From the NCBI RefSeq assembly GCF_028583425.1, contig NC_072801.1, positions 64,371,766 through 64,435,765 on the forward strand: 64,000 nucleotides of DNA, given 5' to 3'. The position numbers were made by a program, and so were the translations under genes. Of this stretch, positions 1-64,000 are shown piece by piece. This stretch comes from Eublepharis macularius. Taxonomy: Eukaryota; Chordata; Lepidosauria; Squamata; Eublepharidae. A model generated the notes under the pieces. It was not told where the DNA came from and searched no databases. It saw nothing but the letters and a program-made list of their open reading frames with translations. Every line of letters begins with the position of its first letter. Within the stretch, counting starts at the first letter, position 1.

Positions 1-184
1 CACAGGTTGGACACTTGTCAGCTTCCCTCAAGTTTTGATGGGAAATGTAGGCATCCTAGTCTTGCAGCTTGGCTCTCTGACTGCTGTCCAATGGACTTTT
101 CAACTGTCACTTGTCCAACATTCCGTCAAGCTGCCTACATTTCCCATCAAAACTTGAGGGAAGCTGACAAGTGTCCAACCTGTG
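1..184. mobile_element. Short inverted-repeat DNA transposon (MITE-like)
   Basis: Bases 1-53 and 132-184 are exact reverse complements (53 of 53 by eye), separated by a 78-bp centre. The ends begin CACAGGTTGGACAC. Such a structure is typical of a small non-autonomous DNA transposon. The family is uncertain; hAT is possible from the CAGG-like end, but the left target duplication is outside the window. The perfect arms suggest a recent copy. It lies in the first intron of the SGLT-type gene. Confidence 0.75.
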
Positions 185-1732
185 CCTTTTGTCACTTGTA
201 GTTCTGCTCATAGATTAGGTCCGCTCAATTGGTCCATTTAGCTCAGAATCTGAGCTTTACAGAATCTACCCTGAAAAATTTGGCATATCAAAAACTCTTT
301 GAGCTTCCTTCAAAAGTCCTCTGATGTTTCACTTGAGAAGGAAACTCTAAATTCGCTTTGAATTTCAGTTAGCCAAAATTTTGACCGTAACTCTGCTCAG
401 TATCAGAACTGCCAATGTACAGCAGTAGTGTCTCTTGGATGGTTTAAGAGAAGTCTTTTCCCAGGCCTTCTAAGTGTTTTTGTTTTGGTATAATATGTGT
501 TTGTATAATACTGCAATCGTATATAGCGTCTCACCCATTTAAGTCCACTAAACTCAAGGGGAAGTGTAAGCCTGAGTGGTGAGGTACATTTGAATTTTTC
601 ATTCCTGGTGTTTTGACCTGAAAATCCTTATTTTGAGTTAACTTGTCCTCACCTCCCAAAAAAGATAGTGAACTATGCCAGGGCAGGACAAAGCCAGAGG
701 AAACTCTGGCGTAGGTCTGTAGCGGTTGGTCGTCTGACCTGTGTACAGGGGTGAAAGACTAATGGAACCATCTAGTAGCTGGTTCTCTCCGAAGTTTCCC
801 TCAGGATAGCTGGCACTTGTGACGGTGAGATTTTTAAAAAATCCATGATTCTTTTTTGTTTCCTGATGCTGAATATTCCTCATAAAATGTATCAATAATT
901 CAATGTTATTTATACATTGATCAACAGTAATATGGATTATACCTATATTATACATACAAATGATGCAGTTTATGTGTATAAATGTTATATAAATCACATA
1001 TTAAAACTATGCAATGTGCCTACGCAATATAAACAAATACACAGAACCGACAGTGATAAGTGGAGAATAAGACCATTTTCCAAAAGACAAAACAAAGATA
1101 AAAAGAAACTAAATAGGTACCACCCACTTATACTCATTAGGCTGTGGATAACAGAAGAACATGAAGTCCAGTATTTTAACATATTTCTCATGTTTGTGAA
1201 CTGGATTGTTACTAATGACATTTTGTGATGGAATAGCTCATTTTTCATGTAAGTTTCTGAAGACTTGACTAGTTACTTCTTCTTTAGCTTTCAAGTATTT
1301 TTCTGGATAGTCAGAGATATGAAGAGAATGGACAACTAGAAGTTAATGGTAGGAAATGTAAAAAAAGAGAAGGATACAGTGTGTTTGGAGCTGGACAGAG
1401 GAACAAATGAATTAGTAGGAAGGGGGGAAGTGTATAAGGGCAAGGTTGGGTAAATCAATATATGAAGAACATTGTGTAAAGAGCTAACTGACTGCTAGAG
1501 GCTTTTGGACAGAGTAGAATAAAACAAACCTGTGTAAACAATCTTTTTGTGGCAAACCTTTTGGGTCCTGGGTTTTAGGGTTTCTATTTATGATATCCAA
1601 TTCTAAGTAGGGCATTTAGCCCTATTTCAGCTTCTGTCTCTCTCCAATTGCCTCTTGCTTTCTTGGTGAGGAATATAGGCCCCTTCCTCCTTTTTTGAAA
1701 AGTGTTGCAATGCAGAAAGCCCCTCCACATAC
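185..1732 (-). other. Part of intron 1 of the SGLT-type gene
   Basis: This is intronic sequence downstream of exon 1 of the minus-strand SLC5 gene. I searched the minus strand for the expected second exon (NRGTVGGYFLAG-like) and did not see it, so exon 2 lies left of the window. Apart from the 28S fragment the stretch is AT-rich and shows nothing I can name. Confidence 0.6.
656..817 (+). pseudogene. 28S rRNA fragment (pseudogene)
   Basis: The segment reads like part of large-subunit rRNA: AGTGAACTATGCC, then GCCAGAGGAAACTCTGG, AGGTCTGTAGCGGT, GGTCGTCTGACCTG, GGTGAAAGACTAATGGAACC, ATCTAGTAGCTGGTTCTCTC and AAGTTTCCCTCAGGATAGCT. All are in the same order as vertebrate 28S rRNA. Compared with my memory of human 28S, about 15 bases are missing after GTAGCGGT and scattered substitutions are present. 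It is about 160 bp with no poly(A) tail. It is a dispersed rRNA fragment, not a working rRNA gene. Confidence 0.85.
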
Positions 1733-1843
1733 CCATAGCCCGACTCCAATGACCACAAGGAAGTAGAAGGAGATGACCGAAATGTCTGCTGGGTTGCTGA
1801 TCGATGCTTTCTGTAGCTCAGAGACCAGTGATTCCTGCTCCAT
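1733..1843 (-). CDS. SLC5A2: Sodium/glucose cotransporter, first coding exon (SGLT2-like), partial gene
   Basis: SLC5 proteins couple sodium and sugar uptake across the plasma membrane; SGLT2 is the main glucose reabsorber of the early proximal tubule. The exon encodes 37 residues starting MEQESLVSELQ and carrying NPADISVISFYFLVVIGVG, the start of the first membrane helix. From memory, human SGLT2 has [21 protein letters not shown] here, closer than SGLT1, SGLT4 or SGLT5. Translation ends GLW exactly at TGG|GTATGT, a good splice donor in phase 0, and SGLT genes end exon 1 at this point as I recall. The start is the only ATG in frame near the expected N-terminus. The remaining exons are off the left edge. 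SLC5 membership is firm; the paralogue is likely but not proven. Confidence 0.75.
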
Positions 1844-2407
1844 GTTGTGGTCTTAAGTTCCAGATTTTCCACAGCCAAGTGGGCAAAGCCAAGAAAGTGA
1901 CTGGGGCAGATTCTCAGAAGGAGTCCCCACGTGGATGGTTAATGAAAAACTTAGTCAGGGATTGGATGTGCAATTAACTTGGAGTGTACGTGAGGGGAAG
2001 GCTTACTTGAGAAGGTAGGAGGGGGGCACAGAGAGGTAGGAGAGGGCAGCACCCTAGAATCCTGTCCAAAGTTGCAACCTCCTTATGAACAGACATTCTG
2101 CTTTCAGTAGCTGCATAATAAGCAGCTATCAACTGCAACTCTTTCCTGGTCACTTTATCTCCGAGATAAAAAACCTTTGCCTGTTGATTTGTGCGTGTTC
2201 CCTTGACCTGAAAACCATGTTTTCAGTCTGTTGCTCTGAAGAAATCTAGCTTGGGTTAAGCCCTACTGCTTTCCCAGGAACTGTGAAATCCTGCTCTCTA
2301 TCCTCCCAGAGAACTCAACAATCCTGAACCTACTCTAGGATTTCACGATGTCAGTGGCTTTTGGGGGTTTAGCTTCCCTCTCAGAGAAAGTCAAAAATCT
2401 ATTCACA
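1844..2407. other. Upstream region of the SGLT-type gene, no other gene seen
   Basis: This stretch holds the 5' flank of the minus-strand SGLT exon and presumably its 5' UTR and promoter. Besides the HNF1-like sites I see no exon, CpG island or named repeat. Confidence 0.4.
1938..1978. promoter_or_regulatory. Two HNF1-like half sites upstream of the SGLT exon
   Basis: GTTAATGAAAAAC (1938-1950) resembles the HNF1 consensus GTTAATNATTAAC with two mismatches. ATTAAC at 1973-1978 gives a second GTTAAT half site on the minus strand. They lie 95-135 bp upstream of the start codon. HNF1A is known to control SGLT2 expression in mammalian kidney. No TATA box was seen. A weak motif-only call. Confidence 0.35.
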
Positions 2408-2490
2408 GTGGTGGGGATGATGGCTTGGTGGTACAGCATCTACTTTGCATGTCAAAAATCCTAAATTCACTCCCAGCCATCTCCAATTAA
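2408..2490 (+). repeat. tRNA-derived SINE fragment, Sauria type
   Basis: GGCTTGGTGGTACAGCATCT resembles the A-box region of squamate tRNA SINEs, followed by TTTGCATG and a degraded B-box region. It matches the head of the better preserved copies at 50908 (plus) and 22412 (minus). Confidence 0.5.
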
Positions 2491-2616
2491 AACATTAGAT
2501 AGCTGCAGAGGTTGATGGTGATAGCAACAATTCATTTGTATATTGCTCTGCTGGAGAGATTAGTGTCACACTCAGAGTGTTGTTATCCCTACAATACAGC
2601 TGGGGAGCTGGGGCGG

Positions 2617-3094
2617 AGAGTGGAAATACATGTTACTAGGTACCTAGGGATGCTCAAGTGAACCTCATTTCATGTGTCCCCCTGCTCCAACTTTCCATTC
2701 ATTCACTCGCGCAGTCACATTTCAATTTGCTCCACATGAGTACATTCCCGCGTTCGATATCAGTTCCTCCTCATCTGCTAAAAGTATCCCTGTTTCTTCC
2801 ACATCCATTCAATGGAGTGCAGATCTTGACAATTTCTCACACCTTAAAGAAATGCAAATTGGCAAGTCAAAGGAGCCCACAGTATTTGCTCTTGCAGCAA
2901 AAACAAGGCTGAATTGGCACTTTGCCCTCCGGACTCACTCACAGATGCCATCACACAAAGGGAGCTCCTGTGAAAGCGGCATTCACATGCGCCAAGCAAG
3001 AACATCCTACATGTGAATTGAGGAATACACATAAAATCCTGTACTTGAGCATCTCCAGGTGACCCACAACATGGATTTCCACTCTGAGAGCGTA
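2617..3094. mobile_element. Inverted-repeat element, copy 1 of a two-copy family
   Basis: The left end starts GAGAGTGGAAATACATG and runs to GATGCTCAAG. The right end, read in reverse, gives CAGAGTGGAAATCCATG and also runs to GATGCTCAAG, so imperfect inverted ends of about 45 bp bound the element. A second copy with the same ends and interior is at 32676-33021. No protein domain is recognisable. Probably a non-autonomous DNA transposon of unknown family. Confidence 0.6.
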
Positions 3095-3118
3095 CCCAAG
3101 GCCACCTGATGAGTTCCT

Positions 3119-3190
3119 GGCAGTAGTGGGATTCGAACCTGCAGAACACTGCATCGCAGCTCAATTACTTAACCATTTCATTACACCAGT
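3119..3190 (-). repeat. tRNA-like SINE head fragment
   Basis: On the minus strand the segment carries GGTTCGAATCCCACT, a strong tRNA B-box, preceded by TGGTGTAATG and GTTAAG. This matches the tRNA-derived head of a SINE rather than a folded tRNA gene. Confidence 0.55.
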
Positions 3191-3489
3191 TTTCACAGGA
3201 GATGTGAAAGACATTATCTTAAGACCCAGTAGGGCAGCTGCTGGTCACAGTACACTAGGCTGACCTCAGTAAACTCATGGTCTGATGCTTCATGCATGCA
3301 GTCCTGTGATCAGTACTGTCAATCTCCATAGGGCCTCTTGGCTCCAACTCTATATTCTTCAAACTCCCCTTGTGAACCACCAAGCATAGCCAAGTTCTGA
3401 CACACCAGGTGCTATTCCTTCCCTGCACCAGGCTCCGTCTCCTGAATCATGAGGAACCACCCCTTAGATCCCAGACGCCACCTCCTGAA
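3191..3489. other. Flank of the Ty3/gypsy insertion, nothing recognised
   Basis: Unique-looking DNA without an exon or named repeat. Its last five bases, CTGAA, are the left target-site duplication of the LTR element. Confidence 0.4.
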
Positions 3490-3907
3490 TGTCAGACTAT
3501 GGCTAAATAATGTCCTTCTCACAGGTTCCCCTTTGCAAGCAAACAAGAGTCCATTGTTTGAATAAGGAAACTTTACTGTAGAAATGGTTCATTATAGTCC
3601 ACTGTCCTGAATAGGAGACTCAGGATGGTACAAGATCATTGTTACCAATGAAGAGCAAAGCATGAGGTACAAAGTAACAATTCCCAGCTGCACCAGCCTC
3701 CCCCCATAGTTCTCAAAACAACATCTTTCAGTCTCGGGAAAGTTGCTCTCTCTCAAGGCCAATCCTCGGTGGAACGGTGTTAGACATAACAATCTCGCAT
3801 GGTGAGAAGTCGGCCTGGGAGCCGGTGCACCTGTGGGGAAAACACTTAAGCACTAGAAGCATTAGAAAATGGAGTCAGTACAGTTTACATATACACTGGA
3901 CCTGACA
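3490..3907 (-). repeat. 3' LTR of the Ty3/gypsy element
   Basis: 418 bp, starts TGTCAGACTATGG and ends CTGGACCTGACA on the plus strand; almost identical to 10104-10521. The polypurine tract AAGGGGGGCAGAA (minus strand) lies directly next to it at 3908-3920. Confidence 0.95.
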
Positions 3908-3918
3908 TTCTGCCCCCC

Positions 3919-6900
3919 TTAAAACAAACTCCCCCCCGGTTTGTATGGGTAGCGAGTATGAAAAGCTTTAGTTAATCTAGGAGCATGAACATGTACAGAG
4001 TTCACCCACTCGTCATAACCAGAATCAAAGTCCTTCCACCTAATGAGGTAAAAAAGCTGGTTACGTTTGAATTTAGAGTCCAGAATTTGTTGTACCTCAT
4101 AGTGTATTTGGTCATCCATTAGAGTTGGGATGGGTGGAGCTTTGACGTGCCATTTGTCATCAGTTGGGGCTCTTTTTAAGAGACTGACGTGGAATGTATC
4201 ATGAACATGGCGCAAATTTTTGGGTAAATTTACGGCAACAGTCACTTTGTTGATTACTTTGCGCACAGGAAAAGGTCCGAGGAACTTTAATGCTAGTTTG
4301 CGGCTGGTTTGGGCCAGTTTCAAATTCTTGGTAGAAATGTAGACATGATCTCCAGGATGTAAATCCCAACCGGCCGCACGATGGCGATCTGCGTATTTTT
4401 TGTAATCCTGCTTGGCTTTCTCGAGGTGTTGTTTTATAAGAGTCCATTGGTGAGCGGCCTCCCCCCACCATGAGGATACATCCGGCGAACTAGGGGAATG
4501 AAGAGGGGGAGCGTCCAGCGGGAAAGGGTTGAAGTGAGCTCCATATACAACCTTGAAAGGAGCCTCCCCAGTGGAAGCATGTACACTGTTGTTGTATGAG
4601 AACTGAGCTAGAGGGAGAAGGTCCACCCAGTTATCTTGTTGGAAATTAATGTAGCAACGAAGGAACTGCTCTAAGATCTGATTAGTTTTTTCGGATTGTC
4701 CATCGGTTTGTGGGTGGTGGCTTGAGCTGATTCCTTGTTCAATATTCAACATTTGTAAAAGCTCCCGCCAGAAGTTGGCAACGAACTGTCCGCCGCGATC
4801 CGAAATCACCTTGGACGGAAAAGAATGTAATTTTACGATGTGTTTCAAGAATAAATCCGCCAATTTTCGAGCAGTGGGCACAGCAGTACATGGAATAAAA
4901 TGCGCTTGTTTGGAGAACAGATCTACCACTACTAAAATGCAATTATGTCCTTTTGAATTGGGTAAATCAGTGATAAAGTCCATGGATATTATTTCCCAAG
5001 GTCGGCTAGGTGTTTCTAATGGTTGTAGGAGACCCGGAGGTTTCCCTTTCCGAGTTTTGGCGCTGAGGCAAATGGGGCAGGAACCAACATATTGAGAAAT
5101 GTCTTTGCGCATGCCCGGCCACCAGAATTGCCGTTGTATTAAATGTAACGTTTTTAGGTATCCATAATGACCGGCCGTGGGGGCATCGTGACATCGCTGT
5201 AAGACTTCCCGCCGGAGGCTGTCTGGGACATAAAATTTGGTTCCGGCTAGCCAATCCCCCTGTGGGGATTGAATCAGTTTAGTTTTGGGTGCTTTACCAC
5301 CCTCCTTTTCCACTTCAGCTTTAAGTTTCGTTTTCCATTCTTGGCTGTGCGGGAGGGGCTGGCTTGCTCGGCTGCGGGTAGTCACCACGCCTCCCAATTG
5401 CGTAGGTGAGAAGACTGTGTCTATAGTCTCCTCCCTTTTGCTTTTGTGTTGGGGCATGCGCGATAATGCGTCTGCAAGAAAGTTAGTTTTGCCCGGGAGG
5501 TAATTTAAAGTGAAAGTAAATTTGGAAAAGAATTCTGCCCATCGCAATTGTTTGGCATTTAGTCTGCGAGGGCTTCGAAGGGCCTCCAGATTTTTATGAT
5601 CAGTCCAAACTTTGAAAGGGTGCCTCGCCCCTTCTAGCCAATGCCGCCAGTTAGTGAGGGCTGCTTTGACAGCGAAGGCTTCCTTCTCCCATACATTCCA
5701 ATTCCTCTCAGCCTCAGAGAACTTCCTTGATAGGAATGCACAAGGCCGTAGCCTTTCATCCTCCCCCTTCTGCAATAATACCACTCCAATGGCAGTATCG
5801 CTGGCATCGACCTGTACTACGAAAGGACAGTTTTCGTTGGGGTGGGAGAGGACGGGTTCCGTAATGAACTGCCCTTTTAAGCATTCAAAGGCTGTTTGGC
5901 AATCGGATGTCCATTGTATTCTGGAGGAGGGTTTCTTCGCCTGGTCCCCCTTATTTTTGGTTTTTAATAGTTCTGTTAGGGGGAGCGTGATTTGCGCGAA
6001 GTTTGCAATAAAGTCTCTGTAAAAGTTGGCAAAACCCAGGAAGGACTGTAGTTCTTTACGGGTGGTGGGAGTTTGCCATTCTTGGATCGCTTGTATTTTA
6101 GATGGATCCATCTTCAAACCCTCTGAGGAAATACAGTAACCAAGGTAGGTGAGCTCGGTTTTATGGAATTCACATTTGGACAACTTGATGGGCAGTTTAT
6201 TTTTCATTAATGTAGCCAGAACTTTTTGGACTAGTTGAATGTGGTCTTCCTCGGTGTCTGAGTAAATTAACACATCATCAAGGTACACCACAACTCCTTT
6301 ATAGAGGAATTCATGTAAGACTTCATTTATCATGGACATGAAAACGGAAGGGGCTCCCGCCAAACCAAACGGCATAACTAAATACTCGAACTGTCCGAGG
6401 GGCGTATTAAACGCTGTCTTCCATTCATCCCCTGCCTTTATACGAACGTGGAAGTAAGCATCTTTCAAATCTAATTTCGTAAAGATCTTACCTTGGGCCA
6501 CGATGTTGAGAAGGTCTCGGATGAGCGGGATGGGATAGGCGTTGTTGGTTGACACAGCATTAAGTCCCCTAAAGTCCGTGCATAGCCGGAGTCCCCCATC
6601 TTTTTTCTTCACGAAGAGGACCGGAGCCGCATGGGGACTATTGGCTGGGCGGATGAATCCCCTTTGGAGATTGGTGTCGATGAATTTCCTGAGCTCTTCC
6701 CGTTCACGGGGATTCATAGGGTAGAGTCGGCCTTTGGGCAGTGAGGCCCCGGGTAATATCTCGACTGCGCAGTCGGTTCTTCTGTGCGGGGGTAAGGTAT
6801 TGGCTTCTTCTTCGGAGAAAGCGTTCAAGAAAGGCCAATAATATTCGGGTATTTGTTTTATGTCCTCCCGGGTGAGAAGAGCCTTTTCGGTGTGGGAGGG

Positions 6901-7400
6901 ATCACTGCCCCAATTTTGGTCCCATCGATGGGTTTTACAATTGGCGTGATTGAAGGTGACGCACCCTTCTGCCCAATTTATGTGGGGGTTGTGATCACAA
7001 AGCCACTTGCTGCCTAGAATTAACGGGTATTTGGCAGTAGAGCTGATGACGAAAGATCTTTTCTCCAAGTGTTGGCCCATGCCCGTGACCACTGGAATTG
7101 TTTCTGTGGTAACAGGGTTCATGTTAGTGCCATCCATTTGTTCAAAAATCACCGGGTTTTGCAATTCGCGGACTGGTAAGACCAGTCCATTGACTAGGGC
7201 TGGGGCGATGATGTCTCTCGAACAGCCCGAGTCGATGAGAGCTTGTACACGGATGTGCATCTTCCTCTCCGGGTTAAGCAAAGTCACAGGCATGAATAAT
7301 ATGGACCCAGGCGGCCGGTCCCGCGTAGGGACTGGCTTGGGGTGGATCTGTCGTTTGGGCCCTTTTACGACAGATCCATTTCGTTTCCCGACTGAGGGCT
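3919..7400 (-). other. pol region of the Ty3/gypsy element (PR-RT-RH-INT-chromodomain)
   Basis: Protease active-site motif DSG is near 7233. Reverse transcriptase has the YLDD box near 6285, preceded by DLKDAYFHV and the LPKGRLYPM start. RNase H carries QVDASDTAIG. Integrase has the HHCC zinc motif (HDAPTAGHYGYL...CPIC), then the catalytic blocks MDFITDLP, SDRGGQF and TDGQSEKTNQ. The C-terminus is a chromodomain (YEVQQILDS, YLIRWKDFDSGYDEWV), which in chromoviruses directs integration to marked chromatin. Treated as a fossil copy. Confidence 0.92.
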
Positions 7401-10101
7401 TTCTGGATTCCCCTCTACATTTGGGGAAGCGGGGTCGTATGATTTCTTCCGCCTCTAACCCCCTGTCTGAGGCAGGTCGCAGGGGAGCGCCGCGACCTCT
7501 GCCCGTTCTGGGAGCCGGTGTCGGGCGTTGGAATGGAGGAAATGGGGTAGGGGTTGGACGCCGTAGTTGGAGTGGAGGTCTTTGCACAGGCCGGTAGGGG
7601 CATTGTGCTGCAAAGTGACCGGCTTGTCCGCATTGCAAACACAACCCTTGCTGCCATCTAGCATCTCTCGCTCCGCGAGTTGCGTACCCAACACCCCGTC
7701 CTCCCTTCTGTAAAGTCAGAGGACGTCTTTGTCCCGTTTGCTGTTGTTGTTCAACCAAGCGGACTTCCAAAATGCGATTTTCAACTTCGCACGCGAGTTG
7801 GATCCACCCCAATAGAGTAGGAGGGTTGTCCTGCATAAGGGCTCTATCTAGAAGTCTCGGGTTCAGCCCTTGCTTGAACAGAATAATTTTGGTGGATTCC
7901 TCACACCTAGGGCATTTAGCAGCTAGTTGCCGGAATTTCGTAACATAGTCTCTTGCCGACATGCTGCCTTGTCTAATGGCTTGCAATTCTGTTCGGGCCC
8001 TAGTTTCCTCTAAGGGGTCTTCGTATTGTGCTCAAATAGCATCCACCAACCCCTGGAGAGTATTAAGTTCCGGGGCCCCAATATTGTATAGTCCTACATA
8101 CCAGTCTGCTGCTTTGCCTTGCAAACGAGAACCGAGATGCTCAATTTGGCTGGCCTCGGAACCAAAGAGGTGTCCCCACCGGTTGAAGAATTGTACTACC
8201 TGCACTAGGAAAAATCCCAGTTTTGAGGGATCCCCGTCAAAAGTAGCTTCTAGTTTCACCCAGCCCATGGGGAGGTCTTGTCTCGGAGCTGGTGCTGGGT
8301 AAAAGTCCATCGGAACCATCAATGGCCCTTGCGGCACGAGGAGGGGTTGTTGGGGCCATGGTTGTGGTAGCGGTGCTGGCTGTGCTGGCAGCGGTAGCCC
8401 CGGCTGGGCTGGTGGCGGCGGCACCGGCTGTGCTGGCGGCGGTAACACCGGCTGGGCTGGCGGCGGTGGTCTTGGTTGGGTTGGTGGCGGTAGTAACGGC
8501 TGGGCTGGAGGCGGAAACCGCGGCCGGGCTGGTGGTGGCAACACCGGAGGCGTCGGCAGTAGCGGTTGAGGTGGAGGTGGCCGTAGAGGTTGGGCCATGA
8601 TCGGCCGCTGAGGGGCGGGTCGGCGGGGTCGTAGTGGTATAGGCCCCACCGGTTGATTAGGAGGTGGTAATATTGGTTGGTCTAGAGGCAAACGTACCGG
8701 TTGCTGTAGAGGTATTAGTTGCGGTCGAAGCGGGAGGGGCCGCAGCGGCGAAGGCCTGATGGGTGCTGGGCCGCGCGGGCTTGCCCCTCCCGGCGTCGTT
8801 ACTCTGGGAAGCAGGGGCTGTTCCTGTGGCACTGGTAGACCTTCCCTTGGGATTTGCTGAATGGGAACAACTTCTGGCGGTTGGTGTGGCGATCCCTCCC
8901 TTGGAGGAGCCGGAGGCTCTTCTGACTGATCCGGCCGGACCGTTATTGGGGAAGCTGGAGGGGGTATCACTGGCAACGTGGTCGGACGGGTTGGCCTTTC
9001 CTCAACGTCTCTAGGCACCTCAGCTGGAGTATCTCCGGGAGGTGGATCTCCGTCCGGTCTAGGGGGTTCCGTTGGGGCTTCTCCATGCACCTCAACTGGA
9101 GTATCCCCGGGAGGCGGAACTTCATCCAGTCTAGGGAGTTCCGAGGTAGGTTTTCCCGGTTCTCCAGGATAGGTTTCCTCCTCTCCTTCCAATCTGGGAG
9201 GGTCGATCGGGCCTTCGCCAGTGAGGCGGGATCCTTCTTCACTCTCAGCAGGGTAACTTGAATGCAGCGGCTGCCACGGGACGATATCCCTCATATGGGG
9301 AATAACGCTTTGTAGTGTTGCTATTTGTACGGCCATCTCTTCAGGTGATGGTCTCTCGCCTGCTACCATCACCGAGAGCAGATGTATGGCATGAGCTAGG
9401 CTGTCCTCCATGTCGATCAATCTAGCTTCCAGCTGTTGGACTCGACTTGGACCCGATTGTCCCATCGTAGCACCTCCTGCGGCGGCGGCTACCGGGGAAA
9501 ACGGCCCCCAGGGTGGAGGGTCTCCCTGAACGTCTTGCGATCTCGCTGCTAGAATTCCTTTGGCTAGGCCCGTCACTGCCGAAATGCCGGAATCTACAGC
9601 AAGGGTGCGATTTTGCATCTGCACCCAACTTGATTCAGGAACCTCCTGTGGCTCCTTCCACTGGGCAAGTTCCGAATAATCCCAACTTAGGACGCCGCGG
9701 CGGGACGTATCCCATTCCGTGTGCTCGGTCGTTCTATTCCAAAACAGCCACGGTTGGCTGCTGTCAAATTCAGGGACTGTCTCTAGGCTCTGGCGCCCGT
9801 CCATGGATAACTGTTGGTGCACCCCACTGGCCCTGCGCTCCCTCGTTTCTCGGGGTCTGGGTCCCCACTCCGACGGTGTGGGTAACGAGAACAAAGGGAG
9901 GGTGGTGGCCGTCGGCCTTTCCCCTCCACGGCCGAGATCGATGAGAGGCGGGGTAGTAGTCGAAGCTCTGTTCCCCGTTGGTACAGGTTCCTGGGGTTGC
10001 ACTGGTTGTTCGTCGGGAGGCGCATACGGATCAAACAAAGGATCCCTGTCCGGGACTGCCTTGAATTCCGCTGGGCCCGACTCAGGCATGATTGGTAACA
10101 A
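7400..10101 (-). other. gag region of the Ty3/gypsy element
   Basis: The region encodes a capsid-type segment (FFLVQVVQFFNRWG, GKAADWYVGLYN) related to Ty3 and PEG10/RTL-type Gag, and a CCHC nucleocapsid knuckle (CLQCGQAGHFAAQC) near 7641-7600. Upstream is a long low-complexity stretch with tandem PPPAQP-like units around 8360-8620, unusual in length. About one break is apparent in this part. Confidence 0.85.
10091..10101 (-). other. Putative self-priming primer-binding site
   Basis: Two bases inside the 5' LTR the minus strand reads TTGTTACCAAT, an exact 11-nt complement of ATTGGTAACAA within the LTR (10263-10253). No tRNA-type TGG start is present. Tf1/sushi-group elements are known to prime reverse transcription with the 5' end of their own transcript over about 11 nt, so the LTR match probably marks the transcript start. 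Confidence 0.65.
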
Positions 10102-10103
10102 AA

Positions 10104-10521
10104 TGTCAGACTGTGGCTAAATAATGTCCTTCTCACAGGTTCCCCTTTGCAAGCAAACAAGAGTCCATTGTTTGAATAAGGAAACTTTACTGTAGAAATG
10201 GTTCATTATAGTCCACTGTCCTGAATAGGAGACTCAGGATGGTACAAGATCATTGTTACCAATGAAGAGCAAAGCATGAGGTACAAAGTAACAATTCCCA
10301 GCTGCACCAGCCTCCCCCCATAGTTCTCAAAACAACATCTTTCAGTCTCGGGAAAGTTGCTCTCTCTCAAGGCCAATCCTTGGTGGAACGGTGTTAGACA
10401 TAACAATCTCGCATGGTGAGAAGTCGGCCTGGGAGCCGGTGCACCTGTGGGGAAAACACTTAAGCACTAGAAGCATTAGAAAATGGAGTCAGTACAGTTT
10501 ACATATACACTGGACCTGACA
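10104..10521 (-). repeat. 5' LTR of the Ty3/gypsy element
   Basis: 418 bp, near-identical to 3490-3907, followed on the right by the target duplication CTGAA. In element sense (minus strand) the LTR carries ATTGGTAACAA at 10263-10253, complementary to the putative primer-binding site just inside the LTR. Confidence 0.95.
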
Positions 10522-11032
10522 CTGAATTCCAGAATCTGAGTTTCAATTGACCTGGCAACCTTCCCAGCCCATACGATACATGCTTACTGTCATTCAATTC
10601 CATGTAAAAGAATCCACAGACTTTCCCCACAGACTACCCCCTCCTTTTTTTGCTGAGAAAATTATAGAATCCTGGTTGTCCTCCATCCCAACCCATATAT
10701 TCCCATGTCATTCGTGGAGCCAGTGAACTAACCCAGGAATCTTAGAACCAAACTACAAGTGGCAGTGCCTGCAGGTCCATCCCGTGGCCATTGTTGCCAT
10801 TTTAGAAGCATTTGTAGTTTTTTTAAAAATGCCACAAGGCCCCCATCTGGAGCATGTGTGCAGCGCAGCAAGCTCAGGAGTTCTTGTTTCTCCCTCCTCA
10901 CACCTTTTCAGGTGCCCAAACAGCCCCCCATTGCTTTTTCAGCACCTAAAGAGATGCAAGGAGGAGAACAAGAGCTCCTGGCGCTGCCATGCTACATGCA
11001 TGCTCTGGATGAGGGCTTCATATGTGTGTGTG
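10522..11032. other. No gene recognised
   Basis: This stretch follows the LTR element. It ends in a short GT run near 11021-11036. No coding exon or named repeat is visible. Confidence 0.4.
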
Positions 11033-11580
11033 TGTGTTATGTGCCGTCAAGTCGTTTCCAATCTATGGCGACCCTATGAATGAAAGACCTCCAAAATGTT
11101 CTATCTCTAACAGACCTACTCAGATCCTGCAAACTGGAGGACGTGGCTTCTTTTCTTGAGTCAAGCCACCTCGTTTTAGGTCTTCCTCTTTTCCTGCTGC
11201 CTTCCACTTTTCCTAGCATTATTGACTTTTCCAGAGAATCTTGTCTTCTCATGATGTGACCAAAGTACGATAGCTTTAGTCTTGTCATTTTAGCTTCTAG
11301 GGAGAATTCAGGCTTGATTTGATCTAGTACCCACTTATTTGTCTTTTTGGCTGTCCATGGTATCTGCAAAACTCTCCTCCAGCACCACATTTCAAATGAA
11401 TCATTTTTTTTCCTGTCAGCTTTCTTTACCATCCAACTTTCACATCCATACATGGCAATGGGGAATACCATAGTTTGATTATCTTGATCTTGGTTCCCAG
11501 AGAGACATCTTTATCTTTAAGGATCTTATCTAGCTCCCTCAAAGCAGCTCTTCCAAGTCTCAATCTTCTTCATAGCAATT
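11033..11580 (-). mobile_element. RTE-BovB LINE, 3' end fragment
   Basis: The minus strand encodes a C-terminal stretch with YGCESWMVKKADRKK, WCWRRVLQIPWT, YFGHIMRRQDSLEKSIMLGK and RKRGRPKTRWLD. From memory BovB has SLEKTLMLGKIEGRRRRGR in the same order, so the family is clear. Upstream coding (the block around 11480-11580) continues in another frame, so the copy is frameshifted and 5'-truncated. BovB is abundant in squamates and mobilises their tRNA SINEs. Confidence 0.85.
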
Positions 11581-12479
11581 TAAAAATAACTAAAAGTACT
11601 TTTACATGGCAACTGTGGCCATGGGATGATTGGCTCTTGGGAAGTTCTGTGAAAATCTCTTCTTGGTTTGTGACTGTCGTTTGGCATCTAGCTGGTTCTG
11701 TCCTGTGGCCTCCACTAGAGAGTGCTCTGTGCCCATTAGGTGCATTTTGTTTTGATATAGCTTTATGGTTTATCAAATATATATATATATATTTTGAGTG
11801 GCTAGCTTACACCGCGGCATTCCAAGAGATGTGAACATAGAGATTTCTTTTTAAATTTAAAAAGCAATTAAAGGCATAAATACTTAAAACCCTACAGCAT
11901 TGTCTGTAGAAAACTTTATAAACAAGGAGTCACTACTGAGAAAAGCTTTTGAAAATGGAATTTAGTAAACTGCTGAGAAAAATGGAGTTCACTACACAAA
12001 GGATTCGAAAGGCAGAGGGATACAAAAACTCCTTCATGTATTTACAAATTTTATCACTGTAAATTACAGGGCATGGAGCAGAGTTGTGCCTTTAAAGGCA
12101 TCAAATACCATGAGGTTATGATAAAGTCACAAGAACTAGGATCAGAAAGCCGTTACCAGTGGCCCATCTTCAGTTTTGGCATGGCTTTTCTCCGAGGGTG
12201 TTTTTGCCTGTGACACTAAAAAGTAACTCTTGAGGCTGTCTCGCTTAGCATAATTGCAAGGAGCCTGGAAGACCCTAGTTCAAATTTCACTACAGTGCTA
12301 TAAAACCCGTGAGGTGAAGCCGCAGACAGTTAAATACTAAACAGAGTTACTCCAGTCTAAGCCAATGGGCTTAGTCTGGAGTAACTCTATTTAGGATTTT
12401 GGCTTCAGTCTCCCCCTCCCCCCAAACAAGTCCCATAACGTAGTCATTATAATAATGACCTACTTTACAAGGTTGTTAT
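11581..12479. other. AT-rich DNA with a small hairpin, no gene
   Basis: A TA run is at 11777-11793. At about 12343-12393 AGAGTTACTCCAGTCTAAG and its near-complement flank a 3-4-base loop, giving a hairpin of about 22 bp common in squamate repeats. A weak tRNA-SINE-like piece is possible at 12240-12320. Confidence 0.4.
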
Positions 12480-12544
12480 TTATTTATCTACTAGCAACAA
12501 AGCCCGTTGTGGGGAAAAAATACAACGGGCTCTAGAAAGGGGAG

Positions 12545-13830
12545 GGCGGGCAGGCAGGCATTTGCTCCTCCTCCATCACTGATTCCAGCTGGTGAAAGAG
12601 GGGGGGCATTGTCATCTGCTCCACACCTGATCTCGGCCATGTGAAGGGGTGGTGGACTTCGCTACCTGCTCCATGCCTGATACATGCTGGGTAAAGGGGG
12701 GGCATTGCCTCCTGTTCTGCGCCTGACTACAGCTGGGTGAAAGGGGGCAGGCATTGCTGCCTGCTCCGAGCCTTATCCCAGCTGGGTGAAGGGGGGTGGG
12801 CATTGCCACCTGCTCCCCGCTGGGTGAAGGGAGGAACAGGCATTGCCTCCTGCTCCACATCTGATCCTGACATGTGAAAGTGGTGGTGGGCTTTACTACC
12901 TGCTTTGCTCCTGATCCCAGCTGGGTGAAGGGGGTGCGGGCATTGCCACCTGCTCTGCTCCTGATTCTGGCAGGTTGAGGGGGGGCAGGCATTGCTGCAT
13001 GCTTGGCTCCTGACTCTGGCAGGGTAAAGACAGGGTTGGCATTACCACCTGCTCAGTGGCTTATTCCAGTAGGTTGAAGAGGGTGGGCATTGCCACCTGC
13101 TCTGCTCCTTATCCTGGCTGGGTGAAGGTAAGAAGGGCATTGCCTCCTGCTCTATGCCTGATCCCAGCCAAGTGAAGGTGTGAGGTGGGCATTGCCACCT
13201 GCTCCTCTCCTGATCCCAAATGGGTGATTACGGGGGGTAGGCATTGCCACCTGCTCCACCACTAATACCGGCTGTGTAAAGGTGGGAGATGGGCATTTCC
13301 ATGTACTCTGCTCCTAATACCAGCTGGGTTAAGGTGGGGGGGGGAACGTCACTTGCTCCACTCCGGATCCCAGTTGGGTGAAGGAGGGTGGGCATTGCCA
13401 TCAGATCTGCTCCTGATTCCAGCTGCGTAAAGGGGAGTGGGTATTGTCACCTGTTCGGCTCCTGATCTCAGCTGGGTTAAGGTGGGGGGTGGACATTGCC
13501 ACCTGTTCTGCTCCTAATACCTGCTGGGTTAAGGCAGTCAGTAGGCAAAGCTACCTGCTCTGTTTTTGATCCCAGCTGGGTGAAGGGAGTGTGGGCATTG
13601 CCAAGTGCTCCACTCCTAATACCAGCTGGTTCAAGGTCGGGAGTGGCATTGCCACCTGCTCTGCTCCTAATAACAGCTGGGTTAAGGTGGGGAGAGGGCA
13701 TTGCCACCTGCTCCGCTCCTAATACCAGCTGGGTTAAGGCGGGGAGAGGGCATTGCCACCTGCTCCACTCCTAATATCAGTTGGGTTAATTTGGGTGGTG
13801 GGCATTGCCACCTGCTCCCATCCTGCTCCT
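12545..13830. repeat. Minisatellite, about 52-bp unit, about 24 copies
   Basis: The unit reads roughly GGGCATTGCCACCTGCTC followed by CTCCTAATACCAGCTGGGTT and AAGGTGGGGAG; the last full units are exactly 52 bp. Units vary at the TGATCCCAGC/TAATACCAGC portion and in the length of the G run. Open frames inside it are repeat artefacts. It is preceded at 12490-12535 by a hairpin (AGCCCGTTGT / ACAACGGGCT). Confidence 0.9.
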
Positions 13831-14096
13831 GGCCTGGGCTTCCCACCATGGCACGTTTTCTGGAGTGATATGATGCCTTGCCTAAGCTTCCCTCTATGGC
13901 AGCGCCCTCTAGTGGTGCACCAGGGTATAAAGTGAGTTGTCTGAAATACGCTTACTCAATTATATAGTAAGAGAAGCATTTATACCCTGCCTTTCCACGT
14001 AATTCCAGACAGCTTTCAAAATGATTTTTAAAATTTCCAAATTAAAACCAAGATATAATCTCCCTACCTCCTTAAAGGATGCCTACTAGAGGTGGG

Positions 14097-14332
14097 CATT
14101 TTGTATTTTGCTTTGTCACTCCAGACAGCCTGGTGCCAATCAATCACTTTCCTAGGCAACAGAGGGGGGGATGGGCTCTCTGCAGACCTTCTGCTGACCC
14201 TGAAGTGATGTTTTCATGAACCAACAAACTGGTTTGCGAACTGGGGCAAGTTCGTGAAAGTTTGTTGTTATTGAAACGTGACGAACCATGAACAGTACAG
14301 TTTGGAATTTTCCCCGTTCGTGCCCATCTCTA
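14097..14332. mobile_element. hAT-type non-autonomous transposon (TAGAGRTGGGC ends), copy 1
   Basis: Ends TAGAGGTGGGCA and TGCCCATCTCTA are inverted, and the exact 8-bp duplication ATGCCTAC flanks the element. 8-bp duplications are characteristic of hAT. The 236-bp body has repeated GAACC/GGTTC-like blocks and no coding capacity. Confidence 0.85.
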
Positions 14333-14375
14333 ATGCCTACCCTTCAAAAGCCCTGGCAAATAAGCAAGCCTTGCA

Positions 14376-14870
14376 TAGGGTTGCTAGTTCCTGGTTAGGA
14401 AATTCCTGGAGATTTGAGGGGGGTAAAGCCTGGAGAGGGAAAGGTTTGGGGAGGAAAGGGACCTCAGCTGGGTTTAATGGCATTGAGTTCACCCTCTAAA
14501 GCAGCCATTTTATCTACAGGAACTGATCTCTATGGCCTGAAGATCAGTTGTAATTCCAGGAGATCTCCAGCCACCACCTGAAGTGCCTCCTGAGTGTCTC
14601 CAAGGAGAGGGCTCTCTTTATCTCCTCAGGTAGCTCATTCCACGGAGCAGGGGCCACAATTGAAAAGCCCCCAGGCTGCTAAATAGGGCTGCCAACCTCA
14701 CAAGAGGCCTGGAGTTCTCCCTGAATTACAACTGATTTCCACCTACAGAGATCAGTTCCCTTAGATGAAATTCGGATCATGCATCTGACGAAGAGAACTT
14801 GATTCTCGAAAGCTTATGCTACAATAACATTGGTTAGTCTTAAAGGTGCTACTGGACTCTCTTAGATGAA
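14376..14870. repeat. Mosaic of repeat fragments
   Basis: 14376-14585 is a 'TAGGGTTGC...CCTGGAGATTTG...GATCAGTTGTAATTCC' squamate DNA-repeat, also at 28408 and in pieces at 33600 and 35900. 14610-14682 is a LINE coding scrap on the minus strand (WNELPEEI-like). 14690-14768 is an inverted piece of the first repeat. 14770-14865 is a PLE tail with CTGACGAAGAGAACTTGATT then CTCGAAAGC and GGTTAGTCTTAAAGGTGC. Confidence 0.6.
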
Positions 14871-15104
14871 ATGTCTTTTTTGGAGGATGGATCCTATTGA
14901 ATTATATGCCCATTGAGCTCCCTCCCATCCTCAAACTCTGCAATCCCTGAGCTTCAGCCCAAAATCTCCTAGACTTTTCCAATCTGGAGTTGGCAGTCCT
15001 ACGGGTTATGGCATGAAGTGCTTTGATCACTCTAGTCCTATATAAATATTACTTACTTTTCATGGTTAATTATTATGAGTAATTATTATTGTTGCTGTTC
15101 TGAG

Positions 15105-16030
15105 TAGAGATGGGCACAAACAGAAAAAAAAGAACATGATGTTCGTTGTTCGTTGCCATCCATGAACAGGGACTCACGAACAACCACGAACATGGCCCTG
15201 TTCACAAACCTGTTCGTGGTTGGCTGTTTGTGGGAGCCAGCAGGCTCTCCTCCAGCGATCATCCAAGTCAAGATCCCTACTGCACCATTCTCAGAAACCT
15301 GACCTGAGCAGGCACCAGGAAAGGCACCAATAATAAATAATAGCTTGGCCCAGAGCCTGGCAGTAGCCCTGGAACTTGAAGGGGTAGATCCCTATTCCAC
15401 CACACACAAAGAAAATTCAAGCTCCAATGCCCTCTCTCTATCAAAATGCTAACAGCAACTGTCTCTCCACTGTCTGCAAATTCAGAGCTGGGAGCCCCCC
15501 TCCCCCCTGGTCTTTGCTCCCTTGTTGTAACAAATTTGGAGCTCCACACTTGAAAGGAAGACCTGCCTATCAAGCTAAATTGAGCTTAGATTGGGGTTTC
15601 CAGGGCAACAGCAGAAGTTCAGACAGAGTTCAGACAACCCCTGCCAAGGGAATTGATTGCAGGTAGGGGTGTGCAAAGGCACACCATTTCGGTATTCTTG
15701 TTACAGTTATTACCAAAACAAGAAACCGTTTCGGTAATCACTAATACCGAAACGGCAAGCCGTTTCGGTATTCGCTATTTGGTAATGGTTTCGGTATTTC
15801 GGCTTGTTTCGGTAATGCATTTCAATGGGAAAAAAGCCTCCCCCAGGCTTCCCTGAAGCCTGGGGGAGGCATTTTCCCACCGAATCAAGCAAAGCTTGGT
15901 GGGGACCTTCCTCTAACTCTTCTCTAACAACCCCCCAAGTTTCAGACAGGTCCCCCTATCCTCGCCTAAAAAGGGAAAGGTTTTCGCTTGCTACTGCTAA
16001 TCTCTTATTTTGTGCTTGCTGCTGCTGATC
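15105..16030. mobile_element. Degraded hAT-like copies with GAAC-rich and TTTCGGTA-rich blocks
   Basis: 15105 starts TAGAGATGGGCACAAAC, the same end as the copy at 14097, followed by GAAC/GTTC-rich blocks to about 15240; its right end is not found. At 15664 a TAGGGGTGTGCA start precedes alternating TTTCGGTA and TACCGAAA blocks (to about 15830), then a hairpin CCTCCCCCAGGCTTCC / GAAGCCTGGGGGAGG at 15838-15870. No target duplications were found. Confidence 0.5.
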
Positions 16031-16564
16031 TTCATTATTTCCTATAGGGAAAAAATGAAGAGGCAGGCTTGTCTTGCCAGGGGTGGCATTTTGCATTCAA
16101 AATGCCCCCAACCCTCAGTGGCCCTTCTCCCACCTTTCCTCCCACCCCCCACCGAGGCTCAGCCAGCTCCCACTTGGGGGGCCTCCCAAAGTAGGTACTC
16201 TCAGCCCCCAAAGTCCACCCCCTACAGCCCCACACATACCCAATTCCCACCCCCAGCTGCCACACACAGACCCAAATCCCCACATTAGCCCCTCACAGAC
16301 CCAAATATGAAGGAAGGATGGAAATCCCACACATCTTGCACTGTTCCACCTGTTCACTGAATGTGAATGGGAGTTTCCATAAATGCTTTACAAGCTGTTT
16401 ATTACATCAAGAGCAGAATCATTCTGCTAGTTCAACCCTGGGCTGCAAAACAGACAGATAATAAGCTTTCCAAATACGCACACACTGTGCTGTACTTGAT
16501 CCCCACGCCAATGTGGGCAGGTCGCGTCACTTGCAGAAATTTACCTACAGCCTTTCCCTGCCCA

Positions 16565-16935
16565 ATCTTGGTGCCTCGTGCTGCTGATCAGCACAATAGG
16601 CCAGCGCACGCTTCTCCTTGGAGCGGGGCTGCGAGCCTGCGGCTGCGCCCCAGAGCCTCTGCTGGCCTGTGCGCGCACCAGGATGCACAGCCTCCCATAC
16701 GCCAATGAGAGTGTGGCGGGGCGGGGCTCCGGTGTGTACGCAGACACCATGTGGAGGGGCGGGCCAGGGAGGGGATTGGCGCTGGTGCCAGCTGGGGAGA
16801 GCTGAGGGGCACAAACACGGCAGGAAGCAACAGGCACAGCCTGGTTGCTTCTGTGCCGTACAGCCCGTGTGCTCCGTTGTTCGCTGCTGCTCTGGTGCTG
16901 GGTCGGGCTGAGGTGTCATTGGGAGCAGGGCGGCA
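16565..16935. promoter_or_regulatory. CpG-rich stretch with GC boxes, candidate orphan promoter
   Basis: The stretch is GC- and CpG-rich against AT-rich surroundings. It holds a CCAAT box (16701), GGGGCGGGGC and GGGGCGGG Sp1-type boxes. No exon with a convincing protein is attached. It may be a promoter of a non-coding transcript, or residue of a GC-rich repeat like the neighbouring hAT. Confidence 0.3.
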
Positions 16936-16941
16936 TACAGC

Positions 16942-17517
16942 CAGGGCCGGATTGAGGGGGGCAGGGGGGGTAGTCTGCCCCTGGCGCCACCAGGGGCGGG
17001 GGCGCTGGGAGCAGCTGCCAGCTGCCAGAGGGCGCAGGCAGCAGCGCAGGCAGCCTCGCAGCCCCCAGCGCTGCCTTTTGCCTGCCCCTCAGGACTGGGG
17101 GCGGCCGCTTGAAGCGCACCCCCTGTCCTGCAGGGCAGGCAAAAGGCAGCGTGGGGGGCTGCAGGGCCACCCGCGCCATTCACCTGCCCCACAGGACTTG
17201 GCAGCCGGCCGCCCTGTCCTGCGGGGCAGGCGAATGGCACGGGTGGCTGCGCTGCCTTTTGCCTGCCCTGCAGGGCAGGGGGTGTGTAGCAAGCTGGCCA
17301 CCCCCAGTCCTGCGGGGCAGGCAAAAACAGTGCGGGGAGGCGAATGGCGCGGGCGGCTTCCCAGCCCTGCACGCTACCTCTGCTGTTCCACCCTGCGTGA
17401 TGATGTCACTGAAGTGATGTCATCACGCAGCGCGGGGAGCACGTGCGCTATGTGCGCGCGCACAAGGTGGACAGCCTAGGGTTGCCCTGGGCACGGGCAA
17501 CCCTAGATCCGGCGCTG
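16942..17517. mobile_element. GC-rich hAT-type transposon (CAGGGCCGGAT ends)
   Basis: Starts CAGGGCCGGATT and ends GATCCGGCGCTG, inverted ends. Flanks CATACAGC (16934-16941) and CACACAGC (17518-17525) are an 8-bp duplication with one mismatch. The interior has inverted and tandem CTGCSGGGCAGGCAAA-like blocks and a TGATGTCA-rich palindrome near 17400. The long open frames here are compositional. Confidence 0.8.
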
Positions 17518-19547
17518 CACACAGCGCCTCCTTTGGAAAGCAGTGCCTGCGGCAGCCGCTTACTTTGCCTCTATTGTAGCACCGGCTGTGTGAAAAAGGA
17601 TGCTTCCTCCCTTTGTCTATTGAGAAAAAAGCAGGTTGGATCCCACCATATTATTTTCTGAAAAAACAAAGACTGAGCTTTCATGCAGGTAATGCAATCA
17701 CCATAGTTTGGAGATGGCTTGATTCTTTCCAAGCCCCTTCCCCATAGCTGGGGGTTGAGAGCTTTGCATGCATGCTGGCTTCATGCTTCCAGTGAGTGTT
17801 GGCAATTGAGAACTGGCAGAAGGGAAGCACGTAGCATGCAAGCGGCTGTGGGGGCATGAAAGAGAGAAGACCTTGCTTCTTCTCCCCTTTGAGTGTTGAA
17901 GCTGTTACAGAGGCTTGTGCTAGGTGGAAAGGGGGGGGCTTAAATGGGGGGGGTTCACTGCTATGAATGCACACTTGAAAGTACATGCTCTCTGAGGTCA
18001 ATCCCCACCCCCTGTATGGGGTGTCCTTTAAATTGTGGGGAAACTGCTGCGTCTCTGCTTGAAGGAGCAGGATGGTTTGCATTGGTAAATATACATCCTG
18101 TGTGGCCAATCCTCCCTCCTTCAACCATGACATTTTCCCCTCGTCTCTCCTTTATTGTGTTCATTTCAGTTTTACAAATAATGTCACAGTTCTTTGCCTA
18201 TAAACAGTTTCTACTAGAGAGCATGCAAGTTTATGTTCTCAAGGGTGTTTGAGTTCAGAGTCCCTCGAATGCTTAATCTTCTTCTGTGGCCAAGATTCAG
18301 GCTTGAGGCAAGAATGGAGGTGGCCTTTTCTTCATTTTTTTTATTTATTATGTATTCAATTACAGTAATCATACATTAGTAGCAAAACACACACATTATG
18401 GTGGAAAGTGCACAGGGAATGGACTAAGGGTTATGCCATCATTACCCAGACTTTTGCCGGAGAACCCCCCTTCCACGACAGTATCCAGGCACAAGAACAG
18501 AATAGGCCCTTTGGTTTGGGCTGGGAAACAAAGGCCCCTTTCACACTTGGTCTTTTGATTGTCTCTGCACCTTTTTTGCATCCCATGTTTCTTCAGGTTT
18601 TATACTTCCAAGCTAGTCAAGGGATGCTGCTCCGCCCCTTGTTTGATGGATCTTCAATTTTTCTCCATGCGGACATAACCCGAGTTTAATTTAAATCTGC
18701 TGGCAAGTCAGGGCTGGCGCAATGAATGTAAGCGAGAACACTTTTGTCTCCCTCTCCTTCCTCTCCTTTTTCCCTGGGTGCTGATTGGTCTCTCTGGAAT
18801 TGACCTGTCCCATCCAACACAGCTCTCTGAACTAATTTTTTGCCATTTTTTTTTGTTAAGCGAGCCAAGGATCATAAGGCTGCTTCTCTGTTCACTTCCT
18901 TCCTCCGCAGTGCTCGCCTGCTCTGGAGCCCTCCAGGGTGAGCAAAGCGGGGGTGGGCAACGCAGCGAGGAGCCACAAGGCAGGTGAGCACTGCCTGGCC
19001 AAGCTGCCACTTGAGGCAGCTCTGGGAAGGGGGGGCACAACCCTGCCGAACCGCACCATAACCTCCATGCCTGCCATCGGGCTGCGGGAGCTGTTATTGT
19101 TAGGGGATTTGATACAACACACTAATGTTACTGCGGTATGTTGAACTGGTACAACAGGAATTCAACACCAGTATATATTGTTTTCATCAATTAAAAGAAC
19201 AAGTTATGTTCACTTGAACATATGGACACTTTTTGCTTTCATTAAAGAGAATAACGACGTCCTTTAAAATGCTGTTTGTACACGCACAGTAAGCATATAT
19301 TTAATCCAGCTGATCATCGCAGGAAACTTTTTGGCAGGAGCAATTGGTACTTTGACATGAAAAACTTTGAAGTGTTGATATGCATTGGGAAGGGTGGGGT
19401 TTTTTAAATAAATAAAGTGATAACATCACAACGTTACCAGCATGTGCAAATTTTTTAAAAAGATGTAATGTGGACTCCCAAAGCTCACAAAGCTCGCGAC
19501 TAATGAGGGGCTTAAGATCGAGCATGAAATGACTGCAAGGACACCAA
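17518..19547. other. No gene recognised
   Basis: About 2 kb with short simple tracts, G runs near 17930 and 19030, and no exon I can identify. The GC-rich part at 18890-19060 has no recognisable protein in any frame. Confidence 0.4.
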
Positions 19548-19656
19548 GGCCGTTCCCACACGGCTTACCTTCTTCCGCGATAACAGCGTCTTCTCGTGTG
19601 ATTTCGCGCGTGAAGAAGCTGTGTTCCAGAGGAAGGTAAACCGTGTGGAAACGGCC
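19548..19656. mobile_element. Palindromic GGCC element, copy P1
   Basis: 109 bp with ends GGCCGTTCCCACACGG and CCGTGTGGAAACGGCC, flanked by the exact 3-bp duplication CAA. The interior is roughly palindromic around TCGTGTGATTTCGCGCG. It is the shortest of seven related copies (others near 26110, 35044, 47397, 51043, 58872, 60838). Confidence 0.8.
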
Positions 19657-20594
19657 CAATTTGAAACTGTCAGGGACAATGTAAAATGAGCAAGTGCCAA
19701 GCCAAAGCCATTGTGATCGTGGTGACTGCTGACTAATGGCGATTTAAACCATGAGTGTGAAATGAGCCAAGATGGCTTCTCCACACCTGGGCTGTTGTCA
19801 CACGGGCTTCTATTTAGCATGAAAATGGCGTAATTTCCCGGCAAACACCCACCTTATTCCAACACTGATGCGATTTTCTCTCTTCTGCTTTGTGCTTGAT
19901 AGTCGAGATATTTTGCGCCTCAGTGTGAATGCCTCACATCGATGTTTTTCGCCTCGCCACGCCATAGGCCCACCCTTTTTTTCTCTCCTCAATCCCAGAA
20001 TCCATTTCTCCCGTGACTCCCCCCTTTTTTTGTAATAATGTCCTTATATCGCTATAACGACATCACACAATGAAAATTTTCTGCTGAAGAAAACAAGTAA
20101 AAATGACTGAATTGCCATTAGAGAAATTTTTATTTTAACCCAAAACCACACCTCGCTAAAAATGGCCGTGTTCAGTCATTTTCCGTTTTTTTTTTAACAT
20201 TACGATGTTATAGCGATATAATGCCTTTATTTTTTTTTGCACAGGAAAATTTTAAACTCCACAACCGTTCTATCCGACTTCCGCTTTCAGTTTTGTGTTA
20301 CCAAGAGGATCTTAGGTGTGGAAGACTGCAGCCTCATCCAGCTGACAACAACTTCAGTTGTGCACACGGATTTCAGATTATTCAGGAAACAGCAGTAGAT
20401 TAGGAAGCTAATGTTATTCTGTTATAGCGGAATTAAATGCCAAAAAAAATTTTTTTTAAAGGGGAGGAGCTGCTTCTGCGCCCATTAGAGAGAACGGAAC
20501 AGAGCACTTAGGTGTGGACAGCTGGGAGCGCGAAGAAACGCGAGGTGACCCAAAGAAACGTTACTGTGCCGATATCAGCGATGATGCTATATGC

Positions 20595-22120
20595 CAGGGG
20601 TGGCCACACTTGCTTAATGCAAGAGCCACACAGAATAAACCTGAGATGTTTGAGAGCCACAAGACATGATGCATTGAAGAGACTTCAGAGGAAGAGGCGG
20701 GTTTGGGGGAGTGCCCTGAAATGACATCACAGGAAGGGGTGGGGTTTTGGCACAGTATGCTGGGAGTGACATCATCAGAAGGGGTGGAGCTTGGGAAGGA
20801 CCACCACCTAACCTTTGACCTGGAAGTGACATCACAAAAAGTGATGTCATCCTTGCAAGGCACCACCTCTAAAGTATTCTGGCTAAAGACTCCAGGTATT
20901 TGTTTAGTTGGAATTGGCAACCCTAATGTTTTATTGAAAATAGGAAATACATGGAAAGAAAGAAGGAAGGAAAAAAGGAAAGGGAGGGAGGGAAAGACAC
21001 GGAAAGATGGAAAGGAAGAAAAAGACAGGCATGGAAAGAAGGAAGGAAAAGACAAAAAAGAAGATATGGAAAGAAGGAAGGATAAAAAAGGAAAGAAAGA
21101 AGGCATGGAAAGAAGGAAGGAAAGGCATAGAAAGATATGGAAAGAAGTAAAGAGGAAGGAAGAAGGGAAGGGAAAGAAGGAAAGAAATACACGAAAGGAA
21201 GGAAGGAAGACATGGAAAGATATGGAAAGATATTAAAAGAAGAGAAAGGAAGGGAAAGATTTTGAAAGGTATGAAAAGATATGGAAAAGAGGAAGGAAGG
21301 AACGAAGACATGGAAGGAAGGAAAGAAAGAAAGGAAGGAAGATATGGAAAGGGAAGGAAGGAAGATATGGAAAGGTATGGAAATATATGGAAGGAAGGAA
21401 GGAAAGAAGAGAAAGGAAGAAAGAGGAAGAAAAGAAAAAGAAAGATGGAAAGAAGAAAGAAATGTTAAGAAGGAAAGAGAAAGGAAGGAAGGAAGGAGGG
21501 AAGAAAGAAAAATCAAGGAAGGAAGGATCACAAAAACAGAGCCACACAATCTTAAAGCAAGCACATGTCCTCTGAAGCAAACACATTCCCTGCTCCTCCA
21601 TCTCAGCTGTCCTGCACACACTTATGGGTGTGCCAGTCCTCTCTGCAACTAACGAGGCTTCCACCCATGCAAAAGCCCCCCCCCCCCCTTGCACAGGCTG
21701 TGCTTCATGCCATGAGCGGCTCTCGGCAGCTGCCTTTCGGGAGTAAGCCAGAAAGCAGGAAGTCCTGGGCCACCTCTGCCTTGGCGCTTCCTCATCACGT
21801 CTTCACTCCTCTCTTTCCCCTTCCCCCCAACTGCCCTTCCCGGGTGCTCTGCAAGCGCGGGGCCGGCAAAACTCATTGCCTGCAGAGGAGTGCCCGGCAA
21901 GGCAAGGAGGGGTGGGCTGTCCTCAGCCCTGGCCCGCCCCTTCGTTGCTCCAGCGTTGGGAAAGGGGAAGCACGCTGGGTGCATAGATCGGGTGAGCGGC
22001 TGGTCGGCTCTGCCCCTTAAAAGAGCCTGGGGGTGGAGTGAACTTGCAAGCCTCCGGGAGCCGCCAAATAAGACTTGAAGAGCCGCATGCAGCTCGCGAG
22101 CCGCCATTTGGCCACCTCTG
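20595..22120. mobile_element. hAT-type transposon nested in the Q element
   Basis: Ends CAGGGGTGGCCAC and TTGGCCACCTCTG are inverted, and both sides carry the exact 8-bp duplication CTATATGC. It contains several TGACATCA-type motifs near 20720-20850, a long GGAA/GAAA array and a GAGCCGCATGCAGCTCGCGA end block. No transposase frame is recognisable. Confidence 0.9.
20940..21530. repeat. GGAA/GAAA purine array, about 590 bp
   Basis: An almost pure plus-strand purine tract of GGAA, GAAA and ATGGAAAGA units, on the minus strand CTTT/TTCC. The long frames on both strands (Lys/Glu-rich and Ser/Phe-rich) are artefacts. It sits inside the nested hAT. Confidence 0.95.
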
Positions 22121-22198
22121 CTATATGCTGTAAATTTAACGGAACAGATGCCCATGTGACGACGGCCCTTGTCTATGAATGTCATATTTACAGAAAAA

Positions 22199-22412
22199 TA
22201 TGAACACATGAAACTGGCGTCTACTGAGTCAGATAACTGGTCTATCGAGGTCAGTGTTGTCTAATCTAATTGGCAGCAGCTCTCCAGGGCCTCTGGTAAA
22301 AGTCTTTCATGTCACCTTCTACCTGACCCTTTTTTCACTGGAAATGTCAGGGACTGATCATGCGACCTTTGCATGCCAAGCAAATGCTCTAATACTGAGT
22401 CACAACTCCTCA
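22199..22412 (-). repeat. Sauria-type tRNA SINE
   Basis: On the minus strand: GACTCAGTATTAGAGCATTTG, CTTGGCATGCAAAGGTC, CCTGGAGAGCTGCTGCCA and finally CAGTTTCATGTGTTC. This is the same order as the copy at 50908-52008. Its body is related to squamate SINEs mobilised by BovB-type LINEs. Confidence 0.8.
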
Positions 22413-22879
22413 AAACAATTATAGTAAAAAGGGAAAATATCAAGTAGACACTTCAATCAATATATCTAATTCTCAAAATGGCAACATCTGTGGATACTTA
22501 AATTTGGAGACTGGGTCCATGGACAGACAAGGCAACTTTCTACAAACCTGAGAAAAGCCCCAGATGTGCAGAAAAATCTGAAATCTAAAATTTTAAAAAT
22601 GGGGGTTTAACTCACCCACGACACCGATAAAAGTAGCACTTGTAGCTTTAAGAAACAAATGTACTCAATGGCCATTACTAGGCAACCACAACAGTACTTC
22701 CAGCTTTCAAGCCTTGTTTTCTGCAGGAAAAGAGGGGGGCAGGATCAGGGCCCTTTTCAGGAAATAGTGTGGGGAAGGGTGTGTGTTTTTGTGCATCTCC
22801 ACAGAAAACTTGGAAAGCCCATACCAATTGTATTCAGCTTGACTGGAGCAAGACAACTATTTAAATAGTATGTTATAAT
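22413..22879. other. No gene recognised
   Basis: AT-rich DNA with no exon or named repeat seen. Confidence 0.35.
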
Positions 22880-23717
22880 AAAACAAAAGAGTCTTGTGAC
22901 ATTTTGAAAGCCAAACAATTTGTTGTCACACATTCTTTCATCGGCTAGAACCCCCTTTTGTCACATACATGAAGTGTCCTTCAGTTAGCAGATATATATG
23001 AATGGATGCTGGAGAAAAAAATAAAATGATGATGTCCAAAGGCCGTGAAATGTAAACTCAGGCATTTCTCTGCTAAGCTCAGATGTATCCAAGATAATCA
23101 CAATAACCATTCACAACAACAGTATTAGCAAAAACACACAACTTCCTGGCTGTGCTTAGCAGATTCAGTACCTATAACTGGTGAGAAAACGTTGGTATTA
23201 ATTAAATCTAAATGAATATAATCAAACTTCTTGATAAACTCTGTTAAGGAAGTCAGTTACTTCTGATAATGAGATAACCATTCATAGTCTCTATTCAGTC
23301 CCAGCTTGACTGAGTCAAATTTACATATGAATTCCAATTCAGCAGCTTCCCGCTGGATTTTGTTTCAAAAACAAAATCCAGCGGGAAGCTGCTGAATTGG
23401 AATTCATATGTAAATTTGACTCAGTCAAGCTGGGACTGAACAGAGACTACGAATGATTATCTCATTATCAGAAGTAACTAACTTCCTTAACAGAAGCAAA
23501 CTGATCTCCATATCAGAAGCTACTGTTTGCATCTACTCCGCCCTCCCCTCTCCACCTATATATCTGACCAGTTTCTTCTTGCCCTCCATGCATCTGACGA
23601 AGAGAACTGTGATTCTTGAAAGCTTCTGCTACAATAAAGTTGGTTAGTCTTAAAGGTGCTACTGGACTTTTTTTGATTTTGCTACTACAGACTAACACGG
23701 CTAACTCCTCTGCATTG
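22880..23717. mobile_element. Penelope-like element 3' end with inverted duplication
   Basis: 23370-23455 (plus) encodes IQREAAELEFICKFDSVKLG then LNRDYE and a stop, resembling the C-terminal tail after the GIY-YIG domain of PLEs. The same sequence lies inverted at 23240-23366, making arms of about 125 bp with almost no loop. The plus tail runs on to CTGACGAAGAGAACTGTGAT, TTGAAAGC, GGTTAGTCTTAAAGGTGCTA and CAGACTAACACGGCTAAC at 23717. 22883-22985 is another tail piece on the minus strand. Family assignment rests on the short coding end and the ribozyme-like motif. Confidence 0.6.
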
Positions 23718-26107
23718 ATAAACTCTAGTTCAGCAGATTCTTGGCTGGAATTTCTTTTTGAATAAATGGTATAATAGGAGAAGAGCATAATCGGAGAGTC
23801 CGAATGTGGGTGTTTGAATGACACATTTATGCCATTTTGTGTAGAGACTGACCAGTTGGTTCTATGTAGACAACAGTGTTGGCAGGGAAGAAAATAAACT
23901 AGCTGCCCTGCTAGTTGAGACAGTTCTTCAGAGTTCTAAGAGTTGCATTCTGCAGTCAGACAAGGAGAAAACCCCTTATAAGAAAAAATGTATTTTCCCT
24001 AACTACAGTTTACTGCCCCCTTCAAGATCTTCTTTTCTTTGTACACAAGGCGTATCTGTACTATAACAAACAGAAGGCTATTGTTGACAGATTCTAGTAT
24101 ATACCATTACTGGAGAATGAGCAGGGCTAAGCTTATATTTGCTGTTGCTAGGATCTTGTAATTAACATTCATAACACTGTTTTCAAGATCATGTTTTCAG
24201 GACTTTGGTATCAATATAATGACTTGGGGGTTTTATTTTTCACTTACTGATCTCTAATAAACCTTGTTTACAGTGCTCAGATACTTACATGTTGTTTATA
24301 GTTTTCTGAGAAACCCATATAGGCTTGCTGCTCGGTTGTTTTGAATTTCTTTTTACTTTCTCGGCTTTGTTGGTTTCTGAAAGAGCTTCACATTTCACTT
24401 GGATGTTTTGCTGCATATTCTTCTAAACATTTGGGTGTTCAGAGGCATCAGTGGTCTAAATTCATCTGCTATATGAGCCAGTGTGCATTTTTTATCTCTG
24501 TTAATTGTATTATTTCTCACTCTATGCCACAAGCTCAGAGTGTCTTACAGCAGTTTTCTGTCCCCAAAAGACTTACAATCTAGACAATAGATAATAATTT
24601 GATATAATGTAATAATCTAGGGACTAGAGGTCAATTCCAAAAGGGGTGGTGTCTCTGGAGGTTTGTCTGGGAGGCTGACGGATTGTTGCTCTATAGTCCT
24701 GGATGCCCCTACCCTCCAGCAGAAGCAGCAGTAATTATTAAGTATTCAACAGATCAAGATCTCTGTTTCTCTGAGACAGTATGTCAGAAGTTTATCCTAT
24801 GTATCTTCTTTCTCAGAACGTTGCTGTTTATCATAATTCAGATTAGATTCTCATTCACATGCATAATTTACTTCTTGTTACTTTATATGTTGTACTTGAT
24901 AATAAATTTAATTTGTTTGACTTTGAGTTATTTATTCTTATATTTGGATCTCGGGGGAATAACTCCTTCCTCCTGTTGTCTACATTTCTTTGACTAGCTA
25001 AACTTCTAAACATGCTTTGCACAACTGTGCTCTATGTCCATCCCAGATAGTCAAGGATGTTTCATATCGGGTGTCAAATTCATATCAAAATAATCTCGTA
25101 ATTCACTTGCTGTTCTTTCTGTTAAATGTTAATTCTATGATATAAGATTATTCATATCCCACTTTTACATTCACAGGAGCATGATGTCTGTAGGCAGGAG
25201 GTTTAGTTTGGCAAGCAACTGCTTTCTCTATCAACTTTGGTAAACAATCTTGAGTATGAATTCTAGACACTTAAATAAAATATAAACAATCCCTTATTTG
25301 GGGGGTTAACACCCTCTAGACATCCTTCATCCCAACCTATTGCAGCAGTTTAAAAACAACAAGTAGACATGATTCAGATGTGATGTTTTATTTATACAGG
25401 AGCTCAATACCCCATTAAAATCTTCTACCACCAGTACCGATTCTCTAAAAATTTCCCTGATATTGTTAGAGTTGAGCTATGCTAAAATTCTCTTTTAAGT
25501 TCTTAATATAATTATATGCTTTCACTTTAATATTGCATTTACATAATGTAGAATCTCATTTTGCCACTTGTGCTGTAAGCTCGCATGGGTCGTCTTCTTG
25601 TTTTCCTATCCTTTTTGCATCAGCTTATTTATTTCTTTACCTGTTTCTTTAACTTCTCATAAGTTTTCTCGGTTTTTTTTAGTATATGCTATCATTTTGC
25701 AAACACTATCATGTATTTTATTCTTCTCCTGCTGCTGCTCTGAGTGGCAGCATAAAATGCCAGCTGGGGCCAAGTGATCCTTACCATGCCCCCAGTGGGG
25801 ACGGGTGGGTTGGGCTAGCAAACCTCATCCTAGTCTGGCATCCTAGTCTGGCACTACGTGACTCTCCTTGAAAACGTTCTTGATAACCTACTCTTAATGC
25901 CCTCCTCTCTTCTTTTTGGCTGCTCCTCAAATGTTAGCTTTTTGGGAGAAAAAAAGCTTTCATCTCTGAAAACACTGCCCTGTCATCATCTTCTCTTCCT
26001 CCTCCTCCTCCTCCTCCTTTTCCCTCTTCTTCTTCTCCTTCTTCTCCTTTACTGTGTTTATCCCTAAAACAGTAGGTACTGCTCATCATTAATTTGATTA
26101 GCCCAAA
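23718..26107. other. AT-rich gene-free stretch
   Basis: About 2.4 kb with no exon or named repeat that I can support. A CTC/CTT tract is at 25995-26050. Confidence 0.4.
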
Positions 26108-26109
26108 CT

Positions 26110-26230
26110 ATGGCCATTTCCACATGACTTACCGGCCTCTGGAATGTTGCACAAAACACACGGAAGATAGTGTCTTCTCGCGCGAAATCGCACCAGGAAG
26201 ACGCGATGTTGCACAAAACTCAATTCTAGG
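26110..26230. mobile_element. Palindromic GGCC element, copy P2 (right arm truncated)
   Basis: Starts GGCCATTTCCACATGACTTA, then CACACGGAAGATAGTGTCTT and TCTCGCGCGA at the centre. The second arm returns only as far as GACGCGATGTTGCACAAAAC, so the outer right end is lost. Just to the right, 26240-26345 contains a short direct repeat (AGGTAGTATATAGGAGTACA twice). Confidence 0.65.
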
Positions 26231-26383
26231 ACTTACATTAAACAACATAAAGCACAGGTAGTATATAGGAGTACATATTTAAAGCAACTCCTATATACTA
26301 CCTATATACAGGTAGTATATAGGAGTACACATTTAAAGCAACAGATAATATGTAAGGCAACATAATGGTGAACTCTATGGTTT

Positions 26384-26600
26384 CTAACTCATTAGCAAAA
26401 CATCTGGGACCCCTTTCCTACAATACCACCACCCTCTTAGCTGAGAGAAAAAGCCCTTTTTGAATAATTCAGTTTTGCATTGTTTGCGGAAAGCCAGGAG
26501 CATGGGGGCTCTCCTGACCTCCTCAGGCAGGCCGTTCCACCGGGTAGGGGCCACCACAGAATAATTAAATTGAGTGATGTTTCTGGCACTGGCCAATTTT
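26384..26600 (-). mobile_element. LINE C-terminal fragment (CR1/L2-like)
   Basis: The minus strand encodes NYSVVAPTRWNGLPEEVRRA and LLAFRKQCKTELFKKGF. This pattern is typical of the end of CR1/L2-class LINE ORF2. The same peptide recurs, with a stop, at 42505 on the plus strand, so it is a repeat and not a host gene. Confidence 0.65.
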
Positions 26601-27119
26601 GTGTATGTATTTCTTTAAAGAAATAGTATACCCAGAGATAGGAAAAAGAAAGTGGAGCTAAAAGCGATGTGGTTAAAAGAAAGTCCAAGTCCAAGACCTG
26701 CAAGGTTATTTTTTCCTCTGTTCGTTCATCACTGCGTAGCTTTACGTGAATCTACGATTTCTGGCTCCATTCAGCCTACTACCTATTCTGCCTTTCCTTT
26801 GAAGATAAAGATCAGCCATTCATGTCTGGTGCCCATGGAAAGTGGGAGGAGCCGTACAACAAAGAGATTGTGATATCGAGGTCAGGATGGCACAAATTAG
26901 ACGAAGCAAGAGCCAGCAGAGATCTTGGGCATCTGAGTACCAAAGAATGCAGACCACGTCAGGTCTCTACTTTCCCTAGATGTAGGTCTGGTTCACTGCC
27001 CAAGTGAAGTGGTTGGTTGCAGGCCAGATCACCTACTTCCTACCCGCTGTTTTCAGGCAAACCAGCCTACCACATCTCAGACTAGTCCTTTAAATATTTT
27101 TTTAAAATCTCCCAGCTGG

Positions 27120-27690
27120 TCTAGTTCCAAATCCTCCAACGAACTGCCTCTCGAAAGCTCATACCTTGAAAATCCTGGTGCTCTTTAAGTTGCTACCAGA
27201 TTCAAATCTTGCCAGACTGATCACTTCTAGGATTTATTTATTTATTCATTTATGTCATTTATAGTTCACCTGTCTCACTGAGGCTCAAGGCGGATTACAT
27301 AGTGTGAGATTAGTACAATCGATATCAAGGTCATTTCCATAAACAATGTCATAGCGTAAATAAATACAAGTTTACAAAGACACAGCATTAGGAAAAGTCC
27401 AATAGAGTTGAAGAAATGCTGAAACAGAGCATCAGCAATTCTAGACCTGACATCAGACAACATATAACTGAGTCACTGTAATTCACACATGCATACCACT
27501 CCTGTTCAAAACCCAGAGCTTGCTTGTTTTACTTGTTTTACTTTTATTTGTTTTACTTTTATTTGTTTATTTGCTTGTTTTACTTTTCTCCCTAATGGGA
27601 ACCCTAAGCAGCTTGCATCATTATCCTCTCCTCCCTTTTATCCTAACAACAGCCCTGTGAGGTAGAGAGGCAATTTTGCATTGTGTCTCT
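27120..27690 (-). repeat. PLE tail, LINE 3' end and SINE tail fragments
   Basis: 27135-27215 has CTCGAAAGCTCATACCTTG and CTTTAAGTTGCTACCAGA, a PLE tail variant. 27235-27470 on the minus strand matches the 3' UTR of the LINE at 42770-42870 (CTTGAGCCTCAGTGAGACAG / TTGAGTCTCAGTGAGA). 27560-27690 resembles a SINE 3' portion (ACAGCCCTGTGAGGTAGA). Confidence 0.5.
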
Positions 27691-28234
27691 GAACCAAACA
27701 AAGAGCCTCATTCTTCCCAGCCTTCAAAAGGTCAGCACTGTGGTGTGGTAAATTTTCTTGGGGTGGCAGAAAGACTTATTTCCAACTCTGGCAAATCTCT
27801 TGATTTTTTTTCCAGCTCAGCTCATTGTTCGGACTATGATTCAGAAGAGTTTTTTTTTTTTACTAACAGGCCATCAATATGGATGATGATCCCTGCTATA
27901 AAGCTTCCTCCCTGTTCTGGCTCCTTTGTTTTGAATTTAGTTAACATACTGATAAATTATGAAGAGCTCAACACGCTGTGGGAATAAATAATGCAGGAAC
28001 CAGCTTGGCGTCGTAGAAGAGATGCCAAGTCACCATGCCCTGGCTGACTTGACACCTGCTCCCTTTGCTGCAGAGGTAATAGGGAAGACCGACTGCATTT
28101 ATGGTGAGGAGAGCTTAGAGGCTGCCACTACGCTGCAAAGGGCTTTAGCTGCAGTGGCTCCAAGGTCTTTTAAATTTTTAGAAATCAGTCTGTTAATCAA
28201 ACATATTTTTTATTTTACCTTTATTCTGAGCTCA
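27691..28234. other. No gene recognised
   Basis: No exon or named repeat seen; an A/T-rich tract of T residues occurs near 27851. Confidence 0.35.
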
Positions 28235-28600
28235 GGATGACATACAGGGTTCTCTCTGCCTCTATTTTATCTTCACAACAACCCTGTGAGGTAGGTTAGG
28301 CTGAAGGTGACTAGCCCAAGGTCATCCCCCGAGAACCCACGTCTCCCCATTCTAGAGCCAAACCAACCTTGATATGAAAGACTGGTGATGAAAATGCTTA
28401 TCTGCAGCTAGAGTTGCCAGCTCCAGGACGAGAAATTCCTGGAGATTTAGGGGGTGGAGCCTGGGGAGGGACCTCAGAGGGGCATAATGCCATACAGCCC
28501 ACCCTCCAAAGCAGCCATTTTCTCCAAGGGAACTGATGTCTGTGGCCTGGGGATCAGTTGTAATTCCAGGAGATCCCCAGCTACCACTTGAAGATTGGCA
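28235..28600. repeat. SINE tail and GGTTGCCAGC-type repeat
   Basis: 28235-28330 contains ACAACAACCCTGTGAGGTAG and GGTTAGGCTGA, the tRNA-SINE body seen on the minus strand. 28408-28600 contains GAGTTGCCAGCTCCAGG, TTCCTGGAGATTTAGGG and GGGATCAGTTGTAATTCC. It is a better copy of the repeat at 14376. Confidence 0.6.
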
Positions 28601-29509
28601 GCCGTATAAGCAGCTCTACACAAGACATCTGACATGCGAAGAACATGTGTGGGGAGGTACACTGTTAACTGGGAAGGGTAGTTTTAAAAGACAGAGCCAG
28701 CAGCAGGACAAAATCTTTGCTATACACTGGAGCTGTGTGAAGGGGCTGTGAAATGCCAGAAGGGAAACTTCAGCCCATTATAACCTCTCCTGATCTAAGT
28801 TCGGCTCTGGAAGGCGGCTCCAGCCTATTTCCATTCCTTGATGCCCATTGGTTGTGAGTGATCCCAGGCAGTGTTAGAATGGAGAGATGAAACTGAGAGC
28901 ACCTTTGGGGAGGCGAAGATGAAATTAACAAATCCTCTGAGGAGCGATCTCTGTAGGCTCTGTCTTTTTAAACTATGCTTCTTGGCTAACGTTGCATCTC
29001 CCTACACTCAACGGACACGTGCCGAGGCGTCTTGTATAGCGAGACTCTTTGAGGCTGGGGGCAGTGGGAAGAGAAGAAGGAAGACGCACTTTCCTCCTAT
29101 GCTTTCCCCACAATTTAAAACACCTCTCCAAAACTGGAACGGACTCCTATAGGAAAATGCACAGATTCATGCCTGTGTATTTTCCCACAAGAGCAGACTG
29201 AAGCTTTGGAGAGGCATTTTAAAGCAGAGGTGGACAGAAAAGTACTTGGGAGCAACCAGCCTCTCTCCCCCGCAAGCAATTAGAAATCAGCTCTCGGTCC
29301 TACTGTAATGCTGCTGTAACCAAAGCTCAATCCAGGGGGGTGGGGGTTGTTTCATTTTCATTTTTTAATAAAATTTAATATAATAAACTTTTTTAAAAAT
29401 TCCATTTTTTAATAAGACATTTCTAGTTTTTGCACACTAGGATGTTTGTTGTTGTTGTTATATATTTCAGAACACCAAGAAATGCCACCACTACATAAAA
29501 AATCCTGAG
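28601..29509. other. No gene recognised
   Basis: About 0.9 kb without a supportable exon or repeat. Confidence 0.35.
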
Positions 29510-29600
29510 TTCACAGTTCACAGAGTTGGAAGGGGCCATACAGACCTTCTAGTCCGACCCCCTGCCCAATGCAGGATGAGCCGAGTGGTAAGCTCTTTTT
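29510..29600 (-). mobile_element. CR1 LINE 3' end fragment
   Basis: CACAGAGTTGGAAGGGGCCA followed by TCTAGTCCGACCCCCTGCC matches the inverted 3' end of amniote CR1 elements (TTGGAAGGGACC...TCTAGTCCAACCCCC). Confidence 0.6.
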
Positions 29601-30057
29601 TGCCTTGGGAAACCCAGGTGGTCGAATTTTGTTCAATCTCCGGGACCCCAACTTGGAAGCTTCCTACAAGGTCTGGAAGCTTTATAGCAGACGTGGGATT
29701 GGCTATTTGCAACCACCTGATTCCTAGTTGCCGGGGGATTCTCAGCAGTGGTGCTACTTTGCAGACCCAAACCAATTGCAATTCATTCTTCCAAGCTTTT
29801 TGACCTTCCACTGTGCAACACCAGGGAGTTAGTCAAGGGTTGCCAACCACCTAAATCTGCAGGTCTCCCAGTTTGACCCTCACAGCCTCTGATACAGACT
29901 CTTGATTGATACGTAACAAGAAATTACATATATAATGTTATCAGTAATTAGTCAGGTACCTAAGTAACCAGGCCAGGAAGGAACGTCCAGTGTTTGCAAC
30001 TTTGCCAACCTCAGTGGATTCCAGCATTTACAGTGATGAATAACAAAACGGTAGTGG

Positions 30058-30168
30058 AAATGTGTGTTATGTGCTGTCCAGTCTCTTCCTACTCATGGTG
30101 ATCCTATGAATGAATGACTTCCAAAATGTCCTATCATGGACAGCTTTACTCAGATCTCAGGTGAATCA
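30058..30168 (-). mobile_element. BovB LINE/SINE tail fragment
   Basis: GTGTTATGTGCTGTCCAGTC, CTACTCATGGTGATCCTATG and TGACTTCCAAAATGTCCTAT match the 3' end of the BovB copy at 11033-11105. Confidence 0.65.
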
Positions 30169-30290
30169 TTAGAGTAGATGAAACAGGAAGCTTGCAGTCT
30201 CTGAGGTGACTGATTTCAACCAGGTTGTTCGTGGTTCAGCAGCAGACTTGCATAGATTCAGTAAAATATCAGGCCCTTCTGTCCTAGGAC

Positions 30291-30621
30291 CAGGGCTCAT
30301 TTTGAGGGGGAATGCACAGGAATGCAGTTCCGGTAGTTCCCCAAACAGGTCACATGTCAGGTGGCCCCGTCCACCTGACTCTTGGCCATTTTGGGCCCCT
30401 TTTTGGCCATTTTCAGCCCCTTTTTGCCATTTTGGGCCCAATTTTGGCCCTGAATGGCCAGGATTGTGTCCAAAACATTCAGGATAGGTGATGTCAGGGG
30501 TGTGGCATATGCAAATCAGTCACGCTAATGACACATTTCCAGTGATGTCAAGGGGTGTGGCATATGCTAATGAGTTCTGCTAATGAGTCCCTCCCACTCT
30601 TTTTCTACGAAATGACCCCTG
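30291..30621. mobile_element. hAT-type transposon (CAGGGCTCATTTT ends)
   Basis: Ends CAGGGCTCATTTTGAGGG and CGAAATGACCCCTG are inverted, with flanking CCTAGGAC and CCTAGGAT (7 of 8). The interior repeats TTTTGGCCATTTT-like blocks and GTGGCATATGCAAAT / GTGGCATATGCTAAT. Confidence 0.8.
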
Positions 30622-31174
30622 CCTAGGATTGTCATAATACAGTACAATCTCAGGACTGCCTTGAGGTTTGGTTTGCTGGTAAATTGACTCATTTCACTGC
30701 TCTCAGAATTTCTACTGAGATTTCACCTGCTCTCAGAAACCCGTTTCTAGGCTGTAGATCTCTCCTTCTCTCTTGTAACGTATCTGTCCCCTTTCTTTTC
30801 TTCCAAAAATAGGGCAACTCTATTTTTTCAAGTCATACCCAAGAGGAAGGGCTTTAAGGAAATTTATGCCCATGCTTCAGAAGCAAGAGTGGAGTTAGTG
30901 ATTCTAGGACCCTGGGCAAAAATCCAGGATGGGGCCCCAGAATCACTGCCAACTCCACCATGCCTACCCACTGCCATCAGGTTTCAAGCAAAGGATGGCC
31001 TTCTCCCTATGTGAGGTGGGTGGGAGCTGTGGCTGCCACCAAAAGCGGGCAGCTCAGACTGGATGATGTGGGTGCAAACGGGCACTGCTGTTAAGCCAGC
31101 TGCTCCCCTCTGTCACTGGGACGTGGTCATGGGGGAGCAGCCTCTCTCGCTCATTGGTTAAGACCACCCTGGCT

Positions 31175-31592
31175 CAGCAGGCTGATTTGCATGTTACAAA
31201 GCCCATGTGGCAGACATGTGGATCGCCCAACAGATGTACATCTCGACTTCTGTGCTGGCAACTCAGTTCTCAGGCATGCAGTGGCCCAATTTGGACTGGG
31301 ACCACAATGGTGGGAAGAGAGAACTGCTGCTTGCCTACTGGGAAAAGTTATCTGTAGCCATCAGTACATGTAGGTGCAAATAATGTGAACATTTCAGGTT
31401 GAGAAAATGGCATGGGGTGGGGAGGATGAAATCTCTTCTCTCCACATGACACATCCCCAATCTGAACTAGGCCCCTTGTGCACCTGGGAATTGAATACAC
31501 AACATGGAGCTCTAGGCATATGTCAGATCCAGAATCCTTGTGGAGGCCACATGTCAACCATGTGGACTTTGTAATGTGTGAATTGGTCTTCA
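31175..31592. mobile_element. Inverted-repeat element, unclassified
   Basis: The left side TTGCATGTTACAAAGCCCAT with GTGGCAGACATGTGG corresponds, inverted, to the right side CCACATGTCAACCATGTGG with ACTTTGTAATGTGTGAATT. Arms are about 45 bp and diverged. No duplication was identified. Confidence 0.45.
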
Positions 31593-32675
31593 GTGTGACC
31601 ATTTCACATGGTTTGCTATTACAGGAATAAGCCTGGGGCATCCTTGAGTACGTAGTTCCCTTCCTCTCTTCAGGAGCAGCTAGGTAGTCAACTCAGAAAT
31701 TAAATATTTCCACTGTTGTGGAAAACCATACTTTGTCTTTTTGCTCACCTCACAAACTATGGCTTGTTCTTTTCCCTTCCAGCCATGACTTCAATAAAGT
31801 TTTACCTGATTTGGAATTGACTATAATTTTCAGTTTGGATGATGTAACACATTATGGTTTGCTATGAAGGCCCATGTGAAGAGAGGAAGAAAGAACGAGT
31901 GCATATATCCAAGGATCATTCCTCCCCTCAGGCGTAATACCTCTGAATCATGTCAGAATCTCAAGTGTCATGATGAAGATCGGTAAGGAATTGACTCAGG
32001 TTGCTTGTGATCTTGGGAGTTTATTGCCTGGTACAGAATCTGGTTTGGCTTGTTTGAGGTAACGACCCTTCAGGACTGGTCTCTTCATTTTCTCACTTGC
32101 AACACATTGTGACATGTGGATTGCATAAGTTAGAAAGGCTGGGTACGGGTCCCCTGAAGGAAGGCATCTGACTTCCTCCGTGTCTCCTCCACAGTTCTAG
32201 GAACACCTAACCATTCGAGTACTTTTATCTTGCTTTTCCCAGCAAATAAGAGCATGTTTAATTAGCAAACAATAGCTATGCCCTAAGAATAAACATTCCG
32301 GGGAAAAGGGTACTTAATGTTTCCTCAGAATTATTAATCAAATATTCCTATACATGCCATATCAAACTGTTTATTTTGGAGTAGTGAGTAAATGAAATAA
32401 AACAGCAATGCTGATATCCAGTATTTCCAGTATTCATGCTATATACTTAATATGTTAATTATATTTAACCTTTGGATAAGTATACAGTATTCTACAAAAT
32501 CTGAAAGGAAAATTACGAGAGAAGTGTATTAACTTCTGGGCTTGCAGTACAGAACATCTAAAAAGACTACCTCATATACTTTAAACTGGTATAATATTTT
32601 TAAATACTTAAAATAGCCTATAAGGAAATTAGTTTTGGGTACAAAAAAGCAGCAAGTACATATTGGTCTCTGAGG
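31593..32675. other. No gene recognised
   Basis: AT-rich DNA with no supportable exon or repeat. Confidence 0.35.
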
Positions 32676-33021
32676 GTGGAAATACATGTTACTAAATACC
32701 TAGGGACGCTCAAGTGAGCCTCATTTCACGTGTCCCCCCTCCAACTTTCCATTCACTCGCTTACACAGTCACACTTCAATTCCCTCCATATGAAATACAA
32801 ATTGGCAAGTCAAAGGAGCCTATAGTACTTGTTCTCACAACGAAAACGGTGCGATGCCCTCCAGACACATTTGTAGATGCAATCACACAAAGGGAGCTCA
32901 TGTGAAAGTGGCATTCACATGCACCGAGCCAGAACAGCCTGCCCATGAATTGAGGACAAATCCTGCACTTGAGCATCCCCATGTAATCTGCAACTGCAAT
33001 GTGTATTTCCACTCTCAGAAA
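32676..33021. mobile_element. Inverted-repeat element, copy 2
   Basis: Starts GAGGGTGGAAATACATGTTA and ends GTGTATTTCCACTCTCAG. It is collinear with 2617-3094 (CAAGTGAGCCTCATTTCACG, CAAATTGGCAAGTCAAAGGA, GGCATTCACATGC) but lacks an internal segment. Confidence 0.65.
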
Positions 33022-33869
33022 CTCCGGCTGCAGCTTCTTATAAACAAGTACACATAACAAACTCGAAATGAGCGCAATTGCTTTTTTTCAGCCCTGAATT
33101 GCTTTTCCTTTTGGAAATTTACATGCAATGTTCCCTTGAGGGCCTTGCCAGGCAGGGCTTGAGGCTCAGCACTTCACTTCTCATATAAAAAATGATTGAG
33201 CACTGACGCCTAGTTTCCTGGTAATGGAGTTCAGGTTGTTTCTGCCGATGGCCAAACCCGGGTTGAAACATTGAACCCTTTGACTTCCATTAGCATGTGG
33301 CTTTTCAGCAAGTTTTTGCCTACACATCTGCATAAGAAAGTGACATATTGCGTGAGACAGAACCTCAAAACTTGAAGTGTAGCGTATGGGGGAGGAAGGA
33401 GCTGAACTTTAGCTCCTGTCTGTCGGGAGAGGAAGAATAATGGTTTAGTTTTAAGCTAACCTTCCCAGGGAACCCTGAGAGGTATAATTCTGTGCAGGAG
33501 ACTAGGCACCTCTCAGCACTCCTGCCAAACACAGATCCCAACATTCTCTGGGCAAGCTTCCTTGAAAGGCAGCTTGCCAGCCACTCCCAGCATTTAACCT
33601 GGCTCAGGGTGGAGATTCATTGTAATTTCAGGAGAACTGCAAGCCCCACCTGGAGATTGACAAGCATAGTAATGGATTCTGTGGTAGATAAATAGCTATG
33701 GAAAATATTCCCCATAAGCTGAAAGTCTGAAAAATGTAGAGGATGGGGTCATGCACGTTTAATGGTTACGAGGAACAGGAAATTTCTGCAAGAGCAGGCT
33801 GTTACATCAAGATAGCACAGGGCCGAGAAAGGCAACGCATTAAAACTTCCCTCTTCTTAGAACTGATTA
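33022..33869. other. No gene; small repeat scrap
   Basis: 33590-33668 carries a degraded TGGAGATTCATTGTAATTTC piece of the 14376-type repeat. Nothing else is recognised. Confidence 0.35.
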
Positions 33870-34531
33870 TGTCACGGGCTGGGCCAGCCCAAGCAGGGCG
33901 GTTCAAGTCCAAACCTCAACAAGTCCAATGGGGAGTTCCAGGAGCAAGAGCCAAGTCCGAACGGTGGTCAGAGCACGAGATAACGACAGGAGTGAGTCCC
34001 GAGTCCAGGAGCTAGGTCAGGTACAGTCCAAGGTCAGTTACCAATAGCATCAGGTCCAAAAGCAGGCGTGGTTGCAGGTAGTCAACACGTTGCTTCCACG
34101 CCTGGCAGTTCCCTCAGCTCAGTTTTTATAGCCCGGCATGGATTACAGCCACTGCTACTCATCATCATCGCTCTCCAGAAGCTAGCGTCGGTTCAGGAGG
34201 CAAGCACTGCGCAGTCTGTCCTGCAGCTCCTTTGTCTGCGGTGTTCTTTACACATGGGCAAATCTGGGGGGGTGGAAGCCCCTGGCTGGGCTTCCCCTGT
34301 GGAAGTCCCTGGCTGAGGTGGTGCTGGGGCTGGAGAGTACCGATGGCTCTGCTTCAGCTGCTGGTTGTAGGCTCCGATTAGCCAGCAGCTGTGGCTCCTG
34401 ATTGCCAGCCTCTGCTGAGTCAGGGCCAGCTACATGGAGCTCCTCCTGAGGAGTCCTGGCTGGCTACACGAAGCCCCTCTCCTCCTGAGGAGGAGTCCTC
34501 GCTCTCACTGAGCTCAGACTGGGACATGACC
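33870..34531 (-). repeat. Solitary LTR, Ty3/gypsy-like fossil
   Basis: About 662 bp beginning TGTCACGGGCTGGG, flanked by the exact 5-bp duplication GATTA (33865-33869 and 34532-34536). The minus strand has a TATA box (GGGCTATAAAAACTGAGC). No internal coding region remains, as after LTR-LTR recombination. It is unrelated to the 418-bp LTRs. Confidence 0.7.
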
Positions 34532-34898
34532 GATTATAGGGACAAGCCCAATTGATTCTGTGAAGGATGGAATGAGAAGTAAAGTAATAAAGCTAGGAGA
34601 AGAGTGCAAACAAAGAACAAGGGGAATCTACGGTGGCTCAAGAGGGTCTGAATAAAAGAACCCCGCCTGGGGGAAAGGGTTGATTGACAGATCTATTTTA
34701 AAATGGGTTCTGGGAACCTCTGATTTTGTGGTGCTTGAAAGTACTTAACCAGTGGCCATTTTGCCGGTGAGACTGATGCGATAGAGGATGTGTGTCTTCC
34801 ATAGATGTAAATTTCATACGCAGCTAGAACACCGAGGGGAAAAGAAATGAAAAGCAGCATGGGGTAGTGAGCTTTCTCTCTTGTGTGTATATATGTGT

Positions 34899-35265
34899 TG
34901 TTAAGTTGCAACAGACCCCAGTGACCTCAGTAAGGGGCTTTCAAGGCAAGTGAGGAGCAGAGGTGGCTTGCCAGTGTCTTCCTCTGCAGAGTCCTCCTTG
35001 CTGGTTGCCCATCCAAATACTGACCGAGATTTGATGAGATCTTGGCTGCTTCCACATCACTTACCTTTGCTTGGAATGACCCAGAACATCGCGCAAAAAA
35101 CACGGAAGATCGCGTTTTCTTGCACGAGAAAACGCGGAAGATCACGTTTTCTCGCGCGAGAAAACGCGATCTTCTGCAGTTTTTGCGCGATGTTCCGGGT
35201 CGTTCCGAGCAAAGGTAAGCCATGTGGAAATGGCCCAGGTTATACCATGCCAACTTCCCTCCATT
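34899..35265 (-). repeat. 5S-rRNA-derived SINE, interrupted
   Basis: GCCCATCCAAATACTGACC, GAGATTTGATGAGATCTTGG and, after the insertion, CAGGTTATACCATGCC follow the reverse complement of 5S rRNA (CCCATCCAAGTACTAACC, GAGATCAGACGAGATC, GGTGGTATGGCC). The body upstream (AGAGGTGGCTTGCCAGTGTC, CTCTGCAGAGTCCTCC) is the usual partner of squamate 5S SINEs. The palindromic element P3 splits it. Confidence 0.75.
35044..35235. mobile_element. Palindromic GGCC element, copy P3
   Basis: 192 bp, ends GGCTGCTTCCACATCACTTA and TAAGCCATGTGGAAATGGCC. Arms pair through TTGCTTGGAATGACCCAGAA versus TTGCTCGGAACGACCCGGAA and the shared CGCGCAAAAAACACGGAAGA. The centre TTTTCTCGCGCGAGAAAA is palindromic. The 3-bp flanks do not match here. 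Confidence 0.75.
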
Positions 35266-36569
35266 TCTCTCTTAAAGTATTCTAAATTGTCATCTGCAAA
35301 AATAATAAAGGCATCTTGGACCCATATCTTTTACCATCTGTGGTGGATTTGTGCTGCAAATATGTGAAGGAACTGAATCTGAAAATTGGCTGCCTGGTCC
35401 CCGATTTAAGGACCATGGGAGGGTTAACACAGCCGTCGTCCTCGCTATATCATTTGGGTTGAAAATGAGGGTTGCTTTTCTCTTGTAAAACCTGTGGAAA
35501 CAGAACGAATTGTTCATGTCCCCAGGCAGGCTTTGTGGAATACCTGTACAGAGCTGCCTTCTTCCCAGCACTCGCTCCCTAGGGGGGAGATTCAAGAATC
35601 TTGACGTGTCATTCTGTGATTGCAACTTGTGAGGTGGCCATTGTTCTTCTGAGATCTAGAGTCATGCGATGCCATGGAGATGGCAGGAACCGCAAAATCC
35701 CAGGGGAAAGAAGGAGGATTACAAGGAGTGGGGAGCAAACCCACATTTTTCCTCTTTAGACACACGAGATACATGCTGGAAGTGGTGATATCCCACTGCG
35801 TCCTCCTGGGTTCCTCCATTCTAATGTGCACCACTGTGCATCTCTTCCTATAGCAGTCATAAAATGTAGCAGCTGTGATAATGCCAGCAATCTCTGTTCT
35901 GACTGCCTTCCAAACTAGCCATTTTCTCCAGGGGAACTGATCTGTGCAACCTGGAGATTTACTGTAATTCTGGGGGATCTTCAGCCACCACCTGGAAGTT
36001 AGCAACCCTGTGCTTTCCTCTGCTTGGAAACCCATAAACTGTTTGTGTTTTCTCTGCTCTAACCCTTTGTGTTCAGCTGCAGGGATTAAAGGAGAGTAGG
36101 GCTTGCTAGGTAGAGTTTAGCCCCTGGATTTCTGTGCTGTTTTTTGACTCCAGTGTGTGTGAAGTAATATTTAAAAAGTACCTAGTCCGTTGCTCTTTCT
36201 TCATTATTCTTCCATCTAATAAGCCCCCACTTGTAGAGGAACTCTTCCAGTGAAAGCATCATAGAGCCCTTCTCTGGTAGCATCATTATTAATGCAGTCC
36301 TGCACTGCAAATGATAATGGGTGTGCGAATTCTGAGAACAGTATTTTTCATGCCCAGAGGCATTCCCTCAATTCTACTTCTATGAATGTGCCTGGTTGCT
36401 ATGAAGGTCTAGTTGAGGAAAGATCAGCAACAATGTCAAGGTTAATCAACTAGGCTAATCCTGTCATTAGGGTTGCCAATTCTTGGACAGCATACAATGG
36501 GACTCATCTAGGATCAAGAGGTGGGGCCATAAGAAATTACACTAAGGTGCACAGGTATGCCATGTAGGT
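35266..36569. other. No gene; small repeat scrap
   Basis: 35905-36012 is a piece of the 14376-type repeat (CATTTTCTCCAGGGGAACTG, GGAGATTTACTGTAATTC). The rest is not recognised. Confidence 0.35.
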
Positions 36570-36955
36570 TAGAGATGGGCACAAACCATACCAAACAAAC
36601 AAACCATGCAGTTCGTGGTTCATTACATTTCATGAACCATGAATCACGAATTTTCACGAATCTGCTCCGTTTCACGAATTGGTTCATTTTGGTTAGTGAA
36701 AATGTCACATCTGGGCCAGCAAATCACCACTTCCGGGTCAGCAGAAGGTCTGCAGGAAGTCCATCACCTGTTGCCTAGGAAACATTGATCAGCGCCAGGC
36801 TGTCTGCAGTGATGAACCGAAAAATGAACCAAATGAACCAGCCTGAAGTTCATGGCAGTTCGTCAAAAATGGGATCTGACAAACTGCTGGTTCACGAACC
36901 ACGAACCGGCCTGGTTCGTCACGAATTTTGGTTCGTATTTCAGTTCATGCCCATC
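36570..36955. mobile_element. hAT-type transposon (TAGAGATGGGC ends), copy 2
   Basis: Starts TAGAGATGGGCACAAACC and ends TTCATGCCCATC, with many GAACCACGAA / TTCGTGGTTC blocks through the body. It shares the CAGGCTGTCTGCAGTG-like core and CACCTGTTGCCTAGGAA with copy 1. The right terminal bases are missing, so no 8-bp duplication is seen. Confidence 0.65.
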
Positions 36956-36957
36956 AA

Positions 36958-37052
36958 GAAGGGTGTTAGTCTGTGACTCACGAAAGCTCATACCCTACCA
37001 TATATTTTGTTAGTCTTATAGGTGTTACTGAACTCTTGCTCTTTTCTACAGG
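36958..37052 (+). mobile_element. PLE tail fragment
   Basis: CTGTGACTCACGAAAGCTCA, TACCCTACCATATATTTTG and TTAGTCTTATAGGTGTTACT match the tails at 37866 and 59690. It abuts the right end of the hAT copy at 36955. Confidence 0.6.
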
Positions 37053-37865
37053 TATGCCACGTGTTTACAAATCTCACAAAGTAATATACGTGTACATAAC
37101 AAGCCAAGACAGAGAAACCTGCCAAAATCTAAATTCTTATTTTGCGACAGCCAACATGGTAATGGCTGAACTTATGCAGAAGGAAAGTATCTTGCAACAG
37201 TCTGGGAAACCCTATTGGGCACATACAGCTTCATGTGCTATTTTAAAAGGGTGTGGTGAAAGTGAGAGCATAGAGGATTGGAAGGGGATGGGAATGGCTA
37301 GGGAAAGCCAAACTGATTTCTCCATGCAAATATAAAAGCTTATCCCAGCAACTGGCCTTACACTAGAAAAACCAGCCTAGGGGTCAAAATTTCTGGCCAG
37401 ACAGCAACCACGTTTGTCACTTGGCACAAAGAGTTGGTGCAGATAATCCAATCAAATGTTTATTTGTTTTGTTAATAGTTTTGTTGGGTCTAGGATTATT
37501 ACTTTGAAAATGAGGAATTGTTTTAAACCAAGGTTTGTGTGGTAGTGGTACTCAGACTTCTGGGATACATAGAAACCCTTCTTCAGACATGAAAAGCTTT
37601 TGTTGCATGTGTTTGGAAATATTTTGTATCATTGCAAGTTCTGTTGTGTTGTAGATGGTTATTGTGTGTTTTGTTTTACATCTCATTTTATTTGTGATTT
37701 AGGTATTTGTGAAATAATTTTTGACATACTTACGACTGTTTTAACAGCAATAAAATATATTTTTGGATCTAAGATTTATTTCCGTGTCTGTAGTAGTAAT
37801 AACAATAGTTGTAGTAACAATAATAACAACAACAACAATACCACCTCTCACTTCTTCAGACTCCT
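37053..37865. other. No gene recognised; short A/C-rich microsatellite
   Basis: AAC/AAT repeats lie at 37793-37845. No exon is supported. Confidence 0.35.
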
Positions 37866-38250
37866 CAGGCATCTGAAGAAGTGAGCTGTGAATCACAAAA
37901 GCTCATACCCTACCACAATTTTTGTTTGAGAGCCAGTTTGGTGTAATGGTTAAGAGTGGCAGGACTCTAATCTGGAGAACCAGGTTTGATTCCCCACTCC
38001 TCTGCTTGAAGCCAGCTGGGTGACTTTGGGTCAGTCACAGCTTCTAGGAGCTCTCTCAGCCCCACCCACCTCACAGGGTGACTGTTGTGGAGATAATAAC
38101 AACATACTTTGTAAACTGCTCTGAGTGGGTGTTAAGTTGTCCTGAAGGGTGTGATATAAATCAAATGTTATTATTATTAATGTTATTAGTCTTATAGGTG
38201 CTACTGGATTCTTGCTGTTTTCTACTGCTACAGACTAACACGGCTACCCA
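37866..38250 (+). mobile_element. PLE tail interrupted by a SINE
   Basis: 37866-37926 reads CATCTGAAGAAGTGAGCTGT, GAATCACAAAAGCTC and ACCCTACCACAATTTTTGTT. The tail resumes at 38186 with GTTATTAGTCTTATAGGTGC and ends CAGACTAACACGGCTACCC. The uninterrupted copy at 59690 shows that the SINE at 37933 was inserted into the middle. Confidence 0.65.
37933..38185 (+). repeat. Sauria-type tRNA SINE inside a PLE tail
   Basis: GAGCCAGTTTGGTGTAATGG and GTTTGATTCCCCACTCCT give tRNA-like A and B boxes. The body AAGCCAGCTGGGTGACTTTG, CACCTCACAGGGTGACTG and CTGCTCTGAGTGGGTGTTAAG ends in an ATT-repeat tail. Same subfamily as 44250-44525 and 57008-57760. Confidence 0.85.
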
Positions 38251-38737
38251 TTTTGATCTAATACAACCTCTGTCTCTCTTGAGCCCTGTCTTTGAGTCAA
38301 TACTAGGCCACATTATGTTTAAGTTCAAGGATGGCCTAACTGATTTGCTTGAGAAATACTCGTAGCTTCCTCAAAGATTAACAAATGCTTTCTGTGATAC
38401 TAGAGAGAAGGTTCCACCATATTCCTTATCAGAGCTTGGGGAGGGGGGCGAGATTCCCATTTTGAAATCAATACAGTCAGTGATCAGTCATCATTCCGCA
38501 GAACAGAGTTGCTATGAAGCCAAAAACATTAATAATGTGGCCTAATATTATATGTGGCATACCTTCAGAAACGGTTCCAGGTATTTTGGTTGTGTCACTG
38601 CGTGCACTTCCTTGCTGCAAGGTCAAGGCAAAAAGTGTAGTCAGTCCCTTTCCCAACAATTGTTTTCCAAACCTTTTGGCAGAGGGCCAACCCAGCTGAT
38701 GAGCATTAAACTGAATATATGTTGCAGTAGTGTTGAG
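38251..38737. other. No gene recognised
   Basis: No supportable exon or repeat. Confidence 0.35.
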
Positions 38738-38977
38738 CAGGGCTTTTTTTCAGCTGGAACGTGGGGGAACGGAGTTCCAGAACCTCTTGAAAATGGTCAC
38801 ATGGCTGGTGGCCCCGCCCCCTGATCTTGACAGAGGGGAGTTTAGATTGCCCTCCGAGGGCAATCTAAACTCCCCTCTGTCTGGAGATCAGGGGGCGGGG
38901 CCACCAGCCATGTGACCATTTTCTCCAAGGGCAACCCACTGAGTTCCACCACCTCTTTTCTCAGAAAAAAAGCCCTG
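38738..38977. mobile_element. Foldback hAT transposon (CAGGGCTTTTTTTC), copy H1
   Basis: Ends CAGGGCTTTTTTTC and GAAAAAAAGCCCTG, with flanks GTGTTGAG and TTGTTGAG (7 of 8). The interior is a long palindrome: GGTCACATGGCTGGTGGCCC...GGGCAATCTAAACTCCCCTC pairs across the centre near 38845. Confidence 0.9.
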
Positions 38978-41934
38978 TTGTTGAGTATCTAGTGTTCATA
39001 GTACTGAACGCTCATACTCTGCTGATAACATCATCAAAATACTAAGAAGTCCTCTATATGTTGGAAGATAAGGCAGAGAAGAGCCTATTTCAGTCTCCTA
39101 GCCTTGATCACAGTTTATGGAATTGGAAGAGGTAGACAAGCACAGCTAAGTTGAACACTTGGAGAGAAAGTTTTTGGAACCTCAAGAAGAAGAATCTACC
39201 ACTTCAAGCACCTGCCTCCTCAGAGCTTGTCTTTCCCAAGCCTAGATGGGCAAACCTAGGTGAAATATGACCCAGGCTTCTTCCGTCTAGGCTTGCTGAG
39301 AGCTTTGACAGTTCACACATTATGGAGTACGCAGATCGGATCTTGGTTCCCCAGCCTTTCTAACTATCAGACATACATGCAGGTTCTCCTAGGTTTGCCA
39401 GCCAAGGACCAGTACCCCTGGGAACTTGTGGTGGTGGGGCTGCATGTTACATAACATCATGGACCACTGGGATGACACTTCCAGACATATAACCAGAAGA
39501 AATGTCACAGATAACTGGGGATGCTGTAGCAATCGATCATGCCAGAAGTAGAGTTTTTAGGCTATGCCTGACTACCAGTGGGAGGTTTGGGGGTGGGGAT
39601 ATGGGGACCCCAACATCACATCATTGCTATGACACTTCTGGTGAAAACCTGAAAGTGACATAGGTTAGCTCTAGGAACTGATGGAAACTCTATGATAAAC
39701 CCATCAAGTTTCCAGAAATTCCTAGAGCTATTCCTATAACTTTCAGGTTTCCCCAAAAAGTGACACAAAGGAGCATGCAATGCTTCCATTTAATTTTTTC
39801 CCCTCCCACTGCTGCTTGGAGTGGTGGGAAATCAGCTGGGGGCAGGGGATGCCCTGCCCTGGCTAGAGGACTGGCAGCCTAAGTGGAAGTGACGTTGCCA
39901 TAGCTGAATGCCGTGTATTCCCTCCAACTTCTCAGCTCTAGCAAACAGCCTGGGCTGCTGGTGGGAGCTGCCAAGTCTACTGATCTGTCAGTAGCAGTAG
40001 ACCTGGCAGCCCTACAGTATCCCAGGAAACATGAGGCTTCCCCAAAGGAACAAATAGCATCCTCTAGACCATTTCAGATCTGGAAAATGGGGGAGGAAAA
40101 TTGAAGCCCCTTTTCTATGTATACATGGATTGAAGAGAACCCACACCCCATGTCTGACTGGGGTCCCCAGACCCAGTCTGTGTACTTTGTTTGTGTGAAT
40201 CCGCCTCAAGAGTTTCACCTTCCTCCAATAGCTGAAGCCCAGCACTCACCAGAGCCTATTTCTAGCTACCCTTGCCCAGTTGGAGGTAGGCATTCTCACA
40301 ATAGTGATGTGACTGCTTCATCCTGGGAGAGTTTTCATCCATTGATAAAGAAGTGGGAACGGTTTAGGGCTGTCAGTTGCCGCTGATGGTTGACAGCCTG
40401 CTCTCAGGCAATCTGCTAATTGAAGCCTTCCTCCACTGTAAGGAGCTTGTCTGATTTGCTTCAGTAGTCCTGATGAAATGTTTTCTCTGGGTCGTTTTGC
40501 ATTTCATGTGTTAAATCCTTGTGCAAAACACATTTCGTATCTCACAGCTGAAACAAACACTTTTTAAAAAGTGGACAAGGATTAGAACACAGACTTTCTG
40601 TTCCAATGTGTATTAACTTTGGCATCCACACTGAATTGCTACGGTTTTAAAAAAAAATTTCCTGGCATGGCTTCTGTCTTTATCAGCTGAAGACTCTTAG
40701 AAACAAGGGACTTCCCCCCCCCCATTGCTCCATTTTATTGGTGTGGAAAGCTACGCCTATTACATTTCTGCCTACCAGAAACACCTATTAAGGATACATA
40801 GACCCATTGGAGAAAAAGATGAACGCCATACGTGTGTATCCGTATGTACATATGTTGGTTATATGAATTTAATTAGTGAGAAATAATGGGGGCTAAATCC
40901 GTGCGGAACTCTTGCCTATATCCTGGAAACATTTCTTCCTCCAGATGTGTGGAGACACTCAGTTTCTTTGCTGGTAAGGAAAAGATTCTCTCTGTACATG
41001 CTTGAAGCCACCATCTTTGTTATTACATTATTGATGGGTTTAATATGTCTCTGCCTCCTATGACACTAGCCCCTAAAGGTGCAGTTGCCATCAGTCACTT
41101 ACCAGGGTACAGTGGGGGCAAAGTGGGGAAACTGTCTGGGGCCCCACAAAGCTGAGGGCCCCCAAAATATTGATTCATATTGTCTGATGATAGTGGACTA
41201 AAAAGGTTACTCTTCTCTGAACTTTCACCATTGACCTTCAGGGCAGCCACATGGGGGTGTCAAATAGAGCTATCTAGCGAATCAGCATGCACTGTTAAAT
41301 ACTACATACTAAACTATATAATACATTTATTATGTTGATATCCCACATGAATAAATATGCAATGTGATCTACTGATTTGGAGGGAGTGGATGAGAAGGGC
41401 CCTCAGAATGTGCTTTGCTCCAGACCCCAGCTTACCTTTCTGAGTCTCTGCTCAGTTCGTATAGAAAATTCAGATGTTTGTAACAGGATAACTGCATTCC
41501 TGTTCTTTCCACTATTTCTCCTTTCCACTATTTAAAAAAGTTGTTTGGGGGAATGTGGTCTTATCTCTGTTGATCACAACAGATTATACCTGAATGGATT
41601 TATTTGGATCTGCTTGATATACTCTCGAGCTATAGTTTGCCGTACAATAAAGATTGGTTGATGGTGAGTGGATTATATTCTAGGTCCCAGCACTGAAAAC
41701 AGCTTTTGGATTTTAATCCCTTCCGATCCTAGGCTTAAACTGAAACTTTTATGAGCCAGGCAGGGCACATCAAAGCCTCAGGTACATTTTGAGGGATACC
41801 TTCAACTCCATTGACCCCGAAGCAGAAACCAGCTCTTCCTGTGGTAATGTTGTGCTACACAAATGTGTGGGTGGTTTGCATGGGTGGCTTGCACTCAAGG
41901 ACAAACTTTGGGTTTCAGTTTATCCAGGGCTTTT
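38978..41934. other. Gene-free stretch of about 3 kb
   Basis: I see no convincing exon, RNA gene or classified repeat. Frames at 40012-40386 look random. A C run is at 40723. Confidence 0.4.
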
Positions 41935-42197
41935 TTTCTGGGAAAAGAGGTGGTAGAACTCAGTGGGTTGCCCTCAGAGAAAAATGGTCACATGGCTGGT
42001 GGCCCTGCCCCCTGATCTCCAGACAGAGGGGAGCTTAGATTGCCTTCCACGCTGAGCAGTGCACTGAGCAGTGCAGAGCAGGGCAATCTAAACTCCCCTC
42101 TGTCTGGAGATCAGAGGGCGGGGCCACCAGCCATGCGACCATTTTCAAGAGGTTCCAGAACTCCGTTCCCCCGTGTTCCCCCTGAAAAAAAGCCCTG
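41935..42197. mobile_element. Foldback hAT transposon, copy H2
   Basis: Same ends as H1, with the exact 8-bp duplication AGTTTATC on both sides. The palindromic core (CTGATCTCCAGACAGAGGGG / CCCCTCTGTCTGGAGATCAG) has a small internal duplication of CACTGAGCAGTG-like sequence at the turn. Confidence 0.95.
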
Positions 42198-42504
42198 AGT
42201 TTATCCTTCAAAATGTCACTGGCAATGCTCAGATTAGCAAGTAATTTGGGAGTGATGCTCTATGTGGAGGATTTGGGGGGAGGGAACTGTTCTAAACTAG
42301 CTTCAGAATTCTAGATGATTGTAGAATACTGTGAGGGAGGAGAGGACAGAGGAATGTTTTTTAATTATTATGCTACCTTGTTTTATATTTTTGATGTGAT
42401 TATCTCTGAGCCTGTTTTACAGGGAGAGCAGAATATGAGTGCAATAAAATAAAATATTTTGTTATAATTATAATAAATTATATCGGAGCACCCTCACTCT
42501 CCTA

Positions 42505-42890
42505 GCTTTCTGCAAATGATGCAAAACTAAATTATTCAAAAAGGCTTTTGTATTGTAGGGAGGGGCTCTCAGATGCTTCGCTAATGAGTTAAGGACCGTA
42601 GACTTCACCACTATGTTGCCTTACATACTGTTGTCTTAAATATGCGCTCCTATGCTTCATGTGGTCTAATGTCAGCCCTAGAATTGCTTATGTTCTGTTT
42701 CAGCATTTCTCCAGCTCTGTATTGGATTCTTACTAATGCTATGTTTTTGTAAACTTGTGTTTATTTACCCTACGGCATTGTTTATGGAAATAGCCTTGAA
42801 ATTGACTGTACTGGTCTCACACTTTGTAATCCGCCTTGAGTCTCAGTGAGAAAGGCAAACTATAAATGACATACATACATACATACATAT
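42505..42890 (+). mobile_element. LINE 3' end (CR1/L2-like)
   Basis: The plus strand reads LAFCK*CKTKLFKKAFVL*, matching the C-terminus at 26384, then a 3' UTR with GTAATCCGCCTTGAGTCTCA and an ACATACATAC tail. The matching 3' UTR lies at 27245-27470. An in-frame stop shows decay. Confidence 0.65.
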
Positions 42891-43879
42891 ATAAAAATGT
42901 AATAAATATAATTGTGAGTTTTTGGATAAGAGACAGGCAAAGGTTTTTAAACTTTTTAAAAAAATTATTTGTGCAAAGCAAAAAAAGAGAAAAGAACACA
43001 GAACAAAAGGACTGTAAATATCTAAAAATAAGTCTGTATGCAATTGTATCTTATATGTGATGCGTTCAAATGCTGATAAGATTATAAAGTCACTACTCAA
43101 GGAGAAGGAAGGAAGTCCCCCCCCCCTTCTTGGTTGCCAAGATTATAAAGTCCTCGATCCAGGGAATTATGGAAAGTGGGCTCTCATCTCTCCAGTGCTG
43201 TAGTACAAGTCTTTTAGCAACTGTAAGAGCATGGAGGGTCCATTTCCATTGACCATTTAAGCATATTTAAGATCCATGAATTTCAGAGAAAGGTAAGTAC
43301 TTAGGAAAGGCATAAAATATTTTGGTGCCTGACACGGAAAACGCAAACAGTGTTGTGCCCCTGTAATGAACACAGGGCACAATCCTTGGGGAATTCTCCT
43401 CCCCAAGGCCCATTGCTCATTTTAATGGGGCTAGCACAGGAGATGATCCCTACGGGCTGCTCCCACGCTGGCTCCCACTCTGTTGTTCTTAGGAGCATCC
43501 AAATTCACCTCATGAGATGGGCCCCTTCACAGTAGGGGCTGCCTGTGCTCTTGCTTAACTCTTTCCTACTGAAATCTGTGGACTTTTGAAAGGGCTTAGG
43601 GCATTTTGATTCTATCTTGCCCAATTTGTGATTTTTTTAAACAGGACAAATTGCCCTTTCGCATATCTCAAAAATATCTAATGAGCAAACAGTTGAAACA
43701 AAACTTCCTTGTGACAGGAATTAGAAATTGGAGATAGGAAGATGAAGCCTTCTCTGGAATCTGCTGCTCAAAGCAACAGCTTCATGATCCTGCATGTTAA
43801 GGCCAGACCTCTCTTTGCAATACTTCCAATTGTCTGGTAACAAAGCAGCATCCCACCAGCACTTAACAGGTGGTCTTGG
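42891..43879. other. No gene recognised
   Basis: AT-rich DNA followed by unclassified sequence; no supportable exon. Confidence 0.35.
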
Positions 43880-44212
43880 CAGGGCTTTTTTCAGCGGGGA
43901 ACGCGGTGGAATGGAGTTCCGGCACCTCTAAAAAATGGTCACATGGCTCTTGGCCCCACCCTCTGATCTCCAGACAGAGGGGAGTTTAGATTGCCCTCCG
44001 CACTGCCGAGCGGCACAGAGGACAATCTAAACTCCCCTCTGTCTGGAGATCAGGGGGCAGGGCCACCGGCCATGTGACCATTTTCACCGAGGGCAATTTA
44101 AACTTTAAAAAACTCCCCCCCCCCGTTCCAGCTGACCCAAAGTGATGTCATTGTGCGGTCTTGAGTTCCACCACTGAGTTCCACCACCTCTTTTCCCAGA
44201 AAAAAAGCCCTG
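43880..44212. mobile_element. Foldback hAT transposon, copy H3
   Basis: Ends CAGGGCTTTTTTC and GAAAAAAAGCCCTG with the exact 8-bp duplication GGTCTTGG. The palindrome turns at CGCACTGCCGAGCGGC near 44000. The right half carries an extra stretch of about 70 bp including GTGATGTCA. Confidence 0.95.
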
Positions 44213-44249
44213 GGTCTTGGTATACCCCCATGGAATGTTCTATATTCTA

Positions 44250-44525
44250 GGGTCCCAAAATAACAATGATGACAATGACAATGACAACATTTGATTTATA
44301 TACCTCTCTTCAGGACAACTTAATGCTCACTCAGAGCAGTTTACAAAGTGTGTCATTGTTATCCTCACAACAATCACCCTGTGAGGTGGGTGGGGCTGAG
44401 AGAGCTCTGAGAAGCTGTGACTGACTTAAAGCCACCCAGCTGGCTTCAAATGGAGAAGTGGGGAATCAAACTCAGTTCTCCAGATTAGAGTCCTGCCGTT
44501 CTTAACCACTACACCATACCACTAC
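44250..44525 (-). repeat. Sauria-type tRNA SINE
   Basis: On the minus strand GTGGTATGGTGTAGTGGTTA, GAGTTTGATTCCCCACTTC and the AGCCAGCTGGGTGGC body match 37933-38185. The tail is at the low-coordinate end. Confidence 0.85.
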
Positions 44526-45624
44526 ATCAAAATGATGAAAAGAGAATGTTAAATCACGATATCTTTTTAACAATGAGAGAGAGAAAAAGAGAGAGAGAGA
44601 GAGCATGCATCTGTTCTCCACGTAAAACTTAGATGATAGATATAGTAATTTTATTTAATCATTTGGCTGGCCAAATAATTTCCTTCTTGTATGTAAATAC
44701 ATTGTAAACCTCTTTGTCACCAAGCTTTGGCAATTCTCAGTAGGTGCCTGTTTGTCAGGTCCAGGTTTCTTGTGCTGTGAGGCGTGTCCAATCGCCACCT
44801 CGGGATGGTTTGCCTTTCTCACCTAGTGCTCCCCTCCTCCCTGGGGAGGTGGCCCATGATAGATATAATAAGCTCTTAGGAAGAAGCTGTTTGAAGAAGC
44901 TTCAGCAACAATCTGGGGTGACTCTCATAAGCAGGTAAGCAGCGGGGAACATTTGTCCAGGAGTGTGTAGGATCTAGACATGTTTTTCCTCTTCTCTGCT
45001 TAATTACAAGGAATCTCCATTTCTTTGCTCTGTGCGTATCTTGCTGAAGTGTATCTGTTCTCTGTTTGTGGCATAGGGAGTTCTGGAATGAATTATAGCT
45101 TGATCCACACATAGTATTAACAAAAAAATATTTATGATGCCACCTTTGGGGAGTTTTGGGCTTGAAACCTTCCAAGCTTGCTATCTGCTTGTAGATCAGA
45201 GGACAGGCTGCTCCTGTAGATTGGCAGGCAGGTTATTATGAGCCCTCATGCAAATATTTCTGCCAGCTCCCTTGAGAGGGAAGAGCCTAGAAATGGGCTG
45301 GGTGGTCAAGCTCTTGATTTATTTATAGTTCGCCTTTCTCACTCAGAGACTCAAGGCAGATGGTTAATATCTTATACTGCATTCAAAGCTTTGGGAGCTG
45401 ATCTTGGCTGAACCATGGATTACAAAATAAATAATCTTGCAATCTCCACAGTTTTAAGCAGGAACAGATTAACAAGGAAGCCTTTGCCCAGGGTTGCTCT
45501 TCCAACAGGAACTCCATCCAAATGTCTCCTTTAAGTGCTTTACTTTATATAGTGGGAACAGTAGGCTAGTGAATGTCTTTCACTATAAATATGGCATTGT
45601 GACATTTTATTTGGCCTTTCTTTG
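44526..45624. other. No gene; GA repeat and LINE scrap
   Basis: A GA run is at 44575-44605. 45310-45370 resembles the LINE 3' UTR (TTATAGTTCGCCTTTCTCAC). No exon is supported. Confidence 0.4.
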
Positions 45625-45858
45625 GGTTACATTTATTTTACTTCATTTATACCTCGCTTTCCTCCTGAGTGGGGAACCAAAGCGGCTTACAATCCTTCTC
45701 CATGTTAACTTCACAACAACCCTCTGGGTTAGGTTAGGCTGAGCCTGTGACTGGTCCAAGATCACCAAGCCAGCAAACTTCCACGGCAGAGTGGGGATTT
45801 GAACCTGGATCTCCCACATCACAGCCTGACAATCTAACTACCACAGGAAGCTGGCTCT
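45625..45858 (-). repeat. tRNA-derived SINE
   Basis: On the minus strand GATCCAGGTTCAAATCCCCA is a good B box, followed by the CAGCCTAACCTAACC body and CTCCTGAGTGGGG/AAAGCGGC-type 3' part. Confidence 0.75.
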
Positions 45859-46164
45859 CTGCATAATCCTTGTTAATTAATCCAAGCATCTTCCATTAGT
45901 GGGCAGGTGATCAAGGGGCCCATGCACTGAAGCAAAGTTGCATGAAGGCATTTGTACGTCATATCAGTAGGCTTACCCTAGACAAACAGGCGGACACCGA
46001 GAGAGGTACTAATTTGGTACAGTGATCAAACAGCCAAGGAAAGTGGAGGAATTGTGAATAGGAATGGTGCTGGTACACTGATGTTTGGTGTTGTCTGAGT
46101 AATGACGCTGGACGGGGAAAGGTCTTCAGCCATCCAATATTAAGTCCTTTCTGTGCAGGTGACA

Positions 46165-46237
46165 ATGGGGACTTGGAAACCGGCACTGCACATACTGCTG
46201 CTGCTTCTTTTGGGAGGATCCTATGTTACCTGTGAAG
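46165..46237 (+). CDS. Carbonic anhydrase exon 1 (signal peptide)
   Basis: Encodes MGTWKPALHILLLLLLGGSY and VTCE. The ATG at 46165 is the first in frame before the hydrophobic core. The donor is AAG|GTAAGA, phase 1. TCCTTTCTGTGCAG directly upstream looks like a splice acceptor, so a 5' UTR exon may lie further left. Confidence 0.9.
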
Positions 46238-49200
46238 GTAAGAATCCACAGCTGCTCTCAAAGATTTCACACCAGTGTCCAGGGAAGTTGGCTATTAGCT
46301 TATTCTGCTCAAAGCCAGATGGCTTGCTGCTGTCGGCTGGTTGTTTGTTGCTGTGGGGCCAGAAACCTCAGGTCTCTTCCTGGGAGAACAGAAGAGTTCT
46401 CACTGAATTTTAGACGGAGGTTGCAGTTAATTGTATCTGTCCAAAGGAAACCCCCAAAGCCATGTAATACTTGAATTAGTTGTCATCTCACATAAATCCA
46501 GATAACAAAAGAAAAAGTTTTTTTAAAGCTTTTGTGAAGGAGATCTAGATATTTAAATATTCATATGTTTATATAAGAATGCAAGTTTCAAGAGAAATGT
46601 GAAATTTGTTAGAGAAAAAAGAAAGGAAGCCAAAATATCTACAGTCAGAATTGTGGGATAAGCAGGAGTTACTGGGACTAGCAAAGAGCTTCCCCTCTTA
46701 CTTGGGGAGGGGGCTGCTGCATTCATGAGTCTCTTATATAGCCATCTTTTTCTCTCTCCTTTCCAGAGTGGTGCTATGACAAACCCAGCTGTGGTAAGCA
46801 AAACATTCATTCCCTCAGTTTCACATGCGGCCTCAAAGAAACTTCCCAACGTAGGAAGCGTAGGCAGTTATCTCATTGGGCCGATTAGACCAACGGGGCA
46901 CAGAAAGGAAAGCAAGTTCCTTTAGGTGGCTTCCTAGGGAGAATTTTGATGACTCGGTCCACAAGTATCTCTGATCCTGCTAGAAGAGGGTGGTTGGTCT
47001 GGTGGCCCGGAGACTCTTTCAACCTAGCTGGCCTACCGACCCAAATGTAAGCACAAAGCTGAAGTTGAATTTTGATCCCTTGGTTGATTTGCGGTAGCAA
47101 GTTTTTTCCATTCCTGCTGTGGAATTCCCCCCCCCCCCAGCAAGGTGCCCTCATTTTCTTATCACCTGGTGTTATTATTGTCTTTAAGATGCTGCGCCAA
47201 CCTGTTTGCCTGAGCTTTTACAAGCCTCTATCATCAATTGCTTTTTATTGGTGGTTGCATACACTGAGTTTATCTATGGCTGAAATCGCACATCTTGTTG
47301 TCAAGTGCCCAAGGGTTGAAATCCAGTTGTAAATCAGTCTTCCAGCATAGCCAATAATTGATTTAGAAATGTAAAACAAGTACATTTTAGAATTGTGGCC
47401 GTTTTCGCACTACTAACCTGCTTCCGTAACATTGTGAAATGTCGCGCAAAAAACACGGAAGATAGGATCTTCCCACTATCTTACAAGAAGACGCTATCTT
47501 CCGTGTTTTTTGCGTGACGTTTTGCAACGTTACAGAAGCAGGTTAGTAATGTGAAAACGGCCTGTGTTTTTTTTTTCACGTCTACATTGATAAGAGAGGA
47601 GCTGAAAAGTTCTTTAAATTGATATGTATGTTGTTTTTAGAAAAGATTTTCAAAATTTATCTTTTAGTAGTTGTAACTGAAGTTTAAGCTGCCTTGGAGA
47701 CTTTTTACAGTAGAATGGTGGGACTTCGTTTTTTAAAAAAATACAGACATCAAGTTCAAATGTTCTGGCCTAGCTTGTGTAAGGAACAGAACTTTAAACT
47801 GCTCTATACCCCCCAAACCCTGGACTGCTCCAAATCATGTATCTGGACTTCAGCCTCAAAATATACATACCCCTGTTTGCCTCAGGTTCCTCTTTTGCTT
47901 ATCCATGAAATGGCTGCCATTTGAGGCCATAGGCTTATTAAGGAAAGGGCCGCAGGGGAAATGGTTGCTAGACAACCACCCATTCAGTACTTCCTCTTGG
48001 AAGCACTAGAAGATACTTGTGTGGTTGCTCAGCAACTTGAGCTACCCACAGGGCTTCCCTGTTGCAATTACTGGTTTCTGTGAAGAAACCTCAGGGATTA
48101 ATATTGCGGTGCTGGGCCTTGGGTCTTTTTGGAATGAGAAGAGCATGCCACTTCTATGTACAGCATCGAGATAATTATACAAGGACCCTTTGCTTGGCGA
48201 CACTAGCTGTCAACTTCAGTTCATGATAGCGGCAGCTGTTGGTGGTGGGCATATACAGTCACTGAGACGGCAATTTTCTCAGAAGAATTAATTTAAATGC
48301 TTAAAAGCATTATTTTGTGTATGTGGCGCCACATGACTTAGGTAGCCACCACTTCTGCTCCAATGTGACCTAATTGTGCGTCTCCCAAACAGAATCAAAA
48401 GAGGACAACTGTCAAATTTGCATTTGGATCCTTCCCTTTAATGCTGTTGTTGCCGCTCCTTCATTGGCTCTGCCCTTTTTGTCTCTGCTTTCCTAGGGCC
48501 TCACACATGGTATTCCCTCGGTCAGTGCAGTGGTGCCTATCAGTCTCCCATCAACATTGAAACCAGGAAAGCCCTGCCTGGAACCCATTTGGGTCCGCTG
48601 AATTTTATTGGTTATGAAAACCGTATGCTTCCGAAATCTCTGACCAACACAGGGCACTATGGTAAGAAGGGACTATGAGAGGCCGCAAGGTAATGTGGTA
48701 GAGGGCGCTGGTGTCAGAATTAGGACATTGGCAGCTGGGTCCAGGTGCCTTAATGACCGCCTGCCTGTGGTCACTTGCCAGAAAAAGGGGCTGCTCTCTG
48801 ATCCTTTTCAGGACCACCACTGCAGGTGGCAAGAGGGTGGTGTTGCAACTGCCAGCTTAACAAGGGTCATATGGCACAAGGAACCAGTGGGGCACCACCT
48901 CATCTTATCAGGCTTCTGAGTTTACTCCGGCTTCTCAGTCATAGCTTGAGTTCAAATGGAGCTGCTCTTGGACTGCCTGCCTACGTACCTCACTGCCGGC
49001 TCTTGTTTGAAGGCTTGTCTATCCTGCCTGGTTGGTATGTGTTTTCCTTCAGACCTCCAGCTTCCTATGTGCCCCCTCCCAGGCCAGCCTTGATACTAGA
49101 GTGATCAGAGGTAATGTAGAGAACAGGGACCTAAGATGGCAAACATACTACATAATAGTTCAGTTCTCCTTGGACAGATGACCATTCTGTGGTGGAGTGG

Positions 49201-52200
49201 TATACAAGTTGTGCTGTGAGGAGAGGAATCACATGACTGTCATGACTACAGTTGCCATGGTGGTAAGAGACCATGGTGGTAGGTTGAGTGTGCATGAGTG
49301 TCCTGGCCCTGCCCCTCACCTCCACATGAGTCGTTTGCATGATATGAACATGCAGAGGAAGTGCCTGCACATATTCCTCCCTCCCTGCGATCAGCGATGC
49401 TTCCTTCTGAACTTTGCTTATCAAAGAGACAGAGTGTGTGCTTCCCCTACATGTTCACACTCTGCAGACAACTTGATGATCACACAGAGGTGAGGGGTGA
49501 GGCCAGCCCCTCCTGCGCTCTCTCCCTCCCCACAAGGTGAGTCAGCACACCGAGGGGTTGTCTGAACAGGCCTTATCTGTACAGTGTACACTTGATTTTT
49601 CTGTATACATGCTTATGCCCAATACACAGAGCTGAATGTGTGATTTAAAATCCCATGTTTATTCAGGTACTGGTACTCATTTTCAATTGTAAAGGAAATT
49701 AGTGTTGGCTGTTTCTTGCAAATAGATGTATGCACATACGTCCAAGTCGTATGGTAACATTTGCTGTAGCATATGAACAGGGCTGCATCGCACACCCTAT
49801 GAGGTCCAGCTAGGCTTCCCAGTTGCCATCGGTGGCAGGGAATCTCCCAAAGGCTTACCCCATTGGCTGCCAATCACTGGCGATTGGAGGGAGGTGGCAA
49901 GGCCCCAGGAGATTGTCTGTCACTGGCAGGCAACCCGGGAAAGAATGCACTGGTTTACTCCCAGTAGGGTGTGACAACGTCATTTCCTGAAGTGATCTTG
50001 TCGCGCCAGCTGTGGGCATCCTTCTGCGCTTTGCTGGGACCGGTTTTAGCCCCAAACCGGCTGAATTTGCCCTGCGCAAAGCACAGGAGCCTGCCCATGG
50101 CTGGTGTGATGATGTTACTTCCCAGAAGTGACGTCATCATGCAAGCACCAGGAAAAGAAGCATGCACAAGGTTCGAGGTAAGTGTCAGGGTGTCCCCCTC
50201 CCTCACTGGAAGGATATAGGGTCCTGGCAACCTTAAGTCCAGCTCAATAAAAGAAGGAAGTGAAAGTCTGCTTAGGACTGGGGCCTTGAATCTGCCTTTG
50301 GTGACACCAGTTTCTGACAGTGGGGAGAGGGGTAAGGTTCCTTTCCCAATAGTATTCCTGATGGTTCCATAGAATTAATGCATGCAGTCCTCTATCAACC
50401 TCTTATGTCTGTGTAGTTCCTAGGTGAGTGGTGGGCGCCCTGGCTCCTACCTGGTTTGTCTTCTTTCGCTCATGTACGCACGCCCCCGGGCCTGCGCGAT
50501 GACATCACTTCCAGGAAGTGACGTCATCACACAGGCCGTGGCTGTACCCAGGAGCACTCCTGTGCTCCACGGGGGGGGGGTGGATATTGGCCTGGATCAG
50601 GCTCAAATCGGCTGAAATGGGCCACTGCAGAGCGTGGGAGCATTCCCATGCTCCGCAGTGGCCCGATCTGAGCTGATTTGCTTACTTGGCTGGCAGAAGC
50701 ATGCAGTGCCGCCTGGGAGCACGCCCCTAGGAGGCCCATGCCTCCCCCATCAGCCAGGTAAGTGGGAGCAGGGGATGGAGGGTGGGAGTGAGGGATCCCC
50801 CACCTCCAGTGGGGGACTGGCAACCCTAGTAGTTCCGCTGCTGGGTTTCATTTCTTAGCCATGAGTATGACACTATGATTATGGGACACAGAGTGAGGTG
50901 ACATAGGAGAGGGGCAATGGCTCAGAATAGAGCACTGGCTTGGCATGCAGAAGGGCCCAGGTCCAATTTCCACTTAAAAGGAATAGGTTGTAGGGCCTCT
51001 ACCTGAGACCCTGGAAAGCCACTGCCAATCTGAGAAGACAATGGCCGATTCCACATGGCTTACCTAAAGCCATGTGTAAGCCACATGGCTTACATGCGCT
51101 ACGTTGTGGATCATGCCGGGAAAAACGCCGGGAAAAACGCGAAATATTGCATTTTCTCGCACGAGTTTTGTGTGATGTCACGCAAAACTTGTGCGAGAAA
51201 ATGCGATATTTCGCATTTTTCCCGGCATGATCCGCAACGTAGCGCAATGTCCCGGCTTCAGGTAAGCCATGGCCGTCGTCACACGGGCTTTTATTTAGCG
51301 CTAAAATGGCGCTATTTCCCGGCAAACACCCACCTTATTCCAACACTGTAGCGATTTTCTCTTTTCTGCTTTGTGCTTGATAGTCGCGCTATTTTCTGCC
51401 TCAGTGTGAATGCCTCACATCGATGTATTTCGCCTCACAACGTCCTATGCCCTCCCTTCAATCCCAGAATCCATTTCTTCCTGCGACTCCCCTTTTTTTA
51501 TTTTATTATGTCCTTATAATGCCATAACGACATAACACAATGCAAACTTTCTGCTGAAGTAAAAATGACTCAATCGCCATGGCAGAGTCGTCAGCGATGG
51601 GGATCACCTCAGACAGGGAGTTTTCTGCCGGCAAAGGGCTATTTATATAATTTCAAAGTTGGTAAAACAAAAGGTTCGTGATGTTTTGCTCTAACGGAAT
51701 GTTTATATGCTGTTATTCCGTTATAGCGGAATTAAACGCCAGAAAAATAAAAAAAGGGGGGGAGGAGCTGCTTCTGCGCGGTTAGAGAGAACAGAACAGA
51801 GTGCTTCGGTGTGGACAGCTGGTGGCGCGAAGAGCCGTTAGGTGACCCAAAGAAACGTTACTGTGCCGATAGCAGGTAGGACGCTATATGCTGTAAATTT
51901 AATGGAAGAGATGTCCGTGTGACGACGGCCCATGTGGAATCGGCCAATATTTGATGAGCCGATGGTCTGATTCAGTGTAAGGCAGATTCATGTGTAAACT
52001 GTCTATTACATGCACAGGTCTCCATCTCTCTCATTTTTATCCTCCTGTTCCAAAAAAACCAATCTGTGTAGTCAAATTAATTGTAAATTAATTGCTGTGT
52101 AATCAAATTAATCTAAAATGCAGCTAAAGCTGTACTTCAATAAGACCTTGATTGTAAGGATGGTAAAACTTGTTGTATGTTCGCTGTTAACAACTTCAAG

Positions 52201-55200
52201 AGGCTTAAAAATAAGCTCTGGGATTATTAAAGGTCTCTGTGTAGCTTCTTGAACACAAGTACTTTAAATAACAGCCTTTTCTAAACACCTGCAGGCGAGG
52301 GTAGGCCTCTCTCAGCAAAGCAAACATGCGTCAGAGAAGCCTGGCTGGGCAAATGTGAGGGGATGGGTTTGGGAAGAGGAGCGGAGGAAAAGGAGGGAGG
52401 AGGGTTAATCAGTCTTTCCCAGTTTCTCACTTCTTCTCTTCCAATCCCATTTTTCTGAGCCACTTTTTAGATATTCAGTAGGGAATTCCAGATCTTCCCA
52501 TAAACATCTTTTTTGGACCTCACTGTGCCGTTTTGGCTGTGTGTATCGTCTCTAAGAATGAAACTGGTCTCAGGCTATCTGGGCAATGCTTTGTTCCCAG
52601 TTCCATTTTAGAGACATGATGCTACACCGGATAAGTTCTTCTCCTTGGGAGAAATTTAGACATTTTTCCCCTTTTCAATAAAAGCTCATGAAAACACGTC
52701 CTTGTTCTTCTGTTACACTTTGGGTTTATTGCAGCTGAAGTTGAAATGAGGAGTGGAGCTGCTATCTTCGGGAAAGGGCTTCCGGCGACGTATTACCTAA
52801 AGTCGTTCCACTTCCACTGGGGCAAACACAACAAGCCAGGATCAGAGCATGCCGTCGACGGCAAACGCTATGACATAGAAGTAAGTTGTGCAAACAATAG
52901 GTGGAAGCAACAAAGGGAGTAAAAGGGGAACACTAGGATTTAGGAACTGAAGGGGTGGAGCTGGGATGTCAGTACAGCAGAGGACTGCCAACTGTGGGTT
53001 GGGACTGGTTCCTTGAGATGGGGGGCGTGGATCTTGGGGAGGGCAGAGCCTGATGGCACGGGAGGAGAACATGGCACTAGAGTGTTACACTCTCTTCCAG
53101 CTTGGTGCTGATCCTCCAATCATGTACATCGTTACTCGCAGGCATCATGGAATGGCCCTTCGTAGGTCTTCCATGCCGACAACATCCCAAGACCTCTGTG
53201 CAGCGTCTTCATCTAAAACTCACTCACCCTATGTGGCGCTCACTCTATGTTGCTTCTCCTTTGCCTTTTACTTAATCTTTTTACCTTGAGATTACTGAAT
53301 CTACATCCCACCTAGGGTTGCTGGTCCCCTGCTGGGGGCAGGGGATCCCCCACTTCCACCCTCTATCCCCCGCCCACACTTACCTGGCTGGTGGGGGGGA
53401 AAGCAGGGGAAAGCGCCTCCCAAGGTGCACTCTTGGGCGGTGTGGCATGCTCCTCCATGCCCCAGAGGGCCGATTTTGGCTTGAAACGGGCCCAATTTGG
53501 CCCCAAATGAGCTGAAATCAGCCTGCTGCAGAACGCACGAGCACTCCACCCTGACAGCTCTCTTGTGCTCCACAGTGGTATGATTCAGCACCAAACGGGC
53601 CCAAATTGGCCCACTGTGGAACACAGGAGTGCTCCCAGGAGCAACACGTGACTTATGCAATGACATCATTTCCTGGAAGTGACGTCATCACGTAGCCCGG
53701 GAGTGCCCGCATGTGAGGACGTCACCAAAGTGAGTGCCAGATCTCTCTTGCCAGGAGACCTGGCAACCCTAATCCCACCTCTTCTTTGTAAACTCCAAGT
53801 GCAAGTAGTGCCGCATTCTTCCCATGGAGCTAGAGGCCTGGGCATCCTCTTCCTTTCAGCAGTTAGAATGTTTGCAGACAGATGACATCACAGCAGCCCA
53901 GCCAATCAGAAGCATACAGGAAGACGAAAGACAACATCCAGTTTTTAGATGAATCTTCCATGGGCTTAAGATATGTTATTTTTAAAAACATTTTAAAAAA
54001 ATTATCAGCCACCTTTCCAGACATAAAGCACAACTTACAATATTGTTAAGAGTTTCCCATTTTTCCCTTGGGTGAGAAATCTAGGGATAGCACTTTTTTG
54101 GATAAGAGAAATTTATTTATTTAATTTTACTCCCTTTGTGCCCTGCCTTTCTCCCCAGTGGGAACTCAAAGCAACTTACATCATTCTCTTGTCCTCCATT
54201 CTTTCCTCACAACAACCCTGTACTAGTCTGTCATTCTAGCCACTACACCACAGTGGCACAATGGAGATTTACTATGTCTCTGTAATCATCATTGTTATAC
54301 TATCTACAATAGTAAAATGGTAGCATAATGATGCCCCCACACTATATATGGGTTTCAACGTGCTGATAGCTGGTTAAATGGGGGGAGGGAGATTAGAAAA
54401 TTAGCTTGCTCAGACTCTGAAGTGGTTATAAAATCCTGAACGGGGAGGGATTTGAGTTGTGTGCAGGGCTTTTTTTCAGCGGGAACACAGTGGAATGGAG
54501 TTCTGGAACCTCTTGAAAATGGTCACATGGCTGGTGGCCCCGCCCCGTGATCTCCAGACAGAGGAGAGTTTAGATTGCCCTCCGCGCCGCTTCTCCAAGG
54601 GCAACCCACTGAGTTCCACCACCTCTTTTCCCAGAAAAAAAGCCCTGAGTCAGTGTTCCCGCTAATGTGAGCACGTGAGCAATCGCTCACAGATTCTGAC
54701 TCCTCTGCTCACAGCTTCTCAGATGTAGCTCACAGATACTAACCCTCAGGTGGCCCCGCCCTCCCAGTCAGCCAGCATCTGCAGGTGGGCCCTATAGGGA
54801 TGGAGCAGGGATGGAGCCTCATCCCACTTCTCTCCTCCCTTCCTGGCTGTGGCTGGTTTGGCCCCCAGGGTGGTGCCAGAGAGCGCCTCCAGCCACTGCT
54901 GGCTCTCTAGCTGGGGAACAGAGCAGAGCTGAGTGATCGGGTCTGGCCTGACCCATGCAGCCTGAAATTGCTAGGATCCCCTCAGCCCCAGAGAGCAGAG
55001 GAGAGGAGGTAGCGCCTCATCCACCACCATGGTGAAAGCGTCATTTAACTTGACCTTGGCGCAGAAGGAGGCTGAAGAAGTAAGCACTGACTCACAAAAG
55101 CTCATCTTGAAATAAACATGCTAGTCTTTAAGGTGCCATTGCGTGTCTGCTTTATTTTGCAGCAACAGACTAATACAACTACCCCTTTGTAATCAGCATG

Positions 55201-58200
55201 GACACATCCATTTTTATACAGAAGTATACTCTGATTTTTGTGGCCGTTTCGCCTAATGGCTTTTATTTGTTTCGGCTCACAAAGTAGATTTTTAGCTCAC
55301 AACACTGCAAAGCTTAGAGGGAACATTGCCCTGAGTGTGTGTATAAGTGAGAAATTTCAAATTGTTTGCGTCTCCATTCCACCCTGCCATCTTTCTCAGG
55401 TTCCCGGTTTGTTCCTACTAATAGACTTTACCGTGAAGTCCTGTTATGAAGATAATGCAAACAGCCCACCTATAGAGAAGGTTGGGATTCCCTCTCCCCA
55501 AAGTCCTGATCAGGAGTGAGCGTGCTTACTGCTGTTGAGAGCAGTTTAAGAGTCAGAGGGAGAGGAAACGGAGGAGCTGGAGAAACTGGCCTGCTCAAAC
55601 CTTGGAGGAGCAGGCCAGTTGAAAAAGCTGTTAGGCTTTTCACCTAATTTCTTTCTTTGTTCCTCGTGAGGTTGCCTGTGAGGGCATTCACGTGCTAATT
55701 ATGTCCTTTTGTTCTGCATGGCTGTAAAACCTTTGCAGTTTCAAGGGGAAAAAAACTTTGCAGTTTAAAACTCTTTACTTCTAGATTCAGCAACTTTTTT
55801 GCTTCTTAGATTCAACTATGGGCTTTTCTTTGGCCCTGAGGAATTTATTCAAGACTGGGCCCATAACCCTGTTAGGATTATATATATATATATATATTTA
55901 GTTTGGTTTAGTTTAGTAACTTAGCAGAGTAACATAGCAGAGCAATTTAGTCAGAAGCATTTAAACCTTTACAAACGTGCATTAATTAATCCTCAGACAA
56001 AATTCATAGAAAGATAGAACTTACAGTTTATTGTAGCAGATTTCTTCCATAGCAATATCTTCTGGTAATAAGAAGGGAAAGATCCTAATCTAAAGAGTTA
56101 CATTCCCTAGTCTATGCCACGGCCTGAAACTAGGAAGCGAGGCTAGAAGTGGGTCTGTGGACAAAAAGAAGGGCTCCATTAGGAGCATGGTGGCTTTACA
56201 TCATTTCTCTTGGGAGAGCATGAGGGAAGGTGTGAAATCTCCCAAGAGGCACAGAGGCAAGAGAGGAGGAGTCAGTAGGCGTTCCCAATTTAGACAAGAG
56301 AGTGGCAGATTGCTAGACTTATACATTACATTCAAAGAGACATGCAGCACCCCCCAGGGTCCAAAGGCAGGCTGAGTCGCCTATTCCAACAATCTGAGTT
56401 GGAGATAAAGTTCCTAATCAGTTCTTCACAGAGAGCAAGGGGATCCAAAAGATACATCAGTTCCAGCCCGTTTCCAGCTGCTCCTTTTTCAACTGCTCCA
56501 TTTTCTCATGCATTATAACACACCCTCCAGAAGACTGTGTTCAGACCCCACCCTGCAAATCAATCACCCATTCAGGAAAACATCACACAACAGAGCTCTT
56601 TGCAAGCCCATAACCAGAAATTATGTGGTACAGGGAACGAAGGGAATCACTGAAGAAGATGGATCTTGTATCTGAAGCGATTTAATTGTGCCAGATTTTG
56701 CTGCAGTTGGTCTGTATGAGATATATATTTAATGCTTCTGTTATTTATATATATATATTTATTATTATTTATTTTATTTATTATTTATATATATAAGGTA
56801 GCTGCCTTGCTAGCTACCTTACTGAGAATGCAGGATATAAATATTTTTAAGAATTAAAAAAATGAATTAAAATGAAATTGAAAAAATAAGGGCTTAGCCC
56901 TTGTCCTTTTATCCTATTGGCTTTGAGTGTAGCAACCTCGGACCACACCAATGGAAGAAAGAAGCAAGTTTATTTTTCTGAAATGACCAATTGACTAGAT
57001 ATGAATAGAGCCAGTTTGGTGTAGTGATTAAGAGCAGACTCAACAAAAGCCCTCGTTCCCACACTATTAACAATATCTCAGAAAGTTTACTACAATTAAA
57101 GTGCTCTGTGCTCAAAGTGCTTTCTATTAGCAAACATAACAAAAGTTAGTACTCAGTAATACACTTAATCAATCCTCAATACATCTTCCATTCCTTTAAA
57201 TCAATAGTATCGAAAATAATTTCATTCAAGCGTCTAAAGCATTCTGTTCATGTTTCCACCCATATTTCCGTTCCTCATATAATGAATGGGAGACCATGAA
57301 CACAGACAGTGGTTCAGCCGAATAATGACTCTTTCTTGAAGTTCTGTGCAGAGCCCAAAATATATACAGCTCAACAAACGGCTAGCTGGGGTTTGTTTCG
57401 CATGTAGTTGCTTCCTCAGGAGCAAAAGGAATTATTGAACCGTTGTCTCCAGTCATACAATTACAGGTACATTATCTGTGAATCGCTCCCTTCATATGTC
57501 GGATGCCATGACCACAATGGGGTCAATTAAGAGCGGCAGGACTCTAATCTGGAGAACCGGATTTGATTCCCCACTCCTCTGCTTGAAGCCAGCTGGGTGA
57601 CCTTGGGTCATTCACAACTCTCTAGAGCTCTCTCAGCCCCACTCACCTCACAGGGTGATTGTTGTGGCGACAATAACAACATACTTCGTAAACTGCTCTG
57701 AATGGGTGTTAAGTTGTCCCGAAAGTCGGTATATAAATGGAATGTTACTATTATTGTTAATATTGCCTCCCTGGCATCCCTTATATCTCCAGAAGTAAAA
57801 GAGCTGGGGTCTTTTTTAAAGGAAAGCTTAAAAATTCAGAGGGGCAGCCTGGAAGATCCCTGAGAGGGGCCAGACCCCTACATTATTCCTCTGGCTATGG
57901 CACTGTTGCCTTGAGGAAATACCAGCTGATCATCAGACTAGGAACCAGCAAACTGCTTAAAGCAGAATGTTCACTCAGCATTATCGTTTAGCCTTCCAAA
58001 CAGAGACTAGCCAACAGGTGAGTTTTATGGCACGGCAGGAAGGTAAATCGGGGTCTCCTAAAAGGAACTCAAGAACCCTCCTATTGTCTTACACCATCAT
58101 AACATAGGAATCTTGTTCTCCCTCTCCTCTCCCTCTCTCTCTTTCTTCCTTTTGTACCAGCTACACATAGTTCACACCAAAAACAACATGAGTTCTGAAG

Positions 58201-60254
58201 AAGCAAGAAAGGACCCCGAAGGATTTGCTGTCTTGGGATTCTTCTTACAGGTGGGAAACTTGGTGTCCGAAAGGTGTGTTTGAATGGTTGGAAAATCTGA
58301 ATGATTGTCAAAGGCCATAATATTACATGAGTCCCCCTCCAATGCCATGGTGGGTAATTTGGCTTTTATTCTAAAAAGTGTAGAGCAAGACATCTTGAGA
58401 GATCATTCTAAAGCATAATTCATGCCCTTTTCATTTGCTTTCCCATAGGGAGATAATGGTGCTTCAAAAATTGATGCATGGAAGACTCTGGCCGATCGGC
58501 TGGAATTAATTCCAGAGAAGGGTGAGCCTCCCCCTCCCAACCCCCCAAATGCTCTAGAATATGAGGCAGATTCCTACCAAGTCTTTTAACCATTTCTCCC
58601 ATCTCTGTTACCTTTCTCCAGGGGATTCTGTACTCCTGGCTGGAGAGTTCTCCATGGGAGGGTTACTGAGTAAAGCAGTTGTCAACAACTATTTTCGCTA
58701 CCGTGGCTCCCTCACCACTCCAGACTGCAACGAATCTGTGATCTGGACCGTGTTCCCTGAACCCATCTCGATAACTCACAAAGTGGTGAGTGCTTAACAT
58801 TGACCAAGTCGAGGAGGGGGCAGCTGGAGGGCAGAGGTCATTAAAGTCTCCGAAAGGAAGTTGGGAACCTTGGCCATTTCCACACGGCTCCCAGCTGCTC
58901 GTAACAAGTTGGAAGATCGCCCAAAAACCGCAGAAGATCACGTTTTCTCGCGTGAGATTTGCACAACCTCACGTGACGTCGCACAAATCTCGCACGAGAA
59001 AACGCGATCTTTCGCGTTTTTTGCGCGATCTTCCGGCTTGTTACGAGCAGCGGGGAGCCGTGTGGAAACGGCCCATGTGTGTCAGAACAGGGTGTGATCT
59101 AAAAGCAGAAACTTTTGAGATTTTTGGGAAGAACATTAGATCTGTGAAGACATGGACCACAGGATTGCTGCTGAAAACCAGAAGCCCCTCATCCAGATCC
59201 CAGTTCTTCCCTCTGTTATTAACTCAAGATTACAGCCCAGAGTTCCTTGCCACTGAACAAAGAATTGGAGCGTATCATCTCTGTTCAATTGTTGCCTAGA
59301 CAGTTCAGTGATGTTCTCCATCACCTAGGACTTGACCCAAAACAGTGTAGGTCCTCTTGGAGGGCAGAATCCCCTGAATGTGAGGGTGTATAATATGCTG
59401 TGGTCCAAAGTTTATTTTGGTATGCCGAGCTTATCTCCATAGCTGCAGTTTGATGCACAAACAGGAATTAAGAATTGGGAACGGGGAACCAACTTCAGCC
59501 TCCTGTACCGTTTGAGTGCTTCCCAGAATTCTGGGAGAGAGGAATCAGGGAACTTTGAGGAGTTTTGTACACCCAAGCCTGTCACAAATAATGCCGTTGT
59601 GTTAGTAGAAAAGAGCAAGTGTCCAGTAGCACCTATTAACAACATTTGTGGTAGGGTATGAGCTTTTGTGAGTCACAGGTTACTTCAGATCTGAAGAAGT
59701 GAGCTGTGACTCATGAAAGCTCATACCTTACCACAAATTTTGTTAGTCTTATAGGTGCAACTGGACTCTTGCTCTTTTCTACTACTACAGACAAGCTAAC
59801 ATGGCTACCCATCTTGCTCTACCTCCATGGAATGCCTTTGTGTGGCACTCTGGCCAGCGAGGGCCCCTCCTAGTGGTCAGAAAAGTTTCCCTACTGTTGG
59901 GAAGACTGAAATGAATCCTGGGGTCCTGGTATTACTGCTTTACTTTAGAGATTAGAAGAACACAGTCCTTTAGTTTACACAGGCTTTCTGGGCTTCTGTC
60001 CACAGCCACTTTTCCTTTCCTAATGGTATCTCCCCATCCCTCATTTCTTCCTTGTTTTCCAGGTGAAAAAATTCATTGACTCACTCTATTTTACCACTAA
60101 AGCAGAAGGCAGAAGGATGCAGGACAATTTCCGTCCAGTGCAGCCAATAAAGAAGCAAAAGGTCTTTTACTTCGAGGAATCAAAACACTCTAATGATCTG
60201 ACCTCATCTGGACGTTTTGGCAAGCAGGGGGGCACTGTGGCTAGCAATCACTAA
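46165..60254 (+). CDS. Alpha carbonic anhydrase, CA4/CA15 class, 8 coding exons, complete
   Basis: Catalyses CO2 + H2O to bicarbonate and a proton, outside the cell. Exons: 46165-46237, 46767-46793, 48497-48661, 52735-52880, 58161-58250, 58449-58521, 58622-58785 and 60063-60254. All introns are GT-AG and phases join to 309 codons. A hydrophobic signal peptide covers about residues 1-23. Zinc ligands are H114, H116 and H139 (CA2 H94, H96, H119). Also kept are the proton shuttle H87 (H64), E126, E137 and T223 (T199). Cysteines 27-33 and 44-227 match the two CA4 disulfides, and N146 and N228 are glycosylation sequons. The C-terminus (ESKHSNDLTSSGRFGKQGGT...) is polar with no GPI tail, so the product is probably secreted, unlike CA4 and CA15. 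A second enzyme of this class follows tail to tail. Confidence 0.93.
46767..46793 (+). CDS. Carbonic anhydrase exon 2 (27 bp)
   Basis: A micro-exon between CTCCTTTCCAG and GTAAGC encoding EWCYDKPSC. It carries the first two cysteines, as the small second exon of CA4-type genes does. Phase 1 at both ends. Confidence 0.9.
47397..47562. mobile_element. Palindromic GGCC element, copy P4 (CA intron 2)
   Basis: 166 bp, ends GGCCGTTTTCGCACTACTAA and TTAGTAATGTGAAAACGGCC, with the exact 3-bp duplication TGT. Arms match at about 88% by eye, including the copy-specific TAACCTGCTTCCGTAAC block. Confidence 0.85.
48497..48661 (+). CDS. Carbonic anhydrase exon 3
   Basis: 165 bp encoding GPHTWYSLGQCSGAYQSPIN through NTGHY. 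It includes the QSPINI signature and the proton-shuttle histidine (H87). Acceptor CTTTCCTAG, donor GTAAGA. Confidence 0.93.
49811..50235. mobile_element. hAT-type transposon (TAGGGTTGCCA ends), copy V3 (CA intron 3)
   Basis: Starts TAGGCTTCCCAGTTGCC and ends CTGGCAACCTTA. Flanks GGTCCAGC and AGTCCAGC agree at 7 of 8. It contains AAGTGACGTCATCAT. Confidence 0.75.
50421..50828. mobile_element. hAT-type transposon, copy V2 (CA intron 3)
   Basis: Ends TAGGTGAGTGG and CTGGCAACCCTA, with the exact 8-bp duplication GTAGTTCC. It contains GGAAGTGACGTCATCAC, GC-rich TCCCATGCTC blocks and a G10 run. Confidence 0.85.
51043..51945. mobile_element. Palindromic GGCC element, copy P5, interrupted by Q1
   Basis: Ends GGCCGATTCCACATGGCTTA and CATGTGGAATCGGCC, duplication AAT on both sides. 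Arms pair through GCGCTACGTTGTGGATCATG versus GCGCTACGTTGCGGATCATG and TTCTCGCACGAG. The last 15 bases lie after the Q1 insertion. Confidence 0.85.
51271..51930. mobile_element. Q-type transposon, intact copy Q1
   Basis: 660 bp with ends GGCCGTCGTCACACGGGC and GTCCGTGTGACGACGGCC, duplication CAT on both sides; removing it restores the P5 terminus. Collinear with 19790-22167. No protein is recognised. Confidence 0.85.
52735..52880 (+). CDS. Carbonic anhydrase exon 4
   Basis: 146 bp encoding AEVEMRSGAAIFGKGLPATY through RYDIE, with FHFHWG (zinc ligands H114 and H116) and GSEHAVDG. Acceptor TTTATTGCAG, donor GTAAGT, phase 0. Confidence 0.95.
53313..53771. mobile_element. hAT-type transposon, copy V1 (CA intron 4)
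   Basis: Ends TAGGGTTGCTGG and CTGGCAACCCTA, exact 8-bp duplication ATCCCACC. It contains GGAAGTGACGTCATCACG near 53675. Confidence 0.9.
54118..54262 (-). repeat. SINE 3' fragment
   Basis: CCCTGCCTTTCTCCCCAGTG, CTCACAACAACCCTG and GCCACTACACCACAGTGG are minus-strand tRNA-SINE parts with the central portion missing. Confidence 0.55.
54464..54647. mobile_element. Foldback hAT transposon, copy H4 (one arm reduced)
   Basis: Ends CAGGGCTTTTTTTC and GAAAAAAAGCCCTG. Only one strand of the central palindrome remains. Left flank GTTGTGTG and, after removing element G, right flank AGTGTGTG agree at 6 of 8. Confidence 0.85.
54651..55328. mobile_element. hAT-type transposon G (CAGTGTTCCC ends), contains a PLE tail
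   Basis: Ends CAGTGTTCCCGCTAATG and TAGAGGGAACATTG with the exact 8-bp duplication CCCTGAGT, whose left copy is made partly of the last bases of H4. GCTCACAG blocks recur near both ends. 55072-55190 inside carries a PLE tail (GACTCACAAAAGCTCATC, CTAGTCTTTAAGGTGCCA). Confidence 0.9.
55329..55869. other. CA intron 4, nothing recognised
   Basis: No exon or classified repeat is supported between the hAT G and the LTR-like segment. Confidence 0.35.
55870..56520 (-). repeat. Candidate solitary LTR (fossil)
   Basis: 651 bp with TGTTA...TAACA termini. On the minus strand it contains CTACAATAAACTG, a poly(A)-signal-like motif in the expected middle position. Flanks AACCC and CACCC agree at 4 of 5. 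No coding part is present and no second copy is in the window, so the class is unsure. Confidence 0.4.
56521..57007. other. CA intron 4, AT-rich with TA/TTA microsatellite
   Basis: TATA/TTAT repeats occupy about 56720-56810. No exon is supported. Confidence 0.4.
57038..57525 (-). mobile_element. Penelope-like insertion carrying a hammerhead fold
   Basis: 488 bp inserted into the SINE with a 9-11-bp duplication, a size seen with retroelements of variable target duplication such as PLEs. It encodes no recognisable protein. The family call rests on the hammerhead ribozyme at 57369-57423, since PLEs are known carriers of such motifs. Confidence 0.5.
57369..57423 (-). ncRNA. Hammerhead ribozyme-like fold
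   Basis: On the minus strand, 5' to 3': helix I GCTC (57423-57420), core CTGAGGA (57419-57413), one extra A, helix II GCA-ACTACA-TGC (57411-57400), GAAA (57399-57396), helix III CAAAC (57395-57391), an 11-nt loop, GTTTG (57379-57375), then TT and helix I GAGC (57372-57369). All three helices pair perfectly, although helices I and II are short. Cleavage would fall after the TT at 57373. The extra A after CTGANGA departs from the canonical core but recurs in the other PLE tails here. Activity is unproven. Confidence 0.6.
58161..58250 (+). CDS. Carbonic anhydrase exon 5
   Basis: 90 bp encoding LHIVHTKNNMSSEEARKDPE and GFAVLGFFLQ. It supplies the third zinc ligand H139. Acceptor TTTGTACCAG, donor GTGGGA. 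Confidence 0.95.
58449..58521 (+). CDS. Carbonic anhydrase exon 6
   Basis: 73 bp encoding GDNGASKIDAWKTLADRLEL and IPEK. The donor read as G|GTGAGC keeps phase 1 with the next exon. Confidence 0.9.
58622..58785 (+). CDS. Carbonic anhydrase exon 7
   Basis: 164 bp encoding GDSVLLAGEFSMGGLLSKAV then NYFRYRGSLTTPDCNESVIW. It holds the active-site threonine and the last disulfide cysteine. The donor is GTG|GTGAGT. The paralogue's exon at 63595-63758 has the same length and phase. Confidence 0.95.
58872..59073. mobile_element. Palindromic GGCC element, copy P6 (CA intron 7)
   Basis: 202 bp, ends GGCCATTTCCACACGGCTCC and GGGAGCCGTGTGGAAACGGCC-type. Arms share the copy-specific GCTGCTCGTAACAAG block. 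Flanking 3 bp are CTT and CAT. Confidence 0.85.
59597..59815. mobile_element. Inverted pair of PLE tails (CA intron 7)
   Basis: 59690-59815 (plus) reads ATCTGAAGAAGTGAGCTGTG, ACTCATGAAAGCTC, TTGTTAGTCTTATAGGTGC to ACATGGCTACCC. 59597-59688 is the same tail inverted (GTAGAAAAGAGCAAGTGTCC ... GGTATGAGCTTTTGTGAGTC). The turn is at AGAT near 59690, a different point from the inverted copy at 23369. Confidence 0.7.
60063..60254 (+). CDS. Carbonic anhydrase exon 8 (C-terminus)
   Basis: 192 bp including the stop TAA. It encodes VKKFIDSLYFTTKAEGRRMQ, DNFRPVQPIKKQK and a polar tail ending TVASNH. The acceptor is TTGTTTTCCAG. No hydrophobic GPI signal follows the conserved DNFRPVQ block. Confidence 0.9.
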   Translation: MKKFIDSLYFTTKAEGRRMQDNFRPVQPIKKQKVFYFEESKHSNDLTSSGRFGKQGGTVASNH

Positions 60255-60414
60255 CAGAGTCCCTCTGTCTGGATGATCCAACTTAAAACCAAAGTTCCCT
60301 CCCTCTCTCCCCCTTTCCAATATCAGTACTTTTCATACACTAAACTTCCATCAGCGGATAGTGTCCTTTCATCTTTTTTGGGTGCTAATAACTGGTATGA
60401 TCCAATGTTTAACA

Positions 60415-60420
60415 ATTAAA
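60415..60420 (+). terminator. Candidate poly(A) signal ATTAAA
   Basis: ATTAAA lies about 160 bp after the stop codon of the plus-strand carbonic anhydrase. No clear AATAAA is nearer. Motif only. Confidence 0.35.
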
Positions 60421-60833
60421 GTGCCGTTATCTCTCGGAAGACTTATATTTATTCAATCTGTAATCACATTCATTAGATACAAACTTGTGGTTTTTCCAGC
60501 CCAAGCGCAACCATATTGTGGTACTTTTCAGGAATCAAACTCAGAACAGGGAGGCATTTTGGAAAGCTGCATGCTTGTCGCTCTGCACACAGAAGTGGAG
60601 CAATTCCTGATCTCCACTCCCCGCAATTGAGGAAGACAGCTCCCTTGCTTTTGCTGTGCATGGGCTGAAACTACAAACATGCAAAAAGTTGCTTGCATTT
60701 AATCAAAATGAATTCTTGTTGTCTTTGCATGAAGAGTCGTCATCTTTCCTTCCCAGATTACCTCTTTTTACCATGGAGAAGAGAATGATCTCCTGCCTAG
60801 ACAGCAAATCAGAGGAGAATTCTGGGATAGACT

Positions 60834-61296
60834 CAGGGGCCATTTCCACATGGCTTACCTGTGCCTGTATCGTCCTGGTAGATCACACAAAAAACGCGGA
60901 AGATCGCGTTTTCTCGCACGAGATTTGCGCGATGTCACGCGACGTTGCGCAAATCTCACGTGAGGAAACGCGATCTTCCACGGTTTTTGCACGATCTACC
61001 GGGACATTACAGGCACAGGTAAGCCGTGTGGAAACGGCCAGGGCTTTTTTTCTGGGAAAAGGTGGTGGAACTCAGTGGGTTGCTCTCAGAGAAAATGGTC
61101 ACATGGCTGGTGGCCCCGCCCCCTGACCTTCAGACAGAGGGGAGTTGAGATTGCCCTCCACGCCGCTCAGCGGTGCGGAGGGCAATATAAAATCCCCTCT
61201 GTCTGGAGATCAGGGGGTGGGGCCACCAGCCATGTGACCATTTTCAAGAGGTTCTGGAACTCCATTCCACCATGTTTCTGCGGAAAAAAAGCCCTG
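60834..61296. mobile_element. Foldback hAT transposon, copy H5, interrupted by P7
   Basis: The exact 8-bp duplication GATAGACT flanks CAGG...GAAAAAAAGCCCTG. After the first four bases the element is split by P7 and resumes with AGGGCTTTTTTTCTGGG. The core palindrome is otherwise like H2. Confidence 0.9.
60838..61039. mobile_element. Palindromic GGCC element, copy P7
   Basis: 202 bp with ends GGCCATTTCCACATGGCTTA and TAAGCCGTGTGGAAACGGCC, duplication AGG on both sides. Copy-specific arm block: TGTGCCTGTATCGTCCTGGT versus TGTGCCTGTAATGTCCCGGT. Centre GTCACGCGACGT. Confidence 0.9.
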
Positions 61297-62729
61297 GATA
61301 GACTTACATGACTCTCCCGGATATATGATGCTTCTTGGCTGGAAAAAAGTAGGAGGATGTCCTCTTGTACATAAAAAGTGTGTGAACTATACACAGAGTA
61401 AGATGCATCTTCCCACATAGCCTCCACAGAAAATATTTATTACTATTTGCCTCTGTTCATATGAACACAAACACACATTCACTAAATTCACTAAATAACA
61501 TTAAATGCCACACATATTCATTCTGTACATCACAGCTCATTTCTTGAGAGTCAGTTGTTTTCAAAACAGTTTTCACATTAAAGATCCCCAAATATGGGAA
61601 AGTTACATTACACACCTTCCAGCCCCTGAAAGTTTCCACTTAACATTTTAAAGTTTTTTTCCACCTTTAGGGAGTGGCTTATAGTCAATTCAAGAAATTA
61701 CACTCTTTTGTAATAGAGGATTACAGAAATCCTTCCTGCTATTAAGGAACAACATGTAGCAAGAAAGAATGAAAAAAGAGGCCAGATGAGGTAGTTAAAA
61801 GGGGGGTGTTTGCCCCAGTTTTTCAGTTGAGGGGAAATTTTGAACACAAACGCAAGGTCAGGGATTATACCTCAGAATGCCCCATTGTGGCCTGTGGCAT
61901 GATGGGAAAAGAATAAGGGAGTGTTTCAAGCAGACATGAACACCATGCAACCTTTGATGCTGAAATGGCACCGAAGGTGTGAACTGACTCCATTGTGACG
62001 TTATTGCCTTTGAGGTAACATCTGGGATATATAAAACTTTGATGTGGTGTAAATGCAAGTTTGAATGAGCTGCCCAGGTTGTCATAATTTGATGTCCATG
62101 TATGTGTGAACCAGCTTTAAGATCCACAGCTTTTCTGTCATCCTGCTACAATTAGAGTCAAAAGTATGTTTTTTACATCATTAGTTTGAATTTCTGTGTC
62201 CAAAAACATAAATCTCAAAATCCAAACCAAATCTGTTTTTGTGTGGATTTTAGGTTTTGCTGAGTTAATTATTAACGCAGATTTGTCAACGCTCGCATTA
62301 GGACGACTGGTTTTTTGTGTTCCACCCTGAAAGTTGACTTGGAAACTCAAGCATTAACCTTTTAAATGCTCTTAAATTTCGGGTGTTAAAAACCCGTCTA
62401 TTTCTGAATTTTATGAGAAATCTCTCAGCTCAGCTGTAGCTATAAGTAGCTGAAAGCAGGCTACCTGCCCAGACCTGTGGATAAATACCAAGAAACACTG
62501 CCTCCTATTACTGTCTTCACTGCACTCCTGTTTCTCCCTATAATATAAACCTCCCACCCTTTTAGTGTTGATTGCCAGTGATTTTTGCTACTGGGAAACT
62601 GATGGAGAGGTAGATGGAAGAAGACTGGAGTTTCTGGGGAGGGGGGATAGGAAGAGTTGTGACCTAGTTTTATCCTCTCACGAGATCGTGCCAACTCCTC
62701 CTCCATGTGGTTCCGATTACCCACAGCCT
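61297..62729. other. Spacer between the convergent carbonic anhydrase genes
   Basis: It should contain the 3' UTR of the minus-strand gene. I found no exon of either gene and no clear poly(A) signal on the minus strand. Confidence 0.4.
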
Positions 62730-62942
62730 TTATACAGGGAAGAACCCAAAAGCACTGATACAAAGGAAGAGCAAGATGAACGCTACAGGCTGTGAGGCTC
62801 GGGAAGCAGCTGAACGGTGCGTCAAAAAGGCGGATGTTTCCACCTTTCTATCACTGATCTTCTGTAGGGGGCGGAAGTTGTTCTTTAGGTGAGGCCCCTC
62901 AGAAGAATCTGTAGAACGGAGACTGAATGGGAAAAATGCCAC
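62730..62942 (-). CDS. Second carbonic anhydrase, last exon with GPI-type tail
   Basis: 213 bp including the stop. Acceptor CTTCCCAACAG, phase 0. It encodes VAFFPFSLRSTDSSEGPHLK, NNFRPLQKISDRKV and then ASQPVAFILLFLCISAFGFF with PV at the end. NNFRPLQ aligns with DNFRPVQ of the neighbour and DNVRPLQ of CA4. The hydrophobic end after a small-residue stretch (SAASRAS) is a typical GPI-attachment signal, so this enzyme is probably anchored at the outer membrane face. Confidence 0.85.
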   Translation of the reverse strand: MAFFPFSLRSTDSSEGPHLKNNFRPLQKISDRKVETSAFLTHRSAASRASQPVAFILLFLCISAFGFFPV

Positions 62943-63594
62943 CTGTTGGGAAGAGGGGAGAAGGAAGAGGACAAGTTCTAAGGACTGCATATTTTACGTA
63001 TACGTTTAAAATGCTGTTTTAAATGTTTTAATGCCTTGCTGTTCATCATCTTGGGGACCCTATTTGCATGGAAAGGTGGCACGGAAAGGTTTTTAATAAA
63101 TAAATGGGAGGCAGGACCTGGGGCCACACTGGTCACCCTGTAGCAGGAGATAGGATATCAAACAATACCCATTAAATTAGCAGTAAGGCAAATCAAGGGC
63201 ACAAAAAGCAAAATGGGAGGCTTTAGCATGCAGTTGGAAGGGCCCTTTCCATTGCATCCTTCTTAAGACTTGAAGAAAGTCTCTTGCGCTGTCTCTGATA
63301 GCAGCACCTTCTCAGCTCACCAGGCCAACTCTCCTTTAGACTATTGCAGCATTTTATTGTCCTTGACCTCTAGCCAGTTACCTCTAAAGCCACTACCTGG
63401 CCAGGACAAAACACCCGCCTTCCTTCTGTCCCTTTAACAGGGTTTTGATATGCAGAAGTCAGTAGATGAAGCCAAATTTTATAGTGCACACATGAAGAGA
63501 GAGGAGCCAGCTCAAAAGCTAACGGCTTTCCTCTTTAACCCAGCTAAGCCCTCCCCTCTATATTCCAGCATCTCTCTTCCCATGCTGCACTCAC

Positions 63595-63758
63595 CACTTT
63601 GGATGGCACCAGAATTGGATCAGCAAAGACAGTCCAAATCACAACCTCATCGCAGCCAGGTGTGGTGAGAGATCCACTGTAGCGGAAATAGCGGCCAAGA
63701 TTTGTGGGACCCAGTAAGTCCTGGAGGGAGACAGTGCTGTGCAGGTTCTTGTCTTCAC
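63595..63758 (-). CDS. Second carbonic anhydrase, penultimate exon (partial gene)
   Basis: 164 bp, the same length and phases as exon 7 of the plus-strand gene. It encodes [40 protein letters not shown] and [13 protein letters not shown]. It has the active-site SLTTP and a conserved cysteine. Acceptor CTTTCACACAG, donor GTG|GTGAGT. The gene continues beyond the right edge, so zinc ligands cannot be checked. CA4/CA15 class; CA4 versus CA15 is not decided. Confidence 0.9.
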
Positions 63759-63909
63759 CTGTGTGAAAGATGGATGAGGAGGAAAAGCAATTCATCTCTC
63801 TGTTCCAAATTTAAATCAGCTTCAAACATGTTTGAATGATGATGGCTTCCAACCAAGGGCCCTGAAGGTTTATAGTTCTTCCTAAAATTGCTGGACACTG
63901 AACAGAAAA

Positions 63910-64000
63910 AATGGAACAAAGATCCAGTGGCATTTAAAGACTTAATTTTTTTCTATATATCTGAATAACCTAGCTGTGACTCATGAAAGCTCATATTGAA
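63910..64000. mobile_element. Inverted PLE tails at the window edge
   Basis: CCAGTGGCATTTAAAGACTT is the inverted form of AAGTCTTTAAATGCCACTGG, and the plus strand ends with AGCTGTGACTCATGAAAGCT. It appears to be a third head-to-head pair, cut by the window end. It lies in the intron before exon 7 of the minus-strand carbonic anhydrase. Confidence 0.5.

Follow-up and report, generated by a model that had tools for sequence, protein, structure and literature searches.

Introduction

The survival of near-perfect palindromes under point mutation is an old question, whether in MITEs or in RNA hairpins. Zebrafish Angel elements are short, non-coding sequences in which almost the entire length is an inverted repeat, and palindromic MITEs of this type have been proposed to amplify with a fold-back step. 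By definition, PIF/Harbinger MITEs generate 3-bp target-site duplications (TSDs) and possess ends that start with GG. The element described here shares both features. Its ends differ from those of Angel elements, and the evolution of its mirrored subfamilies was measured.

In imperfect inverted repeats, one arm can be rewritten to match the other with compensatory changes as the result, as outlined in two papers on quasi-palindrome correction and template switching (PMC8794818, PMC3820800). Those papers deal with RNA genes and a yeast reporter, whereas the repeats analyzed here form a dispersed transposon family in which some products of rewriting seem to have founded subfamilies. Large plant sex-chromosome palindromes reportedly have arms that are kept alike by arm-to-arm gene conversion (PMC7023750); the scale differs from that of the ~100-bp arms of a mobile element considered here. 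No description of mirrored subfamilies in a MITE was found in the titles and abstracts that searches of open-licence papers returned.

A family of palindromic MITEs

Sequence comparison within the window, the whole 64-kb stretch of DNA that was analyzed, revealed that seven places are relatives of one palindromic, non-coding element with ends GGCCGTTTCCACACGG and arms of up to ~100 bp. These copies, and an element nested in one of them, are as follows.

19548-19656, unstranded: short palindromic copy, 109 bp; TSD CAA/CAA; arms pair only with an indel
26112-26192, plus strand: left arm alone; right end looked for and not found
35044-35235, unstranded: palindromic copy, 192 bp; block TTTGCTCGGAACGACCC; flanks CTT/CAG, no matching TSD
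47397-47562, unstranded: palindromic copy, 166 bp; TSD TGT/TGT
51043-51945, unstranded: palindromic copy; TSD AAT/AAT; right end broken by a nested element
51271-51930, unstranded: nested non-palindromic element, 660 bp; related 16-bp ends (GGCCGTCGTCACACGG); TSD CAT/CAT
58872-59073, unstranded: palindromic copy, 202 bp; flanks CTT/CAT
60838-61039, unstranded: palindromic copy, 202 bp; TSD AGG/AGG; single long predicted hairpin

The 51043 copy extends to position 51945 because the 660-bp element sits in its right end; a second, interrupted copy of the latter lies at 19790-20594. An earlier note on this DNA had proposed seven related copies with common ends and a common core. All seven do belong to one family, but the 26112 relative is a single arm and the arms at 19548 require an indel. 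The end motif, with up to three mismatches, is present at 13 places in the window compared to 0.19 expected, including related ends of two other elements. The core motif occurs at seven places compared to 0 expected, but is confined to copies 35044, 58872 and 60838. Genome-wide (2.24 Gb), the 14-mer at the element end occurs 2,528 times compared to 17 for a reversed control.

The sample of 82 copies goes back to the first 100 exact ends in the list, which all lie on contig C1, with five window copies added, and is biased toward copies that retain an intact end on at least one side. Loci that lacked a recognizable pair were dropped, seven in all (L017, L035, L073, L077, L078, L083, L084). Locus L009 (C1:17281287-17284810) was rejected as one long element and instead contributed two separate palindromic copies. 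The sampled copies are 98-236 bp long, far below the size of a transposase gene, and the element bears terminal inverted repeats, is multi-copy and has no coding capacity, as is typical of MITEs. A duplication of fixed length, also a MITE characteristic, was evident as a 3-bp TSD in 53 of the 82 copies. A 5-bp CNNNG duplication, the initial reading, was dropped once the terminal bases proved to be part of the element: among the TSD-bearing copies, the last base stays C in 19/19 with a non-C left neighbor and the first base stays G in 20/21 by the converse test. As the terminal C and G are almost always kept whatever the neighboring base, the TSD is 3 bp and not 5 bp. The target resembles CNNNG with CTG and CAG as the commonest triplets, yet these comprise only 14 of the 53. 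The repeats are copies of a non-autonomous DNA transposon (MITE), and a putative transposase acting in trans would make the 3-bp target duplications.

The genome contains many DDE_Tnp_4 (PF13359) transposases (150 scored matches). When compared by eye, none of the six matches on C1 below 71.4 Mb was within 5 kb of the listed exact ends; no link between these transposases and the element was apparent for exact ends in this part of one contig. A search for an autonomous partner with the same ends recovered only longer relatives, namely the 660-bp element of the window and a 1.23-kb one in L086. The L077/L086 locus was rejected as an autonomous candidate as it corresponds to the 1.23-kb relative, and no frame of transposase length was present in L086, the one relative whose frames were checked. 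At the Rfam gathering threshold, the single match in the window was an rRNA fragment, with none inside the copies, and the 22- or 21-base end word had no exact copies in viral or genome contig collections.

The variable block is matched within copies

The arms comprise conserved ends (positions 1-22), a variable block (23-45) and an inner part (46-72) that also is fairly conserved. In the four window copies with a gap-free alignment of 72 bp, identity in the block was 0.86 within copies compared to 0.51 between copies, whereas the inner part gave 0.84 and 0.83, respectively. For the block, the true pairing of left and right arms alone among the 24 possible attained the observed within-copy identity; 2/24 pairings did so for the ends and 14/24 for the inner part. 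The proposal that the block differs from copy to copy, but is matched in the opposite arm, was therefore borne out.

Subfamilies differ mostly by mirrored changes

The variable block is a mark of subfamilies and not of single copies. When CpG sites were allowed to vary, the block patterns of 47397, 51043 and a variant of 58872 were found genome-wide in 588, 72 and 9 arms (5 elements for the last), counts that cover these three window blocks and for which the seed blocks were composed with both arms already in view. Left and right arms that were assigned separately concurred in 76 of 76 scorable copies, the six other copies being L019, L051, L061, L081, L082 and the 19548 copy in the window. 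Random re-pairing of arms produced a mean of 6.4 concordant copies and a maximum of 17 in 10,000 trials.

Differences among 11 subfamilies were mirrored in 571 cases compared to 44 that were not, and 34 of the latter fell at CpG sites (arm positions 4, 5, 15 and 39). In most subfamilies the two consensus arms nearly match (99/101 positions in K, 95/98 in J, 83/85 in B) although the arms of single copies differ by 10-20%; consensus arms are less well matched in C (60 matches and 9 mismatches, four copies) and G (90 and 11, three copies). Mirrored variants were observed at every copy number, namely in 1, 1 and ~5 copies and in 72 and 588 arms. The mirrored changes that define subfamilies are unlike the product of independently evolving arms. 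Separately amplified subfamilies, one of two accounts offered in the earlier note, exist, but their mirrored differences need more than independent arms.

Mirrored variants private to single copies

Two single-copy candidates, both chosen for their mirrored appearance, were searched genome-wide.

C1:26317220-26317620: L022, private mirrored variant
C2:84528570-84528880: L124, private mirrored haplotype

L022 carries C17T together with the transversion C21G. Neither is a CpG change, and genome-wide this variant is found in exactly two arms, both belonging to L022 itself. Identity across half the element is 0.79 and the inner parts are unmatched. The 35-mer haplotype of L124 includes five CpG-decay states and likewise is present in exactly two arms, both belonging to L124; four further arms were recovered when two mismatches were allowed, and none of the four partner arms carries the haplotype. 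L124 alone among the 37 copies of its subfamily has identical 35-mers in both arms. Across copies of this subfamily, 4 of 2,664 arm pairs share an identical 35-mer, and as three of these four pairs have six deviations each, shared arm decay is possible without copying. A 66-bp clean run in L124 was matched by 0 or 2 of 20,000 random placements over 106 positions, compared to 1,221 of 20,000 over the 95 positions that remain when a poorly aligned center is removed; as the result depends on this center, the run was rejected as a sharply bounded copied tract. L022 is the stronger of the two private cases, while the L124 haplotype still is private. Both variants may reflect the rewriting of a stretch of one arm in a single lineage, as expected of template switching or quasi-palindrome correction. 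In L123, L154, L162 and the window copy 51043, run-length p values also were very small, but this reflects indel misalignment and these copies were unused. L112 and L113 represent one and the same element with identical flanks and both were excluded, with the similar L111 retained; L118, with one recognizable arm, also was excluded.

Rare copying between arms as the probable source of mirrored changes

In view of the mirrored subfamily differences and the two private mirrored states, arm-to-arm copying seems to happen. The best explanation, which we regard as probable, is that such copying is rare and that some of its products amplify into subfamilies. Point changes would first arise in one arm only; rarely, one arm would then serve as template for the other, in part or along its whole length, so that a change becomes mirrored. 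Candidate routes are hairpin or template-switch synthesis, fold-back synthesis and conversion inside the element. Some re-matched copies would then transpose further and found subfamilies that differ by mirrored blocks, whereas most copies would decay after insertion, arm by arm. Judged from sequence comparisons, arm copying is the presumed maker of the mirrored states, by one of these candidate routes and over tracts that may vary in length, and founders may often be re-matched copies. Copying seems to be rare and important mostly in founders.

It is unlikely that each subfamily instead was born whole, with one fold-back event copying a half-element into a new palindrome and no other rewriting of arms. 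Several subfamily masters do resemble near-perfect palindromes. Between neighboring subfamilies, only one or two mirrored bases may change (positions 31 and 44); such small steps were rejected as evidence against whole-arm copying as this process would yield them too. However, each private mirrored variant would require a birth without amplification, and later decay would be needed to explain why the inner parts of L022 and L124 are unmatched.

Selection alone is an improbable source of the symmetry. Here, the same transposase lineage would bind both ends, and the block would change by separate mutations without arm copying. The first 18 positions are invariant across the 11 subfamilies while the block varies, as in a recognition region, but mirrored changes arise within these positions in other lineages (the 47397 subfamily; C12G in L105-L107). 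Moreover, consensus arms match over ~100 bp in several subfamilies, which exceeds the usual size of a binding site, and L022 and L124 each have a mirrored variant of their own. Symmetry also is not strictly needed: variants in one arm only are shared by four copies of subfamily A (position 36) and by 4/4 copies of subfamily C (position 42), when orientation is chosen so as to favor agreement, and unmatched copies can therefore amplify too.

Also improbable is the proposition that rewriting belongs to the transposition cycle, with a fold-back single-strand hairpin stage that would re-match new active copies from one arm. If so, the evolution of palindromic MITEs would proceed in mirrored jumps, from which new families arise.

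Inverted repeats are prone in general to cross-correction during assembly or polishing. The two private variants would then be artefacts in which one arm was corrected with reads of the other, and the subfamily pattern would stem from old founder events alone. This reading is very unlikely as the same assembly keeps unmatched arms in most of the remaining sampled copies whose length is similar, and mirrored differences common to tens to hundreds of arms would be left unexplained.

With thousands of end motifs, many mirrored subfamilies and private mirrored copies, the rate and direction of the favored arm-to-arm copying could be measurable from sequence alone. Compensatory changes in a DNA palindrome are not, on their own, proof of selection on RNA structure.

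Arms decay nearly independently inside subfamilies

Changes within subfamilies in 57 copies comprised 201 in one arm and 11 mirrored compared to 11.4 expected. In a larger set, 418 one-arm and 52 mirrored changes were observed at CpG sites (46.9 mirrored expected), and 201 one-arm and 19 mirrored changes at non-CpG sites (8.3 expected). The 47397 subfamily displayed 39 mirrored changes compared to 23.8 expected, which supersedes an early count in 14 copies (93 one-arm, 20 mirrored, 12.4 expected). All expected mirrored numbers were computed from the same copies, mirrored ones included. At non-CpG sites, at least one deviation was common to both arms in 17 of 110 copies compared to 229 of 3,660 cross-copy pairs; small sub-subfamilies account for much of this within-copy excess.

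The arms decay nearly independently inside subfamilies after insertion, and there is therefore no steady homogenization of resident copies. Continual homogenization of every resident copy through hairpin-templated repair would account for the higher block identity within copies and for the surplus of mirrored changes, both at non-CpG sites and among the 47397 copies, but already is contradicted by this decay, by mirrored deviations at chance in the 57 copies and by a block whose arms differ within a copy no less than elsewhere, and is extremely improbable. Thus, of the homogenization suggested in the earlier note, the steady form is not supported, whereas rare arm-to-arm copying seems to happen. 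In the arm-wise comparison that it proposed, block identity is higher within copies; nearly independent arm changes, which were to argue against homogenization, were encountered inside subfamilies, and differences between subfamilies are mostly mirrored. The suggestion that transcripts would fold into long hairpins was upheld for one copy, 60838, for which the predicted fold is one long hairpin of -158.5 kcal/mol compared to a shuffle mean of -58.8.

A palindromic repeat family in the window

The seven places reported in the earlier note (starts 19548, 26110 in the note and 26112 here, 35044, 47397, 51043, 58872 and 60838) belong to a single repeat family, as borne out by motif counts in the window: the end motif with up to three mismatches occurred 13 times versus 0.19 expected, and the core motif, which was confined to three copies, 7 times versus 0 expected. 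The description of all seven as palindromic copies applied in part, as specified below.

26112: left arm only
19548: short member of the family
51043: reaches 51945, owing to a further element nested within the right end

A cluster of small inverted AGGTAGTATATAGGAGT copies at 26250-26340 adjoins the broken copy 26112. The window is locally rich in the family: its 64 kb contain seven copies, versus two clear ones plus a weak match to a single arm in the 180 kb that follow.

The block (variable arm positions 23-45) lies between the conserved end (1-22) and the inner part (46-72). In the four window copies that aligned gap-free across the 72 arm positions, the block was alike within copies and unlike between them, as noted earlier, with identities of 0.86 and 0.51, respectively. 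Identities within and between copies were 0.88 versus 0.77 for the end and 0.84 versus 0.83 for the inner part; the strong within-copy excess was limited to the block. Folding as RNA into a hairpin, also proposed in that note, was confirmed for the one copy checked (-158.5 kcal/mol versus a mean of -58.8 for shuffles).

Genome-wide abundance and target site

The window covers C12:64371766-64435765 of a genome that, judging by its repeat types, is probably that of a reptile. The end 14-mer CCGTTTCCACACGG occurred 1,293 + 1,235 times in the 2.24 Gb scanned (72 contigs) versus 9 + 8 for the reversed pattern. The 82 elements taken from the first 100 listed end places (contig C1) plus the window were 98 to 236 bp long. 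Flanks of 3 bp were identical in 53 of the 82 versus about 1.3 expected by chance. A C preceded the 3-bp flanks in 53 of the 82 and a G followed them in 54 of the 82, and the target therefore resembles CNNNG. Among the 53 identical-flank copies, the terminal C of the element was kept in all 19 in which the left neighbor was not C, and the initial G was kept in 20/21 in the opposite-side test. Per these retained nucleotides, the target duplication is 3 bp. Within the window, the flanks were identical at 19548, 47397, 51043, 51271 and 60838, and were not identical when compared at 35044 and 58872. Two longer non-palindromic elements, one of 660 bp within the window and one of 1.23 kb at locus L086 elsewhere in the genome, have the 16-bp type of ends in common. 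The small size, the ends, the 3-bp duplication and the longer relatives are marks of a MITE family, and filing as such is supported.

PIF/Harbinger-type transposase copies are numerous in the genome (150 scored among 1,334 candidates). In a by-eye comparison, none of the six copies on C1 below 71.4 Mb lay within 5 kb of any listed exact end, and PIF/Harbinger is therefore a candidate filing for the family. Copies of DDE_Tnp_4 (Harbinger) on many contigs have open frames and identical scores, which suggests recent activity.

Subfamilies differ by mirrored changes

The existence of separately amplified subfamilies, one of two explanations offered previously, was confirmed by the recurrence of window block patterns in many arms genome-wide. 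With CpG sites left open, the 47397 block was present in 289 + 299 arms (control 0), the 51043 block in 38 + 34, and the 58872 variant in 5 + 4 arms that represent five elements, with both arms in four. The arms of the 82 copies were put, one by one, with the nearest of 21 seed blocks; the seeds were composed with both arms already known, and the assignment itself used a single arm with its partner disregarded. The separately assigned arms concurred in 76/76 copies in which both were assignable, versus a mean of 6.4 and a maximum of 17 in 10,000 random re-pairings. The 58872 lineage has four other copies, and three of these (L105-L107) carry an extra C12G in both arms.

Comparison of 11 subfamilies with at least three sampled copies (55 mutually non-independent pairs; arm positions 1-46; 136 ambiguous cells skipped) revealed 571 mirrored differences, in which both arms carry the same change, versus 44 that were non-mirrored. 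CpG sites at arm positions 4, 5, 15 and 39 accounted for 34 of the 44, and a single position of subfamily C for the remaining 10. Consensus arms nearly matched in most subfamilies (99/101, 95/98, 83/85) and were less matched in subfamilies C (60 matches versus 9 mismatches) and G (90 versus 11); the arms of single copies were 10-20% different from each other. Were the arms to change independently, subfamilies set apart almost solely by mirrored changes would not arise, and the copying of one arm onto the other would be the simplest account of the mirrored subfamilies.

Changes within subfamilies

The second explanation, steady homogenisation of arms within each copy, was not supported beyond a modest mirrored excess; in resident copies the arms decay mostly independently, as follows from within-subfamily counts near expectation.

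Table. One-arm and mirrored changes
Sample (copies): one-arm; mirrored; mirrored expected
Within subfamilies (57): 201; 11; 11.4 under arm independence
CpG sites (111): 418; 52; 46.9
Non-CpG sites (111): 201; 19; 8.3
47397 subfamily (34): 159; 39; 23.8
51043 subfamily (20): 115; 11; 9.2

The 57 copies also had two sites with different changes in the two arms. The non-CpG excess derived largely from small sub-subfamilies, with one change in six copies and another in three. At least one non-CpG deviation was common to both arms in 17/110 copies versus 229/3,660 cross-copy pairs, and at least two in 2/110 (L022 and L013, the latter a sub-subfamily) versus 9/3,660, several of which stem from misaligned copies. 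In one arm only, loci L165 and L166 share a small deletion and are alike in their CpG-depleted haplotype, apparently as an asymmetric sub-lineage.

Private mirrored variants

Inspection of about 145 copies overall produced two candidates, L022 and L124, for variants found genome-wide only in the two arms of a single copy. Both were selected for looking mirrored, and L122-L124 partly for the same decay in both arms. With this number of copies inspected, a rate beyond the two candidates is not derivable. The stronger is L022 (C1:26317220-26317620), in which C17T and C21G, neither a CpG change and one a transversion, are present in both arms; with CpG sites open, the variant occurs in exactly two arms genome-wide, both its own.

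Locus L124 (C2:84528570-84528880), a member of the 47397 subfamily, has arms identical at positions 5-70. Its 35-mer with five CpG-decay states has exactly two genome occurrences, namely its two arms. Four further arms, in four other copies, matched with up to two mismatches, and the haplotype was in none of their partner arms. Among 37 copies, L124 alone had identical 35-mers in both arms; identical cross-copy arm pairs numbered 4/2,664, three with six deviations each. The clean run of L124 was equalled by 0 and 2 of 20,000 random placements over 106 positions, and by 1,221/20,000 when the poorly aligned center was dropped; taken alone, it proves little.

Arm-to-arm copying would have to be an infrequent event in resident copies, with amplification of some of its products. 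Mirrored variants span copy numbers of 1, 1 and about 5 copies, and 72 and 588 arms. One-arm variants common to several copies also exist; unmatched copies therefore transpose too, and perfect symmetry is not strictly required. Correction of quasi-palindromes by template switching is a mutation mechanism described in PMC8794818 and PMC3820800, and is compatible with the MITE arm pattern. Equally compatible candidate routes would be conversion within the element and the synthesis of an entire arm by fold-back.

Other features of the window

655-782, plus strand: eukaryotic large-subunit rRNA fragment (Rfam RF02543, 101 bits)
3919-10116, minus strand: Ty3/gypsy-like LTR element, two long open frames in direct succession
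3919-8031, minus strand: frame with reverse transcriptase, RNase H, integrase and chromodomain
8032-10116, minus strand: second frame, weak DUF4939 match only
23240-23494: palindrome outside the MITE family, 126-bp arms, 97% complementary
38789-38923, 41981-42145, 43932-44084, 61091-61245: four copies of a different palindromic repeat, core near GAAAATGGTCACATGGCTGGTGGCCCCGCCCCCTGA

Judged by eye, the arms of the GAAAATGGTCACATGGCTGGTGGCCCCGCCCCCTGA-core repeat are similar from copy to copy.
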